Origin: Clostridia bacterium
Lineage (GTDB): Bacteria; Bacillota; Clostridia; Christensenellales; Borkfalkiaceae
Assembly: GCA_029055875.1 (NCBI GenBank)
Contig: JAIDCJ010000009.1
Coordinates: forward strand, 93,235 to 157,234
Length of the DNA: 64,000 bases
Direction: 5' to 3'
Part shown: one piece after another, positions 1 to 64,000 of the stretch
How positions within the stretch are numbered: position 1 is the stretch's first letter
Layout of the letters: every line of letters starts with the position of its first letter
Translations under genes and position numbers: made by a program
Notes under the pieces: generated by a model
Told to the model about the DNA's origin: nothing
What the model saw: only the letters and a program-made list of their open reading frames with translations
Databases searched by the model: none

Positions 1-1455
1 CATTGGCACGCGGCAACCTGCGAACATACGGGCGAGATAAGCGGAAAAGCAGAGCATAACTTTGCAGACGGCAAATGCTCGGATTGCGGATACCGGACCG
101 CGCCGCCCGAAACGAAAGCAACGTGTTCGTTTGAATTGAACGGGGAGAAAGACGGATATATTGTAACCGGTTTTGAGAACGTGGGAACGGTTTTGGAAAT
201 TCCCGCAACGCACGCGGACTTGCCCGTTACCGAAATCGGCGAAAAGTCTCTCAGGCTTTCCGAGCTGGTGAAGGTAACCATTCCCGACAGCGTGAAGAAA
301 ATCGGCGAGCAGGCATTCTACGCGTGTTCATCGCTTACGAGCGTTGATTTGGGCAAGGGAGTAGAGATAATCGGGAAATATGCGTTTCGGCAAACTGCGG
401 TAAATGAAATTTCGATACCCGAGAGTTTAACTCAAATTTGCTTTGGCGCCTTTGCTTATACAGACCAACTGAAAACGATAGAAATTCCCTCAAACGTAAC
501 TATAGTTGAAGATTACGCATTTTGGAACGGCGGCATTGAAACCATAAAAATAGATGCGAACACCGCGAAGTGGGGAACGGGGCAGTATATCTTTTCGGGC
601 TGTGAAAATTTGAAGCAGGTAATCTTTGGCGGGAATGCCTCGACAAGCGCGTATTTGAAGTTCGATACCTGTTACACCGTTTTAAGCTATACCGCGGAAA
701 ACAACTCCAATTATAAGAGCGTAAACGGTATCCTTTGCAATACGGCAGGAACAAAGGTGTTGCGCGGCCCGCTGGGGGCTACGAATGCCGTAATTCCCGA
801 CGGCGTTACGGAAATAGGCGAATATGCGTTTATGAACTCGAAGCTGGAAACGGTAGCCTTCCCCAATACGTTAAAGACGATTGGGAAAAGAGCTTTCCAA
901 GCTTCCAAATTAAAATCGGTGAGGATTCCCGACAGCGTTACTTATATCAACGATACGGCTTTCGGCAGCTGCAAGTCGCTTACCGAATTGAATATCGGCG
1001 CGGGGCTCAGCTCCCTTTACGGCAATCCGTTCAAGGGCTGCTCGTCCTTAAATAACGTAACCGTAAGCAAAGACAATCAAAAATATTATTCCGAGAACAA
1101 CGCAATCATTCAAATAACAACGGCGACTGTATACGGCGGAAACGTTCTCGTAAGAGCAAATCTTGCGGGCGAAATTCCAAGCGGTGTGGTCTATCTCGAT
1201 GCCGATACGTTTTACGATTGCACGGAAGTAGAGCATATCTATATTCCCACAAGCGTGAAGAGAACCTCGTTTGATATTTTTGCGAGATGTAAAAATCTGA
1301 AGTCCGTAACGTTTGAAGACGCGCAGGGATGGTCGGTTGTGGCAAACGGGGCTTCCTGGCCAAAGGATGCAATTTCGGTAACCGTAACGAACGCGGAAAC
1401 AAATGTTGAATTGTTCCAGACGACGTACGCAGACTATTGGTGGACAAAGTCTTAA
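1..1455 (+). CDS. BspA-type leucine-rich repeat (LRR_5) surface protein, 5'-truncated by window edge
   Basis: Frame is open from base 1 (HWHAATCEHTGEISGKAEHNFADGKCSDCGY...) into ORF 136-1455; repeated motifs such as VTIPDSVKKIGEQAFYACSSLTSVDLGKGVEIIGKYAF are typical of BspA-like LRRs. Confidence 0.9.
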   Translation, partial: HWHAATCEHTGEISGKAEHNFADGKCSDCGYRTAPPETKATCSFELNGEKDGYIVTGFENVGTVLEIPATHADLPVTEIGEKSLRLSELVKVTIPDSVKKIGEQAFYACSSLTSVDLGKGVEIIGKYAFRQTAVNEISIPESLTQICFGAFAYTDQLKTIEIPSNVTIVEDYAFWNGGIETIKIDANTAKWGTGQYIFSGCENLKQVIFGGNASTSAYLKFDTCYTVLSYTAENNSNYKSVNGILCNTAGTKVLRGPLGATNAVIPDGVTEIGEYAFMNSKLETVAFPNTLKTIGKRAFQASKLKSVRIPDSVTYINDTAFGSCKSLTELNIGAGLSSLYGNPFKGCSSLNNVTVSKDNQKYYSENNAIIQITTATVYGGNVLVRANLAGEIPSGVVYLDADTFYDCTEVEHIYIPTSVKRTSFDIFARCKNLKSVTFEDAQGWSVVANGASWPKDAISVTVTNAETNVELFQTTYADYWWTKS

Positions 1456-1468
1456 GCGGTAAATAATA

Positions 1469-1500
1469 GGGGCGGCGATTTTTAATCGCCGCCCCGTATC
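1469..1500. terminator. Intrinsic, probably bidirectional terminator between convergent genes
   Basis: Perfect stem GGGGCGGCGATT/AATCGCCGCCCC with a TTT loop, between the + strand LRR stop (1455) and the - strand ABC-F stop (1502). Confidence 0.8.
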
Positions 1501-1501
1501 T

Positions 1502-3358
1502 TTATATCAACGTTTCATATTCCGCGTAGAGATTGTCCGATTCGGTTTGTAATTCTGTAAGCCTTGCGGTAATTTTTTGTACCTTCGTATAATCTGCGGC
1601 GTAGGTAACCAAATCGTTGTTTAAGGTTTCCTGCTCCGCTTCTATTTCTTCCAGCCGCGTTTCTATCTCTTTCGTGCGTGTCCGCTGCCTTGCCTCGCGG
1701 GCGCGTTCCTCTTTGGAGCGGTAGTTGCTCTCCGTCGGCTTTTGTTTCTTTTCTTTTTCGGCGGGCGGGGGAGCGGCCTTTTTGCTTTCAAGATACTCGG
1801 TGTAATTCCCTGCAAAGAGACCCAGCTTTCCGTTTTCGAGAACGACGATCCGCGTTGCAATTTGCTCCACAAAGCGGCGGTCGTGCGATACGAACAGCAC
1901 CGTTCCGTCAAATGCCTTTAATGCCTCTTCCAAAGCCTCGCGTGCGGGAAGGTCGAGGTGGTTGGTCGGCTCGTCTAAAAGGAGCACGTTGCCGCGCCGC
2001 GCTTCTAAGAGGGAAAGCTCTAATTTCGCTTTCAGCCCGCCCGAAAGCTCTTTTACTTTTTTCTCCACGTCCTCGGCAGTCAGCCCCGCCTGTGCTAAGA
2101 GCTTTCTTGCATCCGTCTGCGAAAGGAGCGCGTGTTTGCCCCAAAACGCCTCTAAAACGCGCTCTTCGCCGTCTAAATCGGCGTTTTCCTGATCGTAATA
2201 GGCAATTTTTACAAATCTGCCGAACTGTACGGCGGGCGTTTTGGAAAGCAGGTATTTCAGGAACGTACTCTTTCCCGTGCCGTTATCGCCGAGGATCGCA
2301 CACTTTTCCCCGCGCATGAGCGTAAATTCCACGTCACTTAAAAGAAGCTTTCCGTCCGCTTTGAGGTCGAATTTCTCGGCGTGGATCACGCGCTCATAGG
2401 GGCGTTCGTCGTACTTGAAGGAGAAGTGCGGACGGGGCGGCGGGGGAAGCGGCTTTTCGAGCAGCTCCATTCTATCAAGCTGTTTTACGCGGCTCTGTGC
2501 GCTCTTTGCGGTCGTCGCACGCACGATGTTTCTATCTACGTAATCCTGCAAGCGTGCAATCTCTTCCTGCTGTTTTTCGTATTCCTTTTCAAGCCGTGCG
2601 ACGCGTTCTTCTTTTAAGATTTTATACTTCGAGTAGTTCCCGCTGTATGTTGCAACTTTGCCGCGCTCCAAATCGAGCGTGCGGGAAGTAATTTTATCGA
2701 GGAAGAACCGATCGTGCGAAACCACGAACAGCGCGCCGCGATAGGTAGCAAGATACTCTTCCAGCCAGAACAGCGTTTTGATATCGAGGTGGTTGGTCGG
2801 CTCGTCGAGTACGAGCAGGTCGGGCGCTTCGAGAAGCAGGCGGCAGAGCTTGAGCCGCGTCTTTTCTCCGCCGCTCATGGTGCTTACGATTTGATTGTAG
2901 ACCGAGCCAAAGCCCATGCCGTTCAGCACCGTTTTAATGCGGACCTCAAAGTTATAGCTGTCGCGTGCGGCAATGCGTTTCGTGAGAGATTCGCACCGCG
3001 CCGAGAGAATGCGCAGCTCGTTTTCGTCCGCGTGCGCCATTGCCTGCTCGGTTTCGCGCAGGCGTGCAAGCAGTTGTTTGTCCTCGGCGAATACTTCTTC
3101 CATGGCTTCGTATACGGTGGAATTGCTTTCAAAGCCGCCGCTCTGCTCTAAATATCCTATTTTAATGCCGTTTTTGCGCGTCACGCTTCCGCTGTCGGGC
3201 GAGAGCAATCCGAGACATAAACCAATGAGGGTTGTCTTTCCCTCGCCGTTGCCGCCCACAAGTCCCACGCGCTCGTTTTCATTCAGCGTAAAACTGACTC
3301 CATCCACTACGGGGGAGCCGACGTAGCCGAACGTTACGTTGTCAAGACTTATCAGCAT
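1502..3358 (-). CDS. ABC-F family ATP-binding protein (duplicated ABC ATPase)
   Basis: Two ABC cassettes (GGNGEGKTTL, LSGGEKTRL-type signature and LLVLDEPTNHLD; GDNGTGKSTF, LSGGLKAKLELS, VLLLDEPTNHLD). Start trimmed from 3490 to MLISLDNVTFGY. Confidence 0.92.
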   Translation of the reverse strand: MLISLDNVTFGYVGSPVVDGVSFTLNENERVGLVGGNGEGKTTLIGLCLGLLSPDSGSVTRKNGIKIGYLEQSGGFESNSTVYEAMEEVFAEDKQLLARLRETEQAMAHADENELRILSARCESLTKRIAARDSYNFEVRIKTVLNGMGFGSVYNQIVSTMSGGEKTRLKLCRLLLEAPDLLVLDEPTNHLDIKTLFWLEEYLATYRGALFVVSHDRFFLDKITSRTLDLERGKVATYSGNYSKYKILKEERVARLEKEYEKQQEEIARLQDYVDRNIVRATTAKSAQSRVKQLDRMELLEKPLPPPPRPHFSFKYDERPYERVIHAEKFDLKADGKLLLSDVEFTLMRGEKCAILGDNGTGKSTFLKYLLSKTPAVQFGRFVKIAYYDQENADLDGEERVLEAFWGKHALLSQTDARKLLAQAGLTAEDVEKKVKELSGGLKAKLELSLLEARRGNVLLLDEPTNHLDLPAREALEEALKAFDGTVLFVSHDRRFVEQIATRIVVLENGKLGLFAGNYTEYLESKKAAPPPAEKEKKQKPTESNYRSKEERAREARQRTRTKEIETRLEEIEAEQETLNNDLVTYAADYTKVQKITARLTELQTESDNLYAEYETLI

Positions 3359-3389
3359 AAATATTTTACCTCGGCGCAAATTGTGGTTA

Positions 3390-3512
3390 ATGAGCAAACA
3401 GTTAAAAACCATTCGCCTTTTGGAAGAGAAGCTGAAGGACGCTTCTCCCGAAGAGAGCGCACGGCTCACGCAAAAAATCGTGAAACTCAAAGAGGACTTT
3501 CTTGGCCGTTAA
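3390..3512 (+). CDS. Possible 40-aa small protein [40 protein letters not shown]
   Basis: Complete ATG-to-TAA ORF not in the supplied track, between the divergent ABC-F start and the 3' end of the radical SAM gene; predicted charged/amphipathic helix. No strong Shine-Dalgarno. Confidence 0.35.
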   Translation: MSKQLKTIRLLEEKLKDASPEESARLTQKIVKLKEDFLGR

Positions 3513-4360
3513 AAATCCCACTTGGGAATAAAGTCCTTTTCCGCGCTTTCCTTTTCCTGCGTAAAGAGCGAAGTGAACCCAAGCACAAGTGCGTAATCGA
3601 GTACGCGCTCGTATTCGCGTGCCGTCAGTTTTCGGCCCAGTTCGGGATAGCCCTCGATTTCTCCCATGGGCGTATATTGCCGCATGAGCGAAAGGGGCAC
3701 GTTTTCGGGGAGAGCTGCTTTCAGAAAGTCAAGAATTTTCAGAGAATCGGAGGTGCAGGCGGGAAGAATGAGGTGCCGCACGATGATCCCCGAAAGCAGC
3801 TTATCCTTTTGCCATACGAGCGGCTTTCCTGCCATAAATTTGACGGCTTCGCTTGCATATTCAAAGTAGTCCGTTTTTCCCGTGTAACGCTCGGAGAGCG
3901 CGGGGGAGTAAAATTTCAAATCGGGAAGCCAGATATCGATATAGGGCGCAATCGCTTTGAGTGCGGAAATCTTTGCGTACCCGCTCGAATTGTAAACCAC
4001 GGGAATTTCGGGTTTATAGATAGAGAGCGCTTCCCCAATCAAATGCGAAACGTGGTCGGGCGTGACGAGATTGATATTTTCTGCGCCCGTATCTTCTAAT
4101 TCGCGAAAGATATCCGTCAGCTCTTTCGGCGTAACGGCTTTCCCGCGTTTGGCGCGGGAGACCTCGTAGTTTTGGCAGAACACACACGAAAGCGCACAGC
4201 CGCCGAAGAATACGGTGCCGCTACCGTTTTTATAGGAAATAGGCGGTTCTTCATAGGGGTGAAGATAGTATTTTGCGACGGTAAGTCCTTTTACGCCGCA
4301 TTTGCCCGCCGTATTGGTTCTGTCCGCCCCGCACGCCGCGGGGCAAAGCCTGCATTGCAT
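3509..4360 (-). CDS. Radical SAM protein, PflX/COG1313-like (pyruvate formate-lyase-activating-enzyme-like)
   Basis: CxxxCxxC in [19 protein letters not shown]-terminal Cys cluster [14 protein letters not shown]...GKCG. Confidence 0.85.
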
Positions 4361-4403
4361 ACGCAGATTATAACATTTTGCGCCTCAAAAAGCAACGGAA
4401 CAG

Positions 4404-4432
4404 TTGACAATTCCCGCCTTTTTCATTATAAT
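4404..4432 (+). promoter_or_regulatory. Sigma-A-type promoter for metK
   Basis: TTGACA (4404-4409), 17-bp spacer, TATAAT (4427-4432), upstream of ATG 4460. Confidence 0.8.
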
Positions 4433-4459
4433 AATTGCGTTCAAAAGAGGAAGTGGAAT

Positions 4460-5629
4460 ATGAGCAGATTTTTTACAAGCGAGAGCGTAACCGAAGGACA
4501 TCCCGATAAAGTTTGCGATATGATTGCAGACAGCATTTTAGACGAGCTTTTGTGTGCGGATAAAAACGCACGTTCCGCCGTGGAATGCTGTGCCGCGTAC
4601 AACACGCTTTTTATGACGGGTGAGGTAACGGCAAACGCAAAAGTGAATTACGAAAAAACCGCAAGGGAAGTCATACATAAAATCGGGTACGATTTCGGCG
4701 GTTTTGCCTACGATAAATGCCGTATTATCGAGCTGATACACGGTCAGTCGGCGGATATCGCGCTCGGCGTAGATAATTCCAAAGAAAAGAAAGAGGGCGG
4801 CGGCGAGAACGATTTGCTCGGCGCAGGCGATCAGGGCATGATGTTCGGCTACGCCTGCCGTGAAACGCAGGAGCTTATGCCGCTTCCTATCATGCTGGCG
4901 CATAAGCTTGCCGAAAAACTCACCGAGGTAAGAAAGAAGGGTAAGCTGAAATATCTTCGTCCGGACGGAAAGACGCAGGTCACCGTAGAATACGACGGTA
5001 GAAAGCCCGTGCGCGTCGATACGATCGTCGTATCCACCCAGCACACGGAGGAAGTAGCGCAGGAGAAAATCGCAGAGGATATCAAGAAGTACGTCATTGG
5101 TGCAGTCGTGCCGAAAAATCTTCTTGACGATAATACCAAATATTATATCAATCCCACGGGCAAGTTTGTCATCGGCGGCCCGGAAGGGGATTCGGGCTTA
5201 ACGGGCAGAAAAATCGTCGTAGATACCTATGGCGGCAGATGCCCGCACGGCGGCGGCTCGTTCTCGGGCAAGGATCCCACGAAGGTGGACCGCAGTGCAA
5301 CCTATATGGCGCGCTATATTTGTAAAAACATGGTTGCCGCAGGGCTTGCGGAGGAAATGGAATTGCAGGTCGCTTACGCAATCGGCGTAGCGCACCCTGT
5401 TTCCGTGTTCGTAGATAGCTTCGGCACGGGTTTATTCTCCGACGAATTCCTTGCCGAAATCGTGAAGCACGAGTTCGATCTTCGTCCTTCGGCGATTATT
5501 TCCGAGCTTGGGCTTCGCCGTCCCATCTACGCGCAGACGGCGGCTTACGGGCATTTCGGCAGAAAGAATCTCCCTTGGGAGCAAACCGACCGCGTGAAAG
5601 CGCTTAAAAAATATCTCAAAGAGGTTTGA
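4460..5629 (+). CDS. metK: S-adenosylmethionine synthase
   Basis: [28 protein letters not shown]..., [23 protein letters not shown]. Start trimmed from 4172. Confidence 0.97.
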
Positions 5630-5631
5630 GT

Positions 5632-6210
5632 GTGAAAACAAAGCGGGCAGAAGGCCGCATATCGGGAAAACGCCGCGCAAGGAGTGCGGCAAAGGAAATC
5701 GCCTATATTGCGCTCGGCGTTGCGCTTATTACGATTTGCGCTTGGATTTCCATTCCCGTCTTTACCATTCCCTATACGCTCCAAACGCTTGCGGTGCCGC
5801 TTATCGGCGCGCTCTTGGGTTGGAAGCGCGGCGCAACTTCGGTTGTCGTTTATATTCTCATGGGGCTTGCGGGCATTCCCGTGTTCTCGAATTTCAATGC
5901 GGGCGCAGGCGTGCTCTTCGGCCCGACGGGCGGATATATCTTCGGATTCTTGTTTGCGGTAGTCATTTCAGGACTATTCAAGCTTATTCCCTTAAAAAAT
6001 AAGTGGGGCAGAAGCGGAATGTTCTACGGCGCGAACGTTTTGGGTATGGCGGTTTGCTACGCGTTCGGTACGGCTTGGTTTGTATTTATGTACCGTTGCA
6101 GCGTGGCGTACGCACTCACCGTGTGCGTCGTGCCGTATCTTGCCGCCGATGCCGTGAAGCTTCTTGTAGCCGCACTTCTCACCGTCCGCTTGGAGCCCTA
6201 TATCAAATAA
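5632..6210 (+). CDS. bioY: BioY-family biotin transporter substrate-binding component
   Basis: Hydrophobic protein with IPVFTIPYTLQTLAVPLIGALLGWKRG and GVLFGPTGGYIFGF; GTG (5632) or TTG (5626) start just after/overlapping the metK stop. Confidence 0.88.
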   Translation: MKTKRAEGRISGKRRARSAAKEIAYIALGVALITICAWISIPVFTIPYTLQTLAVPLIGALLGWKRGATSVVVYILMGLAGIPVFSNFNAGAGVLFGPTGGYIFGFLFAVVISGLFKLIPLKNKWGRSGMFYGANVLGMAVCYAFGTAWFVFMYRCSVAYALTVCVVPYLAADAVKLLVAALLTVRLEPYIK

Positions 6211-6230
6211 TACCTTACAAATAAAGATAA

Positions 6231-6267
6231 CCGCCCCGACGCGTAAATGCGTCGGGGCGGTCTTTTT
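6231..6267 (+). terminator. Intrinsic terminator after metK-bioY
   Basis: CCGCCCCGACGC/GCGTCGGGGCGG stem followed by TCTTTTT. Confidence 0.92.
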
Positions 6268-6407
6268 ATGTCGGATAAATGCGTTAATTCATATTATGAT
6301 AAAAAGATACAAATTATACCCGCCCAAAAAATCACCTAAATATATTCAATATACTGAAAAACGAGCATAGAAAGTGTATAAAAAGGGCGAAAATTTGTTT
6401 CATAATC

Positions 6408-6437
6408 TTTACACAGTACTAAAATATACTGTATAAT
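6408..6437 (+). promoter_or_regulatory. Candidate promoter of the giant surface-protein cluster
   Basis: TTTACA (6408-6413), 18-bp spacer, TATAAT (6432-6437) in an AT-rich intergenic region; implies a ~170-nt leader. Confidence 0.6.
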
Positions 6438-6567
6438 CATAGTGTCTAATAGTCTAGAAAAGTGTGTCATTCTGCCCAAAAACAGGTAGGGCTTTTTGCG
6501 CACCCAAAAAATCGTGATATTTTGCGAAAAAAAGGGTAGCAATAAGGCGCAACCGGGTAAATGATTC

Positions 6568-6585
6568 TATACATGAAAATGTATA
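6568..6585 (+). promoter_or_regulatory. 5'-leader hairpin with GAAA tetraloop
   Basis: TATACAT-GAAA-ATGTATA perfect stem, ~30 nt upstream of the ATG at 6617. Confidence 0.5.
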
Positions 6586-6616
6586 AAATTTATGTTACAT
6601 GGAGGCATTCAGCCAT

Positions 6617-9600
6617 ATGAAACGTAAAGTGAATAACCAATTATTACATAACGAGGAGAAAACCGTGTCTCAGAGCGGCAAACCCACCGTGCAAACGTGT
6701 GGGCGCGAAGCTGTGAAAACCGTAAGCAGAAGCAAAAAAGTGCTTGCGGGAGTACTCACGCTTATTTTAAGCGTTCTGATGCTTGTTACGGGTCTCCTCG
6801 TTACATTATTATATAATAACAATAACGGCGGGCAGGAGCTCGGTGGAAATTCCCATGTAGCGGCGACAACGGCGAATTTAACGCCTTATTTGCATGAGGA
6901 CGTAGCGGAAGCAAGCACGTGGGACGCGGCAGTTCAGAACAGCTCCGCAAGTTCTCCCCGCAAATATAAACTCACGGCGGATTGGACGGCTTACTTTGCT
7001 TGGCCGAGATATGTTTTCGGGACCAACGGCAACTGTTATTGGGATACGGCTCTTTACGTTCCCACAGGGAAATCGGTCATTCTCGACTTAAACGGCCATA
7101 CCATTAACGGTAATAACTCAGATGCAAGTCAGACTGGGCGTGGCGACGTAATCGTCGTTGGCGGCACGCTTATCATTACTGATAGTTCGGAATCCGGCAC
7201 CGGCAAAATAACGGGCGGCAAAATGGGCGGTAACAGTTGTAGCCAAGTCGGCGGCGGAGGACTTACAATCCTTTCGGGCGGCACCGTTACGTTGGAGCGC
7301 GGCGCGATTACGGGCAACGAAGGACACTTTAATAATTCAAATGCGGGCGGCGTAGGCGGCGTTTACGTGGCAGGAACGTTCAACATGACGGGCGGCTCCG
7401 TCAACGGAAACCGAATCGGAAACGACGTTTTCAATAACGAAGGAAGGCCGAATAGTACCGCAGGAATTTGGATTACCTCTACCGGTAAAATGAATATGTC
7501 CGGCGGTACGGTTTCCGGCAATGCTTTGGAATATTCTTCTGGTGCCATCAGAAGAGAGTATGCCACGCTCGGCATTCGTGTGGAGGGTACTCTGAACATG
7601 ACGGGCGGTGTGATTGAGGCTCACACGATTCCTAATGATACGCACTACGCTTCTTCCTACGGCGTAGCGGGGGTTCTTGTACAGAATGGCGGCAGCTTCA
7701 CGATGGAAGGGGGCACGATTCGGAATAACAAATCGCTTTATACCGGCGGGGATTCATATGGTGCGGGACTTTTCCTGAATACCAATGCCGTATTTAACAT
7801 GAAAGGCGGTACGATTTCCGGCAACCAGCTTACGAAAAATGCAAACGCTACCAGAGCCGCGGGCATTTTCTGCGGCGCAGGTGTTACGCTCAATATAACA
7901 GGCGGTACCATTACCGGCAATACCGCAACCGGCACGAACAGTGTCGGCGGTGTGATTTGTGCTCCGACCACCAAAATTGAAAACGCTACGATTACGAACA
8001 ACACGGGCGCATTGGTGGGCGGAATGTATCTCGGCACCACTACTTCGACAAGTTTTGCAGGTACTAATAATATTTCCGGCAACAAGGTAGGCAGTACGGC
8101 GTCTAACCTTTATCTTCCTGCCGACGCAAAGATTAACGTAACGGGCGGTTTAACCGGCTCAAATATCGGCGTTACGAGTGTGAAGGGTGGTCTTATCACA
8201 AATGGGTTTGAGGAACATAACCCCGGCGTAGATCCTGCGGATATCTTCATTCCCGATAACCCGAAGGTAGAAATTACTTTGGAAGACGGCGAGGCTTCCT
8301 ATTTCCTGAGAACCAACGCCAATTTATGGACGAAAGCGATTCAGACTTCCGTTGCAAACGGCACGCAGGAAACCTTCCGGTTGATAGAGGACTGGACTGC
8401 TCAATCTTACACGGGACTTGCAACGAATGTACGTTCTTTCACCGAGCCGCTTTCAACGGCAAGCGCGGCATATTATCAGTCTTGCGGCTATGTGTGGTCG
8501 GCAACGAACAACTACGGCGCACTCTACGTTCCCGCAACGGCAAACATTATTCTCGACCTCAACGGCTACTCGATTGACCGTGGTTTAACTTCGGCGGCGA
8601 CGTACGGTTTTGTAATTCTAATGGAAGGTAAGCTGACGATTATCGACAGCAAGGCGCCCGAAGGCGGCTATGCACCCGTTTTAGATGCGAACGGCAACCT
8701 CATGAAGAATGCAGACGGCACCGTGCAAATGAACGCCGAGGGCGGCAGAATTAAGGGCGGCTGGTCGAGTACGGGCGGCAACGGCGGCGGAATTCACGTA
8801 AACCCCGGCGCTACACTCAACCTCGTTCAGGGTGTCATTTCGGGCAACCGCGTTACGGCAGGAACGAACAGCACGTTCGCGGCAGGCGTTAAGTTGTACG
8901 GTAATACCACTACGGCAGCTAACTTCAATATGACGGGCGGCGTAATTGCCGATAACGTTGCAACCACTTCGAATGCAAGCGCTATTTTAGGCGGTGGTAT
9001 TCAGGCAACGTATGCAAACTTAAATATTACGGGCGGCTACGTAGCGGGCAACACCGTTACGTCTTCCACGAGCGGATACTCTGCAAGTGGTATTTCCGTA
9101 CATCTCTGCCCCTCCGTAAACGTCGAGAATGTGAAGGTGCTGGGCAACGAAGGTATCACTGGTATTACGGTATATCAGGCAACTGCTGCCACGCTCAAAA
9201 ACGTAACCGTCAGCGGCAACCGTGCAACTACCTACAACCTTGCAGGCGGCGCTTACTTAGTGGGCAACGCAAACACGGTGAAATTCAAGGTTGAAGACTG
9301 CACGTTCACAAACAATGTAATTGCTACGTCAAGCTCGTATGCCGGCACGGGATATTGGAATCGTGCGGGCGGTTTATGGTGCAACACAGGTGATTTCACG
9401 ATTACGGACACCATCATTGCAAATAACACCACGAACACCGGCTCGGGCGGGTTATCGTTTACAACGGCGAATGCAAAGCTCGATAACGTAATTATAGCGG
9501 GAAACACGACTACGTATGCCGCAGATACGAAGAACGGCACTTTCAATGCCGGCGGTCTTCTTGTTAACGCTTCTACCGTAACGGCAACCCATTGTCATAT

Positions 9601-12600
9601 TGGTTCCGTTTCTGCGGAAGATAACGAACTTAACGGCAAAGAATACGGCGGCAACACGGCAACTGCCAATCTCATTGCGGGAATCATTTCCTTAATGAAT
9701 TCCTCTGTATTCACTTTTGAAAACGGCACCATGAACGATAACAGTTCGCAAGGTCACTCGCTTTCGGTTCGTGGCGGTACAACGGGTGCGTGCACCCTCA
9801 ACCTCAAAAACGTAGATCTCATTCACAACGAAGTTGGATACGGTCAGGCGTTTATGTTGGCGTACGGTTTTGCGCATACGCTGAATTTTGAGAACGTAAC
9901 CGCTGAAAGAAATGTTTCTGGGAGTAGTGCTTTTGCTTTAGAACATAGCTCGACCTTAAACTGGAACGGGGGCAGAATTTCGAATAATACACTTTATTCT
10001 GTTATACTGGCCGGTACTTCCTCGGTTGCCGGAAGTGTGTACCTTTCGAACGTAGATATTACGGACAATGATTGTACTGGTAATCCTATTTCAGTAAACT
10101 ACGTGGCGGGTAGCTCCTTCGTAATGGAAGGGGGCAGCATTTCGGGCAACGACTCTACGCTTGCAGGCGGTGCAGGCGCAATTTACGTAAGTGGTTCCTC
10201 CGCGGCGGCACACGGCGTTTGCCGCTTGACTGACGTAGATGTCGTTGGTAACACGGGTTATATGGCGGGCGGTGTATATGTGACCAATTATGCCGAATTC
10301 TCCATGGTGGGCGGTAAGCTCGAGGGCAATACGTCTCGCGGTAGCGTAGGCGGACTTCGGATAGATGCAAATGCTACCGCTTTGCTTGAAAACGTGGTGG
10401 TACGCAGCAATAAAGCGCTCGCTACGGTAAACACGACAGCGGGCGGAATTTACACTCTCGGTGCGCTCACGCTCAAAACCGTTACCATCGGCACGCCTTA
10501 TGAGGCAGACGCGGAAAAATATGCCAACAAGGGCGCGTACGGCGGCTTGTGGGTTAACACTTCGGGTACGCTCACTTTAAGCGGCGCAGTTGTAATTGCA
10601 AACAACGACGGCGAGGCTGCCAATAACTTCTATTATAACCGTACGGATAAGAAAATTACCGTAGCGGGCGATTTGAGAAACTCGGAAATTTACATGGGCA
10701 CGTCGTTTATCGGCACGTTCACCGAGGGCTACGGTTTATACAACACCGTTTTGCCTGAAACATACTTCCTCTCCGATGAATGGTTTAGTGCAACTGAGCC
10801 CAAGTATATCATCGGACATATCAACGAGGGCACTGCGTTAGAGGGCACCATTCGCCAAAACACCAACGAGGCGAACTGGACGTTTGCCGTTCAGACATCT
10901 TATAGCAACCCCTCGGCGGATGATCCTACGCTGGGTACTTTAACGACCTTCAAACTCATCAGCGACTGGAACGCCAATTCGAGCGGTGCATTCAATGGTA
11001 ACATTGCGGCAGCGCATGCGAACGGATATCAGTCGAACGGCTCGATCATGGTGCCTAACGTCAATGGCGTTCAGGCGAATATTATTCTCGACCTCAACGG
11101 TTACACCATTAACCGCGGCGGTAATATTGCAACGGGCGCGGCAGGCCCTGCCAACGGCAACGGTTACGTAATCTACGTTCAAGGTCACTTAACGGTAATC
11201 GATAGCAAAATGAAAACGAAGGACGGAAGACCCTTCGAGCTCACCTACGATGAAGAGGGTATTCCTCACACCAACGCCGTTGCTCCTTATTACGATGAGG
11301 AAACGGGCGAAGTGGTCACGGGCGGTACGGGCACCATTACGGGTGCAAACAATACAACCGCAAACTACGGCGGTGCGTTCTTAGTAGGCGGCCTCACTGT
11401 TCCGGATCCTCTGAATTACTCGCTCAATCTCCTCGGCGGCAATATCGTAAACAACCGCTCCACGGGCAACTATACCGGCTCAGCGATTACCGCGCGCTAT
11501 AAATCGCATATCTACGTAGAGAACACCTACTTTGGAAAAAACTACGCAAGCGGCTCTTATTCTTCCACCATAACGTCGTACTTGTCTACTACGGGCGATA
11601 CGGTTACGGTTGATAACTGTTTGTTTGTAAATAATACGTCGGCAGCCTCCTACACGCTTACGATGCTGAATACTTCGTTCAATGTAACGAATTCCGAAGT
11701 AAGAAACGGCTCTTCGTACGGAATTTACTATGAATCGACTTTAGAAGATACCGAATGTAACATCGAGCACGTAAAGATAATCGGCAACAAGAGTGGCATT
11801 AATATTCCAAAGGGCGTCGGCACATTTACGGACGTAATCATTAACGGTGGTGACGTTGGTCTTTCTGTTGGAACGCTGGCGGCTACGAGCGTTAAGGCTT
11901 ACGGCGTACAGATTTTGAACTCTTCCGTAAACAATGCATCGAATGCAGCCGTTGTAGTAGGCGCATACGGCTCGCTCGAAATGTACAACTATACCGACTC
12001 GAAAACGGGCGAGGAAATTCCTTGCAGAATTGACGGCAGTAAGAATGCACATGCAAGCGGTGCTGCTGCGCTCTACATAAACGGCGGTACGTTCAAAATG
12101 GAGGGTACAGAAGATACACCTGCTTCCATTTCAAACAACGTCAGCCCTAATTCCAGCAATCTTATTTATACTAAGAGCGGCGCAAACGTAGAGCTCACCA
12201 ACGTTGATATCAAGGGCAACACGGCTAAGGCTAACCTTATTGGGTTGGAAACGACCGTTGCAAAATTAACCGACGTGAATATTACGGGCAATACCGCAAC
12301 TGCTGCGAATGCCACAATTTTGGTAGCATATACTTCTTCCGAACTTACGATGACGGGCGGTTCTATTTCCGACAATACGATTTCGGCAACGAATTCAACC
12401 GGTTATGGTGTTTTAACAATCGGTTATAACACCGCGGCGGCTTCGCACGCAGAGCTCTACGGCGTTACCATCGACGGCAATCACGGCGGTTACGCTACGG
12501 TTTTTGTAAATTCCCGCGGCGACAGCCTCGTGATGACGGATTGCTCGGTTACGAACAATACGAGTAGCGTTACGAACGCCGCAACCGTTATTGTTAATGC

Positions 12601-15600
12601 TGGAAATGCTACGACTTACGGCTCGCTTTCGCTCAACAACACCGCAATTGACGGCAACACGGCGCCAAGAGCTGCTTTGCTTTTGGGAGGCAGTGCTGCG
12701 TTCTCCATGACGGGGGGCAGCGTTTCCAACAACACGACCACGCATTTGAATTCTATTGTGTTCGGCCTGGGGGGTTCCGTAAAAGACCTTAACGGCAACG
12801 TCGGTGTTACGCTCGACGGCGTTACGGTGAGCGGCAACAACTGCACGAGGGCAATCACCTTGGGCGGCGATACTTCTTTTGCAGGTCTTCGTACGTCCGG
12901 TATCGGCACTTGGACGGATCTCGTACTCAACAACTGCGAAATCAGCGAGAATCACGGTGCGTATTTCGGCGGTATCGTTGGAAATTCGGGTGTAAACCTT
13001 ACGCTCAACAATACCACGGTTCAAAATAACACGGGTGTGAAGGCGGGCGGTATCTACTCGCAGGGTGAGCTCACACTCAACAATTCGCACGTAGATAACA
13101 ATACGGCTGAGGGCTCGCTCAACTCGGGCGACAAGGGTGCCGCAGGCGGTATCTTCGTGAACAGCGGCGTGCTGAATCTCGGCGCAGGCTCTTCCGTTTC
13201 GGGCAACACCTGTTCCGTTCCCGAAAGTGCGGGCGGTATCTACGTAAAGGGTATCGTTGAAATGACGGGCGGCGATATTATCGGCAACACGGCTACGGGC
13301 AGCGCGTCCGCAGGCGGCGTGTATATCTTCGGCGCGGCTACCACCAAGCTCAATATGTCGGGCGGCAGCATCACGCTCAACTCCGCAAGCGACGCAGACG
13401 AGGCAAATAACGTTAAAATGGGCGCGGGCGGCGTTTACGTGGCCGGCTCGGGCGTTACGGCAGGTACGCTTGCTATCGAAGGCAACGTTACAATCGATAC
13501 CAACCTGCTCAACGGCGCACAGCAATCTAATAGTAACGTTTACGTTGTCGATGCTGAAAACGTCATGATTTTGGTTACGGGCGAGCTGAGCACTTCTTCG
13601 TCCGTAGGCGTCTACCGTCGTCCTATCGGTGTGTTCACAAAAGATTTCGGTACGCACAATCCTACCGTTCTTGCAGAGGCAATCTTCCATTCGGATCTCC
13701 TTCTTTCCGAAGTCGCATCTTACGATACGGTAAGAGAAGAGGTTGTGAAAACGGCGGGTGCGGATATCGAAGGCTACACCATCAGCTACGATAACGAAAT
13801 CAACTGGGCGTTCCTTGTAAATTACAGCCTTAACCATAACGGCGAAACACAGACCTTCGTCTTGTACGGCGACTGGGTTGCGCCTATGCTTAACACAAAC
13901 ACGACTTCGTTCGGTTCGGATCTCAGAGCGTTCTCCAACGGTGCGCTTCAGGTTCCTGCCGGTGCGAACATGATTATCGAGCTCAACGGTTCGTCTATCG
14001 ACCGTAACCTCTATAGGGCAGACGGCAGCGGTACTTCCGCTGCGGGCCGTGACTCGGGTTACGTTATCACCGTTGCGGGCGGCGGTACGCTCATTATTCA
14101 AGATAATCACAGAAAAGACGACAGCCTCATTCGCGAGGGCATCAACGACCGCGAGCAGGGCGCCGTTTACAACGGCTCGATTACGGGCGGTAACAACGCT
14201 ACAAGAAACCGCGCGGGCGGTATCTACGTTGCACAGAACGGTACGCTTACCTTAAAAGACGGTATGATTGCGGGCAACAGAGGCTCGGGTTCCGCGCCCG
14301 TTGCCGGCGGTGTGTACGTAGACGGTACGTTCGATATGTACGGCGGCGCAGTCAACGAGAACTTCGGCGACAGCGCGGGCGGTATCTACGTTTCCGCTAC
14401 GGGTACGTTCACCTTATTCGCGGGTGAAATTAAAAACAATTCTTCCGTATCCTCTACGAATGCTTCGGGCGTAGGCGGCGTGCGCGTCGTCAATAACGGC
14501 GTTATGTACTTCGGCGACGGCGTTTCCGAGCTCGGCAAAATCGAGATTTCGGGCAACACGCTTTCCACCGGCGTCAACAGCAACCTCAAGAGCGACAACG
14601 AAAGCTATCAGTTCCAGGTAAACGGCAAGTTCGGCGACGGCACGCAGATCGGCGTAACCCGCGGCATGAACGCGAAGATTACCGAGGGCTACGGTCAGTA
14701 CAATAACGTAGGCGGCACGGAAATCGATCCCAGACTTTACTTCTTCTCCGACGACGAAGATCATTTCGTCACCCAGGAGGGAAGCGGTACGGATACCGAA
14801 GCAATCATGTTCGGTTACAACAACCGTGACAACTGGACGTACGCAGTTGAAACGAGCCTTCGCTTTGAGGGCGCAACGCAGACGTTCATGCTGTATAGCG
14901 ACTGGACTGCCAGCAGACCTGCCAGCACCAACTATACGAGTGAATTCGGTTCTAACACCAACGCTTACTACCGCGGTGCGCTTTACGTGCCCGCAGGCGC
15001 AAGCATTATCCTGAACCTCAGAGGTCACGTTCTTGACCGCGGCTTGTCGCAGAATGAAATCCGCGCCGACGGTTTCGTTATCTACGTTCTCGGTGAGCTC
15101 ATCATTATCGACGAGCCCGATTCCCATGACGAAACGGCGGATATCGGTATTATCACGGGCGGTGCTTCCAGAAACTTGGCAGGCGGTGTCGTAGTCGGCA
15201 ACGGCGGTGAATTAACCCTTAAGGGCGGCGTTATTTCGGGTAATATTGCAAGCTATGCATCCGGCTCCGCAGGCGGTGTGTACGTTTACGGCAGCGGAGA
15301 TACGCACTTCACCATGACGGGCGGTGAAATTACCGAAAACCGCGGCTACGATGCGGGCGGCGTTTACGTCGATAACGGTCTCGGCGGCGATCGGAACGGC
15401 ACCTTCACCATGACCGGCGGTTCCATTACGGAAAACAGAGCGGTCAGCTCGAATATCGGCGGCGTCCGTGTGAATACTACGGGCATCATCGAACTCGGCG
15501 GCGGCGCTATCATCAAAGATAACTCCAACGGCGAGCTTGAAAAGACGAGCAACCTCTATCTTATGTATGCGAATAACTCGGGCAGCCTTGCTACCGTTCC

Positions 15601-18600
15601 ACCCAATATTCAGGTTGTTGAGGCGTTCACGAACGCTGCGGATATTCACATCACGAGAGAAACGATCGGACAATTTACCGAGGGCTTTGAAGAGAGCGGT
15701 ACGGTTCGTTCTACCACGGACGTATTCACTTCCGATAACGACGACTACTTCGTAGATACGATTGAAGTGGAAATTACGCTCGAAGACGGCACGACCAAGA
15801 CGACGCACGAAGCGTTCATGAAGTGCTATCTTGCATCCGTGAACTGGTCTTACACCGTTCAGATGAGCCTTACTACGGGCACTACGCAGACGTTCACGCT
15901 CGAATACGACGACTGGACGGCTGAATTAAGCGCTTCGGACGGCACTTCGTTCGGCAGAGGCGTCGGTTACGAGCAGGGCAGACTTTGGGTTCCCGTCGGC
16001 GCAAGCATTATCCTCGATTTGAACGGCCATACCATTGACCGTGCGCTCGATCATGCGGTTCAGAACGGCGAAGTCTTCTTCGTACAGGGCGAACTCACGA
16101 TTATCGATAAATCCGATGCAAAGACCGGTACCATCATGGGCGGTTACAGCACCGGTACGGGCGGCATTTACAACAGCGGTAAGCTCACCATAGAGGCGGG
16201 CACCATTACGGGCAACCGTTCTACCGCAGTTGCGAACGGCGCAGGTATCTATAACAGCGGTACGCTCACCATGACGGGCGGCACCGTTACGGGCAACAGC
16301 GGTTACCGTGCGGGTATCTATCAGGATACGACGGGTATTATCAACCTCGGCGGAAGCGTCAAAATCGACGGAAACTTCTACGAAACCGAAGGCGAGGACG
16401 GCGATACCGTTCAAACGCCCAGCAACCTCTATATCAAATCGAATACCGGCGTTATTAACGTCATCAAGCCCTTCACAAGCGGCGCAAAGATTTCTCTCAT
16501 CAGAGAGGGCATCGGCGTGCTCACGAACGGCTACGGTGTGTACAATACGGTAAATCCCGAAACGTACTTCGTTTCCGAGAGCCCGAACAACATCTATGAG
16601 GTTTCTCATATCGGCGAGGGTACGAGACTGGAAGCGGCAATCGTCAGCTTCGACAATGCGACCAACTGGACGCACGCAGTCAAAACGAGCCTTGCAAACC
16701 AAGGCGCGGTTCAGACGTTCACGCTTTACAGCAACTGGACGCCCGACGAAAATCATTCGTTCGGTAACGACGTCGGCTACCTCGGCGGTGCGCTTTACGT
16801 GCCGCAGGGTGCGAACATTATTCTCGACCTCAACGGCTACACGATTGACCGTGAGTTCGTAGAAGCGGTGACGAGGGGCTACGTCTTCGATATCGCGGGT
16901 TCGCTGACCATTATTGATAGCTCCGATGAAAAGACGGGCGTTATCACGGGCGGTTACAGCACGAACACAGCGGGCGGTATCCACGTTGAGAACAACGGCT
17001 GGGTTGATCTCCAAGAGGGAACGCTCAAAGGCAACGCTACCACCTCTTCGAGAGACGGCGGCGCGATTACCGTGAACGGTAAGCTCTCTATGACGGGCGG
17101 CGTCATCACCGAGAACGAGGGCGTTGTATGCGGCGGTGTGTATGTTTCTACCTCCGGCACGCTTGAACTCGGCGGCAAAGCAAAGATTTTCGACAACACG
17201 AAGGGTGAAGACGAGCAGGCGAATATCTATTTGGAATCGTCCAGAGGAATGGTTACCATCATTTCCAACTTCACCGAGGACGCTTATTTCACCATCACGA
17301 GAAAGGGCATCGGCCCCTTCACGACGGGCTACGGCGCATTTGCAACAAACGTTGAAGTAACGTTCGTTTCCGAAGACGAGTTGTATATCGTGGAACGCAC
17401 TTCCAACGGTCAGGAATTGCAGATGATTACCAAAGATAACCGTCTTAACTGGGAATATGCGGTGCAAACGAGCCTTGATACGGGCACGACGCAGGAGTTC
17501 AAGCTTTGGGACGATTGGAACGCTACGAACGGCGTCTTCGGAACGACGGCTCCTTATTACCTCAACGGAGCGTTAAACGTTCCCGTTGGTGCAAGCATCT
17601 CGTTCAACCTCAACGGCAAAGCGTTGAACCGCGGACTTACTTCCGCACGTGCAAACGGCTACGTTATGTACGTTTCCGGCGAGCTGATTTTGAATGATCT
17701 TTCTTCCGAACAGACGGGCGTATTTAAGGGCGGCTACAACTCGTCCGGCAGCTCTACGGGCGGCGTGTACGTGAACAGAAATGCTACCTTCACGATGAAC
17801 GGCGGCAGAATTTCCGAAAACAGCGTACAGGGCGCAGGCGGTGGCGGCGTTTACAACAACGGTAACTTCACGCTCAATGGCGGCGTGATCGGCGCGTTCG
17901 AGACGGACGAGGTAAGCTACGGTGGCAACAGCGGTCTTGCAGGCGGCGTGTTCAACGGCCCTTACGGTACGTTCGTTATGAATGGCGGTAGCATCAACGG
18001 CAACACGAGCGTTAACAACGCAGGCGGTGTGTATATTTACAACAGTGTAGACTCCATCTTCATCATGAATGGCGGTAGCATCACGAACAACACCGCAGAG
18101 GATGCAGGAGGCGTTTACGTTTCGGGCAAGTTCAATATGACCGGCGGTGAAATCTCCGGCAACACCGCTAAAGGTACAAACGTGACCAAAGGCGGCGGCA
18201 GCGGCGTTTACGTTTCGTCCTCGGGTGTCTTCACCATGACGGGCGGCGTCGTAAAAGAAAACGTCGGCTTGAACGGTGTCCGCGTGTACTCCTCCGGTAC
18301 GCTCAACGTCGGCGGAACTGCGCAGGTTTACAACAATAAGAACGAAAGGGTATACGATTCCACCGATCCTCACGAATACAGAAACGTCTACCTCACGGTC
18401 GGCACGCAATTCGTTAACGTCGTTGAGAAGTTTGAAGAGGGTGCGTTCATTGGTGTAACGAGAGATGCTTCGGGTATCTTCACTGCGGAGTATGGTACCT
18501 ATAATCCTAATTCGTCTCCCGCAAATTACTTCCAATCCGACGTAGAGGCTTACGCGGTATCGTCGGCACAGTCGAACGTAACGGGCACGATTGAAGGCGT

Positions 18601-21600
18601 TATCGGTACTCCCGTTCAGCAGCCCTCCAAGACGGAAAGCCCCGTTTACGACGGCGAGTGGCATGCAATCTTGGTTGACTACAATCCCAAGTATATGTCC
18701 TACGGCCCGCTTCCTCAGGGCGTCATTTACGACGAAGATGAGGGCGCGTTCAAGGCGGTCAATGCAGGTGAGTACACCATCAGCTTCACGCTGAAAGAAG
18801 GCTTCTGCTGGCCCGACGGTACGAGCGGTACGCTCAACCTTATTGTGAAGATCGAGCCCCGCGTTGCGGAACTCGAATGGAAACATCTTGACGACCTCGT
18901 ATATAACACGAGAGAGCAAACGCCTACGGCAATCGTAACCAATTTGGTGCCCGGCGACGTCTGCGACGTATACGTGACGGGCGGACAAATTCATGCAGGC
19001 TCTTACGTCGCAACGGCCTCCTTCCTTTCCAACTCCAATTACACGTTGAAGAATGCCAAGGAAAGCGATATTGAAAGGGGCTTCACGATTTCAAAAGCAG
19101 AAATCTCCGTTGAAATTCTCAACGACAGCGCGGCTTACAATACCCCTCAGGTATTGAAGGTCAACGCGAACGTCGGAAAAGACGGGATTACCTTTATCGT
19201 AATCGATAACACTTGGATTACCTACGAGGTAGACGCTGCGGGTGCAAGCTTGATTGACCTCAACGAGCTTGCCGGCGGTATCATTCTTGCAAAGGAAGCC
19301 AACGGTACCATTTACGTTACGGCAGTCGTCGGCGAAACGCAAGATACGCTTCCCGCAACGTCTGATCCTAAGGAAATCAAACTCACCAAGGCAACGCCCA
19401 ATCTTGGATTGGCCGAAACCACGGTAGAGTACGGCACCGATTTGGAACTCAAAGTTACGGGTAACGATGAGGCGTCCGCAACGCTTACGCTCGTAAACGG
19501 TACGGGTGAGGCAGTGCTCAACGGCACGACGCTCACTCCCGTAAAAGCGGGCAAGGTCAAAATCACCATTTCTACGGAAGAAACCGATCACTACTTCGCA
19601 AAAGAAGTAACGGTAACCGTAGATATCACGCCGAAGGTATTAGTCATTGAATGGGACGGTCCTTTCGAGTTCAAGTACGACGGTTTCGTACACGGACCCG
19701 AAGCGCACGCAACCAATCTGGTTGGGAACGACGAGTGCAAGATTATCGTCGGCGGTCAGCAAACGGATGCGGGCGAATACCTCGGTGAGAACGGTGCGCA
19801 CGCGCTTCTCACCTCCAATCCCAACTATACGCTTGAAGGTGCGGAGAACCTCTACCACGACTTCGTAATTCTTCAGGTTCCGCTTCCCGTAGACGATAAA
19901 ATCAGTCTTGTAAAGAATACGGTTCACTACGGCGATACGCTCACGCTCGAAATTACGGGCAATAGAGAGGACGCGGAAGTATTCTATGAAATTTCGGAGC
20001 CTCAGGCTTGGCCTGCCAACCGTCAACGCGGCGAAGCAGTCATCTATTACGATTACGGCGTAGATGAAGAGGGCAACAGATTGACAGAAGGTGACCGCTT
20101 AGATCCCTTCACGGCAATCTTAGAACCGACGGGCAGCATTGGTTTCGTGCTCGTGAAAGTAACGATCGGCGAATCCAAGAACTACACGGGTTGCGTTTAC
20201 TACGAATACGTAGAGATTCTGAAAGCTAAGCTTGACGCTTCCTTCTATACGGATGCCGAAAGAGAGCTTCGTGAGGTCGTTTACGGCGACGAAAACTGCC
20301 TCCTTGAAGTTGTGGGTAACCCTGAAAACGGTAAAGTAGAGTTCACCGTTCTCGGCGGTACGGGCGAAGTTCAAATTGAAGGAAACGTTCTGAAAGCGCT
20401 CCGCGTGGGTCAGGTGAACATCCGTATGCATATCGCGGCAACCGACCACTACGACGAACAATACGTATCCGCGATTATCACGGTAAAACCCCGTCCCGTT
20501 ATCTTGTCCTGGACTTTGAACACGTTGATTTATAACGGCGAGGAGCAAGCCCCCGTTGCAAGCGTGGCAAACCTTGCGTTCGGCGACCGGATTACCGTGC
20601 TCGTAGAGGGTGCGGTCAATGCCGGCATACATACGGCTAGAGCGATCGGTTTGACGGGCGAGCGCAGCGAAAATTACACGCTCGAAGTAGAAGAGGGCGC
20701 GCTTGCAGTTACCACCCCGTTTGAAATTCAACCCCGCAAGATCGAGAGCATCACTTGGGGCAATACGGAACTTCTTTTCAACGGTAAAACGCAGGTTCCT
20801 GCTTATACCCTCGTTGGTTTGGTGTACGGCGACACCTGCGAGCTCGTCATGGAGAACGCGGGCAGAGACGTAGGCAGATATACGGCAACCGCAGTCGGCG
20901 TTAAGAACACGAACTACTATATCGACGAGACTACGGCAAACCGCACCATTACCTACACGATTATTAAAGCACCGATTACGCTTCAAATTCTGAATGAATA
21001 CGTGCTTTACTATAATGAAGTTCAGGTTGAATTGGAAGGTAATATCGGTGACGGCGAGATAACCTACACCATCACAACCAATCCTTCCGGAATTGCTACG
21101 ATTTCCAAAGACGGCGTTATTTTCGCCTCGGATTACGGCTACGTCACCATCAGAGTGGAAGTTGCGGAAACGAACAACACTTACTCCGGTTGGGTAGAGA
21201 AGACCGTACCCGTCAAAAAAGGCGAGGCTTCTCTCGACTTCGTAAAAACGGACGTAATTTACGGCGATACGCTCGACCTTGAGTTTGCAAGCATCTATCA
21301 TCCCGACCAAATCTCCATCACGTTACAAAACGGAACGGATGAAGCAGGAACGGGCATGGCGACGTTAGACGTCATAAACCGTGTTCTTACGGCAACCGGC
21401 GCGGGCGAGGTAACTTTGGTTATCTACACGAGGGAAACGGATAGATACCTTGAAACCGTGAAGGAAATTACCATCACCATTCATAAGCGTATTCTTACCG
21501 TAGAATGGAAGGATGAATTCACTTACGACGGCACGGAGAAATTACCCGTTGCGGAAGAGATCGGCAACCTTGCGTTCAACGATAGGGCACCCGAAATTAC

Positions 21601-24600
21601 GTTGGAAGGCGCTCAGATCGACGCAGGCGAATATATCGCAACGGTTACGGGAATTTCCAACCCCAATTACGCACTGCTCGTAGACGAAGAGAATTCGATC
21701 AACGGCTACTTAGTACCTTTCAAAATTACAAAGGCAGGACTTGACATCGAAGTACGGCCCGAGGAAATCTTTATTGACCAAGAGAGAGTACCTGTTGAAA
21801 TTCTGAACAATCCCGGCGGGAATAACTTTACGCTTGAATTGGTTAACGACACGGGTTCGGCAGATCTTATTATGGAACGCGATGAAGAAGGCAACGTCAG
21901 CTACTACATTACGCCTTCGGCGGTAGGTGAAGTCGTTCTCATCGTCCATATCCCCGCGTCGGATAACTATCTCGCATACGACGGTCAATTCACCATCACG
22001 ATCTCGAGATTGGCACCCGAAATCGACTTGGAAACCGTTGAAGTGTTCTACGGTGACAACCTCACGCTCAGCGTAACGGGTGAAGGTACCGCGGACAGAG
22101 AAGTAACCTACTCGGTTGCAAACGGTACGGGCTCGGCAGAACTTGTTGATGCTACTACCCTGCTCGGCACGGGCGTTGGTACGGTAATCGTAACCGTAAC
22201 GCTTGCGGAAACGGATATCTATGAGGAGCAAACTTTCGAGGTAATCGTAACCGTTAAGAAGCGCCCCGTAGTCCTTACGTGGGACGTTGGCGAATACGTG
22301 TACAACGGTGAAGAACAAGCGCCTGAAGCTACGATAGATAACACCGTGTTCGGCGATACCGTAAACGTAACCGTAAGGGGCAATATCAACGCGGGCTCTA
22401 ACCTCATTGCCGAGGCAATCGAGCTCGATAACGAGAACTACACGATTGTCGGCGGAACGAATATTACGGTTACCTACACGATTGACCGCAAGATCGTTGA
22501 AATCGAATGGGATGAAGATACCAGATCGTTCATCTACGACTGTAATCAGCATCAACCCACGGCAGTCGTGAAGTCCGGTCTGATTGAAGGCGACGAGTGC
22601 GACGTCATTGTAAGCGGCGCACAAACCGATGCCTACGATGCTTGGGAAGCAGCCGTTTCGGGACTTTCCAATCCCAACTACGATTTCGATCACGACAGCG
22701 AAGCGAATACGACCACTTTTGAAATTAAAACGGCAGATCCCGAAGTGACGCTTAACGAGGTGGAAGTACGCTATCACGAGCTCAGCGAGCTTTCGGTTAC
22801 GGTAACGCCCATCGGCGGCGACGTGACCTACACGATTATCGCGGGTAACGAGTTCGCAGAAATCCGTAACGGCAACAAGATTTACGGCTTAGAACTTGGA
22901 ACGATCACGCTTCAGATTCACGTAGATTCGACCATGGGCAGCGCAGGCGTGCTCAACACCTACGAAAAGACCATCGAAGTAGAAATCACCATTCAAAAAG
23001 GCTGGCAGCCTTACGAGCTCGACGAGAATACCGTTGTTTACGGTTCCGACCTTGAGCTTGAGCTGAAAAACTACGTTGAAGCTGCGGACTATAAGTTCCT
23101 TGAAATCATCAGAATTGAGGGTGATGACGGCGACGCAACGCTGAGCGGAAACGTACTCACGCCCGTACACGTCGGCAAAGTTAAGGTGAAAGTAGAATAT
23201 GCGGAAACCGACCACTACGAGAAGACGATAAGAGAACTCGAAGTTACGATTACTCCTTACGTATTAGAGTTCACTTGGGATAACGCCCCCGCAGATGAAA
23301 AGTTAATATTCACCTACAACGGTCAGGAGCAAGCTCCTAAGGCAATTCCCGAAAAACTCTTCGGCGACGATGAGTGCGAAATTCTCGTACAGGGTGCGCG
23401 GAACGCAGGTAACTGGACCGCGAGGGCAACCGGCACTTCTAACCCTAACTACACGATTGTCGGAAGCAATTCGATTGTTGACCATCCTACGCAGAACTTC
23501 ACCATCAAACCGCTCACGGTCATCGTAGAGTGGAACGACACAACGCTCGAATACACCGCCACCGCTCAAACGCCTAAGGCAAATATTGCCAACAAGGTGG
23601 AAGGCGACGTCGTATCGTTCGTATACGAAGGCGCACAAACCGAGATGGGTACCTACACAGGTGACGAGAGGGCAAGAATCGTCGGACTCACGGGTAGAGA
23701 CAGCGGCAACTACACGCTCGAAGGTGTTGATGCCGAAGACCTTGAAACCGATTTTGAAATCGTCAAGGGTCATATCAATCTCAGACTCAGCACTTCCAGC
23801 ACGAATATCACTTACCTGCAGTCGGTTACCGTAACGCTTACGGGGAATATCGGCGGCGGAGAAGTAACCTATCAGGTTGTGTCCGGCTCCGGTAGGTTTA
23901 ATACCGATGCGAACGGAAGGGTTACCTTCACGCCGGGCGGCGCAGGCAGGGTTGTCATCCGCGCATACGTTGCCGAAACCGAGAAGACCTACGAGGGATA
24001 TTCCAACACTGTTACTATCGAAGTTGCAAAGGCAAATTGGTCTGTTGGCTTCTCGTACAGTACAAACGGTCAGAACGGCGTTGCATACTACGGTACAACG
24101 ACAACCTTAAGGTGGGCGCCCGGTGTTAGTCCCGGTTTTTCGTATACGCCTATTGCTAACGATAAGGGCGGTTCGTGGATTAACGTCAACACTTTCAGAG
24201 GATACGGCGTTGGCACTTACAGCATCTTTGTTACCTGGGGGGGAAATGCGAACTTCAAGGCAGGAAGCACATGGGTGAGTATCAGAGTACAGAGGTTGCC
24301 TCTCACCATCGATTGGCAAACCCTGGAGTTCACCTACAACGGTACGCAACGGGAACCTGTTGTCGTTACGCATACGCAAGTAACTGAAAAGGGTGATCAT
24401 TACGCCGTTCGGTTCTCCGGACTCGGTACGAACGCAGGATCCTACGTTGCGAATGCTGTCGGGTTAAAGGACGGCGGTGATACGTATTACGTGCTTACAG
24501 GCGATAACCTTTCCTCGAGCTATACCATCGGCCGTGCGGAAATCGATCCGAAGATCATCACTACGGATGCAGAGTACGGAGTTCCTCTCCAGCTTTTGGT

Positions 24601-27600
24601 GAGCGGTAACCTCGGAGACGGTAGGGTGACGTACGAAATCTTACCGGGCGGTACGGGCTCTGCGACGATTGACGGCGATATCCTCAATCCTACGGGACTC
24701 GGTACGGTTATCGTGAAAGCGTACGTAGAAGAAACCAGAAACTATCACGGCGGCGAGTGCACGGCAATCATTACCATCGGTAAGAGAATTCCGCAACTGG
24801 GTATTGATAGAAATACCGTGGTGTACGGTGATACGTTGCAGCTGAACGTTACGGGCAACGAAGAGAACGGACAGATTTTGTTCTCCGTGAGGGACGAAAC
24901 GGGCTCGGCAACAATTACTCCTACGAGCGGCATTTTAACACCCGTAAGCGTCGGAACGGTAACCGTGATTATCTCCATTACGGAAACGGCAAGCTTCCGT
25001 GCGTTCACGATTGAAAGAGAAATAACAATCACTCCTCGCCCGATTCAAATCGAATGGGATGAAGATACGCTCGAATTTGAGTATGACGGCACGTTAAAGA
25101 CGCCCGTAGCGAACGTAGTAAGCGGTCTTGTAGAAGGCGATAGCACCGGAATCAACGTACTCGGCGGCAAAATCAATGCAGGCGTTTATACGGCAACGGC
25201 ATCTTCGTGCACGAACCCCAACTATATGATTGATCCCGAATCGGATAATATCAACGTTGAGTTCGTAATTACGCCTCAGATCATTGAAATTCGCATTGAG
25301 CAAACGGAAGCGTACCTTGGAGTACCCGTCACGCTCACGGTCAGCAGTAACTTGCCGATTGATCAGTCGAGGGTTATCTTCACCGTAACCGCTGCCGGCG
25401 GTAACGCAACCTTGGAAGGCAACGTTATCACGGGTACGCAATACGGTCAGGTCATCGTAAACGCAACGCTTCCCGCATCGACGAACTACCAGGGCGCTAC
25501 GGATATGCGTGTCTTTGAAATCAAGAAGTTCGCACCGAACATCGGCTTGGAGAAAAACGAAGTCGTTTACGGATCCACGTTAGATCTCGTAATAACGGGT
25601 AACCTCGGTGAAGGCGCAGCAAGTATCGCGCTCGCGAACAAAGCGGGTGATAGCGGCATGGCATCACTTAACGGCATGAGACTGAGAGGTCTTGCCGTAG
25701 GTAAAGTAACGCTTATCGTAACGATTGCACCTACACCCAACTATGAGGGCGGCGACTTTGAAGTCGAAGTCAACGTCGTTCCCAGACCCGTGGTTCTCGT
25801 ATGGGGCGGTGAGGATCAGGTATTTGAATTCCAGTATAACGGCAAAGAGCAATACCCCGAAGCGCGCGTCATTAACGCTTTGCCCGGAGATGAATGTAAC
25901 GTAACGCTCATCCAAGGCGCAGTTAACGCGGGCAACCACGTTGCCAAAGCGCTCGAACTCGACAACGCAAATTATACGGTCGTAAACGCATTGAATATCG
26001 TAAACGACGAATACGTGAGAGACGTTTCGTTCACGATTACGAAGAGGGTTGCCGAGCTCGAATGGGAAGACGAAGAATTCATCTATAACGGCAGAATGCA
26101 GGCTCCTACTGCTAAGATTCGTAACCTGCTTCCCGAAGATGAGGGCAAGTCAATCCAGATTGTAGTAACGGGCGAAACGCACGCAACGAAGACTTGGGAC
26201 GGCGAAGTTGCAATTGCAACTGCAACCATGATCAGCGACGCAAACTATACGCTCGTAGGCAGCAATAGCATCAGTACGGAATACGTCATCGAACAGCTCG
26301 AAGCAGAGCTTATATGGGACGATCCGGCAGTCGTAGATTACGGCAGTGAAGTAACGCTTCCCGGAGCCATCGTAGGCAACAAAGCATTGCAAACCGACGA
26401 ATGCGACGTCTTGGTGAAAAAGTACGAGCCTACTCAGACGTTTGCGCTGTTCGCGGCAGGTGCGGGTTCGCGTGCCGGCACGGTATCCAATACGTGTATT
26501 GCGGAAGCCTACGGGTTTGAGGGTGCCAATAAGGACGACTACAAGCTTCCCGAAGATAACTTGAAAGAGTATATCGAGAATGCAAAAGAGATTACCGTCA
26601 ACTTCGGTAGCTTGGAGCTCGTTTATAACGGTCAAGAGCAATATCCGACCTGGTCGCTCACGGGCGTTCAGGCAGGCGACGACGTCTCGGTCGAGTTCTC
26701 TTGCGATGAAGAGCCGATCAACGTGAAGTATGCATCCGATAACGTAACGATTGCGTCTTATACCGCGAAGCTCAAGCTCGTTGGTAAAGATGCCGAACAC
26801 TACGCAATCGATATTCTTCAACAGGAGACCGATGAGCAGGGTAACATGCAAGCCTTGGTTGACTTCAAGATCGTGCCCCGTCCCGTAACGGTATACGCAA
26901 CTTCAAAAGACGTTCAGTTGCTGCTTGAGCTCGACGAAAACGGCAAGTTCGTTCTTGATAAGTTCACGACCAAGGATTGGGAGGATTGGTTCTTCCTGAC
27001 CTGCGACGAATTAGTCGGTAAAGATATCGGCGCAGACGTACACACCATCTTCGATGCAGAAAATCTCTTCCTTAGTCCGGCGTTCTACCGCATCACGAGA
27101 GACGAACAAGGCAATATCGTTTCTATTTCCGATGAGCGCGTAATCCCCGGACAGGAAGGACCCGACATCAGCATGGGTGAGTACAAGATCGGTATCATTA
27201 TCGAAAACCTTACCAGACTCGACTGCTTAACGGGTAACTACATTGCAGAAGTCAAACTTTCCGATGATTATGGTATTCTTACCATTCTCCGCGACGACGC
27301 AGTACTCAAGCTCGACGTTTTGAGCGGCTACGAGTTCCTGTATCTCGAAGAAGACGGTTGGGATATCTACCGCAGAGCATATACGGAACTCGGCTGGAAG
27401 CACGGCGAAGACGACGCTTTGTTTGAACGTGTGGTGCTCGGTCAGGTAATGCCTGAAACCACGGTAGATATGTTCCTTGCCAATATTCATCAATCGCAAA
27501 TGATGTCGATTAGAATTTACGATTCGTACGGCAACCTCATCTACGATTGCGGACAGATGATCGACTCGGAAGCATTCATTGGTACAGGTTCAAAGATACA

Positions 27601-27874
27601 ACTCATGCTCGGCGGCGAAGCAATCGATACGGTTTACGTTTCCGTTCTCGGTGATACCGACGGTGACGGCGAGCTTAAAGCGAAAGATTCGTCTAATATT
27701 TCTCAGTACATTATGGGTAAGAATCAAAGTGAAAAGTTTGAGTTGGACGAATATATCTTGGCCGCATTGTTGCAAAACGAGGGAATCATGAGTGCGAAGG
27801 ACGCTTCGACGGTAACATCCATTATTTATGGGAAAGAATCGGTAGAAGATTATTTCTACAAAAAGCAAGACTAA
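6617..27874 (+). CDS. Giant secreted surface protein (~7085 aa): signal/TM segment, eight beta-helix-type large repeats, tandem MBG/Ig-like repeats, C-terminal dockerin-like domain
   Basis: Single uninterrupted ORF (track start 6599; better start ATG 6617 with GGAGG at 6601-6605). N-terminal hydrophobic VLAGVLTLILSVLMLVTGLLVTLLY; repeated GGVYV..GTFxMTGGxIxxN; repeated LEWxxxxFxYNGxxQxPxAxxxN/xNAGxYxAxAxGLxNxNY; C-term GDTDGDGELKAKDSSNISQYI. Confidence 0.93.
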   Translation: MKRKVNNQLLHNEEKTVSQSGKPTVQTCGREAVKTVSRSKKVLAGVLTLILSVLMLVTGLLVTLLYNNNNGGQELGGNSHVAATTANLTPYLHEDVAEASTWDAAVQNSSASSPRKYKLTADWTAYFAWPRYVFGTNGNCYWDTALYVPTGKSVILDLNGHTINGNNSDASQTGRGDVIVVGGTLIITDSSESGTGKITGGKMGGNSCSQVGGGGLTILSGGTVTLERGAITGNEGHFNNSNAGGVGGVYVAGTFNMTGGSVNGNRIGNDVFNNEGRPNSTAGIWITSTGKMNMSGGTVSGNALEYSSGAIRREYATLGIRVEGTLNMTGGVIEAHTIPNDTHYASSYGVAGVLVQNGGSFTMEGGTIRNNKSLYTGGDSYGAGLFLNTNAVFNMKGGTISGNQLTKNANATRAAGIFCGAGVTLNITGGTITGNTATGTNSVGGVICAPTTKIENATITNNTGALVGGMYLGTTTSTSFAGTNNISGNKVGSTASNLYLPADAKINVTGGLTGSNIGVTSVKGGLITNGFEEHNPGVDPADIFIPDNPKVEITLEDGEASYFLRTNANLWTKAIQTSVANGTQETFRLIEDWTAQSYTGLATNVRSFTEPLSTASAAYYQSCGYVWSATNNYGALYVPATANIILDLNGYSIDRGLTSAATYGFVILMEGKLTIIDSKAPEGGYAPVLDANGNLMKNADGTVQMNAEGGRIKGGWSSTGGNGGGIHVNPGATLNLVQGVISGNRVTAGTNSTFAAGVKLYGNTTTAANFNMTGGVIADNVATTSNASAILGGGIQATYANLNITGGYVAGNTVTSSTSGYSASGISVHLCPSVNVENVKVLGNEGITGITVYQATAATLKNVTVSGNRATTYNLAGGAYLVGNANTVKFKVEDCTFTNNVIATSSSYAGTGYWNRAGGLWCNTGDFTITDTIIANNTTNTGSGGLSFTTANAKLDNVIIAGNTTTYAADTKNGTFNAGGLLVNASTVTATHCHIGSVSAEDNELNGKEYGGNTATANLIAGIISLMNSSVFTFENGTMNDNSSQGHSLSVRGGTTGACTLNLKNVDLIHNEVGYGQAFMLAYGFAHTLNFENVTAERNVSGSSAFALEHSSTLNWNGGRISNNTLYSVILAGTSSVAGSVYLSNVDITDNDCTGNPISVNYVAGSSFVMEGGSISGNDSTLAGGAGAIYVSGSSAAAHGVCRLTDVDVVGNTGYMAGGVYVTNYAEFSMVGGKLEGNTSRGSVGGLRIDANATALLENVVVRSNKALATVNTTAGGIYTLGALTLKTVTIGTPYEADAEKYANKGAYGGLWVNTSGTLTLSGAVVIANNDGEAANNFYYNRTDKKITVAGDLRNSEIYMGTSFIGTFTEGYGLYNTVLPETYFLSDEWFSATEPKYIIGHINEGTALEGTIRQNTNEANWTFAVQTSYSNPSADDPTLGTLTTFKLISDWNANSSGAFNGNIAAAHANGYQSNGSIMVPNVNGVQANIILDLNGYTINRGGNIATGAAGPANGNGYVIYVQGHLTVIDSKMKTKDGRPFELTYDEEGIPHTNAVAPYYDEETGEVVTGGTGTITGANNTTANYGGAFLVGGLTVPDPLNYSLNLLGGNIVNNRSTGNYTGSAITARYKSHIYVENTYFGKNYASGSYSSTITSYLSTTGDTVTVDNCLFVNNTSAASYTLTMLNTSFNVTNSEVRNGSSYGIYYESTLEDTECNIEHVKIIGNKSGINIPKGVGTFTDVIINGGDVGLSVGTLAATSVKAYGVQILNSSVNNASNAAVVVGAYGSLEMYNYTDSKTGEEIPCRIDGSKNAHASGAAALYINGGTFKMEGTEDTPASISNNVSPNSSNLIYTKSGANVELTNVDIKGNTAKANLIGLETTVAKLTDVNITGNTATAANATILVAYTSSELTMTGGSISDNTISATNSTGYGVLTIGYNTAAASHAELYGVTIDGNHGGYATVFVNSRGDSLVMTDCSVTNNTSSVTNAATVIVNAGNATTYGSLSLNNTAIDGNTAPRAALLLGGSAAFSMTGGSVSNNTTTHLNSIVFGLGGSVKDLNGNVGVTLDGVTVSGNNCTRAITLGGDTSFAGLRTSGIGTWTDLVLNNCEISENHGAYFGGIVGNSGVNLTLNNTTVQNNTGVKAGGIYSQGELTLNNSHVDNNTAEGSLNSGDKGAAGGIFVNSGVLNLGAGSSVSGNTCSVPESAGGIYVKGIVEMTGGDIIGNTATGSASAGGVYIFGAATTKLNMSGGSITLNSASDADEANNVKMGAGGVYVAGSGVTAGTLAIEGNVTIDTNLLNGAQQSNSNVYVVDAENVMILVTGELSTSSSVGVYRRPIGVFTKDFGTHNPTVLAEAIFHSDLLLSEVASYDTVREEVVKTAGADIEGYTISYDNEINWAFLVNYSLNHNGETQTFVLYGDWVAPMLNTNTTSFGSDLRAFSNGALQVPAGANMIIELNGSSIDRNLYRADGSGTSAAGRDSGYVITVAGGGTLIIQDNHRKDDSLIREGINDREQGAVYNGSITGGNNATRNRAGGIYVAQNGTLTLKDGMIAGNRGSGSAPVAGGVYVDGTFDMYGGAVNENFGDSAGGIYVSATGTFTLFAGEIKNNSSVSSTNASGVGGVRVVNNGVMYFGDGVSELGKIEISGNTLSTGVNSNLKSDNESYQFQVNGKFGDGTQIGVTRGMNAKITEGYGQYNNVGGTEIDPRLYFFSDDEDHFVTQEGSGTDTEAIMFGYNNRDNWTYAVETSLRFEGATQTFMLYSDWTASRPASTNYTSEFGSNTNAYYRGALYVPAGASIILNLRGHVLDRGLSQNEIRADGFVIYVLGELIIIDEPDSHDETADIGIITGGASRNLAGGVVVGNGGELTLKGGVISGNIASYASGSAGGVYVYGSGDTHFTMTGGEITENRGYDAGGVYVDNGLGGDRNGTFTMTGGSITENRAVSSNIGGVRVNTTGIIELGGGAIIKDNSNGELEKTSNLYLMYANNSGSLATVPPNIQVVEAFTNAADIHITRETIGQFTEGFEESGTVRSTTDVFTSDNDDYFVDTIEVEITLEDGTTKTTHEAFMKCYLASVNWSYTVQMSLTTGTTQTFTLEYDDWTAELSASDGTSFGRGVGYEQGRLWVPVGASIILDLNGHTIDRALDHAVQNGEVFFVQGELTIIDKSDAKTGTIMGGYSTGTGGIYNSGKLTIEAGTITGNRSTAVANGAGIYNSGTLTMTGGTVTGNSGYRAGIYQDTTGIINLGGSVKIDGNFYETEGEDGDTVQTPSNLYIKSNTGVINVIKPFTSGAKISLIREGIGVLTNGYGVYNTVNPETYFVSESPNNIYEVSHIGEGTRLEAAIVSFDNATNWTHAVKTSLANQGAVQTFTLYSNWTPDENHSFGNDVGYLGGALYVPQGANIILDLNGYTIDREFVEAVTRGYVFDIAGSLTIIDSSDEKTGVITGGYSTNTAGGIHVENNGWVDLQEGTLKGNATTSSRDGGAITVNGKLSMTGGVITENEGVVCGGVYVSTSGTLELGGKAKIFDNTKGEDEQANIYLESSRGMVTIISNFTEDAYFTITRKGIGPFTTGYGAFATNVEVTFVSEDELYIVERTSNGQELQMITKDNRLNWEYAVQTSLDTGTTQEFKLWDDWNATNGVFGTTAPYYLNGALNVPVGASISFNLNGKALNRGLTSARANGYVMYVSGELILNDLSSEQTGVFKGGYNSSGSSTGGVYVNRNATFTMNGGRISENSVQGAGGGGVYNNGNFTLNGGVIGAFETDEVSYGGNSGLAGGVFNGPYGTFVMNGGSINGNTSVNNAGGVYIYNSVDSIFIMNGGSITNNTAEDAGGVYVSGKFNMTGGEISGNTAKGTNVTKGGGSGVYVSSSGVFTMTGGVVKENVGLNGVRVYSSGTLNVGGTAQVYNNKNERVYDSTDPHEYRNVYLTVGTQFVNVVEKFEEGAFIGVTRDASGIFTAEYGTYNPNSSPANYFQSDVEAYAVSSAQSNVTGTIEGVIGTPVQQPSKTESPVYDGEWHAILVDYNPKYMSYGPLPQGVIYDEDEGAFKAVNAGEYTISFTLKEGFCWPDGTSGTLNLIVKIEPRVAELEWKHLDDLVYNTREQTPTAIVTNLVPGDVCDVYVTGGQIHAGSYVATASFLSNSNYTLKNAKESDIERGFTISKAEISVEILNDSAAYNTPQVLKVNANVGKDGITFIVIDNTWITYEVDAAGASLIDLNELAGGIILAKEANGTIYVTAVVGETQDTLPATSDPKEIKLTKATPNLGLAETTVEYGTDLELKVTGNDEASATLTLVNGTGEAVLNGTTLTPVKAGKVKITISTEETDHYFAKEVTVTVDITPKVLVIEWDGPFEFKYDGFVHGPEAHATNLVGNDECKIIVGGQQTDAGEYLGENGAHALLTSNPNYTLEGAENLYHDFVILQVPLPVDDKISLVKNTVHYGDTLTLEITGNREDAEVFYEISEPQAWPANRQRGEAVIYYDYGVDEEGNRLTEGDRLDPFTAILEPTGSIGFVLVKVTIGESKNYTGCVYYEYVEILKAKLDASFYTDAERELREVVYGDENCLLEVVGNPENGKVEFTVLGGTGEVQIEGNVLKALRVGQVNIRMHIAATDHYDEQYVSAIITVKPRPVILSWTLNTLIYNGEEQAPVASVANLAFGDRITVLVEGAVNAGIHTARAIGLTGERSENYTLEVEEGALAVTTPFEIQPRKIESITWGNTELLFNGKTQVPAYTLVGLVYGDTCELVMENAGRDVGRYTATAVGVKNTNYYIDETTANRTITYTIIKAPITLQILNEYVLYYNEVQVELEGNIGDGEITYTITTNPSGIATISKDGVIFASDYGYVTIRVEVAETNNTYSGWVEKTVPVKKGEASLDFVKTDVIYGDTLDLEFASIYHPDQISITLQNGTDEAGTGMATLDVINRVLTATGAGEVTLVIYTRETDRYLETVKEITITIHKRILTVEWKDEFTYDGTEKLPVAEEIGNLAFNDRAPEITLEGAQIDAGEYIATVTGISNPNYALLVDEENSINGYLVPFKITKAGLDIEVRPEEIFIDQERVPVEILNNPGGNNFTLELVNDTGSADLIMERDEEGNVSYYITPSAVGEVVLIVHIPASDNYLAYDGQFTITISRLAPEIDLETVEVFYGDNLTLSVTGEGTADREVTYSVANGTGSAELVDATTLLGTGVGTVIVTVTLAETDIYEEQTFEVIVTVKKRPVVLTWDVGEYVYNGEEQAPEATIDNTVFGDTVNVTVRGNINAGSNLIAEAIELDNENYTIVGGTNITVTYTIDRKIVEIEWDEDTRSFIYDCNQHQPTAVVKSGLIEGDECDVIVSGAQTDAYDAWEAAVSGLSNPNYDFDHDSEANTTTFEIKTADPEVTLNEVEVRYHELSELSVTVTPIGGDVTYTIIAGNEFAEIRNGNKIYGLELGTITLQIHVDSTMGSAGVLNTYEKTIEVEITIQKGWQPYELDENTVVYGSDLELELKNYVEAADYKFLEIIRIEGDDGDATLSGNVLTPVHVGKVKVKVEYAETDHYEKTIRELEVTITPYVLEFTWDNAPADEKLIFTYNGQEQAPKAIPEKLFGDDECEILVQGARNAGNWTARATGTSNPNYTIVGSNSIVDHPTQNFTIKPLTVIVEWNDTTLEYTATAQTPKANIANKVEGDVVSFVYEGAQTEMGTYTGDERARIVGLTGRDSGNYTLEGVDAEDLETDFEIVKGHINLRLSTSSTNITYLQSVTVTLTGNIGGGEVTYQVVSGSGRFNTDANGRVTFTPGGAGRVVIRAYVAETEKTYEGYSNTVTIEVAKANWSVGFSYSTNGQNGVAYYGTTTTLRWAPGVSPGFSYTPIANDKGGSWINVNTFRGYGVGTYSIFVTWGGNANFKAGSTWVSIRVQRLPLTIDWQTLEFTYNGTQREPVVVTHTQVTEKGDHYAVRFSGLGTNAGSYVANAVGLKDGGDTYYVLTGDNLSSSYTIGRAEIDPKIITTDAEYGVPLQLLVSGNLGDGRVTYEILPGGTGSATIDGDILNPTGLGTVIVKAYVEETRNYHGGECTAIITIGKRIPQLGIDRNTVVYGDTLQLNVTGNEENGQILFSVRDETGSATITPTSGILTPVSVGTVTVIISITETASFRAFTIEREITITPRPIQIEWDEDTLEFEYDGTLKTPVANVVSGLVEGDSTGINVLGGKINAGVYTATASSCTNPNYMIDPESDNINVEFVITPQIIEIRIEQTEAYLGVPVTLTVSSNLPIDQSRVIFTVTAAGGNATLEGNVITGTQYGQVIVNATLPASTNYQGATDMRVFEIKKFAPNIGLEKNEVVYGSTLDLVITGNLGEGAASIALANKAGDSGMASLNGMRLRGLAVGKVTLIVTIAPTPNYEGGDFEVEVNVVPRPVVLVWGGEDQVFEFQYNGKEQYPEARVINALPGDECNVTLIQGAVNAGNHVAKALELDNANYTVVNALNIVNDEYVRDVSFTITKRVAELEWEDEEFIYNGRMQAPTAKIRNLLPEDEGKSIQIVVTGETHATKTWDGEVAIATATMISDANYTLVGSNSISTEYVIEQLEAELIWDDPAVVDYGSEVTLPGAIVGNKALQTDECDVLVKKYEPTQTFALFAAGAGSRAGTVSNTCIAEAYGFEGANKDDYKLPEDNLKEYIENAKEITVNFGSLELVYNGQEQYPTWSLTGVQAGDDVSVEFSCDEEPINVKYASDNVTIASYTAKLKLVGKDAEHYAIDILQQETDEQGNMQALVDFKIVPRPVTVYATSKDVQLLLELDENGKFVLDKFTTKDWEDWFFLTCDELVGKDIGADVHTIFDAENLFLSPAFYRITRDEQGNIVSISDERVIPGQEGPDISMGEYKIGIIIENLTRLDCLTGNYIAEVKLSDDYGILTILRDDAVLKLDVLSGYEFLYLEEDGWDIYRRAYTELGWKHGEDDALFERVVLGQVMPETTVDMFLANIHQSQMMSIRIYDSYGNLIYDCGQMIDSEAFIGTGSKIQLMLGGEAIDTVYVSVLGDTDGDGELKAKDSSNISQYIMGKNQSEKFELDEYILAALLQNEGIMSAKDASTVTSIIYGKESVEDYFYKKQD

Positions 27875-27885
27875 ATCTTATTCGG

Positions 27886-27915
27886 CCCGAAGGGGGAGGA
27901 AACTCCCCCAAAGGG
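27886..27915 (+). promoter_or_regulatory. Intergenic GC-rich hairpin with GAAA loop, no following T-run
   Basis: CCC-GAA-GGGGGAG-GAAA-CTCCCCC-AAA-GGG between the stop at 27874 and ATG 27949. Confidence 0.6.
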
Positions 27916-27948
27916 TTGATAGATTTCAAAAATTAAGGAGAAAATCAT

Positions 27949-30327
27949 ATGAAGAGCACAAAAAAGAAAGTAATTCTTTCGGTTTGCCTTGCAGCACTTT
28001 TTGCCTGCATTGCAGTAGTAAGTGGCGTAATGCTTGCATTGAACTTGAACAAGCATTCTAAACCGGATGCGGTATCCACTGCGGCTACTGGCCCCGAGAC
28101 GCTCACTACGCCTGCTAAAATGAAATTGACAACTGACCGTACAAGTTTGACACCCGGTTGTAGTGTTACGATTCACGTTTCACTTTCAATTGTTGACACC
28201 GGTGTTTGGTATGCAGCGCAATCAGTTTTGGCGCCTATAAACGAAGACGGTACTATCAATTACGAGCTTGCGCAGTACTTTTCGATTGATCAGTCTTCGA
28301 TTAAAAATCCTACGATAATTGCAGTTGAGAAGGGTGATTATGCGCTTATTTCTAAGCTTTCTTCTTATACCGCAGAGGTTTCGGATTGGTTTAATCGTTA
28401 TAATAGTGAGGATATTGCCACAAAGCAGGGAACGGGAATATTCTTCTATATTTCAAAGTCCGGTAGTGCTTCTTTGGAAACGAATAATGATTTTGAATTT
28501 GAGTTTGTATTAAAGGTCTCCGACTCATTTCCTTTAGATCAATACGATTCAGTATCGTTCGGTCTTAGTCCTGCTTACACGCGGAACTTCTTTACTACAA
28601 TTCCTGACGACGCACATTCCTCAAATCAGAAAGATTATACGGCGCAGGAGAATACCTATTCTTCCAACATTCTTTCCTATGCGGCAAAGAAAGCAAACAC
28701 GGAAGCTGAAATTGATTCGATTAAGATTGTGGTTGACGTGAAGGGAGACCCTACCACCGAAGAATACGTAATTGAAGCGGACGATTTCGTGGGCGGCAAT
28801 TACGATCTCGCGCTTCCCGAAACCTCCGATTTGGATTTGCTCGTATTCTATCCCAAAATGAAAGATGGCAGCGAGAACGCAACCGTGAAGGCGGGTGCAA
28901 CCGCATCTCAAAACGGAACTCCCGCAACGCTTACGGAGCTCGCCCAAGACGGTACGGAAATTAAAGTTTCCGGTACGAACAGATATCTCTACATTCAGGC
29001 AACTCCCGAAGACGGCAATACGACCAACAGAAAGGTTTACACCGTTAAACTTACGTTTAAGTATGCAAGACTGATTAACTTAACGGCAACCTCAGAAGGT
29101 TTTGCAGATACTTCCATCACGAAGTACGATTTAGACTTAGAGCCTACGAACGGCGAATTTGATCCCGATACGTTCAGCTATACGGCGTACGTTCCCGAAG
29201 GAACGACCGATACGACGGTAACGCCCACGCTTGCGGTGGACTACGGTACGTCTACTTCGATTAGGGTCGTGAAAGACGGCGCTTATCAGATCGTTGGCAA
29301 TAAAGTTAGCGTAAACAACGAGGCGGAGCTTTACCTCAGAGGCATTGAAAACGGTGATAAAATCAGCTTTGAACTTACCGCACAAGACGGCTCCACTCAA
29401 ACCTACGATATCACGTTTGAAATCGTTACTACCGATACGAGCTTGAAAGAGGTTAAGGCAACGGGAAACACATCGGGAAAAGATATTCCCAACAACGAGG
29501 AGAAAGCGGAGGAAGAGGGTAAAGATTACTACTTCCGCGTGGCAGACACCCCCGCTGAGGCGAAGCTCACCATCACGCCTAACGATGAAAACGCGAAGGT
29601 GGAAATTAAAAAGGTCGGTTCCGATGAGTTTGAAGAGTTTGATCCCGATAAGGTTTACGACCTCGGCGAATATATCGTAAAAGTAACCGCTTCGGCGGGC
29701 AATTCTAAGGAATACACCTTGGTTTTGGAGAAGTTCGACGGCTTCGAGCTGAAAGCAGGTTCCGATTTTGCATTGATTGCTTTGGTGGAAGATACCAACA
29801 CGTACGGTGAAACTGTTCACTATCGTAGAACGTATGAAGAACTCGATTGGACGCACGGTATCGACGACGTTAACTTAGAAAGATACGTTTTGGGTGAAAT
29901 TGTTGCCGGAACCACTTTAACCGCATTGACGAATGATTTCCTCAAGGTTGATCAAATTTGCGTTTACACGGCAGACGGAACTTTGATTTTCGACGGCGCA
30001 AACGGCGGTATTGTTTCCGGTCATGCAGACGACCTCGTATGCACGAGCTGGAAGGTTGTTTACGGCAGCGGCGCTACGGCAGATATTATCTATGTTTCCG
30101 TCCTTGGTGACGTAAACGGCGACGGTGAGATTACCGCAAAAGACTCGTCGGATATTTCTACACACATAATTAAAGATACCATTAGAGCATTTGATTTCTT
30201 GGAAGTGCAGCTTGCCGCTTATTTGAGTAATGAGGGCGCAATTCTTGCAAAAGATGCTTCAAATGTAAGTGCTATCGTCATAAGAGAGGATAGAACTATC
30301 AATGAATATCTTCGTGTTAATCAATAA
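27949..30327 (+). CDS. Secreted protein: N-terminal cohesin-like domain, cadherin-like beta-sandwich domains, C-terminal dockerin-like domain (candidate adaptor)
   Basis: Signal-like ILSVCLAALFACIAVVSGVMLAL; N-terminal domain homologous in-window to ORF 30396; C-term VSVLGDVNGDGEITAKDSSDISTHII parallels the C-term of the giant ORF; SD AAGGAG. Confidence 0.88.
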   Translation: MKSTKKKVILSVCLAALFACIAVVSGVMLALNLNKHSKPDAVSTAATGPETLTTPAKMKLTTDRTSLTPGCSVTIHVSLSIVDTGVWYAAQSVLAPINEDGTINYELAQYFSIDQSSIKNPTIIAVEKGDYALISKLSSYTAEVSDWFNRYNSEDIATKQGTGIFFYISKSGSASLETNNDFEFEFVLKVSDSFPLDQYDSVSFGLSPAYTRNFFTTIPDDAHSSNQKDYTAQENTYSSNILSYAAKKANTEAEIDSIKIVVDVKGDPTTEEYVIEADDFVGGNYDLALPETSDLDLLVFYPKMKDGSENATVKAGATASQNGTPATLTELAQDGTEIKVSGTNRYLYIQATPEDGNTTNRKVYTVKLTFKYARLINLTATSEGFADTSITKYDLDLEPTNGEFDPDTFSYTAYVPEGTTDTTVTPTLAVDYGTSTSIRVVKDGAYQIVGNKVSVNNEAELYLRGIENGDKISFELTAQDGSTQTYDITFEIVTTDTSLKEVKATGNTSGKDIPNNEEKAEEEGKDYYFRVADTPAEAKLTITPNDENAKVEIKKVGSDEFEEFDPDKVYDLGEYIVKVTASAGNSKEYTLVLEKFDGFELKAGSDFALIALVEDTNTYGETVHYRRTYEELDWTHGIDDVNLERYVLGEIVAGTTLTALTNDFLKVDQICVYTADGTLIFDGANGGIVSGHADDLVCTSWKVVYGSGATADIIYVSVLGDVNGDGEITAKDSSDISTHIIKDTIRAFDFLEVQLAAYLSNEGAILAKDASNVSAIVIREDRTINEYLRVNQ

Positions 30328-30395
30328 AATATAAGCGTAAAACAAATAATTTTATACTGGGCAAATGCCAATCATCTCTATAAGGGAAAACCAAT

Positions 30396-33300
30396 ATGAA
30401 AAATAACGCAAAACCGCTATCCAAAAGAGGTAAAATTATTGCAATAATCGTTGCAATAATTTTGGCGTGCTGTATTACTGTAAGCGGAGTAATGCTGTTC
30501 AAACCGCAGAAAAACGGTCCCGTGGCAACAAATGCGGCAAGTACGACCAATGCAACCGTCACCATAGAGGCAGATAAAACCGAGTGGGAGGCAGGTGATG
30601 AGGTTACACTTACGATAACTTTTTCTGAACAAAGAACGAATAGCATCTATTATGCCGCAGAGGCTACACTTGTTCCTCTTAAATCGGATGGCACTATTGA
30701 TCTGGAGCTCTGCAAAGCGTTGAAGATTGTGGGGGAACCGGTAGGTCCGTTACAATATGACGTAACGCATGGAAACATGGGTAATATAGCGGCTTTTGGC
30801 GCTTATACGCTTGAAGCAACTGATAGGTTCGACTACGACAGTCTTAGAAATAAGAATCAGGTTGGCTTATATTTCTACTGTTCAAAAAGTGGTAGTGCTT
30901 CGTTAAGCACCACACAAACTTTTACTTTTGAGATAAAGATAAAAGTTGACGACAACTATTCGGGATCTTCCAATTTCAAGTTTGGTTTATCTCCCAATAT
31001 GAACAGTTACATCTGCACGTTATATGGCCCTGAAGCGGATAACAACCAGATAGACGATAAATTGAGCGAAGGTAATTTCTCTGCCGTTTCTCCCGATTTC
31101 AAAATCGGTGATGATGATGGTAGCGGCGGGGAGACGCCAACCGTTCAGCCTACGCTTTCCAAGCTGGAGCTTTCCACAAGCATGGCGAGCGGCTACTCGG
31201 AGGTCACCTCGGGCGGAGGCGTTACTTGGAAGCTTGCAGATCACGCAGTAAACAGCTATGTTTACTTCCGTGCAACCGTGCCTACGGGTGCAACTGCGAG
31301 TGCAAGCACGGGACTTGATGCCACGTCTACTGCAAACGTATTCAGGGGCCGGCTTGCTTACGGTACGAACACGTTCAAGGTAAAAGTACAGGGCACTTCT
31401 GCAAGCCGGGAATATACCTATACCATTAAACTCTTAGAGCAGGTGAACACCATTTCAAGCATCACGGCTTCGCCTGCGCTTACGGGCTTCACGTTCAATC
31501 CCGCTACTACTTCTTATTCGTTAGAGGTTGAGAATTCGGTTTCGTCTCTTACACTTACCGTTACCATTGACGGTGATTACGAAACGCTTACCGCTTCCGG
31601 CTCGCCTACGAAATCGAATACGGGAAAGGTTTATACCTTAGTATATAATCTTAGTACCGGTACGAATACCATTACGCTCCGCGGTGTTAGCGACGAGTCC
31701 GTAAACGGTACGCAGTATACGTTTACCGTGAAGCGTAAGACTGACGACGGTAGTACCACTAATCCGGATCCGAGCACCGATAGCTCGCTCACCGGACTGG
31801 AAATCACTTCGGGCGGAAAGCCTGCCACGCTCAGTCCCACGTTCAGACCCGATAAAACGGACGGCTATACGGCTACGGTTGACGATATCGATGATATAAA
31901 CGTCAATCCTACGCCCAATCCGGATGCAAAAAATACCGAAACCAAAATTACGGATAACGGCGACGGCACCAAAACGGTTACGGTAACGGTAACGGCAGAG
32001 GACGATACTACCACCGAATACGTCATTACGGTGAAAGAGAAGGATAAGCCTACTCCTCCCGTGAGTTTGGGCGACGCGATTCTCGACGCAATTTACGTCA
32101 ATAAAAATATTGCCGACGACTTGTATGGACAGGGTGATTTGATTCCCGGATTTAAGTCCGCAGAAACCGACTACAAGATTTTCGTACCTTACACTTGCGA
32201 GTATGTTCGTCTTACTGCGATTGCAGAGTCGAATGCGGACGTTGTCATGTACACAAACGGCGAAGAGGCCGATCCGGCGAACTTGGGCAAGGTAACGGAT
32301 ATCGTCCATTTGGCGAATATCGGTGATCGTGCCGAGGTGCAATTCGTGGTTACCACGAGCGAGGACACGAGAACGTACACGGTGGTAATTACCCGCTCTA
32401 CACAGGCTCCTTATCTGAATTATTTGACCGTCGGCAATTATCAGATTTATGACGCAAACGGAAAAGCGATTGACGGCAAGAAAGAGGACGCCGTTCGCGA
32501 CGTAAAAGATTTCTACGTTACGATTGAGAATGCCGATACGATTGTCAACGTCGTTGCGAAAGCAAGTCCCGAAAATGCAACTGTTTTGATTCAGAATAAG
32601 GGGAACTTCATCGTAGAGGAGCTGTTCAACGGTAAAGCAACCGTCGATCTGCCGTTCTCGGTAGTTATCCTTGACGACGACAATACTCCGATCAGCGAAA
32701 CGATTCACTATACGTTGCATCTCACGCGGAAACCCAAGCTTACCAGCGATATCAACGCGCGTATTATTATCGACGAAATCACGAAGGCGCACAACTCCGT
32801 CATCTTCAATGACGAGTATGCGCAGGATTGGAATACGGACAGAATCGTTTACGGTGCGAACGAGCCTTACTATCGCGTGCCTTACAACGTTTCCGCGCTC
32901 ACCATTCACGTTTATCCCGATGCAATCGGCGAATTGATTGCTCCGCCTACGTATCAGATTTTCTACGGCGACGTATTAAAGAGCGATAACGGTGCGGAAA
33001 ACACGAGCCTTCGTCTGAACTACACGTTCAACGTCGTTACCATCGTAATTACTTCAAGCGATTTATCGACGAGTAAAACGGTCGTAGTAATCGTTTACCG
33101 CGAGGAACCGTCTTTGAGTAATCCGGTAATCGTGGAAATTCCCGATTTCAAGAATGAGTATCAGCCCGAGGTCACCGATTACGCTTACACGGTAGGACAC
33201 GACGTCACCAAGCTCACCGTTCAAGTGGGTTGGGACACGGCTATGTACACCTGCGTGATTGAGGGCGCAGACAGCTTGAAGATCGGACATAATATCGTAA

Positions 33301-33761
33301 CGATTAGTCTTTACGAGAAGGCGTCCGGTATCAGCAATACGGCTGCATCCACCGATAAGCCCAATGCGGTAAGAACGATTACGCTCGACGTATTCCGTGA
33401 GAGCAACGGCCCGAGCACGATTTGGCTCATTCTCTTCATCGTATTCTTGGTGCTCGCAATCCTTGAGTTCCTTATCCTTCTTCTCCTCCTGTTGAGAAAC
33501 AGAAGGGAAACGGAGAAAGTAACGGAAAGAGTAGTGGTTCAAGCCGCGCCTGCACCCGTGGTAAGACAGCAGCTTGCCGCTCCTCCCGTAGCACCGCAGG
33601 TGCAATATATTGCAATGCCTCAACCGCAGGTGCAATACGTTGCAATGCCTCAACCGCGGCCCCAGCCCGTGGAAGCGGAGAAACCGCAACAGCCCGTAAA
33701 CGTTGAAGTAAAAATCACCGGTTGCGGCGATAGCGACGGCTACTACAAAACGAAGAAGTAA
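30396..33761 (+). CDS. Membrane-anchored surface protein: N-terminal cohesin-like domain, cadherin-like repeats, C-terminal TM helix and Pro/Gln-rich tail (candidate anchor)
   Basis: Signal-like IIAIIVAIILACCITVSGVMLF; repeated TAEDDTTTEYVITVKE-type modules; C-terminal IWLILFIVFLVLAILEFLILLLLLLRNRRETEK followed by ~80-aa tail. Confidence 0.88.
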   Translation: MKNNAKPLSKRGKIIAIIVAIILACCITVSGVMLFKPQKNGPVATNAASTTNATVTIEADKTEWEAGDEVTLTITFSEQRTNSIYYAAEATLVPLKSDGTIDLELCKALKIVGEPVGPLQYDVTHGNMGNIAAFGAYTLEATDRFDYDSLRNKNQVGLYFYCSKSGSASLSTTQTFTFEIKIKVDDNYSGSSNFKFGLSPNMNSYICTLYGPEADNNQIDDKLSEGNFSAVSPDFKIGDDDGSGGETPTVQPTLSKLELSTSMASGYSEVTSGGGVTWKLADHAVNSYVYFRATVPTGATASASTGLDATSTANVFRGRLAYGTNTFKVKVQGTSASREYTYTIKLLEQVNTISSITASPALTGFTFNPATTSYSLEVENSVSSLTLTVTIDGDYETLTASGSPTKSNTGKVYTLVYNLSTGTNTITLRGVSDESVNGTQYTFTVKRKTDDGSTTNPDPSTDSSLTGLEITSGGKPATLSPTFRPDKTDGYTATVDDIDDINVNPTPNPDAKNTETKITDNGDGTKTVTVTVTAEDDTTTEYVITVKEKDKPTPPVSLGDAILDAIYVNKNIADDLYGQGDLIPGFKSAETDYKIFVPYTCEYVRLTAIAESNADVVMYTNGEEADPANLGKVTDIVHLANIGDRAEVQFVVTTSEDTRTYTVVITRSTQAPYLNYLTVGNYQIYDANGKAIDGKKEDAVRDVKDFYVTIENADTIVNVVAKASPENATVLIQNKGNFIVEELFNGKATVDLPFSVVILDDDNTPISETIHYTLHLTRKPKLTSDINARIIIDEITKAHNSVIFNDEYAQDWNTDRIVYGANEPYYRVPYNVSALTIHVYPDAIGELIAPPTYQIFYGDVLKSDNGAENTSLRLNYTFNVVTIVITSSDLSTSKTVVVIVYREEPSLSNPVIVEIPDFKNEYQPEVTDYAYTVGHDVTKLTVQVGWDTAMYTCVIEGADSLKIGHNIVTISLYEKASGISNTAASTDKPNAVRTITLDVFRESNGPSTIWLILFIVFLVLAILEFLILLLLLLRNRRETEKVTERVVVQAAPAPVVRQQLAAPPVAPQVQYIAMPQPQVQYVAMPQPRPQPVEAEKPQQPVNVEVKITGCGDSDGYYKTKK
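33594..33653 (+). repeat. 30-bp tandem duplication in the C-terminal tail (PQVQYIAMPQ/PQVQYVAMPQ)
   Basis: CCGCAGGTGCAATATATTGCAATGCCTCAA repeated in tandem with two mismatches. Confidence 0.85.
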
Positions 33762-33779
33762 TTCGTTATTTCACAAATA

Positions 33780-33855
33780 AAATACGGACGGATTTCCGCC
33801 CGTATTTTTCACGTAACCGAAAACCGTCTATTTTGTATTTAGGACGGTTTTTTCT
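33780..33855 (+). terminator. Two consecutive intrinsic terminator-like hairpins
   Basis: ATACGGACGGA..TCCGCCCGTATTTTT and AAACCGTC...GACGGTTTTTTCTT. Confidence 0.75.
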
Positions 33856-33936
33856 TATATCGTAATTTTTTCACAAAAAACGCACATGATAATTGAAGAA
33901 ATTTCACGAAAAATGAATAAAAATCAAATAAGGGTA

Positions 33937-33964
33937 TTGACTTTTCCGGTTTTTATTATATAAT
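33937..33964 (+). promoter_or_regulatory. Sigma-A-type promoter for the GH16 gene
   Basis: TTGACT (33937-33942), 16-bp spacer, TATAAT (33959-33964). Confidence 0.65.
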
Positions 33965-34039
33965 AAAGAGAGGGTAAAGCGCGATTTTGCCCTGTTTGTC
34001 ATGTGCGTTCATTGGTTTATTACATAAAAAGGTGATTGA

Positions 34040-35695
34040 ATGACCAATCAAAATAAAAAATCGAAATTTCACGTTATTCTGAAAACGGCGTGTGTAATGA
34101 TGGCGGCGTTAGTTGCCGTTCTTGCATGCGGGTGTGATTTATCGGATATCTTCGGCTCGGTGGAAGGCGAGGACGAGGTAACCATCAGCCAAACCACGGC
34201 GGAATTAAAAGTAGGGGAAACGCTTACGCTTACGGCAAGCTCTTCGGAAGGCCGCGTAATCAGTTGGTATTCCGATGACGAAGATATCGCCTGGGTAGAA
34301 GCGGGCGACGTGACGGCCGTTGCCGAGGGAACGACTACGATTACGGCAACCGACGGGAAAGAGTCTGCTTCCTGCGAAGTGACCGTGAAAAGTGCAGGGG
34401 CGGAAAAACCCGAACAGGGAGATATAACGCTTTCTTCCTCCACGTTAAGAGTAGTGGAAGGTCAGTGGGTAACGATTACCGCAAAAGTATCCGACGGTTC
34501 GGATATCGAGTGGTATACGAGCGACGCCTCGATTGCTACGGTTTCCGCAACCGTTTCCCAAAACGGCAGAGTCACCGGCGTTGCTGCCGGTACGGTAACG
34601 ATTACCGCAATCAGTAAAACGGCAGGTTCGGCTACCTGCACGGTGACGGTTGTTCCCGTTGTTACGATTTCTTCCACGTCCAAGACCGTTAGAGAGCAGG
34701 AAGCGTTCAAATTGACGGCGACTGCTTCCGACCATTCGGCAATCACTTGGAGCACGAGCAATCAGGCGGTTGCTACGGTTACGCAGCAGGGCTTGGTTAC
34801 GGGTGTCGGCGTCGGCACGGCTACCATTACCGCAACGAGCGCAACTTCGGGTACGGCGTCCTGCACGGTGAAGGTAATTACTCAGACGCAAACGGAAGAC
34901 GGATACGAGCTTGTTTGGAGCGACGAATTTAACGGTACTTCCCTCGATATGACCAAGTGGGGCTATCAGACGGGAACGCAAGATAATTATTACGGCAACT
35001 ACGGTCCTAGCTATTGGGGCAACGGTGAGTTGCAGTATTATACCGACGGCGCGAACGTAGTAGTGGCGGACGGCAGCTTACAGATTACCGCAAGGCGTCA
35101 ACAAATGGGTGATAGACCCTTTACTTCCGCCCGCATTACAACGCGTGATAAATACAGCGTCACGTTCGGCAGAATCGAAGCGAAAATGAAAACACCTGCC
35201 GTTCAAGGCATGTGGCCTGCATTCTGGATGCTTCCTCAGCCGCCCAACCATTCGTCTTCTAACAACGAATACGGCGGTTGGCCTGCAAACGGCGAGTTGG
35301 ATATTATGGAGGCAAAGGGCAGACTTCAAAACGTAGTGGATACCACCTTGCACTTCGGCGGCCCCGATTGGAATATTCACGATATGGCGGGAGGCAGTAC
35401 TACGCTTTCTTCCAGCACGGAAGAATGGCATACCTATGCAGTAGAGTGGACGAGTACGTATATCGCATGGATCATCGACGGAAAGGAAGCTACCAGAGTG
35501 CAGAGCAGCCGTTGGTGGACGTCTGCGGCGAGCAATAGCGGCGCAACGCAGTCCGCGCCCTTCGATAAACCGTACTACATTCTTCTGAACCTTGCAGTAG
35601 GCGGAATGTACGATAGTTATACGGAGCCTACGCCGGACTTCCAGCAGGCAACGATGTACGTTGACTACGTTCGCGTATATCAGAAGAGCAATTGA
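34040..35695 (+). CDS. Lipoprotein GH16-family glycoside hydrolase (endo-beta-glucanase/laminarinase-like) with three BIG2-type Ig domains
   Basis: Lipobox-like AVLACGC; BIG2 repeats (ITWSTSNQAVATVTQQGLVTGVGVGTATITATS); GH16 catalytic motif ELDIMEAKG plus WSDEFNGTSLDMTKW and MKTPAVQGMWPAFWML. Confidence 0.93.
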   Translation: MTNQNKKSKFHVILKTACVMMAALVAVLACGCDLSDIFGSVEGEDEVTISQTTAELKVGETLTLTASSSEGRVISWYSDDEDIAWVEAGDVTAVAEGTTTITATDGKESASCEVTVKSAGAEKPEQGDITLSSSTLRVVEGQWVTITAKVSDGSDIEWYTSDASIATVSATVSQNGRVTGVAAGTVTITAISKTAGSATCTVTVVPVVTISSTSKTVREQEAFKLTATASDHSAITWSTSNQAVATVTQQGLVTGVGVGTATITATSATSGTASCTVKVITQTQTEDGYELVWSDEFNGTSLDMTKWGYQTGTQDNYYGNYGPSYWGNGELQYYTDGANVVVADGSLQITARRQQMGDRPFTSARITTRDKYSVTFGRIEAKMKTPAVQGMWPAFWMLPQPPNHSSSNNEYGGWPANGELDIMEAKGRLQNVVDTTLHFGGPDWNIHDMAGGSTTLSSSTEEWHTYAVEWTSTYIAWIIDGKEATRVQSSRWWTSAASNSGATQSAPFDKPYYILLNLAVGGMYDSYTEPTPDFQQATMYVDYVRVYQKSN

Positions 35696-35736
35696 AGAAA
35701 CTAAATTGAGAATATCCCGTACGGTTAAATGCAGAT

Positions 35737-35776
35737 AAGGGGGTACCCCCTTATGCGTTACTGCGTAACGCATAAA
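35737..35776. repeat. Double-palindrome repeat, copy A
   Basis: AAGGGGGTACCCCCTT followed by TTATGCGTTAC-TGC-GTAACGCATAA; near-identical to 54695-54736. Confidence 0.85.
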
Positions 35777-35855
35777 ATCTTTCATGGCGGTGCGGCAGTC
35801 AATTACGGAACGAATGGGGAATCCCCGTTGTTTATAAAAAAATTGGAGGAAAAAA

Positions 35856-38800
35856 ATGAGAAAGAAAGTTTTCTTACTGTTGTCTTTCGTTCTCGCGCTT
35901 GCTATGTCTATCGGCATATTGACGGCTTGCGGCGGCGGCAAGAAAGTAACGGTAGATAACATGCCCGAGACGTTGACGCTCGTTGTTGGCGGCTCAGGCA
36001 AAACACTTCCGACAACCGCATCGGACGGTAAAGGCTTGACCTGGTCTTCGGACAACGAGGGCGTTGCAACCGTATCCAATGCCGGCAGAGTTACGCCGGT
36101 TGCTTCCGGCACTGCGACGATTACGGCAACCGCCGTGTCTAACAGCAAAGTGTCCGCCACCTGCGTGGTTACGGTAAAAACCAAACCCACGTTCACGTTC
36201 CGGGATGCGAGCGGAAACACGATCACCTCGGTTGAGGTTGATAGAAACGGCGAGCCCGTGAAGATTACCGCAATCGCTTCGGACGGCGATACGATTACGA
36301 GTTGGGAGTCTGATGACCCTACCATTGCAACCGTAACGAACAGCGGCGTTGTTACGGGTAAAAGAGAGGGCGATACGGCCTTAACGGTAAAAACCGCATA
36401 CGGCTCGGGCACTATTGACGTTCACGTTATCGATACTGCCGAGCACGAAGCAATCGTAGAAGGTGCAGGCGCGGCAAAGGCAGGCGAGTGGTGGTATTAT
36501 TTGAGCGATAAAGATAACAGATCTCCTGAAATTATCACCAGCGAAGTGCGTGAAGGAATCGTTACGTTCGAGTTCGGCGGCAACGTAAACTGGAACAAAG
36601 GCGACGTTCAACTCGGTCAGAAGAAAGATTCCACAGCAAAAACCGGCTGGACGGCGTTCAGCGGTAAAATTACTTCCTCCGTGGATGGCACGGTATCCAT
36701 TTTCGATACGACGGTTACCCTCGTAGCAGGCGAAGAAACTGCATTTGAAGTTTACTATGACCAATTAATCAACGAGAATATGGTATATATCACGCCCGAT
36801 AACAACATTGCGGCGGCAGAATTTATCATTAAGATTGAAGATTTGGATTGGCAGGATTATACCCCGCCTACATTGGACGCTCCTACCGGAATTTCGATTA
36901 ACGAGAAAACGGTTACGATTACGGATGATTCCAACACGGCGGGCGTAAAAGAATATCTGATAGGCTTCTTTAACAATGCGGAAGACGCAGAGCCTGCTTA
37001 CGTTCAGAGCTTCACGGCGAAAACCGGAGAAATTGACCCTATGGTGATTGAAACCGTCGGTACCTATGTCGTAAAGGTGAAAACGGCAGGTATCCCCGGC
37101 TATCTCGATTCCGCTTGGTCTGAGGCCACGGCACAATATACGGTAAGCAGCGTTAACATTGAATACGACCTTGAAATGACGACGACTTACAGCAGTACCC
37201 GTTGGACGTACTTTGCCGTAGCGGCTGACGGTTCGTATGCGTCGGAAGCTTCTTATGCAAACGGCGTTGTGACCTATAAGTCCGCCGGTCTTGGTTGGAA
37301 ATTCGATAGTACGCAGATTTACCGTCATTATGCAACCTATGAGGCCGGTCAATCTTTGAAGCTGGTAATGAAAGTTACCACTATCAAAGAAGGAACGATT
37401 CTTGTCTGCGGCGAGCCTTACGCTCTTACCGTTGGCGAAAATACGCTTAAAGTTTTCTTTGAACAGCCTGCAAGCGGTGCTACGATTACAATTATGTTCG
37501 GCGATCCTACTGCTACGTTTGATTGGAGCGGCGAAGTAGACTTCCAATTTGAAGTCGTAAGCATTGAGAAATATACGCCCCCGGCTTTGGACGCACCTTC
37601 TGCTACGTTGGAGGGTACCGGCGAAGATAAGGTCATTACCATTGCCGAATATGCCGATGAAGACAAGGTTTCCAAATACGAAGTCGGCTTCTTCGATGAA
37701 AACGGCGAGTGCAAGGGCTATACCGCGATTTTGAAGGACGGTTCGTTCAGCGACATGGCAATCGAGAACGGCTTCTATACGTTGAAGATCCGTGCGGTTC
37801 CTAAGACCGGTGAATATGCTTCTTCCGAATGGAATGCAATCACGGGCGGCGAAAACTACGAGGTTAAGAATTCTGTTAAAATTACGCCTCTTCCCAACGG
37901 CGGTGAGCACGACAGTTACGTTGATCCCGACGTTTGGTATGAGTGGCATGACCAGAGTTGGAACGGCTCGACCGTAAGAGTTGACGAGGGTTACACGACC
38001 TCTACCGGTGAAATTCATTTCAGTTTCACGATTACGGCCGGCTCCAATAAGTATGACCAAGCGGCGCACCTGTATTATCATTATAGCACCTTAACGCCCG
38101 GAAATCCTTACACCCTTACGCTCAAAATCAATTCGACAGTTGCGTGTGTTGTTGATATCAACGGCGAAAAGGTATCCCTGAAAGTAGGCAATAACGACGT
38201 AACCGTGAATTTCATTCACATTGAAGAAAATGCCGATTGGCAGGGCAATCCTCAGGGTGCAACCATCAGAATTTACTTCAACAACAGCGGCAGCTATATT
38301 CTTTCCGACGTAAAAGTAGAAACGTTGACGCAGACGAAGCTCCAAGCGCCTTCTATCGCAATCGACGCGAACGGAATCGTTACCGTTACCGATCCCAACA
38401 CCGTAGGCGTTGGTAGCTACGTTGCCGGCTTCTATCAAGGTAATAAGCTTGCAGGTTCTACTACGGTTGTAAGCGGCGAAGCAATTGACGTTTCAATGGT
38501 AGAAAGCGGTAACTACACCGTTAAGATTATGGCAAAATCAGCAGACGTAGCTTATCTCGATTCCGATTGGTCGGCGGGCATCACTTATAACGTGGTCAAC
38601 GATAAAGGCGTAAAATATGAATTGGGAACGGATACTCCTGATGCCGGTAAATGGTCTTACTGGGCTGCAACTAACGGTGAGTGGACGGGATGGACGGCTT
38701 GGGTTACAGAATTAAAGAAAGCAGAATACGATAACGGCAATGTAACGATTGCGTTTACTGCTACCGACAATGACCAAAATCCCGGAAAAACCTGTGCGCA

Positions 38801-39026
38801 CGGCGTTCAATTCAAATATACCAACCCCAATGAAGGCACTAATTGCACGTTTACAATTACTGCAACGCAGAATTGCGGCATTGATGTAGGCGAAGTTCAT
38901 TATAATCTTGTTGCAGGGGAAGCAAAGCAAATCAGTTTCAGCGGAACGAAGGAGTTCTATCTCCAAGTCAATCTTGCGGGTAAAATGGACATCTCTGTTA
39001 CCATTTCCAACGTACAGTGGAACTAA
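35856..39026 (+). CDS. Multi-module surface lipoprotein (BIG2 domains, then alternating CBM-like and FN3-like modules)
   Basis: Lipobox LTACGGG; TWSSDNEGVATVSNAGRVTPVASGTATITA; four related modules and three intervening LDAPxxxI...YxVGFF modules visible in the translation. Confidence 0.82.
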   Translation: MRKKVFLLLSFVLALAMSIGILTACGGGKKVTVDNMPETLTLVVGGSGKTLPTTASDGKGLTWSSDNEGVATVSNAGRVTPVASGTATITATAVSNSKVSATCVVTVKTKPTFTFRDASGNTITSVEVDRNGEPVKITAIASDGDTITSWESDDPTIATVTNSGVVTGKREGDTALTVKTAYGSGTIDVHVIDTAEHEAIVEGAGAAKAGEWWYYLSDKDNRSPEIITSEVREGIVTFEFGGNVNWNKGDVQLGQKKDSTAKTGWTAFSGKITSSVDGTVSIFDTTVTLVAGEETAFEVYYDQLINENMVYITPDNNIAAAEFIIKIEDLDWQDYTPPTLDAPTGISINEKTVTITDDSNTAGVKEYLIGFFNNAEDAEPAYVQSFTAKTGEIDPMVIETVGTYVVKVKTAGIPGYLDSAWSEATAQYTVSSVNIEYDLEMTTTYSSTRWTYFAVAADGSYASEASYANGVVTYKSAGLGWKFDSTQIYRHYATYEAGQSLKLVMKVTTIKEGTILVCGEPYALTVGENTLKVFFEQPASGATITIMFGDPTATFDWSGEVDFQFEVVSIEKYTPPALDAPSATLEGTGEDKVITIAEYADEDKVSKYEVGFFDENGECKGYTAILKDGSFSDMAIENGFYTLKIRAVPKTGEYASSEWNAITGGENYEVKNSVKITPLPNGGEHDSYVDPDVWYEWHDQSWNGSTVRVDEGYTTSTGEIHFSFTITAGSNKYDQAAHLYYHYSTLTPGNPYTLTLKINSTVACVVDINGEKVSLKVGNNDVTVNFIHIEENADWQGNPQGATIRIYFNNSGSYILSDVKVETLTQTKLQAPSIAIDANGIVTVTDPNTVGVGSYVAGFYQGNKLAGSTTVVSGEAIDVSMVESGNYTVKIMAKSADVAYLDSDWSAGITYNVVNDKGVKYELGTDTPDAGKWSYWAATNGEWTGWTAWVTELKKAEYDNGNVTIAFTATDNDQNPGKTCAHGVQFKYTNPNEGTNCTFTITATQNCGIDVGEVHYNLVAGEAKQISFSGTKEFYLQVNLAGKMDISVTISNVQWN

Positions 39027-39063
39027 TTTCCGAAACGTTTTGAAACGAAAGGAACAAAAAGGC

Positions 39064-39099
39064 AACGCGGTCAAATATGACCGCGTTGTTCTTTTTTTG
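39064..39099 (+). terminator. Intrinsic terminator
   Basis: AACGCGGTCA-AATA-TGACCGCGTT then GTTCTTTTTTT. Confidence 0.88.
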
Positions 39100-39198
39100 G
39101 TTAAAAAATACCCGCGTTTTACGGCGGTATAACACAAAGTAATAAAGTTTAGATTTTTTATTTGCAAAAATGGAAAAAATATGTTACAATAAGACAGT

Positions 39199-39516
39199 AT
39201 GCAGGAAATATTAAAATCAATCAATGAGGCCGAGCAAAAGGCGGCTGAAATAAAAACGGCGGCACAGCAAAAGGCGGCGGAAATTGCGGATAACGCGGAG
39301 CAACGCTCTCAGGAAATCGCAAAGCTTTCGGAAACGGATTGCAAAGCGTACCGCGAAAAGGCTTTGAAGGAAGCCGAAGAGGCTGCGCAGAAGCATTACG
39401 ACGACGAAATTACCGCAAAGCGGGCGGAAGCGGCAAAGTACGCCGCAAAGTGCCTTGCGTCTACGGACGATATTGTAAACGAGATAGTTCGGAGGATCGT
39501 GCGTGGCAGTTGTTGA
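39199..39516 (+). CDS. V-type ATPase peripheral-stalk subunit G/H-like coiled coil
   Basis: Ala/Glu/Lys-rich coiled coil, first gene of the V-ATPase operon, overlapping the subunit I gene. Confidence 0.75.
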   Translation: MQEILKSINEAEQKAAEIKTAAQQKAAEIADNAEQRSQEIAKLSETDCKAYREKALKEAEEAAQKHYDDEITAKRAEAAKYAAKCLASTDDIVNEIVRRIVRGSC

Positions 39517-41476
39517 AATGGGCAAGCTTAATTTAGTCGCCATGTCCTACGAGAAGGACAAGGTATTAAACGCCCTTTCTCGCTCGGGCGCGACGGAAAT
39601 TAAGCTGCACACTCAAACCGAATACGCCGCACCAATAACTGCGGATTGTGAAAGCCTGAGAGAATATCTTTCGGGCCTTGAAGACGTGCTTTCCAAAATT
39701 ACGGAAGGCGCAAAGAAATATATCTCGCAGAATAAATTAAAGATCGATTTGGAAAAGGAAGGCTTTGACGTCACCTATTCCGAATTTATGGGCGCAAGAG
39801 ATTTCAAGGCGGAAGCGGACGAAACGGTAGAAGTGGTCAACCGTCTTTTAGCGGAGCAGAAGAAGTGCTCCGCAGAGCTTGCCAAGGTGAAACGCACGCT
39901 TGGCGAAGCGGAAATCTATGCGTCCGTCAAACAGCCGTTAAAAATAGAAAACACTTCGCACGCACGGTTCCGCTTGGGCACTATTCCCGCGGCGGCAAAA
40001 AAGAATTTCGCGCAGGCGATGGAGGAGCTGCCTCTTGCATCGTATTCGTTTTTATCGGGCAGTGCAGAAAGCGAGCTTATCATGGTTGCCGCGCATAAAG
40101 CGGAAACGGAAAAAACGGACGCGCTTTTGCAGAGCATCGGTTTTACGAAATGTCCGTTTGACGACGGGCGCACGGGCGAGGAGATTTACAATTCCTTAAA
40201 GAGCAGGGAAGAGGAGCTCGAAAAAGAGCTGCGTGAAAAATACAATCTTTATGCGTTCAAGGACCGTATCCGCAATTTGAGAATTTACTGCGACTACGTT
40301 GCATTCGAGCTGGAAAAGGCCGAGCTCTCCGAAATGATGCTTGCAACCGAAACCACCTTCTTGCTGGAGGCGTACGTTCCCGTAGAGGCTCAGGAGCGCG
40401 TTCGGCAGGAATTAACGGAAGTTTCGCCTGCAATCTATTTTGAATTTTCAAAGCCATCCGAGGACGAGATGCCTCCGACGCTTTTGAAGAATAACGTTAT
40501 CGTTAAGAATTTTGAAGCCGTTACCAATATGTATTCCCCCCCGAACTCGCGCGAGTTCGACCCGAACGCGGTAATGGGATTCTTTTACAGCATTTTCTTA
40601 GGGTTCATTATGGGGGATATGGGCTACGGGCTCCTAATGTTTCTCGGCGGCGGCTTTCTTTGGCTGAAAAACAAACGCCGCGATACCACGCTGGGCCGTT
40701 TGGGCGGTGTGTTTGCAATCGGCGGTATCCTTGCGATTATCTGGGGCTTCTTGTTCAATTCGCTGTTCGGGTACGGCCCGCTTCCGTTCAAGGTAATGCC
40801 CGATTTGCGCGGCCCGAATATGAGCTGGTCGCTTTCGGGAATCAACGTTCCCGCACTCCTCATCATCAGTATGATTATCGGCGTTACGCAGCTGTTTGCG
40901 GGTTACGTTTGCAAAGCGGTTCAGTGCTGGCGCAGAGGCAAAATCTTAGACGGCATTTTCGACGGTATCGTCTGGGCGGTGTTCTCCCTCGGTGCGCTCC
41001 TCGCCATTATCGGCTTTGTAGAGGACTTCCACGTTTCCGTTCTCGCCATGGTCGGCGGAATTATTGCGGGCGCAAGTCTTGTGGTTGCAATGCTCACTGC
41101 GGGCAGGCACGAAAAGTTTTTCGGGAAATTCACCAAGGGCTTCGGCGCGGCGTACGGCGTTATCAACTACGCTTCCGACGTTTTGAGCTATGCCCGTCTT
41201 TACGGCTTAATGCTCGCGGGCGCGGTGATTGCGGAAATTATAACCGATAACTGCATCTTGCTTATAGGCGGCGGAAACGTCGGGTTCATCATTTTGGGCG
41301 TTATTATAATGGTGATAGGGCATTTGTTCAACCTTGCTATCGGGCTTCTAGGTGCGTATATCCACGATGCAAGATTACAATACGTCGAGTTCTACGGCAG
41401 ATTCTATGAGGGCGAGGGTTCGCTCTTCACTCCCTTGGGCTCTCAGCACAAACACGTTTACGTGTTAAACAATTAA
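39503..41476 (+). CDS. ntpI: V-type ATP synthase subunit I (a)
   Basis: N-terminal soluble domain then multi-TM domain with FYSIFLGFIMGDMGYGLLMF and NYASDVLSYARLYGLMLAGAVIA. Confidence 0.93.
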   Translation: MAVVEMGKLNLVAMSYEKDKVLNALSRSGATEIKLHTQTEYAAPITADCESLREYLSGLEDVLSKITEGAKKYISQNKLKIDLEKEGFDVTYSEFMGARDFKAEADETVEVVNRLLAEQKKCSAELAKVKRTLGEAEIYASVKQPLKIENTSHARFRLGTIPAAAKKNFAQAMEELPLASYSFLSGSAESELIMVAAHKAETEKTDALLQSIGFTKCPFDDGRTGEEIYNSLKSREEELEKELREKYNLYAFKDRIRNLRIYCDYVAFELEKAELSEMMLATETTFLLEAYVPVEAQERVRQELTEVSPAIYFEFSKPSEDEMPPTLLKNNVIVKNFEAVTNMYSPPNSREFDPNAVMGFFYSIFLGFIMGDMGYGLLMFLGGGFLWLKNKRRDTTLGRLGGVFAIGGILAIIWGFLFNSLFGYGPLPFKVMPDLRGPNMSWSLSGINVPALLIISMIIGVTQLFAGYVCKAVQCWRRGKILDGIFDGIVWAVFSLGALLAIIGFVEDFHVSVLAMVGGIIAGASLVVAMLTAGRHEKFFGKFTKGFGAAYGVINYASDVLSYARLYGLMLAGAVIAEIITDNCILLIGGGNVGFIILGVIIMVIGHLFNLAIGLLGAYIHDARLQYVEFYGRFYEGEGSLFTPLGSQHKHVYVLNN

Positions 41477-41495
41477 AAAAATTTTGGAGGTATAT

Positions 41496-41990
41496 ATGAT
41501 TTCATCACTTTTAGCGGAAGGTGAGCAGGCTGCTTCGGGAGCCGGTGCCGGTTTTGCAATTGCTATGGTCGGCGTTGCACTCTGCGTAATCCTTTGCGGA
41601 ATCGGTTCGGCGCTCGGGCTTTACAAGACGGGCACGGCGGCGGCAGGCGTATTGAGCGAGGCACCCAAAAAGTTCGGTAAGGTGTTCATGCTCGTGCTTC
41701 TTCCCGCAACGCAAGGTTTGTACGGCTTCGTTATCGGCATCATTGCATCCGGTTCGATTGCTCCGGAATTATCCATGGCGCAGGGCTGGGCAATGTTCGG
41801 TGCAGTTATGCCTATGGCAATTTCCGGTCTTATTACGGGCATTTTCCAAGGTAAATCCTCAGCCAACTGTATCTATGCGGCAGGCAAGCAGGATTCGCTT
41901 AGCTTCAAGCTCGTTATCTATCCCGCAATGATCGAGTTCTATGCAATTCTCGGACTCGTCATTTCCATTATGTTACTTCCCCTTGTATAA
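41496..41990 (+). CDS. ntpK: V-type ATP synthase subunit K (proteolipid)
   Basis: Duplicated hairpin of hydrophobic helices; LPATQGLYGFVIGII. ATG 41496 follows TTGGAGG. Confidence 0.92.
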   Translation: MISSLLAEGEQAASGAGAGFAIAMVGVALCVILCGIGSALGLYKTGTAAAGVLSEAPKKFGKVFMLVLLPATQGLYGFVIGIIASGSIAPELSMAQGWAMFGAVMPMAISGLITGIFQGKSSANCIYAAGKQDSLSFKLVIYPAMIEFYAILGLVISIMLLPLV

Positions 41991-41996
41991 AAGATT

Positions 41997-42584
41997 ATGA
42001 GCGAACAGGCAATCGTTGAAAGAATTATTTCCGACGCCGAGGAAGAGGCGCGGCAAATTATTTCGGATGCGGAGGAGAAAGCTAAGGCAACCCTTGCCGA
42101 GGCAAACGTCCGCGCCGAAAGAAACAAGCAGGGAACGGAAGCGGAAGTAAAAGCCAAGGCGCAGAGCATTTTCGACGGAAAGGCGGCTACCGCACGGCTT
42201 GACGGCGCAAAAATTCTGCTTGGTGAAAAGCGTGGCGTAATAGACGCGCTCTATTCCCGCGCACTTGAAAAGCTGCTTACTTTAAGCGAAAAGGAAACGC
42301 TCTCGCTCTGCACGCGGCTTCTTGCCGAATACGCCGAAGAGGGCGACGAATTGGTGTTTGCGGAAAATTTCCGCTATGCAAAGTCGGTTGCGGCTCTTCC
42401 GATCGTGAAAGAAAAAAAGTTAAAGATTTCAAAGGGGAACGCTGCGGTTGACGGCGGGTTCATACTCTCGGGAAAAAATTCCGATAAAAACCTTTCCTAC
42501 GGCGCTTTGCTTGCTATGGACAGGGAAGAACAACAAGCTCAAATCGCATCCGTTATATTTGATTCCGGTACATTGAATGGCTAA
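41997..42584 (+). CDS. ntpE: V-type ATP synthase subunit E
   Basis: ERIISDAEEEARQIISDAEEKAKATLAEA; operon position. Confidence 0.87.
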   Translation: MSEQAIVERIISDAEEEARQIISDAEEKAKATLAEANVRAERNKQGTEAEVKAKAQSIFDGKAATARLDGAKILLGEKRGVIDALYSRALEKLLTLSEKETLSLCTRLLAEYAEEGDELVFAENFRYAKSVAALPIVKEKKLKISKGNAAVDGGFILSGKNSDKNLSYGALLAMDREEQQAQIASVIFDSGTLNG

Positions 42585-43557
42585 GGACGTATTGTTTACG
42601 AACGGCGTGATTGCCGTAAAAGAGACGCATCTCTTAAAAGACAAGATTTTCAAACTCTGCTCTGCGAGCGCAGAGGAGGCTTTGCGCGTCGCGCAGGAGA
42701 GCGGCTTCGGGAAAGGCGCGGAAGCGGCGTCCGTTTACGAGTACGAAAAGCTTGTTTCCGCAGACGAGGCGGATATCGACGCGTTTATCCGCGATTACGC
42801 ACCTTCGCGTGCGGAAGCGGCATATCTATTGTCCCCGCGTGATTTCCATAACGCCAAAGCGGCGGTAAAGGCGCGCTTCGGGGGGCTCAGCACGGAAAAT
42901 ATGCTCGCGCCCGCGGGGCTCATTCCCGCAGAGGAAATCGTTGACTGCGTGAATTCGGAAAATTACGCACGCTTAGGCGAGGTTTTAGGCGAAGCCGTGA
43001 AGGAAGCGGTTTCCTTGTTTTCGGACGAAACGCAAGCGGAGGCTTCGGGTGCGGAAATCGGAATGATATTTGAAAAGGCACTTTATCGCCATCTGCACGA
43101 GACTTCGGCAAAGATCGGACTTTTGAAAAAGCTGTTAACCACGAAAGCGGATATGACGAATATTTTAACCGCGCTTCGCTCAAAGGAAGCGGAATACGCC
43201 GCAAAGTGTTACGTTACGGGCGGAAAGCTTTCCGAAAAACAGCTCGCCTCGCTTTTTGAGGAAGATACCGAAAACGCGGTAAAGGCTTTCGAGCGTACGC
43301 CGTATTACGACTTCGTTAAAAAGTGTGTTACGGATAAGGCGGCGGGGCTTCCCTTAACGACTGCGGAACGCCTCTTGGAGAGCTACGAAACGGAGTATTT
43401 TTCCCAAAGAAAGTACGAGCTGCAAAAGAGCCAGCCGTTTCTCTATTATGTTTTCCGCCGTCGTGCGGAAAACGCCAACGTCAGAATTCTTTTCGTGTGT
43501 CTTCTGGCAGGCATGCAGGAAAGCGAGATAAAACGCCGTTTGCGCGCAATCGATTAA
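42577..43557 (+). CDS. ntpC: V-type ATP synthase subunit C
   Basis: Operon position; C-term LAGMQESEIKRRLR typical of V-ATPase C/d. Confidence 0.87.
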   Translation: MAKDVLFTNGVIAVKETHLLKDKIFKLCSASAEEALRVAQESGFGKGAEAASVYEYEKLVSADEADIDAFIRDYAPSRAEAAYLLSPRDFHNAKAAVKARFGGLSTENMLAPAGLIPAEEIVDCVNSENYARLGEVLGEAVKEAVSLFSDETQAEASGAEIGMIFEKALYRHLHETSAKIGLLKKLLTTKADMTNILTALRSKEAEYAAKCYVTGGKLSEKQLASLFEEDTENAVKAFERTPYYDFVKKCVTDKAAGLPLTTAERLLESYETEYFSQRKYELQKSQPFLYYVFRRRAENANVRILFVCLLAGMQESEIKRRLRAID

Positions 43558-43571
43558 GGTATAGGTGTGGT

Positions 43572-43889
43572 ATGACGGGTAAAATAGCAATTATAGGCGA
43601 CGGCGACAGCATCATGGTTTTTCGGGCGGCGGGCGTTGCAACCTTCCCTGCGGAAAACGAGGGAAAGGCGCGTGAGGTGTTAAGAAAGGTCGCCAAGGAT
43701 TATCAGATTATTTTTCTCACCGAGGAGCTTGCAAAGCCTTTGGGTGAATTCTTAAAAAGGTTTGACGAAGAGCCTTATCCCGTGATTTTGAGCATTCCGT
43801 CCCAAAACGGCAGTACGGGCCACGGCACGGAGCTTTTGAAGGATGCAATGGATCGCGCCCTCGGCGTAGATATTCTATTTAATAACTGA
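43572..43889 (+). CDS. ntpG: V-type ATP synthase subunit F
   Basis: MTGKIAIIGDGDSIMVFRAAGV...YPVILSIPS; start trimmed from 43497. Confidence 0.88.
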   Translation: MTGKIAIIGDGDSIMVFRAAGVATFPAENEGKAREVLRKVAKDYQIIFLTEELAKPLGEFLKRFDEEPYPVILSIPSQNGSTGHGTELLKDAMDRALGVDILFNN

Positions 43890-43905
43890 GTAGTAGGAGT
43901 TTTTT

Positions 43906-45669
43906 ATGGGCAAAACAGTAAAGATTTCCGGCCCTTTAATTATTGCGGAGGGCATGGCGGACTGCAAGATGTACGACGTCGTGCACGTTTCCGAAAAGGA
44001 GCTAATCGGCGAAGTTATCGAACTGCGCGGCGATAAGGCCTCCATACAGGTATACGAGGAAACGTCGGGGTTAGGCCCCGGCGAAGAAGTCGTTTCCACG
44101 GGCGAGCCTCTTTCGGTAGAGCTTGCTCCGGGGCTTATTTCGGGCATCTTCGACGGAATTCAGCGTCCGCTTACCGCGCTTTATCAGAAATACGGTGCGC
44201 GTATTTCAAGGGGCGTTTCGGTAAACAATCTCGACCGCCAAAAGAAGTGGCGTTTCTCGCCCCGCGTCAAGGCGGGCGACGAGGTCTCCGAGGGCGACGT
44301 TTTGGGCGTCGTTCAGGAAACGGAAATCGTAGAACACAGAATATTAGTCCCCAACGGCATGAAAGGAAAAGTCGTTTCCGTGGAAGAAGGGGATTTCAGA
44401 ATAGAAGATACGGTTGCAGTCATTAAAACTGCTTCGGGCAACAAAAAGGTGAGCATGCTCAGAAAGTGGCCCGTAAGAAAGGGCAGACCGTATAAAGAAA
44501 AGCTTTCGCCCGATAAGCCCATGGTTACGGGGCAAAGAGTTATAGATACTTTGTTCCCCATTTCCCGCGGCGGCGTTGCCGCCGTTCCCGGGCCTTTCGG
44601 AAGCGGAAAGACCGTCGTTCAGCACCAGCTTGCAAAGTGGGCGGACGCGGATATTATCGTGTACGTCGGCTGCGGCGAACGCGGAAACGAAATGACGGAC
44701 GTACTCAACGAATTCCCCGAACTCATTGACCCCAAGACGGGCGAATCGCTCATGAAGAGAACCATTCTCATTGCAAACACTTCGGATATGCCCGTTGCCG
44801 CGCGCGAAGCCTCTATCTATACGGGTATCACCATTGCGGAATATTTCCGTGATATGGGCTATAACGTGGCAATCATGGCGGACTCGACCTCGCGTTGGGC
44901 GGAAGCGCTGCGTGAAATGAGCGGACGCCTCGAAGAGATGCCCGGCGACGAAGGGTATCCCGCATACCTTGCAAGCCGTCTTGCGGAATTCTACGAGCGC
45001 GCGGGTATCGTAAAGCTTTTGGGCTCGACCCAGCGGACGGGCTCGGTTACCGCAATCGGCGCGGTTTCGCCTCCCGGCGGCGATTTGTCCGAACCCGTTT
45101 CGCAGGCAACGCTCAGAATCGTAAAAGTGTTCTGGGGACTTTCGGCTTCGCTTGCTTATAAGCGCCATTTCCCCGCGATCGACTGGCTCATCAGCTATTC
45201 GCTCTATGCGGATAAAATGCGTGACTGGTACGACGAGAACGTCAGCGTCGAATACGCGAAGTACCGTCAATTTATCATGACGGTTTTGCAGGAGGAAGCG
45301 GCACTCAACGAAATCGTAAGGCTCGTCGGTATGGACGCGCTTACCTCAAAGGACAGGCTTACCATGGAAACCGCGAAGATTATCCGCGAGGACTATCTGC
45401 ACCAGAACGCGTTCGACGAAGTGGATACCTATACTTCCATGAAAAAGCAATTCTTCATGTTGAAGCTCATTTACGAATTCGATACGTGCGCACGCGAAGC
45501 GGTAGCTTCATTCGCTTCACTCGACGATATTCTTGCAAGTAAGAGCAAGGAGAAGATAGGACGCGCCAAATATATCAGGGAAGAAAATCTTTCCGAATTC
45601 GACGCAATATTAAAACTCATGAGCACGGAATTCAAAGAAATCTGTCAGGGAGGGGAGGACGATGTTTAA
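43906..45669 (+). CDS. ntpA: V-type ATP synthase catalytic subunit A
   Basis: [66 protein letters not shown]. Confidence 0.97.
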
Positions 45670-47029
45670 GGAATACAAAACCATCCGCGAAGTCGTCGGG
45701 CCTCTTATGGTGGTAGACGGCGTCGAGGGCGTAACCTATAACGAGCTCGTCGATATTATCTGTCACGACGGCAGTATCCGCCGCGGCAAGGTGCTTGAAA
45801 TCAACCGCGATAAAGCGGTCGTACAGCTCTTTGAAAACTCGCAGGGCTTGCAGATTTCGGGCGCAAAGGCCCGCTTCACGGGGCACAGCCAGCAGCTCGC
45901 GTGCTCGCGCGATATGCTTGGGCGTGTGTTCGACGGTATGGGCAACCCCCGCGACGGCGGCGCACCCGTAATTCCCGAAAAGGTTTTGGATATCAACGGC
46001 GAACCGATCAACCCCGCGGCGCGCGACTATCCCGACGAGTTTATTCAGACGGGTATTTCCGCAATAGACGGACTTAACACCTTAGTTAGAGGGCAGAAGC
46101 TGCCCGTGTTCTCCATGAGCGGACTTCCCCACGCGGAGCTTGCGGCGCAGATTGCTCGGCAGGCAAAAGTACGCGGGAGCGAGAGTAAGTTCGCAGTCGT
46201 ATTTGCGGCAATCGGCATCACGTTCGAGGAAGCGCAGTATTTCGTAGACGACTTCAAAAAGACGGGCGCAATCGAAAGAACGGTGCTGTTCACCAACCTT
46301 GCAAACGATCCCGCGGTAGAGCGTATTTCCACGCCGCGTATGGCGTTGACCTGCGCGGAATACCTCGCGTTCACCTGCGGTATGCACGTCCTCGTTATCA
46401 TGACCGATATTACCAACTATGCAGAAGCCTTGCGTGAGGTCTCCGCCGCACGGCGCGAAATCCCCGGCAGACGCGGTTATCCCGGTTATCTTTATACCGA
46501 CCTTGCAACCATGTACGAACGCGCGGGCAGAATCCGCGGGTGCGAAGGCTCCATTACGCAGATTCCCATTTTAACCATGCCCGAGGACGATAAAACGCAC
46601 CCCATTCCGGACTTGACGGGCTACATTACCGAGGGGCAAATCATACTTTCGAGAGATTTGTATAAAAAGGGCATCAATCCGCCTATCGACGTATTGCCTT
46701 CTCTTTCCCGTCTGAAAGATAAGGGCATCGGCAAGGGCAAGACCAGAGAAGACCACGCCGATACCATGAACCAGCTTTTCTCTGCGTACGCAAGCGGAAA
46801 GGAAAACAAGGAGCTTGCCGCCATTTTGGGCGAGGCGGCGCTGTCCGATACCGATAAGCTGTACGCGAAATTTGCGGAAAATTTTGAAAAGGTGTATATC
46901 AATCAGGGCTTTGATGCAAACAGATCGGTAGAGGAAACGCTCGATACCGGCTGGGAGCTTTTGAAGATTCTTCCCGTAACGGAACTCAAACGTATCCGTC
47001 AGGCATATATCGATAAGTATCTGAAATAA
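45662..47029 (+). CDS. ntpB: V-type ATP synthase subunit B
   Basis: [57 protein letters not shown]. Confidence 0.97.
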
Positions 47030-47043
47030 TTCGAGGTAGACAT

Positions 47044-47670
47044 TTGGCACGGCTTAACGTAAACCCCACGCGTATGGAGCTGAAAAAGCTGCAAGCGCGG
47101 CTTACAACGGCGGTTCGCGGTCATAAACTGTTGAAGGATAAATCCGATGAAATGGTGCGCCGCTTTACGCTTATCATCAAAGAAAACAAACGCCTTAGAG
47201 ACGCAGTGGAAGCAGAGCTTTCCGAAACCTTAAGGCAGTTTTCCGTTGCGCGTTCGGTTACGCCCGCATACCGCGCCGAAACGGCTTTCGCTATGCCGTC
47301 GGTCGCAGTCAAGGCCGACTGCGGCGTAAAGAGCGTTATGGGTGTGGAAGTGCCTCAAATCGAGCTTGCGGGGGAAGAGGACGAGGGCGGACTTCCGTAC
47401 GCCTATCCCGAAATCACCAGCGAAGCGGACTATTCCGTAACGCGTGCCGCCGCGCTGCTTCCTAAAATGATTGCCTTGGCTGAGACCGAAAAAACGGTGC
47501 GAATGCTTGCGGAGGAAATCGAACGCAACAAACGCCGCGTCAACGCGCTTGAATACGTTATGATTCCTCAACTTGAGGAAACAATCAAGTATATCAAGAG
47601 CAAGCTCGACGAAAACGAGCGTGCCGCAGTCATCAGATTAATGAAAGTAAAAAACAAAGCCGACGTTTGA
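47044..47670 (+). CDS. ntpD: V-type ATP synthase subunit D
   Basis: NVNPTRMELKKLQARLTTAVRGHKLLKDKSDEMVRRF; TTG start. Confidence 0.93.
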   Translation: MARLNVNPTRMELKKLQARLTTAVRGHKLLKDKSDEMVRRFTLIIKENKRLRDAVEAELSETLRQFSVARSVTPAYRAETAFAMPSVAVKADCGVKSVMGVEVPQIELAGEEDEGGLPYAYPEITSEADYSVTRAAALLPKMIALAETEKTVRMLAEEIERNKRRVNALEYVMIPQLEETIKYIKSKLDENERAAVIRLMKVKNKADV

Positions 47671-47737
47671 CAACCGCACGCGGCAAACGGAGCGCTGCTT
47701 CGCTTGCATTGTGAATAGGAAATGATTTGGACGAAAG

Positions 47738-48061
47738 ATGAAATTAATACGCAGAAATTTTATAGACTGGAAAAAGACGGGCAGAAATTTGCAGCTGCTT
47801 CGGGAAGACAATATCGAGCTTAGACGCGCGGTGTGCAATGCGCTCAAACACGATAAAGGCGATTGCAGCGGCGAATGCGGCGCGTGCAGATTTGAAATGG
47901 ATAACCATATCAGCCGCAAAGAGCTTGCCGACGTGTTCGGCGTGTCGGAAAGCGTTATCTTTAACTGGGAAAACGGAAGAACGGCGGTGGCGTTAGAAGA
48001 CGTGCTTTTTTATGCCGAGATATCCAAGAAAGAGCTATCGGATATCATCGTCTATATGTAA
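47738..48061 (+). CDS. XRE-like helix-turn-helix protein
   Basis: ISRKELADVFGVSESVIFNWENGRTAVALEDVLFYAEISKKELSDII. Confidence 0.75.
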   Translation: MKLIRRNFIDWKKTGRNLQLLREDNIELRRAVCNALKHDKGDCSGECGACRFEMDNHISRKELADVFGVSESVIFNWENGRTAVALEDVLFYAEISKKELSDIIVYM

Positions 48062-48102
48062 AAGGGCGCCAAGTAGCGAATAAACCGAAAAACTCAGATT
48101 TC

Positions 48103-48140
48103 AAAAGGAACTTGTAAAATTTACAAGTTCCTTTTTTCTT
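48103..48140. terminator. Intrinsic terminator (long perfect stem)
   Basis: AAAAGGAACTTGTAAA..TTTACAAGTTCCTTTTTT. Confidence 0.88.
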
Positions 48141-48176
48141 GTACAAGTTTTCGGTACGGGCGAATAGAGTGCTGTC

Positions 48177-48205
48177 TTGTCGAGGCGTGTCGGGTATTGT
48201 ATAAT
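48177..48205 (+). promoter_or_regulatory. Promoter of the VirD4-like operon
   Basis: TTGTCG (48177-48182), 17-bp spacer, TATAAT (48200-48205), followed by AAAGGAG and ATG 48235. Confidence 0.6.
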
Positions 48206-48234
48206 GAAGTAAAGAAAAAAAGGAGATAACGCAT

Positions 48235-49854
48235 ATGTTAAATGCAACGTTTGAATTATTTATGTCGGAATACTTTTTGACGAAAGCAGTTCTCGGCAAG
48301 TATCTGGAAAACAGCGGGGAGCTTTTTCGGGCATTGGGGAAAATCTTTTTGATCCCGAACGGAGAGATCGAGAGATTATACCGTTTGTCCGAAAATGAAA
48401 CGGCAAAGGCGATTACCACCGAAAAAGAGTTTATGCAACATCAGAGGCTGCAAAAATACTCTATGCTCATAGGCTCGGCGAAGTCGTCCAATGCCGAATG
48501 GGAAGAGGTCGCCCGTATCAAAGGCAATGCAATTTTAACCGCGCAAAGCCGCAATTTGATTTTGGATGCGGACGCATCGAGGAACGTGGTTTATACCTGT
48601 CTTTCTTCGGCGGCAACCTGCGGCGTAATAAGTGCCATAAGGATTATGGGTATTTTACAATGCGAAGGGATTTTCCTGAGTAAGAACGAAACCGTTGGCA
48701 TGAAAACCCTGTCCAAGGCGGCGGACTGGAACGATAGCGTCAGTACGCTTGCTCTGTTGCATTATTGTAAAGCTACGCGTGAGTTTAATATGGCGCGTCT
48801 TCGTCAACAGGTTGCAAATACTCCGTTTGATGAGCTGTATCAAACTGCCGCCGCGGAATACGGCGAGGCGGATGCGGAGGAAATAGACGAGGTCAAGCTC
48901 TTGGATAAATCGTTTCATGCAGGCGTCCTGAAACGTGAAACTTACGATCCTAAGTACGCCAGAATCCTGTACAGTTTTGCGCTTTATTTCAAAGATAAAG
49001 AGAAAGCAGTATTTACGTTGAACAAGGAGCAGCTCTGTGCCATAAGCGATTTGCCTTTGAAGCTATCGCATGAAAGAATGTCGGCGGTAGATGCAAGCGG
49101 CGTGCAGAAGGTAACGGTGAAAAGAGAAGCGGAAATTTCTACGGTAACCCGTGCGCTGAAAAACTGTGATTTAAGAGGGCTTTCCTCTTACCGCCCGATG
49201 TGCCTTTGCTGCGAGTCGAAATACGTGTTGAATATGTATGCCAAGGCAATCGGAGCGAAAAATCCCGATACGCATATCGAAAGAATATACGTTGCGGAAT
49301 TAGAGGATTACGATCTTGAACCGACGCAGAACAACGTTTTCGTGCGCAGTATCGACGAAGACAGAGACAACCGTTTTCTGTTATTCTTCTACGGTGAAAT
49401 TTCGGAAAGAAAAAAGGATGCGGTAAAGAGCATTTTACAAAGTTTTCGCCGTGCGAAGTTCCACTTAAACAGCCCCAGCGTAACCCTCAATTTAAGCGCG
49501 GTATTGCCCGTATGTTTCTGCGACGAGCAAAATGCAAAATGGCTGAAACCCTACTGCGATGAAATACAGCTGAGCGGGGTTTCGCCCGACGAGATGCCCT
49601 TCGTCATTAAGAACATTCTTGCGGGCAAGCAAAAGCTTTACGGGGTGGGGGCAATCGATTTGATTGGCGATACAAAGGATGTGTTCAGCGGCTATGACGT
49701 TGACACGGCGGAACTGCTCATTGACGCGGCGGTACGCGCACGCAGAGAAAAGGGCGCAGTGATTACCTTATCGAGGGAAATGCTGCAGGAATATGCAGGT
49801 GATAGCGACAAACTGACGATAGGTTTCGGAGGTAGTACGTATGCAAGATACTAA
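48235..49854 (+). CDS. Sel1-like/degenerate AAA+-like protein of unknown function
   Basis: Helical N-term with Sel1-like ISAIRIMGILQCEGIFLSKNETVGMKTLSKAADWNDSVSTLALLHY; C-term fold pattern PMCLCCESKYVLNMYAKAI...LLFFYGEIS...VLPVCFCDEQNAKWLKPYCDEIQLSGVSPDEMPFVIKNIL resembles AAA+ without Walker A. Confidence 0.5.
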   Translation: MLNATFELFMSEYFLTKAVLGKYLENSGELFRALGKIFLIPNGEIERLYRLSENETAKAITTEKEFMQHQRLQKYSMLIGSAKSSNAEWEEVARIKGNAILTAQSRNLILDADASRNVVYTCLSSAATCGVISAIRIMGILQCEGIFLSKNETVGMKTLSKAADWNDSVSTLALLHYCKATREFNMARLRQQVANTPFDELYQTAAAEYGEADAEEIDEVKLLDKSFHAGVLKRETYDPKYARILYSFALYFKDKEKAVFTLNKEQLCAISDLPLKLSHERMSAVDASGVQKVTVKREAEISTVTRALKNCDLRGLSSYRPMCLCCESKYVLNMYAKAIGAKNPDTHIERIYVAELEDYDLEPTQNNVFVRSIDEDRDNRFLLFFYGEISERKKDAVKSILQSFRRAKFHLNSPSVTLNLSAVLPVCFCDEQNAKWLKPYCDEIQLSGVSPDEMPFVIKNILAGKQKLYGVGAIDLIGDTKDVFSGYDVDTAELLIDAAVRARREKGAVITLSREMLQEYAGDSDKLTIGFGGSTYARY

Positions 49855-51520
49855 CAAGATTCTAACCGGATATGAAAACACGAGGTACGTTCACTATGCG
49901 GATTTATCGGAACTTCCGAATACGGTGGCATATGCCGAACTCGGGAAGAGGGCACCGTCGGGCGTTTTGAAGGCTTGCCGGCAGGTAGACGGAAAACTCG
50001 TACAAACCTATACGGGGCAGGAGAACCACGTAGGGGTTATTGCGGCAACGAGGCTCGGGAAAACGACCTCGTACGTTGTACCTACCATTCTCTCGTTCGC
50101 CCAACAGCCGATGAAGAGGAGCATGATTATTTCCGATCCGAAGGGCGAGATTTATCGCCTCACGTCCGAAACGCTCCGAGGGGCGGGGTATCGGGTGGTA
50201 CTGCTGAATTTCCGTGATTACGTTCACTCGGAGTGTTGGAATCCGCTTACCCCGATTTTCCGCAAATACCGTAAGGCGGCTCAGATATACGACGAAGTCG
50301 GCGTTGTTGATACCGATAACGGGCCGCGCAACGTCTTCCGTGAAATCGTCTACGACGACGAGAAAGAACTGGAACAGGCAATCGCACTCGCCAAGGCAAT
50401 GCTGACGGACGAGGTCGGAAACGATATCGATACGTTGGCGGCAATGCTTATGCCCACCCAAAATACGAAAGACCCTTATTGGGAAGACAGCGCGCGTGAG
50501 CTTCTGAAAGCCTTTCTGTGGGCAATGCTCGAAGATTCGGATAAGGAGGATAACCCCATAACGGAGGATACCTTCTCGTTCAGTACGATTCTCAGATTGC
50601 AGACGACAATTCACTCGGGCAAAAACATGAGCTTTGAAGACGGCGGATATTTTACGGAGCGGGGTGCGGATTCCCGCGCGTATCAGCTGGCTAAGAATAC
50701 GGTCATTGAAAACGGCGACGTAACGAGCGCCTGCATTCTGGCGGTTTTCAATACGGGGATATCGGTTTTCCGTGATTGCGCAATGCGCCTTGTAACAAGC
50801 TGTAATTCGTTTGATTTTTCGGCGTTTGACGAGGGCCCTGTGGCAATTTATATTGACTACCGCGACGAGGTAAAGGTGCATTACCAAATTATTTCGCTGT
50901 TTATTCAGGACGCATACCGCTATCTGATTGAGCAAGCGACCAAGAAGGCGAACGGAAAACTTGAAGTGCCGTTCTACTTCATTCTCGATGAGTTCGGGAA
51001 TTTCCCCGCCATTAAGGATTTTGAAACGACGATCTCGGCCTGTGCAGGGAGAAATATTTGGTTCATATTAATTATTCAGTCCTACGCACAGCTTAACAGC
51101 GTTTACGGAGAGAACGTCGCCGAAATCATCAGGGATAATCTCAATATGCATATTTTCTTCGGCTCGAATAATCCCGATACGCTGGAATCCTTCTCGCGCG
51201 AGTGCGGTCAGCAAACGCGTATTTCTCCGCTCAGCGCATTGAACGGGCAAGGGGCGGATATCGATACGTACCAAATTGAAACGATCCCGCTCGTGCCCAA
51301 GAGCATGCTGTCGCATTTTCAGCCCGGTGAATGCATTATTACCGAGGCGAACAGCGGATACGTTATGTTTTCCAAACTTGAAAGGTATTATCTTTGCGAC
51401 GAGTTCAAAAACTTAAAGCTCGCTTCCGAGAAGGAATACAAGTGCAGCGTAAATCCCTTTGAAAAACGTTATACCTACACGGTGTCGGCCAAGAAAAAAC
51501 ACAGTCTGTTTGACTTTTAA
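49841..51520 (+). CDS. VirD4/TraG-like (type IV coupling protein family) ATPase, apparently soluble
   Basis: Walker-A-like VIAATRLGKTTSYVVP, IISDPKGEIYRLTSETLRGAGYRVVLLNFRD, Walker-B YFILDEFGNFPAIKDFE, IQSYAQL; no N-terminal TM segments. Confidence 0.85.
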   Translation: MQDTNKILTGYENTRYVHYADLSELPNTVAYAELGKRAPSGVLKACRQVDGKLVQTYTGQENHVGVIAATRLGKTTSYVVPTILSFAQQPMKRSMIISDPKGEIYRLTSETLRGAGYRVVLLNFRDYVHSECWNPLTPIFRKYRKAAQIYDEVGVVDTDNGPRNVFREIVYDDEKELEQAIALAKAMLTDEVGNDIDTLAAMLMPTQNTKDPYWEDSARELLKAFLWAMLEDSDKEDNPITEDTFSFSTILRLQTTIHSGKNMSFEDGGYFTERGADSRAYQLAKNTVIENGDVTSACILAVFNTGISVFRDCAMRLVTSCNSFDFSAFDEGPVAIYIDYRDEVKVHYQIISLFIQDAYRYLIEQATKKANGKLEVPFYFILDEFGNFPAIKDFETTISACAGRNIWFILIIQSYAQLNSVYGENVAEIIRDNLNMHIFFGSNNPDTLESFSRECGQQTRISPLSALNGQGADIDTYQIETIPLVPKSMLSHFQPGECIITEANSGYVMFSKLERYYLCDEFKNLKLASEKEYKCSVNPFEKRYTYTVSAKKKHSLFDF

Positions 51521-51538
51521 GCGCATAGGAGGAGCAAC

Positions 51539-52255
51539 GTGAATAAGACGGAAATCATTGAATATATCAAGAAAAAACAGTTTGCGGAAACCGCCGACCT
51601 GCAAAAGAAATTCGGCATTTCGTACAAAGAAGCCAAATCCATCATTGCGGAGTTAGTCTCCAACGAGGACTTGGTGTTTTCCGGCGGGGTAAGATACGAC
51701 TTTGTCGGCAGGAATAAATTTCTGCGGGAAGAACGCAGAGCAGAGCTCGAACGCCGCAGGGAAGAGCTTATAAGGCGTATTCAAGCCGAAACGGAAGAAG
51801 ACGAGGAAGACGACGACTTGGACGTAGAAACTGAGCACAAAATCGAGGATTACCTAAAATATTTGGAGCATCAGTCCGAGGAGGACGACGGAAGCGAAGA
51901 TACGGAATATGATAATATCATAAATCTTATGCTTCACTCGGATGAGGACGGAGATAAAATCACCCGCAGAGGGCAACCGCCGATTGCCGTTGATGCAATC
52001 CCCGTGCATTCGTTCTGGGACGATGAAGAGGAGTTCGCCCAAGCCGTAATAGAGCGTATCGAATGCCTTGTGAAATCCGATATGAAGATGGGAAGGCAGG
52101 GGGCAGTCAAGAAAGCGGAAGCGTATCTCGAAGCCGTAAGGGACACCAACGACAGAAAGAAGATACAAGTGTACGAACGGCTTGTTTACGAGCTGAAAAA
52201 CACGAGCTCGTATCTTTACGGGAGACTGAAAAAGCAGTTCTGTGAGGCATGGTGA
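51539..52255 (+). CDS. Winged-helix (FtsK-gamma-like) DNA-binding-type protein with acidic linker
   Basis: N-term AETADLQKKFGISYKEAKSIIAELVSNEDLVFSGGVRYDFVG resembles the FtsK gamma/wHTH pattern. Confidence 0.6.
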   Translation: MNKTEIIEYIKKKQFAETADLQKKFGISYKEAKSIIAELVSNEDLVFSGGVRYDFVGRNKFLREERRAELERRREELIRRIQAETEEDEEDDDLDVETEHKIEDYLKYLEHQSEEDDGSEDTEYDNIINLMLHSDEDGDKITRRGQPPIAVDAIPVHSFWDDEEEFAQAVIERIECLVKSDMKMGRQGAVKKAEAYLEAVRDTNDRKKIQVYERLVYELKNTSSYLYGRLKKQFCEAW

Positions 52256-52297
52256 AATCCGGACGGTTTTATGATATAATGTTTATGGAGGCTTAAG

Positions 52298-52732
52298 ATG
52301 AAGACGGAAAAGATATTTTCATCGGAAATGAATCGGGTATTAGAAAAGGCAGAAGAATTAGCGCGGATGTTCAAAACTCATTATATCGCTTCGGAACATA
52401 TCGTGTATGCGATGCTGAGTACGAACTGTCTGGCAGGAAAAGTCCTGAAATCCTGCGGGTTGACTTCGCACGCCTACTCTCAATATTTCATGCGGACGTT
52501 AGATAGAAACGCCGAGATCAACGGCCTCACGCCAAAGACGAAACTTTTGATTGAAGAAGCAAAGCAAATTGCGTCAGACTTTGACGGCGGGGATGCGGAC
52601 ACGGGGAGCGAACATCTGCTCTTGGCAATCGTTTCTTCTAAAGATTGTTTGGCAACGCAAATTTTGGAGTCCATGGGCGTTGATATTTCAAGGTTAGAGA
52701 CCGCGTTGGAACTGGTCTTAGGGATTCAATGA
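52298..52732 (+). CDS. Stand-alone Clp N-terminal (ClpN) repeat protein
   Basis: Two ClpN-type repeats: VLEKAEELARMFKTHYIASEHIVYAMLS...LIEEAKQIASDFDGGDADTGSEHLLLAIVS; ends before any AAA+ module. Confidence 0.85.
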   Translation: MKTEKIFSSEMNRVLEKAEELARMFKTHYIASEHIVYAMLSTNCLAGKVLKSCGLTSHAYSQYFMRTLDRNAEINGLTPKTKLLIEEAKQIASDFDGGDADTGSEHLLLAIVSSKDCLATQILESMGVDISRLETALELVLGIQ

Positions 52733-52745
52733 CAAGGAGGGAAAT

Positions 52746-53444
52746 ATGATTTACGTAACGGGCGATACGCACGGTTTGGAAGACGCGTATAAATTGCATA
52801 TTTTTGCGGGAGAGCACCCAAAGCTCACCCGAAACGACTACGTTATTATTGCGGGGGATTTCGGTGCGATATGGAGCGAGCGAACCTTAGCCGAGAATTT
52901 AAGGTATTATACCGAACTCCCTTTTACCGTATTATTCGTGGACGGGAATCATGAAAATTTCGACCTAATCAATTCATATCCCGTAGAAATTTGGAACGGC
53001 GGCAAGGTACATAGAATCAGACCCAACGTGCTCCATTTAATGCGCGGACAGATTTTTGAAATCGAAGGTAAAACGATATTCACGTTCGGCGGTGCAACCA
53101 GTATCGATCGGCACTATCGTGTAGAGGGCAGGAGCTGGTGGCCGCAGGAGCTACCTTCGTTTGAAGAATTGGACGAGGGGCTTGCGAATCTGAAAAAGTA
53201 TGGGAATAAGGTAGACTATATTATTACGCACGCCTGTGGACAGCGTGCGTTGGCGTATCCGAAATTGAGGGCGCAAGCGGGCATAAAAATCGAATGCCCC
53301 GAATGCCAGCTTTTATCGAACTTTGAAGACGTCGTAGAGTTCAAGCACTGGTATTTCGGTCATTTCCATATTGATTTGCGGTTGAGCGACAAATACACGG
53401 TATTGATGCACAAAATAGTCAAATTGGGTGAACACGGTGAATAA
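52746..53444 (+). CDS. Calcineurin-like metallophosphoesterase
   Basis: GDTHG...GDFG...GNHEN...ITH...GHFH motif order. Confidence 0.92.
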   Translation: MIYVTGDTHGLEDAYKLHIFAGEHPKLTRNDYVIIAGDFGAIWSERTLAENLRYYTELPFTVLFVDGNHENFDLINSYPVEIWNGGKVHRIRPNVLHLMRGQIFEIEGKTIFTFGGATSIDRHYRVEGRSWWPQELPSFEELDEGLANLKKYGNKVDYIITHACGQRALAYPKLRAQAGIKIECPECQLLSNFEDVVEFKHWYFGHFHIDLRLSDKYTVLMHKIVKLGEHGE

Positions 53445-53859
53445 GGAAAAACTGAAACAAATCAAAGAAATTCTGAAAGAAGAATATCAAGACAAAATGT
53501 CCGATGCAGCAATCGATTCCTTTGCCAAACAGCTGTATCATTCTCTTTTCGTGGGGCAATACGAGCTTGAAGATATTCCCGCAACTATATTCGATTGCGA
53601 GTCCGAAGAGGGGGTTGAAGGCGGCGACTGGTGTTATCTGTTCAGTCAGTTGATTGACCTTTTGGATAATAACGAAACAACCGCAAAACGGCTTTACAGA
53701 AGCTTTATGGAAGAGTTCGATTTGCCCGATACGTTCTTAAAGCTCGTCAACGAGAACGGGGAATATTTAAGCGCGGAAGAGTTAGCCGAAGTAAAAGAAA
53801 AAGCGGTTAGACTGTTTGGCCGCCAAATATTAGAAAACTGTTGGATCGACGAAGATTAA
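53437..53859 (+). CDS. Hypothetical protein in the VirD4-like operon
   Basis: ORF overlapping the previous stop (GTG 53437 or 53428); no recognised motif. Confidence 0.75.
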   Translation: MNKEKLKQIKEILKEEYQDKMSDAAIDSFAKQLYHSLFVGQYELEDIPATIFDCESEEGVEGGDWCYLFSQLIDLLDNNETTAKRLYRSFMEEFDLPDTFLKLVNENGEYLSAEELAEVKEKAVRLFGRQILENCWIDED

Positions 53860-53880
53860 TTTTGCGAAAAGGGGAAAGGA

Positions 53881-54357
53881 ATGAAAATCATATTTCTCGA
53901 TATCGACGGAGTGTTAAATTCCAAGGCATACGATAGAAAACGGAATTGGAACGAGCAAACGGATATAGACGAAACGAGGCTACCGTACGTAAAGGAAATC
54001 GTCGATGCCACAAATGCGAAAATCGTGTTGAGCTCCACTTGGCGGCGGCACTGGAATGCGGATTCAAAGCTCTGCGATGCGGACGGCAGGTATATCAACG
54101 AAACCTTTGCAAAGTTCGGACTATCCGTTTACGGTAAAACGCCTGAGCTCGGCATTCACGCGTTAAGAAGAGATGAAATCGTCAAGTGGCTGCAGGAAGC
54201 TGAAGAGGGGGTTGAATCGTTTGTGATAATCGACGACTACCGCTACGGATGGGGCGAGCTGTCGCAGTACTTTGTAAAGACTGATCCCGTCTTCCGTCTG
54301 GGGATTGAAAAAGAGGGAGTACAGCAAGCAATCGATATTTTGAATAAAACCAAGTAA
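53881..54357 (+). CDS. HAD-superfamily phosphatase-like protein (similar to the HAD domain of Swiss-army-knife RNA repair proteins)
   Basis: IIFLDIDGVLNSKAY (HAD motif I), KIVLSSTWRRHW, FVIIDDYRYGW. Confidence 0.8.
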   Translation: MKIIFLDIDGVLNSKAYDRKRNWNEQTDIDETRLPYVKEIVDATNAKIVLSSTWRRHWNADSKLCDADGRYINETFAKFGLSVYGKTPELGIHALRRDEIVKWLQEAEEGVESFVIIDDYRYGWGELSQYFVKTDPVFRLGIEKEGVQQAIDILNKTK

Positions 54358-54378
54358 TAAAACAGCCTCAGATAAAAG

Positions 54379-54425
54379 CACAGCCTTATTCGGTAACCGA
54401 ATAGGGCTGTGAGCGTTTTGTTACG
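54379..54425 (+). terminator. Hairpin terminator-like element after the operon
   Basis: CACAGCCTTATTCGGT/ACCGAATAGGGCTGTG with one GU pair; downstream T content weak (GCGTTTTGTT). Confidence 0.65.
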
Positions 54426-54563
54426 AAATCGAAGTTGATCTTATGTGGATAAAGGTTTATTTTATGCATATAGAAAAGGTATAAAACGTGGTATTTTTAC
54501 GGAAATATTGTCGATAATTGGATATTCTGCCTAAAAACCACCAAAAAAATGTGTAAAACCGTG

Positions 54564-54592
54564 TTGACAAAGCTGAAATTTTCGATTATAAT
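54564..54592 (+). promoter_or_regulatory. Consensus sigma-A promoter of the 54.8-kb surface cluster
   Basis: TTGACA (54564-54569), 17-bp spacer, TATAAT (54587-54592); leader of ~160 nt to ATG 54761. Confidence 0.85.
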
Positions 54593-54694
54593 GAGTAAAC
54601 CTAAAACTATCTAAAAAATCGGGGTTCTATACTTAACCGCTCGATTGGCGGGGGAATTGCCCCGAAAGGACGGAAACGAAACTTTTAGAAATAT

Positions 54695-54736
54695 AAAGGG
54701 GGTACCCCCTTTATGCGTTACTGCGTAACGCATAAA
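54695..54736. repeat. Double-palindrome repeat, copy B
   Basis: AAAGGGGGTACCCCCTTT then TTATGCGTTAC-TGC-GTAACGCATAA; matches 35737-35776. Confidence 0.85.
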
Positions 54737-54760
54737 GACTTCTCATAGGAGGAAAGGAAA

Positions 54761-57700
54761 ATGAGACACAATCAGGACAAGATTCAAAAGACTGAAAGCG
54801 GTTGTCTAAGGTCTATGAAGTTGGTACGAATCATACTGGCTGTTTTCTTCATGCTCTTTATAGGCGCGGCAATATTCTGCGGTGCATTTTTATTCAAGTC
54901 GGATAAGGGGAACGAGCCGGTGCACGCACTCACGGGCGATGGTTCGCAAGGCAATCCGTATAAAATTTCCACGCCGGAAGACTTAACGTCTTTAGCGAGC
55001 AACGTAAATGCGGGAACTACGTATAAGGATAAATACTTTGAGATGGAGAACGATATTGACCTGAAGGGCAAAATATGGGTTCCCATCGGCAGTACTGCAC
55101 CCAGTGGCTATGGCAAAAACTTCCAGGGACATTTTGACGGGAAGAATCACACCATTTATAATATGAACGTCACCCAAACGGCTAGCTACAAGGGCTTGTT
55201 TGGCTGCGCCTATAACGCCACGTTTGAAAACGTGACGATTGAAAATCCCGTATTTGCTACTACGGCAGGTGCGCTGGCGGGCGGCGAATATACCGGCGCA
55301 ATCGTCGGACGCCTCGTGCTGGCAAGCGTAAGCAAGGTTGATTACAATTCCTACGTAAAAAATTGCCACTTAAAAAACGGTCAATTGTTATCATCGGGCA
55401 GCTACGTGGGCGGTTTGGTCGGCCGCGTGACCGCTCCCAGCGGCAACACTTTCAAAATGGAAAACTGCACCGTAACGGGCGGTGTGATAAAAGGCAACAA
55501 CTACGTGGGCGGTTTGATTGGCTATCTCGACGGCGCGAAGGCGGGGGATCTCGGCAAGAAAGACGCCCAAGCTACAATCATTGAAAACTGCACCGTAAAA
55601 GGCTCGGGAACGAACAAAGTGCCCACCTACATATTTGGGGCTTCAAGCAACGTCGGCGGAATTATCGGTTACGCTACGAGTACGGCATATACGATAGACG
55701 CAGGCGGTACCGAGAGGGCAGGCGTATACGTTTCAAAATGCGCGTCCACGGCTACGGTTGTGGCAAAGTCGGATTCTGCCGGCGGAATTTGCGGATATGC
55801 AGCCGGTGTGAAAATAGACCAGTGCTATAACACGGGCGCTGTAAGCAATATATTAGGAAACTATACCGGCGGAATTTGCGGTATCATTATGACTGCGGCA
55901 GTCAGAGTAGAGAACTGCCTCTCCATGGGAGATGTTTCTGCTAGTAACCACTCTACCGCTGGTGCGCAAGCGGGCGGTATCGCCGGCGACGTAAAAATTG
56001 CCGGTAGCAGCATTGAAAAATGCGTGGTCACGGGAAATATTTTGGCAAGCCCTTCCAGTAGCGGTAACGGCTGGGCGGGCGGTATCGTCGGACTGGGTGA
56101 AACATCCGTCGCGGTTGGCGGATGCGTCGTTGCCTCCGAGCATATTTCGGGGCAAACCAGTAGCTCGGGGGCTTCACTCTCTTCGCCTTTCGTATGCGCT
56201 AACAACGTTACCGCTACAGTTCTTCCTACAACGATTAAGGATTTGGACGTAAATCTGAATAATAACCGTTCACCCATAGATGCACCCTATAACTATTATA
56301 ATGCAGATATGATTTTGGGCGCACGCAAAGCAAACTCGGCAACGGGAAATTACCCCGCATGGGCAAGTAACGTTTCGGGCGTGCCGGTCAGTCTGAGCGA
56401 GATGACGACTACTCGTTCCATCTACGACCATCTGAAATGGGATTTTACCAGCGGTGTCCGCGTCTGGAATCATTCGTCAAGCCAGAACGAAGGTATTCCT
56501 TATCTGGATTCTTTAGGAGAGCCCGAGAAGCCTTACGGACATAAGACCAACCCCATTGAAATTCAAACGGCAGCGGACTTTTATGATCTCCGCACGAAAG
56601 TAAACGCAAGCGCGGCAGCCGATAGATATCTCTACGCGGCTCAATACTTAAAACAGACTGCCGATTTAGATTTGTCTGCCATGACGGAGGCGAATATCAT
56701 CGGAAGTACCAATGAATACTCGTTCAGAGGGAATTACGACGGCGGCAACCACAGATTGCTCAACGTGGATTTCACAACCAAGAAGGGGAATACCGCTATC
56801 TTCGGCGTTGTTCTAAATGCGTCTTTCAGAAACGTCGTTGTGGAAAGCCCTAAGGTTTTCGTTACGGGAAAAGTAAGCAACGTCGGCATTCTGGTTGCTC
56901 TGGCATATAACAATCTCTATATGGAAAACTGCGCCATCATCGGCGGTCAGTTAATTGCACAGCAGGCTACGAACGTCGGTGCGCTCTGCGCAAACGATAC
57001 AGCGGGCGGCAACCACTTTATCAGGTGCTTCTCGTCCGCCTCGGTCGACGGCGGAACAAACGTGGGCGGCCTCGTCGGCAATGCGTTCGGCACGCGTATT
57101 GAGCGGTGCTATACCTCGGGCAACGTAAAATCTACCACGCTTACCGGTGTTAACTTATACGTGGGCGGCTTGGTCGGGCAAATGTCGCATGCTACAAATA
57201 CTGCCTATCTCCTCTACGAATACGATTACACGAAAAGCGAAAACGATCCTAAGGGTTCCACTATTAAGGATAATAGCGGATGCACGGTTGTCGGCTCCAC
57301 CATTAAGGATAGTTATGCGAAATGTGACGTTACGGTAAGTCTTTCAGGTAACTACAACATTACCGCGGGCGGTATCCTCGGTTATGCGTACGGAAAAACC
57401 ACAGTTTCAAACTGTTATTTCAACGGCAACCTCTCGGCAACTGCAACCGGAGGAAGTGCAGCCAATACCAGCGGTGCGTTTGCGGGCGGCATTATCGGTA
57501 TGTCCTTCTACGGGGACGTCGCTATCGATCATTGCTTAAGCGCCATTCAAAAAGTAACCGCTTCCTCAACCCGCGGTTACCTCGGCGTCGGCTATTTCAA
57601 TACGTATTATATTCCGTTCGTCAGTAGCGGCACCGCTGCGGCGCCCGTGAAACCGCACGAAAGCGAGGACAGTTACTATATTGAGGTGTCTATGCCTTCC

Positions 57701-60700
57701 GTATCCAATGCGGCGGGAATCAACACCGGAACTAAGATAACGCTCAACAAAGCGGACGACGGCAACGGACTGTTAGCCGTAACGGACGGTTCCGTGTTTA
57801 AGGCGGATGCACTCGGCTGGAATATGTCAACCGTTTGGGAGCGCAGTAATGCGGTAAACGACGGCTTCCCGATGTTAAAGGGACTTATTATCGACTCTAT
57901 CGAGCTCGTGCAGGTACTCAACAGAGCGCAGGAGTATCAGGCATCCGATTGGAGCGAAGAAACCTTCGGCCATCTTCAGGACCTCATTACGGCTGCAAGA
58001 GAGGAGATGGTCAAGAACACCCTTACGAATGCAAGTCAAGAGGAATACATCACCGATATCAACAACGCCATCGATAGCCTCCGTGCAGATAAGAAAGATC
58101 TGAAAAACTATTACGATATCGTGATTCGGGAAATCGCGCCGAATGCGGACTTCTACACGAATTACAGCATGGTCGACAGCGTTATGAAAAGCGCGCAGAC
58201 CATCGTAGAGGATAACACCAGCAGATACCGCAACGGCGACGTGAAAACCATTTACGATGCGTTGGTGCTGGCTGTCAACAGTCTGCGGGTAGATAAAACC
58301 GAACTCAATAAAGCAGTCGAGCAGGCGAACGCAATCATGCTCAAGCCCGATTCTTATCTTGCGGCGGACGTGCTTGCGCTGAAAAACGTGCTCGACAAAG
58401 CCGTTGAGGTAAACAATAACCCGTCCGCTTCCGTCGACGACGTAATCGCCGCAACGAAAGCCATGCAGGCGGCTCTCGAAAAAATGAAGCTCGATAAATC
58501 GAAGCTGATCGATGCAATTATCGGTGCGTACAATAGCATCGGCGTGAAAGCAGAATATATCGAACTTTCCTCGACCTTTAAGCTCAACGAAGAGGACAGG
58601 CTTGATTCTAAGAAGCTTGAAAACTACGATGCGTTTGAAAAGGCGTTAAATGCGGCGGTAGCCGTTACCAAAAAAGCGGACGCCACCTCGAAGGAAATTT
58701 CAACCGCCGTGTTCAATCTGAACGTCGCGCTCAACGATTTGGCACTCAATAAAAAAACTTTGCAAAATCTTTGCTCAGAAGCGGCGTCGTCCTTGCTCAA
58801 CGAATCGTACTACACGAAATCTAGCGTAGAGGCGTTGAAAACTGCGTATGCTGCGGCACAAACGGAACTCAAACTCTCCGTCACGAAGGACAATTTGATC
58901 GAGCGTTCCGAAGCGCTTGATAAAGCAACGCAGGATTTGGATAGTGCCATCAGCGCGCTCGGGCTCGATAAATCCGAATTGGAGCAGTTGCTCAAATGGA
59001 CAGAGGATGAACTCAAAGAGGATATCTACACGGGTGATTCGTTAAAAGCACTTCAGAATGCGTACGATAACGGTAAAAAGGTATTTGACAGCACGTCCGC
59101 TACACAGGAAGACATCCGCAACGCCGTTACCGCTCTGGACGACGCCATTCAAAACCTCACAATCAACCTCGCACACTTGAAGAGTTTAATTGACGAGGCT
59201 ACGGCTATTCTGGATAACGATAATTCCAAGCTGTATTCAAACTTAGACGCTTTGCAAGACGCAAGAGACAAGGCACAACCCGTTTACAACGACTATAATG
59301 GTGGACAAAGTAGCGAAGAGAACACCGTAAAAATCCAGAAGGTTAAAAATGCAACCAAAGCATTGCAGACGGCGCTCGATAATCTTTCGGTTAGCACCAA
59401 GGAATTGAACGACTACGTCACTTGGGGTACGTCTCAAACCAATCAGAATTACGTAAACGATATCGTTTATACGCCGGAGAGCGCAAAGGCATTCAGAGAT
59501 GCGGCGCAGGAGGTAAAGGATAAGGGCGTCCTCATGCTCACGAAGGAGGAGGTAATTACCTATACCCTCAAACTCAGAGCGCTGTACAATGCATTAAAAC
59601 CCAATAAAGATGCGCTTACCAAGCTCGTTGCCGAAGTCAACGTCATGACGAATACGAAGTATCGTCAGGATAACGACGGCAAGTGGATTTTAGACGACGA
59701 CGGCAACATGAAGGTGTTCGTCATTTACAGTCAGGATACGTGGGACAAGCTTCAAGACGAATTGAAGAAGGCGAACGACGTTATTCTTGATAATGACGCA
59801 ACGGTGGACGAAGTTACCGAGGCACGCACGAACCTGATTGCCGCCCGCGATAAACTCGTCGTAGATACCTCCGAGCTTGAGGAGAGAATGAAGAAAGCCG
59901 AAGGGCTTCTTGCTCAGACGGATATTTATACTGCAACGTCGTTAACTGCGCTTCAAACCGCTTACGACGAGGCGGACAAACTTCTTAAGGGCTCAGGACT
60001 TACGTTAGAGTCCGTACAGGAGAAGCTGGACGCTCTCCTTGCGGCAATCAACGGCTTGAAAGCGGATCTTACTGCCTTGCAAAACCGTATCAATGAAGGC
60101 AATAATTTGTTGAAACAATACGGGGCTTATTATAGCACGGCTTCCGCCAACAAGCTTCAAAGCGTCATCGATCAGGCTACCGAGCTTATCAAGACGGATC
60201 TTGATACGGGCAGCGTTACGCTTCTCGTCAATTTAATCAACTCGGCAATCGACGGTCTCGTAATCGTTACGGACGGGCTGAAAGATCTCATTAAAGACTT
60301 TAACGCCTTGGAAAAAGATTTTATTACCGACGCAACCTATAACGCGGCAAAAACGGCAGCAGATGCCGCAAGAAATCTTTTGAAGGGCACAATCAAAGTT
60401 GACGAGTATGCAAGTGCGTTTACGGCTTTGAAATCTGCGCTGAACGGTATTAAGCCGGATATGGCGAAGTACAAAGCGTTTATTGCAGAATGCGAAAAGG
60501 AAACCAAGCGTTCTTGCACGGATGAGAGCAAAGCGGCGCTTCAAGCAGTCATTGATAGCGCGAAAGAGATTTCTACCGATACCGATAGCACTTACGACGA
60601 CGTCATTGCATCCGTTCACGCGCTGCAAGCTGCGGTAGACGCGCTTGTACCGACAAAAGACGGCTTGGCAGACCTTATTAAAGCGACGCAGGAATATTTG

Positions 60701-62251
60701 TCAACCGCCGTTCCCGAACTCGGTGATAACGTAACGTACGCCGACTGCTTCACGGAAGACAGCTACGCAGTGCTGAATGCCGCGCTTCAAAAGGGTATCA
60801 AAATCAACGATGCGGGCGACGCGTCGTTAGACGAAGTGGAAGATGCGATGGCAGCCATCACCAATGCAAAGGATGCGCTCGTTCTGGATAGGTCTTTGTT
60901 GCAGTATTTAATTAAAGAGTGCGATGAAAACTACGGCGCGGATTATGCGGATTATTTTGAAGTATCGAGCTACATGGCGTTCACAACGCAGCTTACTGCC
61001 AGCAAAACGGTAGTAGCCAAAGCGAATCTTACCATTGATGAATACGCTAAATCCTATGAGGCATTGCTTAACGCAAGAAACGCGCTTGAATTCGATACTA
61101 GCGCGCTCGATAAGATTATCGCGCGTGCAGAGGAAAAGGTAACGGAACAGCAGACGTCGCTGAAATATTCCGCTGCATCCTTCAAAACGCTTACCGATAA
61201 TTTGCAAACTGCAAAAACCTATCGTGATAACACGAATAGGGATCCTTCCCAATCTAATGGAGTATGCAGTAACCTGTTAGCGGCAATCAGCGGTCTCGTT
61301 GATATCAGCAAGCTTGATCCTGCTATTTCAACGGTTCAGGCGTTTGTAAACAAGGGCAACAATATTTCAAACGGTCATTATTATTCAAGCGGCTCGTTCA
61401 AAGCGCTTCAGGATTTGTTGGCTCGTGCAATCGCGCTTAAAACCGGTAATCCCACACAAAGCGAAGTCGATTACGTAGTTGACAAGTTAACCAACTATGA
61501 AGACGTATTGTTGGACGTCACCGACGACAAACAATACAGTATCGAACAGCATACCTTCATGGGTAGAGAAAAATATAAGTATACCGAGGCAAGCTGGGCG
61601 CCCTACGCCGAAGCCGTTGAAAAGTTTGACGAGCTGATTGAGCTTGCAAAACATGAGGTAACGCGTGAAGAGATTGCCGCGGCGAGAGCAGCCGTTAAAG
61701 CGGCCTATGATAATTTGAAGGAAGATCCCGATGCGACTTTGGGATTGTTCCAAGTGATTGAGAAAAACAAGACCTTCCAGTTTATCGATGGCGAGGGTAA
61801 TGCGGTTAACTTCGGCGAACACGTATACGATGCGAACAAACCTACTTATCTTACGAACATAGCCTTGGGTGACAGTATTTCGGACATCCTAGCGCAGTTC
61901 GTAAATGAGGGTATTAAGGTCTACGATTCAAAGGGCGTGGAAATTACCAACTTATCGCAGGTGATTGCTACCGGTATGGTGTTAGAGATTCTTGACGGTA
62001 ACACCGTAATTGACGCCATCACGCTTGTAATACGCGGAGATGTGGATGGCAACGGAGAAATCGACGTTTTCGATAAGGCACAGTTAAACGCTTATACGAA
62101 CGGTACGGTGTTAACTGGGGCATTCTTGATGGCGGCGGACGTAGACGGAAATGGTGAAATCGACGTTTTCGATAAGGCACAGTTAAACGCTTATACGAAC
62201 GGTAACGCGCCGATTTTTGCAGGATTAAGCGTAAAAGGAGCGGCAAACTAA
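54761..62251 (+). CDS. 2496-aa surface protein: signal/TM segment, GLUG-type repeats, about 18 FIVAR-like helical repeats, C-terminal dockerin-like domain
   Basis: VGGLVGRV/VGGLIGYL GLUG motifs; repeated ALQxAxxxAxxxxxxxxATxxEVxxAxxxLxxAxxxL; C-term GDVDGNGEIDVFDKAQLNAYTNG ... ADVDGNGEIDVFDKAQLNAYTNG. Confidence 0.92.
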   Translation: MRHNQDKIQKTESGCLRSMKLVRIILAVFFMLFIGAAIFCGAFLFKSDKGNEPVHALTGDGSQGNPYKISTPEDLTSLASNVNAGTTYKDKYFEMENDIDLKGKIWVPIGSTAPSGYGKNFQGHFDGKNHTIYNMNVTQTASYKGLFGCAYNATFENVTIENPVFATTAGALAGGEYTGAIVGRLVLASVSKVDYNSYVKNCHLKNGQLLSSGSYVGGLVGRVTAPSGNTFKMENCTVTGGVIKGNNYVGGLIGYLDGAKAGDLGKKDAQATIIENCTVKGSGTNKVPTYIFGASSNVGGIIGYATSTAYTIDAGGTERAGVYVSKCASTATVVAKSDSAGGICGYAAGVKIDQCYNTGAVSNILGNYTGGICGIIMTAAVRVENCLSMGDVSASNHSTAGAQAGGIAGDVKIAGSSIEKCVVTGNILASPSSSGNGWAGGIVGLGETSVAVGGCVVASEHISGQTSSSGASLSSPFVCANNVTATVLPTTIKDLDVNLNNNRSPIDAPYNYYNADMILGARKANSATGNYPAWASNVSGVPVSLSEMTTTRSIYDHLKWDFTSGVRVWNHSSSQNEGIPYLDSLGEPEKPYGHKTNPIEIQTAADFYDLRTKVNASAAADRYLYAAQYLKQTADLDLSAMTEANIIGSTNEYSFRGNYDGGNHRLLNVDFTTKKGNTAIFGVVLNASFRNVVVESPKVFVTGKVSNVGILVALAYNNLYMENCAIIGGQLIAQQATNVGALCANDTAGGNHFIRCFSSASVDGGTNVGGLVGNAFGTRIERCYTSGNVKSTTLTGVNLYVGGLVGQMSHATNTAYLLYEYDYTKSENDPKGSTIKDNSGCTVVGSTIKDSYAKCDVTVSLSGNYNITAGGILGYAYGKTTVSNCYFNGNLSATATGGSAANTSGAFAGGIIGMSFYGDVAIDHCLSAIQKVTASSTRGYLGVGYFNTYYIPFVSSGTAAAPVKPHESEDSYYIEVSMPSVSNAAGINTGTKITLNKADDGNGLLAVTDGSVFKADALGWNMSTVWERSNAVNDGFPMLKGLIIDSIELVQVLNRAQEYQASDWSEETFGHLQDLITAAREEMVKNTLTNASQEEYITDINNAIDSLRADKKDLKNYYDIVIREIAPNADFYTNYSMVDSVMKSAQTIVEDNTSRYRNGDVKTIYDALVLAVNSLRVDKTELNKAVEQANAIMLKPDSYLAADVLALKNVLDKAVEVNNNPSASVDDVIAATKAMQAALEKMKLDKSKLIDAIIGAYNSIGVKAEYIELSSTFKLNEEDRLDSKKLENYDAFEKALNAAVAVTKKADATSKEISTAVFNLNVALNDLALNKKTLQNLCSEAASSLLNESYYTKSSVEALKTAYAAAQTELKLSVTKDNLIERSEALDKATQDLDSAISALGLDKSELEQLLKWTEDELKEDIYTGDSLKALQNAYDNGKKVFDSTSATQEDIRNAVTALDDAIQNLTINLAHLKSLIDEATAILDNDNSKLYSNLDALQDARDKAQPVYNDYNGGQSSEENTVKIQKVKNATKALQTALDNLSVSTKELNDYVTWGTSQTNQNYVNDIVYTPESAKAFRDAAQEVKDKGVLMLTKEEVITYTLKLRALYNALKPNKDALTKLVAEVNVMTNTKYRQDNDGKWILDDDGNMKVFVIYSQDTWDKLQDELKKANDVILDNDATVDEVTEARTNLIAARDKLVVDTSELEERMKKAEGLLAQTDIYTATSLTALQTAYDEADKLLKGSGLTLESVQEKLDALLAAINGLKADLTALQNRINEGNNLLKQYGAYYSTASANKLQSVIDQATELIKTDLDTGSVTLLVNLINSAIDGLVIVTDGLKDLIKDFNALEKDFITDATYNAAKTAADAARNLLKGTIKVDEYASAFTALKSALNGIKPDMAKYKAFIAECEKETKRSCTDESKAALQAVIDSAKEISTDTDSTYDDVIASVHALQAAVDALVPTKDGLADLIKATQEYLSTAVPELGDNVTYADCFTEDSYAVLNAALQKGIKINDAGDASLDEVEDAMAAITNAKDALVLDRSLLQYLIKECDENYGADYADYFEVSSYMAFTTQLTASKTVVAKANLTIDEYAKSYEALLNARNALEFDTSALDKIIARAEEKVTEQQTSLKYSAASFKTLTDNLQTAKTYRDNTNRDPSQSNGVCSNLLAAISGLVDISKLDPAISTVQAFVNKGNNISNGHYYSSGSFKALQDLLARAIALKTGNPTQSEVDYVVDKLTNYEDVLLDVTDDKQYSIEQHTFMGREKYKYTEASWAPYAEAVEKFDELIELAKHEVTREEIAAARAAVKAAYDNLKEDPDATLGLFQVIEKNKTFQFIDGEGNAVNFGEHVYDANKPTYLTNIALGDSISDILAQFVNEGIKVYDSKGVEITNLSQVIATGMVLEILDGNTVIDAITLVIRGDVDGNGEIDVFDKAQLNAYTNGTVLTGAFLMAADVDGNGEIDVFDKAQLNAYTNGNAPIFAGLSVKGAAN
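62057..62204 (+). repeat. 49-bp perfect direct repeat (62057-62105 and 62156-62204) encoding the two dockerin Ca-loop/helix segments
   Basis: GAAATCGACGTTTTCGATAAGGCACAGTTAAACGCTTATACGAACGGTA present twice, 99 bp apart. Confidence 0.95.
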
Positions 62252-64000
62252 TGAAAACAACGAATATGTTTAGAAAAATTAAATATCTCTTTTTAGCTGT
62301 TGCATTCTGCCTGATTGCTGCAATCGCTTTCATCGTGCCTTCGTCTTTGAAAGTGGAAAAAGACGCTAAGGCAGCCGACGGACTTACCTTTACATCGTAC
62401 AGTAGTCTTTCTCAAATTAAAACGAATGCGGCGAATAAAGAATTTATTGTGTACGGTGTGATATCAAATAACAGCGAATCTCTGTTCGGAGTAGATTTTC
62501 AGATAAATATTGATTCAAATGTTTTTGAATTTAAGGAATATATGACTCCGGCAAAGATAGCAGCCGCGCTAAGTGATTCTTCGCTATCGAATGCACTCAA
62601 TGCAACAGAGAACGTAACGAGGCACACCGATACAAGTGTGGTATGTTCAGTTGATAATAACTTTCAACCTATTACGGCAAGCACGTTTGTTATAGGCGGA
62701 TACAAAATCGCCGTGAAATCCGGCGCAACGTTATCAGGCAGTTCAACTGTCACCGTAACCGGAGTTAAAATTCCGAATATGCTTGGTCAAGCCGTAACAT
62801 TCACTTCGGCGGGCACAAGTATGTCGATAAGTTTCGTTCCGCCCTCAACCGCTTGTGATATCACGAATCTTACCAGCACGCAAAGCGGCGTAACCATCAC
62901 AAAAGACGGAAGTAATTTTAAGGCTGAGGTGCCGTATTCCGTAAGCACCTTAAACACTTCCAACTCCATCCTGAAGGCAACCGTAAGCGCAGGGGCTACT
63001 GCTACGTATTCGCCGAGCAACCCGGCGTTAACGGTAGGTCAAACCCAAACGATTACGATTACCGTAACGGCGGAAGACGGCGTAACCAAGAAAACGGCTA
63101 CATTAAGCGTTACGCGTAAGGCGGACGAGGAAGCAAAAACGCTTTCCGCACTGACCTTTAAAAACGGAAGTACGGAATTGCTTTCAAAATCGGCAAGCGA
63201 TTTGGCTTCGGGCGGCGATTTCAACATAGAGGATGAAATTGCCTATGCGGATAAGGACAATCTGTCCGTCACCACTTCAAAAAACGGAACGTATTCCACG
63301 GTTCAAATCAGTGTAGACGGAACGTCCAAATATAGCGGTGCGGCTACGGAGGCGAATAAAACGCAATCGCTTTCCGGCTTGGCGGCAGGCGATCACACGC
63401 TTACCGTAACCGTAAAATCGGAAACGGGTGAAAGCACGCAATATACGGTAAAATTTAAGATTGCTGAGGATTCTTCTGGCACTGGTCCTATCAATCCTAC
63501 CAATCCTACAAATCCTTCTAATCCTACCGAACCGGGTTTGCCGGATGAGAACGGCGCTGTCTTTAAGCCTACGTTAAAGTCAAATCCAACGTTCACGGGT
63601 AAGCCGATTGACATTAAAAGTTTGCTCGACGGCTTCAACAGCACGACGATGGAGATTTCGGGCGATGCTACGGTTACGAAGGCAGGCTCGTACAGCGTTA
63701 CCATTACGTTGAAAGACGCTGCGCACACTTGGAAAGATAAACCTGTAAACGCTGCAAAGAATATCGGACTTGTTGTTCCGCTTGCAGACGGTGCTTCTTT
63801 CTCGATTCCTTTTGAAATTCAGCCTTACAAAATCCCTGCTACGGCATGGAAAAACGTTAACGGCGGCGTACCGAAGCTCGACGGCGTACCTGCGGATATT
63901 CTTGGTTATATCAGTTTTGAATATACCAACAAAGACGGTGAAACGGTCGCTCTTGAAGACATGGTAGTTGGCGAAGAATATACCGCAACTCCGGTCCTTG
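62251..64000 (+). CDS. Secreted protein with cohesin-like N-terminal domain and cadherin-like/Ig-like repeats, 3'-truncated by window edge
   Basis: ATG overlaps the upstream stop (TAATG); signal-like YLFLAVAFCLIAAIAFIVPSSLKVEKDAKAAD; N-domain ...LFGVDFQINIDSNVFEFKEY...; TVTAEDGVTKKTATLSVTRK; NPTNPTNPSNPTEPG linker; open to 64000 (absent from the track because unclosed). Confidence 0.85.
   Translation, partial: MKTTNMFRKIKYLFLAVAFCLIAAIAFIVPSSLKVEKDAKAADGLTFTSYSSLSQIKTNAANKEFIVYGVISNNSESLFGVDFQINIDSNVFEFKEYMTPAKIAAALSDSSLSNALNATENVTRHTDTSVVCSVDNNFQPITASTFVIGGYKIAVKSGATLSGSSTVTVTGVKIPNMLGQAVTFTSAGTSMSISFVPPSTACDITNLTSTQSGVTITKDGSNFKAEVPYSVSTLNTSNSILKATVSAGATATYSPSNPALTVGQTQTITITVTAEDGVTKKTATLSVTRKADEEAKTLSALTFKNGSTELLSKSASDLASGGDFNIEDEIAYADKDNLSVTTSKNGTYSTVQISVDGTSKYSGAATEANKTQSLSGLAAGDHTLTVTVKSETGESTQYTVKFKIAEDSSGTGPINPTNPTNPSNPTEPGLPDENGAVFKPTLKSNPTFTGKPIDIKSLLDGFNSTTMEISGDATVTKAGSYSVTITLKDAAHTWKDKPVNAAKNIGLVVPLADGASFSIPFEIQPYKIPATAWKNVNGGVPKLDGVPADILGYISFEYTNKDGETVALEDMVVGEEYTATPVL

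Follow-up and report, generated by a model that had tools for sequence, protein, structure and literature searches.

A predicted enzyme-free cohesin-dockerin surface assembly encoded by three adjacent genes of a Clostridia bacterium

How a surface protein of about seven thousand residues could be held by a cell whose genome has no detectable sortase is the question raised by three genes of a Clostridia bacterium affiliated to the Borkfalkiaceae. The stretch of DNA analysed here, hereafter the window, covers 64,000 nucleotides (assembly GCA_029055875.1, contig JAIDCJ010000009.1, positions 93,235 to 157,234); it lies on contig C25 of a genome of about 1.5-1.6 Mb that is 96% complete. A first-pass annotation had proposed the anchored display of a giant adhesin, with gene 3 holding gene 2 and gene 2 bridging to gene 1. 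The features on which the present analysis relies are the following:

6617-27874, + strand: gene 1, encoding a giant surface protein of 7,085 aa when read from the likely ATG (ORF, domain search, ortholog)
27368-27649, + strand: module preceding the gene 1 dockerin, occupying the position of an X module (similarity to the gene 2 module)
27650-27871, + strand: gene 1 dockerin, canonical in its first calcium loop (DTDGDGELKAKD) and degenerate in the second (LLQNEGIMSAKD)
27949-30327, + strand: gene 2, putative adaptor or spacer, 792 aa (ORF, domain search)
28102-28686, + strand: predicted cohesin-fold domain of gene 2 (homology with the gene 3 domain that was modelled)
29128-29418, + strand: cadherin-like beta-sandwich (PF12733) of gene 2 (domain search)
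29821-30105, + strand: module preceding the gene 2 dockerin (similarity to the gene 1 module)
30106-30324, + strand: gene 2 dockerin, with a canonical first loop (DVNGDGEITAKD) and a degenerate second one (YLSNEGAILAKD)
30396-33761, + strand: gene 3, putative membrane anchor, 1,121 aa (ORF, domain search, TM prediction)
30543-31106, + strand: predicted cohesin-fold domain of gene 3, the one modelled (AlphaFold2 and Foldseek)
33399-33506, + strand: predicted C-terminal TM helix of gene 3, residues ~1002-1037 (TM prediction)
33507-33758, + strand: predicted cytoplasmic tail of gene 3 (ortholog comparison)
62036-62194, + strand: third dockerin, both loops canonical, closing a GLUG/FIVAR protein of 2,496 aa (gene 54761-62251; domain search)

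Genes 1, 2 and 3 are three successive ORFs of the + strand, as the first-pass annotation had read them, separated by 74 nt (genes 1 and 2) and 68 nt (genes 2 and 3). The longest ORF of gene 1 begins at 6599; the ATG at 6617 is the better start, since it is preceded by GGAGG 11-12 nt upstream. Gene 2 is preceded by the ribosome-binding-like motif AAGGAG and gene 3 by AAGGGA, no strong + strand terminator was found in either gap, and a promoter-like match (11/12) is located at 33937, between gene 3 and the next gene (GH16). With this layout, the co-transcription of genes 1-3 is plausible. The first gap also contains a perfect 7-bp hairpin without T run (27891-27908, GGGGGAG-GAAA-CTCCCCC), which may act as an element of mRNA stability between the genes of the giant protein and the adaptor. 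Gene 3 is immediately followed, in the window as in the sister species (64% identity), by the gene of a GH16 lipoprotein with Big_2 domains (34040-35695), an enzyme beside the operon but devoid of dockerin. This cluster of surface proteins is followed by an operon whose first gene encodes a V-type ATPase subunit I (39503-47670).

A search of 103 genomes of the genus retrieved the full three-gene set in one other genome, G239 (contig C10, CAMUBY010000010.1), in the succession S-adenosylmethionine synthetase region, giant gene, gene 2, gene 3, GH16 lipoprotein gene and Big_2 gene. Identities between the window and G239 amount to 59% for gene 1, 57% for gene 2, 56% for gene 3, 64% for the GH16 gene and 38% for the Big_2 gene, the gene 1 ortholog having 6,666 codons, of which 6,665 residues could be aligned. 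In a third, fragmented genome (G750), the end of gene 1 runs into the start of gene 2. As the set is conserved over two to three species, chance can be ruled out, and its finding in full in one other genome, with the gene 1-2 junction in a third, indicates a system that is rare, patchy and kept as a unit. A weak order-level match in G348 was discarded as a false positive falling in a NifS-like aminotransferase ORF, and a two-sequence profile gave no match when one genome and one viral set were scanned with it.

The giant protein displays, in this order, an N-terminal hydrophobic segment, Gly/Asn-rich repeats over ~3,900 residues, MBG-like repeats over ~2,900 residues, a ~95-residue module and a dockerin. 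The Gly/Asn-rich part, without Pfam match, reads like a right-handed beta-helix, and the MBG-like part gave one sub-threshold MBG_2 match; the size and the repeats of the protein suggest an adhesin. The C-termini of genes 1 and 2 are related to each other (40%, E=4e-33), sharing the dockerin as well as the ~95-residue module that precedes it. Searched alone, the C-terminus of gene 1 matches the dockerin of the A. cellulolyticus ScaB adaptor (4uyp) over both repeats with E=6e-6. The gene 2 dockerin of the window scores 15.2 bits against Pfam PF00404, below the cut-off of 22.9, which is exceeded by its sister-species ortholog (28.4 bits) and by that of gene 1 (23.9 bits). By sequence homology, these C-termini, initially described as dockerin-like, are thus real dockerins related to the known tandem F-hand dockerins. 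In both genes the first calcium loop is intact, and the second has lost two ligands, 1 and 3, in every one of the five sequences (5/5). The AlphaFold model of the module and dockerin (pLDDT 44.6) was too poor for use.

Genes 2 and 3 both start with a hydrophobic segment followed by the N-domain that they share. In gene 2 the latter is succeeded by the cadherin-like sandwich, the ~95-residue X-like module and the dockerin, and in gene 3 by cadherin-like repeats, the TM helix and a conserved tail. The relatedness of the two N-domains noticed in the first reading is borne out (33% identity, E=1e-27), and the guess that they are cohesins is now backed by a fold prediction. The gene 3 domain was modelled with AlphaFold2 from four sequences of two species, without any cohesin sequence or template (pLDDT 77.6, pTM 0.77), and in a Foldseek search of the PDB with this model ranks 1 to 24 were all cohesins. 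The best match was the R. flavefaciens ScaC cohesin (E=1.2e-6), and the target-normalised TM reached 0.65 with cohesins from C. perfringens and C. cellulolyticus. The model is of low confidence over residues 72-85 and of moderate confidence over residues 86-120, a region that comprises much of the presumed binding face. The N-domain scores 12.4 bits against the Pfam cohesin family (PF00963), below its cut-off of 24.1; profile-profile comparison with 29 genuine cohesins yielded a probability of 51% over 51 columns corresponding to the first strands (positive controls, 96-99%), and a sequence search of the PDB with the N-domain profile returned no cohesin. Antibody light chains, the sole matches of this last search, were set aside as chance Ig-like similarity. 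The shared N-domain is therefore predicted, on the basis of the model, to adopt the cohesin jelly-roll fold. Weak Pfam cohesin matches at the ends of contigs C8, C10, C20 and C23 of the window's genome proved to be repeat-rich paralogous proteins unrelated to it. These four contigs carry, near their ends, giant repeat-rich surface proteins that are very similar to each other, a multicopy family that seems to be responsible for the breaks in the assembly.

A cohesin fold does not by itself impose a dockerin as partner. The rank 25 of the same Foldseek search is the CLIPPER domain of a fibrillar adhesin, one of the other proteins in which this type of sandwich is found, and together with the calcium ligands lost from the second dockerin loop it is what would be expected if the N-domains bound a glycan or another protein, the degenerate dockerins being only C-terminal caps. 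The co-occurrence of cohesin folds and dockerins in one operon speaks against this explanation, as does the manner in which these modules have diverged between the two complete species, the window's genome (G000) and G239, which is the new evidence brought by this study. In gene 2, ortholog identity is 64% for the signal segment, 44% for the cohesin, 64% for the middle part, 71% for the pre-dockerin module and 46% for the dockerin; in gene 3, it is 67% for the signal segment, 42% for the cohesin, 58% for the middle part and 81% for the TM helix and tail. The body and the module of gene 1 are both 62% identical and its dockerin 41%, bearing in mind that its N-terminal ~600 residues align poorly and that some windows of the body drop to 32-36%. 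The four interaction modules are thus at 41-46% identity, against 58-81% in the flanking segments of genes 2 and 3.

The same modules were also compared with their counterparts in the neighbouring gene of the same genome. Ortholog identity exceeds within-species identity by 0.29 for the pre-dockerin module (95% CI 0.20 to 0.37) and by 0.38 for the signal/TM segment of genes 2 and 3, whereas the difference is -0.05 for the dockerin (95% CI -0.13 to 0.05) and +0.02 for the cohesin (-0.04 to 0.09). The interaction modules have lost their ortholog signal and the adjacent modules have kept it. At the level of individual sites, 11 cohesin positions follow a within-species pattern, versus 1 for the control pattern and 13 following orthology; for example, SKSGSASL is found in both cohesins of one genome and SKGVTG in both cohesins of the other. 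Strict site patterns are few in the dockerins (4 within-species, 2 control). At positions 10-11 of their loops, which we take to be the recognition residues, the window's genome has Ala-Lys in 4/4 repeats, and G239 has a small residue followed by Val, Leu or Ile in 4/4 repeats. This uniformity within each genome, added to the co-divergence of four modules whose neighbours do not follow, makes the glycan-binding or capping explanation very improbable. The third dockerin shows the opposite behaviour, being 58% conserved against 47% for its own protein.

Several points limit or refine this pattern. Codon identity between the within-species modules is not in excess, so that recent gene conversion is unlikely and was rejected as the source of their similarity. 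Part of the co-divergence, which was measured on only two complete species, could correspond to saturation, especially in the dockerin. The species-specific cohesin sites are not significantly clustered on the dockerin face when strands only are considered (p=0.63), and the p=0.011 obtained when the strand 6/7 loop is included depends on a post hoc choice and hence is no evidence.

Since the four modules co-diverge and their neighbours do not, the most economical interpretation is that of one specificity group, in which both cohesins and both dockerins recognise each other. The first-pass annotation is accordingly followed for the display of the giant protein through cohesin-dockerin contacts, favoured by the co-divergence, and not for the fixed succession of gene 3, gene 2 and gene 1, which fits poorly with a single specificity group. 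Such a succession would imply orthogonal pairs, the gene 3 cohesin taking only gene 2 and the gene 2 cohesin only gene 1, as the gene order and the analogy with the R. flavefaciens adaptor and anchoring scaffoldins (PMC5301203) might suggest. Orthogonal pairs should nevertheless keep distinct recognition residues, whereas both dockerins share theirs within a genome and the same species-specific patch is present in both cohesins; we consider this strict chain unlikely.

As for the attachment to the cell, the TM helix reported near the C-terminus of gene 3 was retrieved by prediction (residues ~1002-1037) and is followed by a tail of ~85 residues, charged and Pro/Gln-rich. The last ~25 residues of the tail (VNVEVKITGCGDSDGYYKTKK) are nearly unchanged in both species and have no clear homologue elsewhere in the genus; the other matches in the genus being low-complexity TM or Pro-rich sequences, a shared anchoring family was rejected. 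In accordance with the earlier reading, the translations of genes 1-3 show no LPXTG-type ending, and Pfam Sortase has no match in the window's 96% complete genome. Because no sortase was detected, TM anchoring combined with docking would replace LPXTG anchoring. Alternatively, genes 1 and 2 could be held in the membrane by uncleaved N-terminal hydrophobic segments, the cohesin-dockerin contacts only tying anchored proteins, side by side or across neighbouring cells. All the large proteins of the region indeed start with a hydrophobic segment of 20-30 residues after a basic stretch, and the candidate Ala-rich cleavage sites are unusually far past it (about 10-20 residues). Ala-x-Ala-like motifs are nonetheless present after every one of these segments, and an N-anchored gene 1 would leave the C-terminal anchor of gene 3 and the adaptor nearly purposeless, which renders this alternative improbable.

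Altogether, we consider it likely, with some reserve, that this operon specifies a cohesin-dockerin assembly at the cell surface, devoid of enzymes. In this predicted assembly, the C-terminal helix of gene 3 would keep this protein in the membrane, with its single cohesin exposed to the outside. The dockerins that end genes 1 and 2 would bind the cohesins of genes 3 and 2, and gene 2, with one cohesin and one dockerin, would act as a spacer between the anchor and the giant protein. As the specificity seems common to the four modules, the docking of gene 1 on gene 3 may be direct or pass through one or several copies of gene 2, and gene 2 may bind its own copies and form chains. The binding itself, the choice of partners, the calcium dependence, the topology and the adhesin nature of gene 1 are inferred. 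A bolder version, possible though rather doubtful, extends the latter property: gene 2, with its cohesin and its dockerin sharing one specificity, would polymerise head to tail into a sortase-free fibre of variable length, with gene 3 as the root and the giant gene 1 as the tip, the interface being re-specified between species and the fibres private to each. The co-divergence leads in any case to a direct prediction, namely that pairing is species-specific.

The inventory of both genomes is in line with a minimal set, as each harbours two such cohesins and three dockerins; both cohesins are single, and no multi-cohesin scaffoldin was detected in the window's genome or in G239. The third dockerin closes, in each genome, a FIVAR/GLUG protein of 2,400-2,500 aa encoded elsewhere than in the operon (in G239 on contig C5, 43% identity between the two proteins), and its recognition residues differ from those of genes 1 and 2. 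A cohesin matching it was found in neither genome, making it an orphan. Searches of Pfam and NCBIfam identified no catalytic domain in the three dockerin proteins or in gene 3, extending what had been noticed for the two dockerin-bearing genes of the operon.

To our knowledge, cohesin-dockerin pairs are almost always discussed together with enzymes. Non-cellulosomal cohesins and dockerins were reportedly reviewed by Peer et al. in 2009. A cellulosome comprises a multi-cohesin scaffoldin and dockerin-bearing catalytic subunits, neither of which was detected here. Among non-cellulolytic cells, cohesins and dockerins are described in ANME archaea and their partner SRB (PMC9012536, PMC10553843), and a giant Omnitrophota ORF carries nine dockerins (PMC10066038). 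As in the present case, a role in attachment or an association with giant proteins has been proposed; these are domain annotations, and the parts of these reports available to us describe no conserved giant-adaptor-anchor operon with co-diverging modules. The Limousia mucinolysome, also from gut Clostridia, has scaffoldins whose dockerins are predicted to bind the scaffoldins' own cohesins as well as an anchor with a single cohesin, but differs by its multi-cohesin scaffoldins, its many dockerin-bearing enzymes and its LPxTG anchor (PMC12997984).

The nearest known system is CttA with ScaE, and the nearest adaptor ScaC. In R. flavefaciens, CttA-XDoc docks on ScaE, a single-cohesin surface anchor of the same locus (PMC5301203), and the operon described here similarly associates, in one locus, a non-catalytic protein ending in a module and a dockerin with a single-cohesin surface anchor. 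CttA, however, contains CBMs, and ScaE, held by an LPXTG/sortase link, also serves an enzyme-loaded cellulosome (PMC5301203); here no cellulosome, CBM or sortase was detected, the anchor is predicted to be a TM helix with its tail, and the cargo reaches about 7,100 residues. Like gene 2, ScaC is a small non-catalytic adaptor with one cohesin and one dockerin, but its cohesin is reported to have its own specificity, distinct from that of the scaffoldin on which it docks, and it adapts enzymes (PMC5301203), whereas the modules of gene 2 look like one group and no enzyme dockerin was detected. As the modules score below the standard Pfam thresholds, similar systems would escape Pfam-based surveys. 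The distinctive traits of the locus are its giant cargo and its co-diverging single specificity, without detected enzymes, multi-cohesin scaffoldin or sortase, and, if the proposed reading is true, a minimal set of three genes would use the cohesin-dockerin snap for the sole purpose of building and anchoring a giant surface protein.
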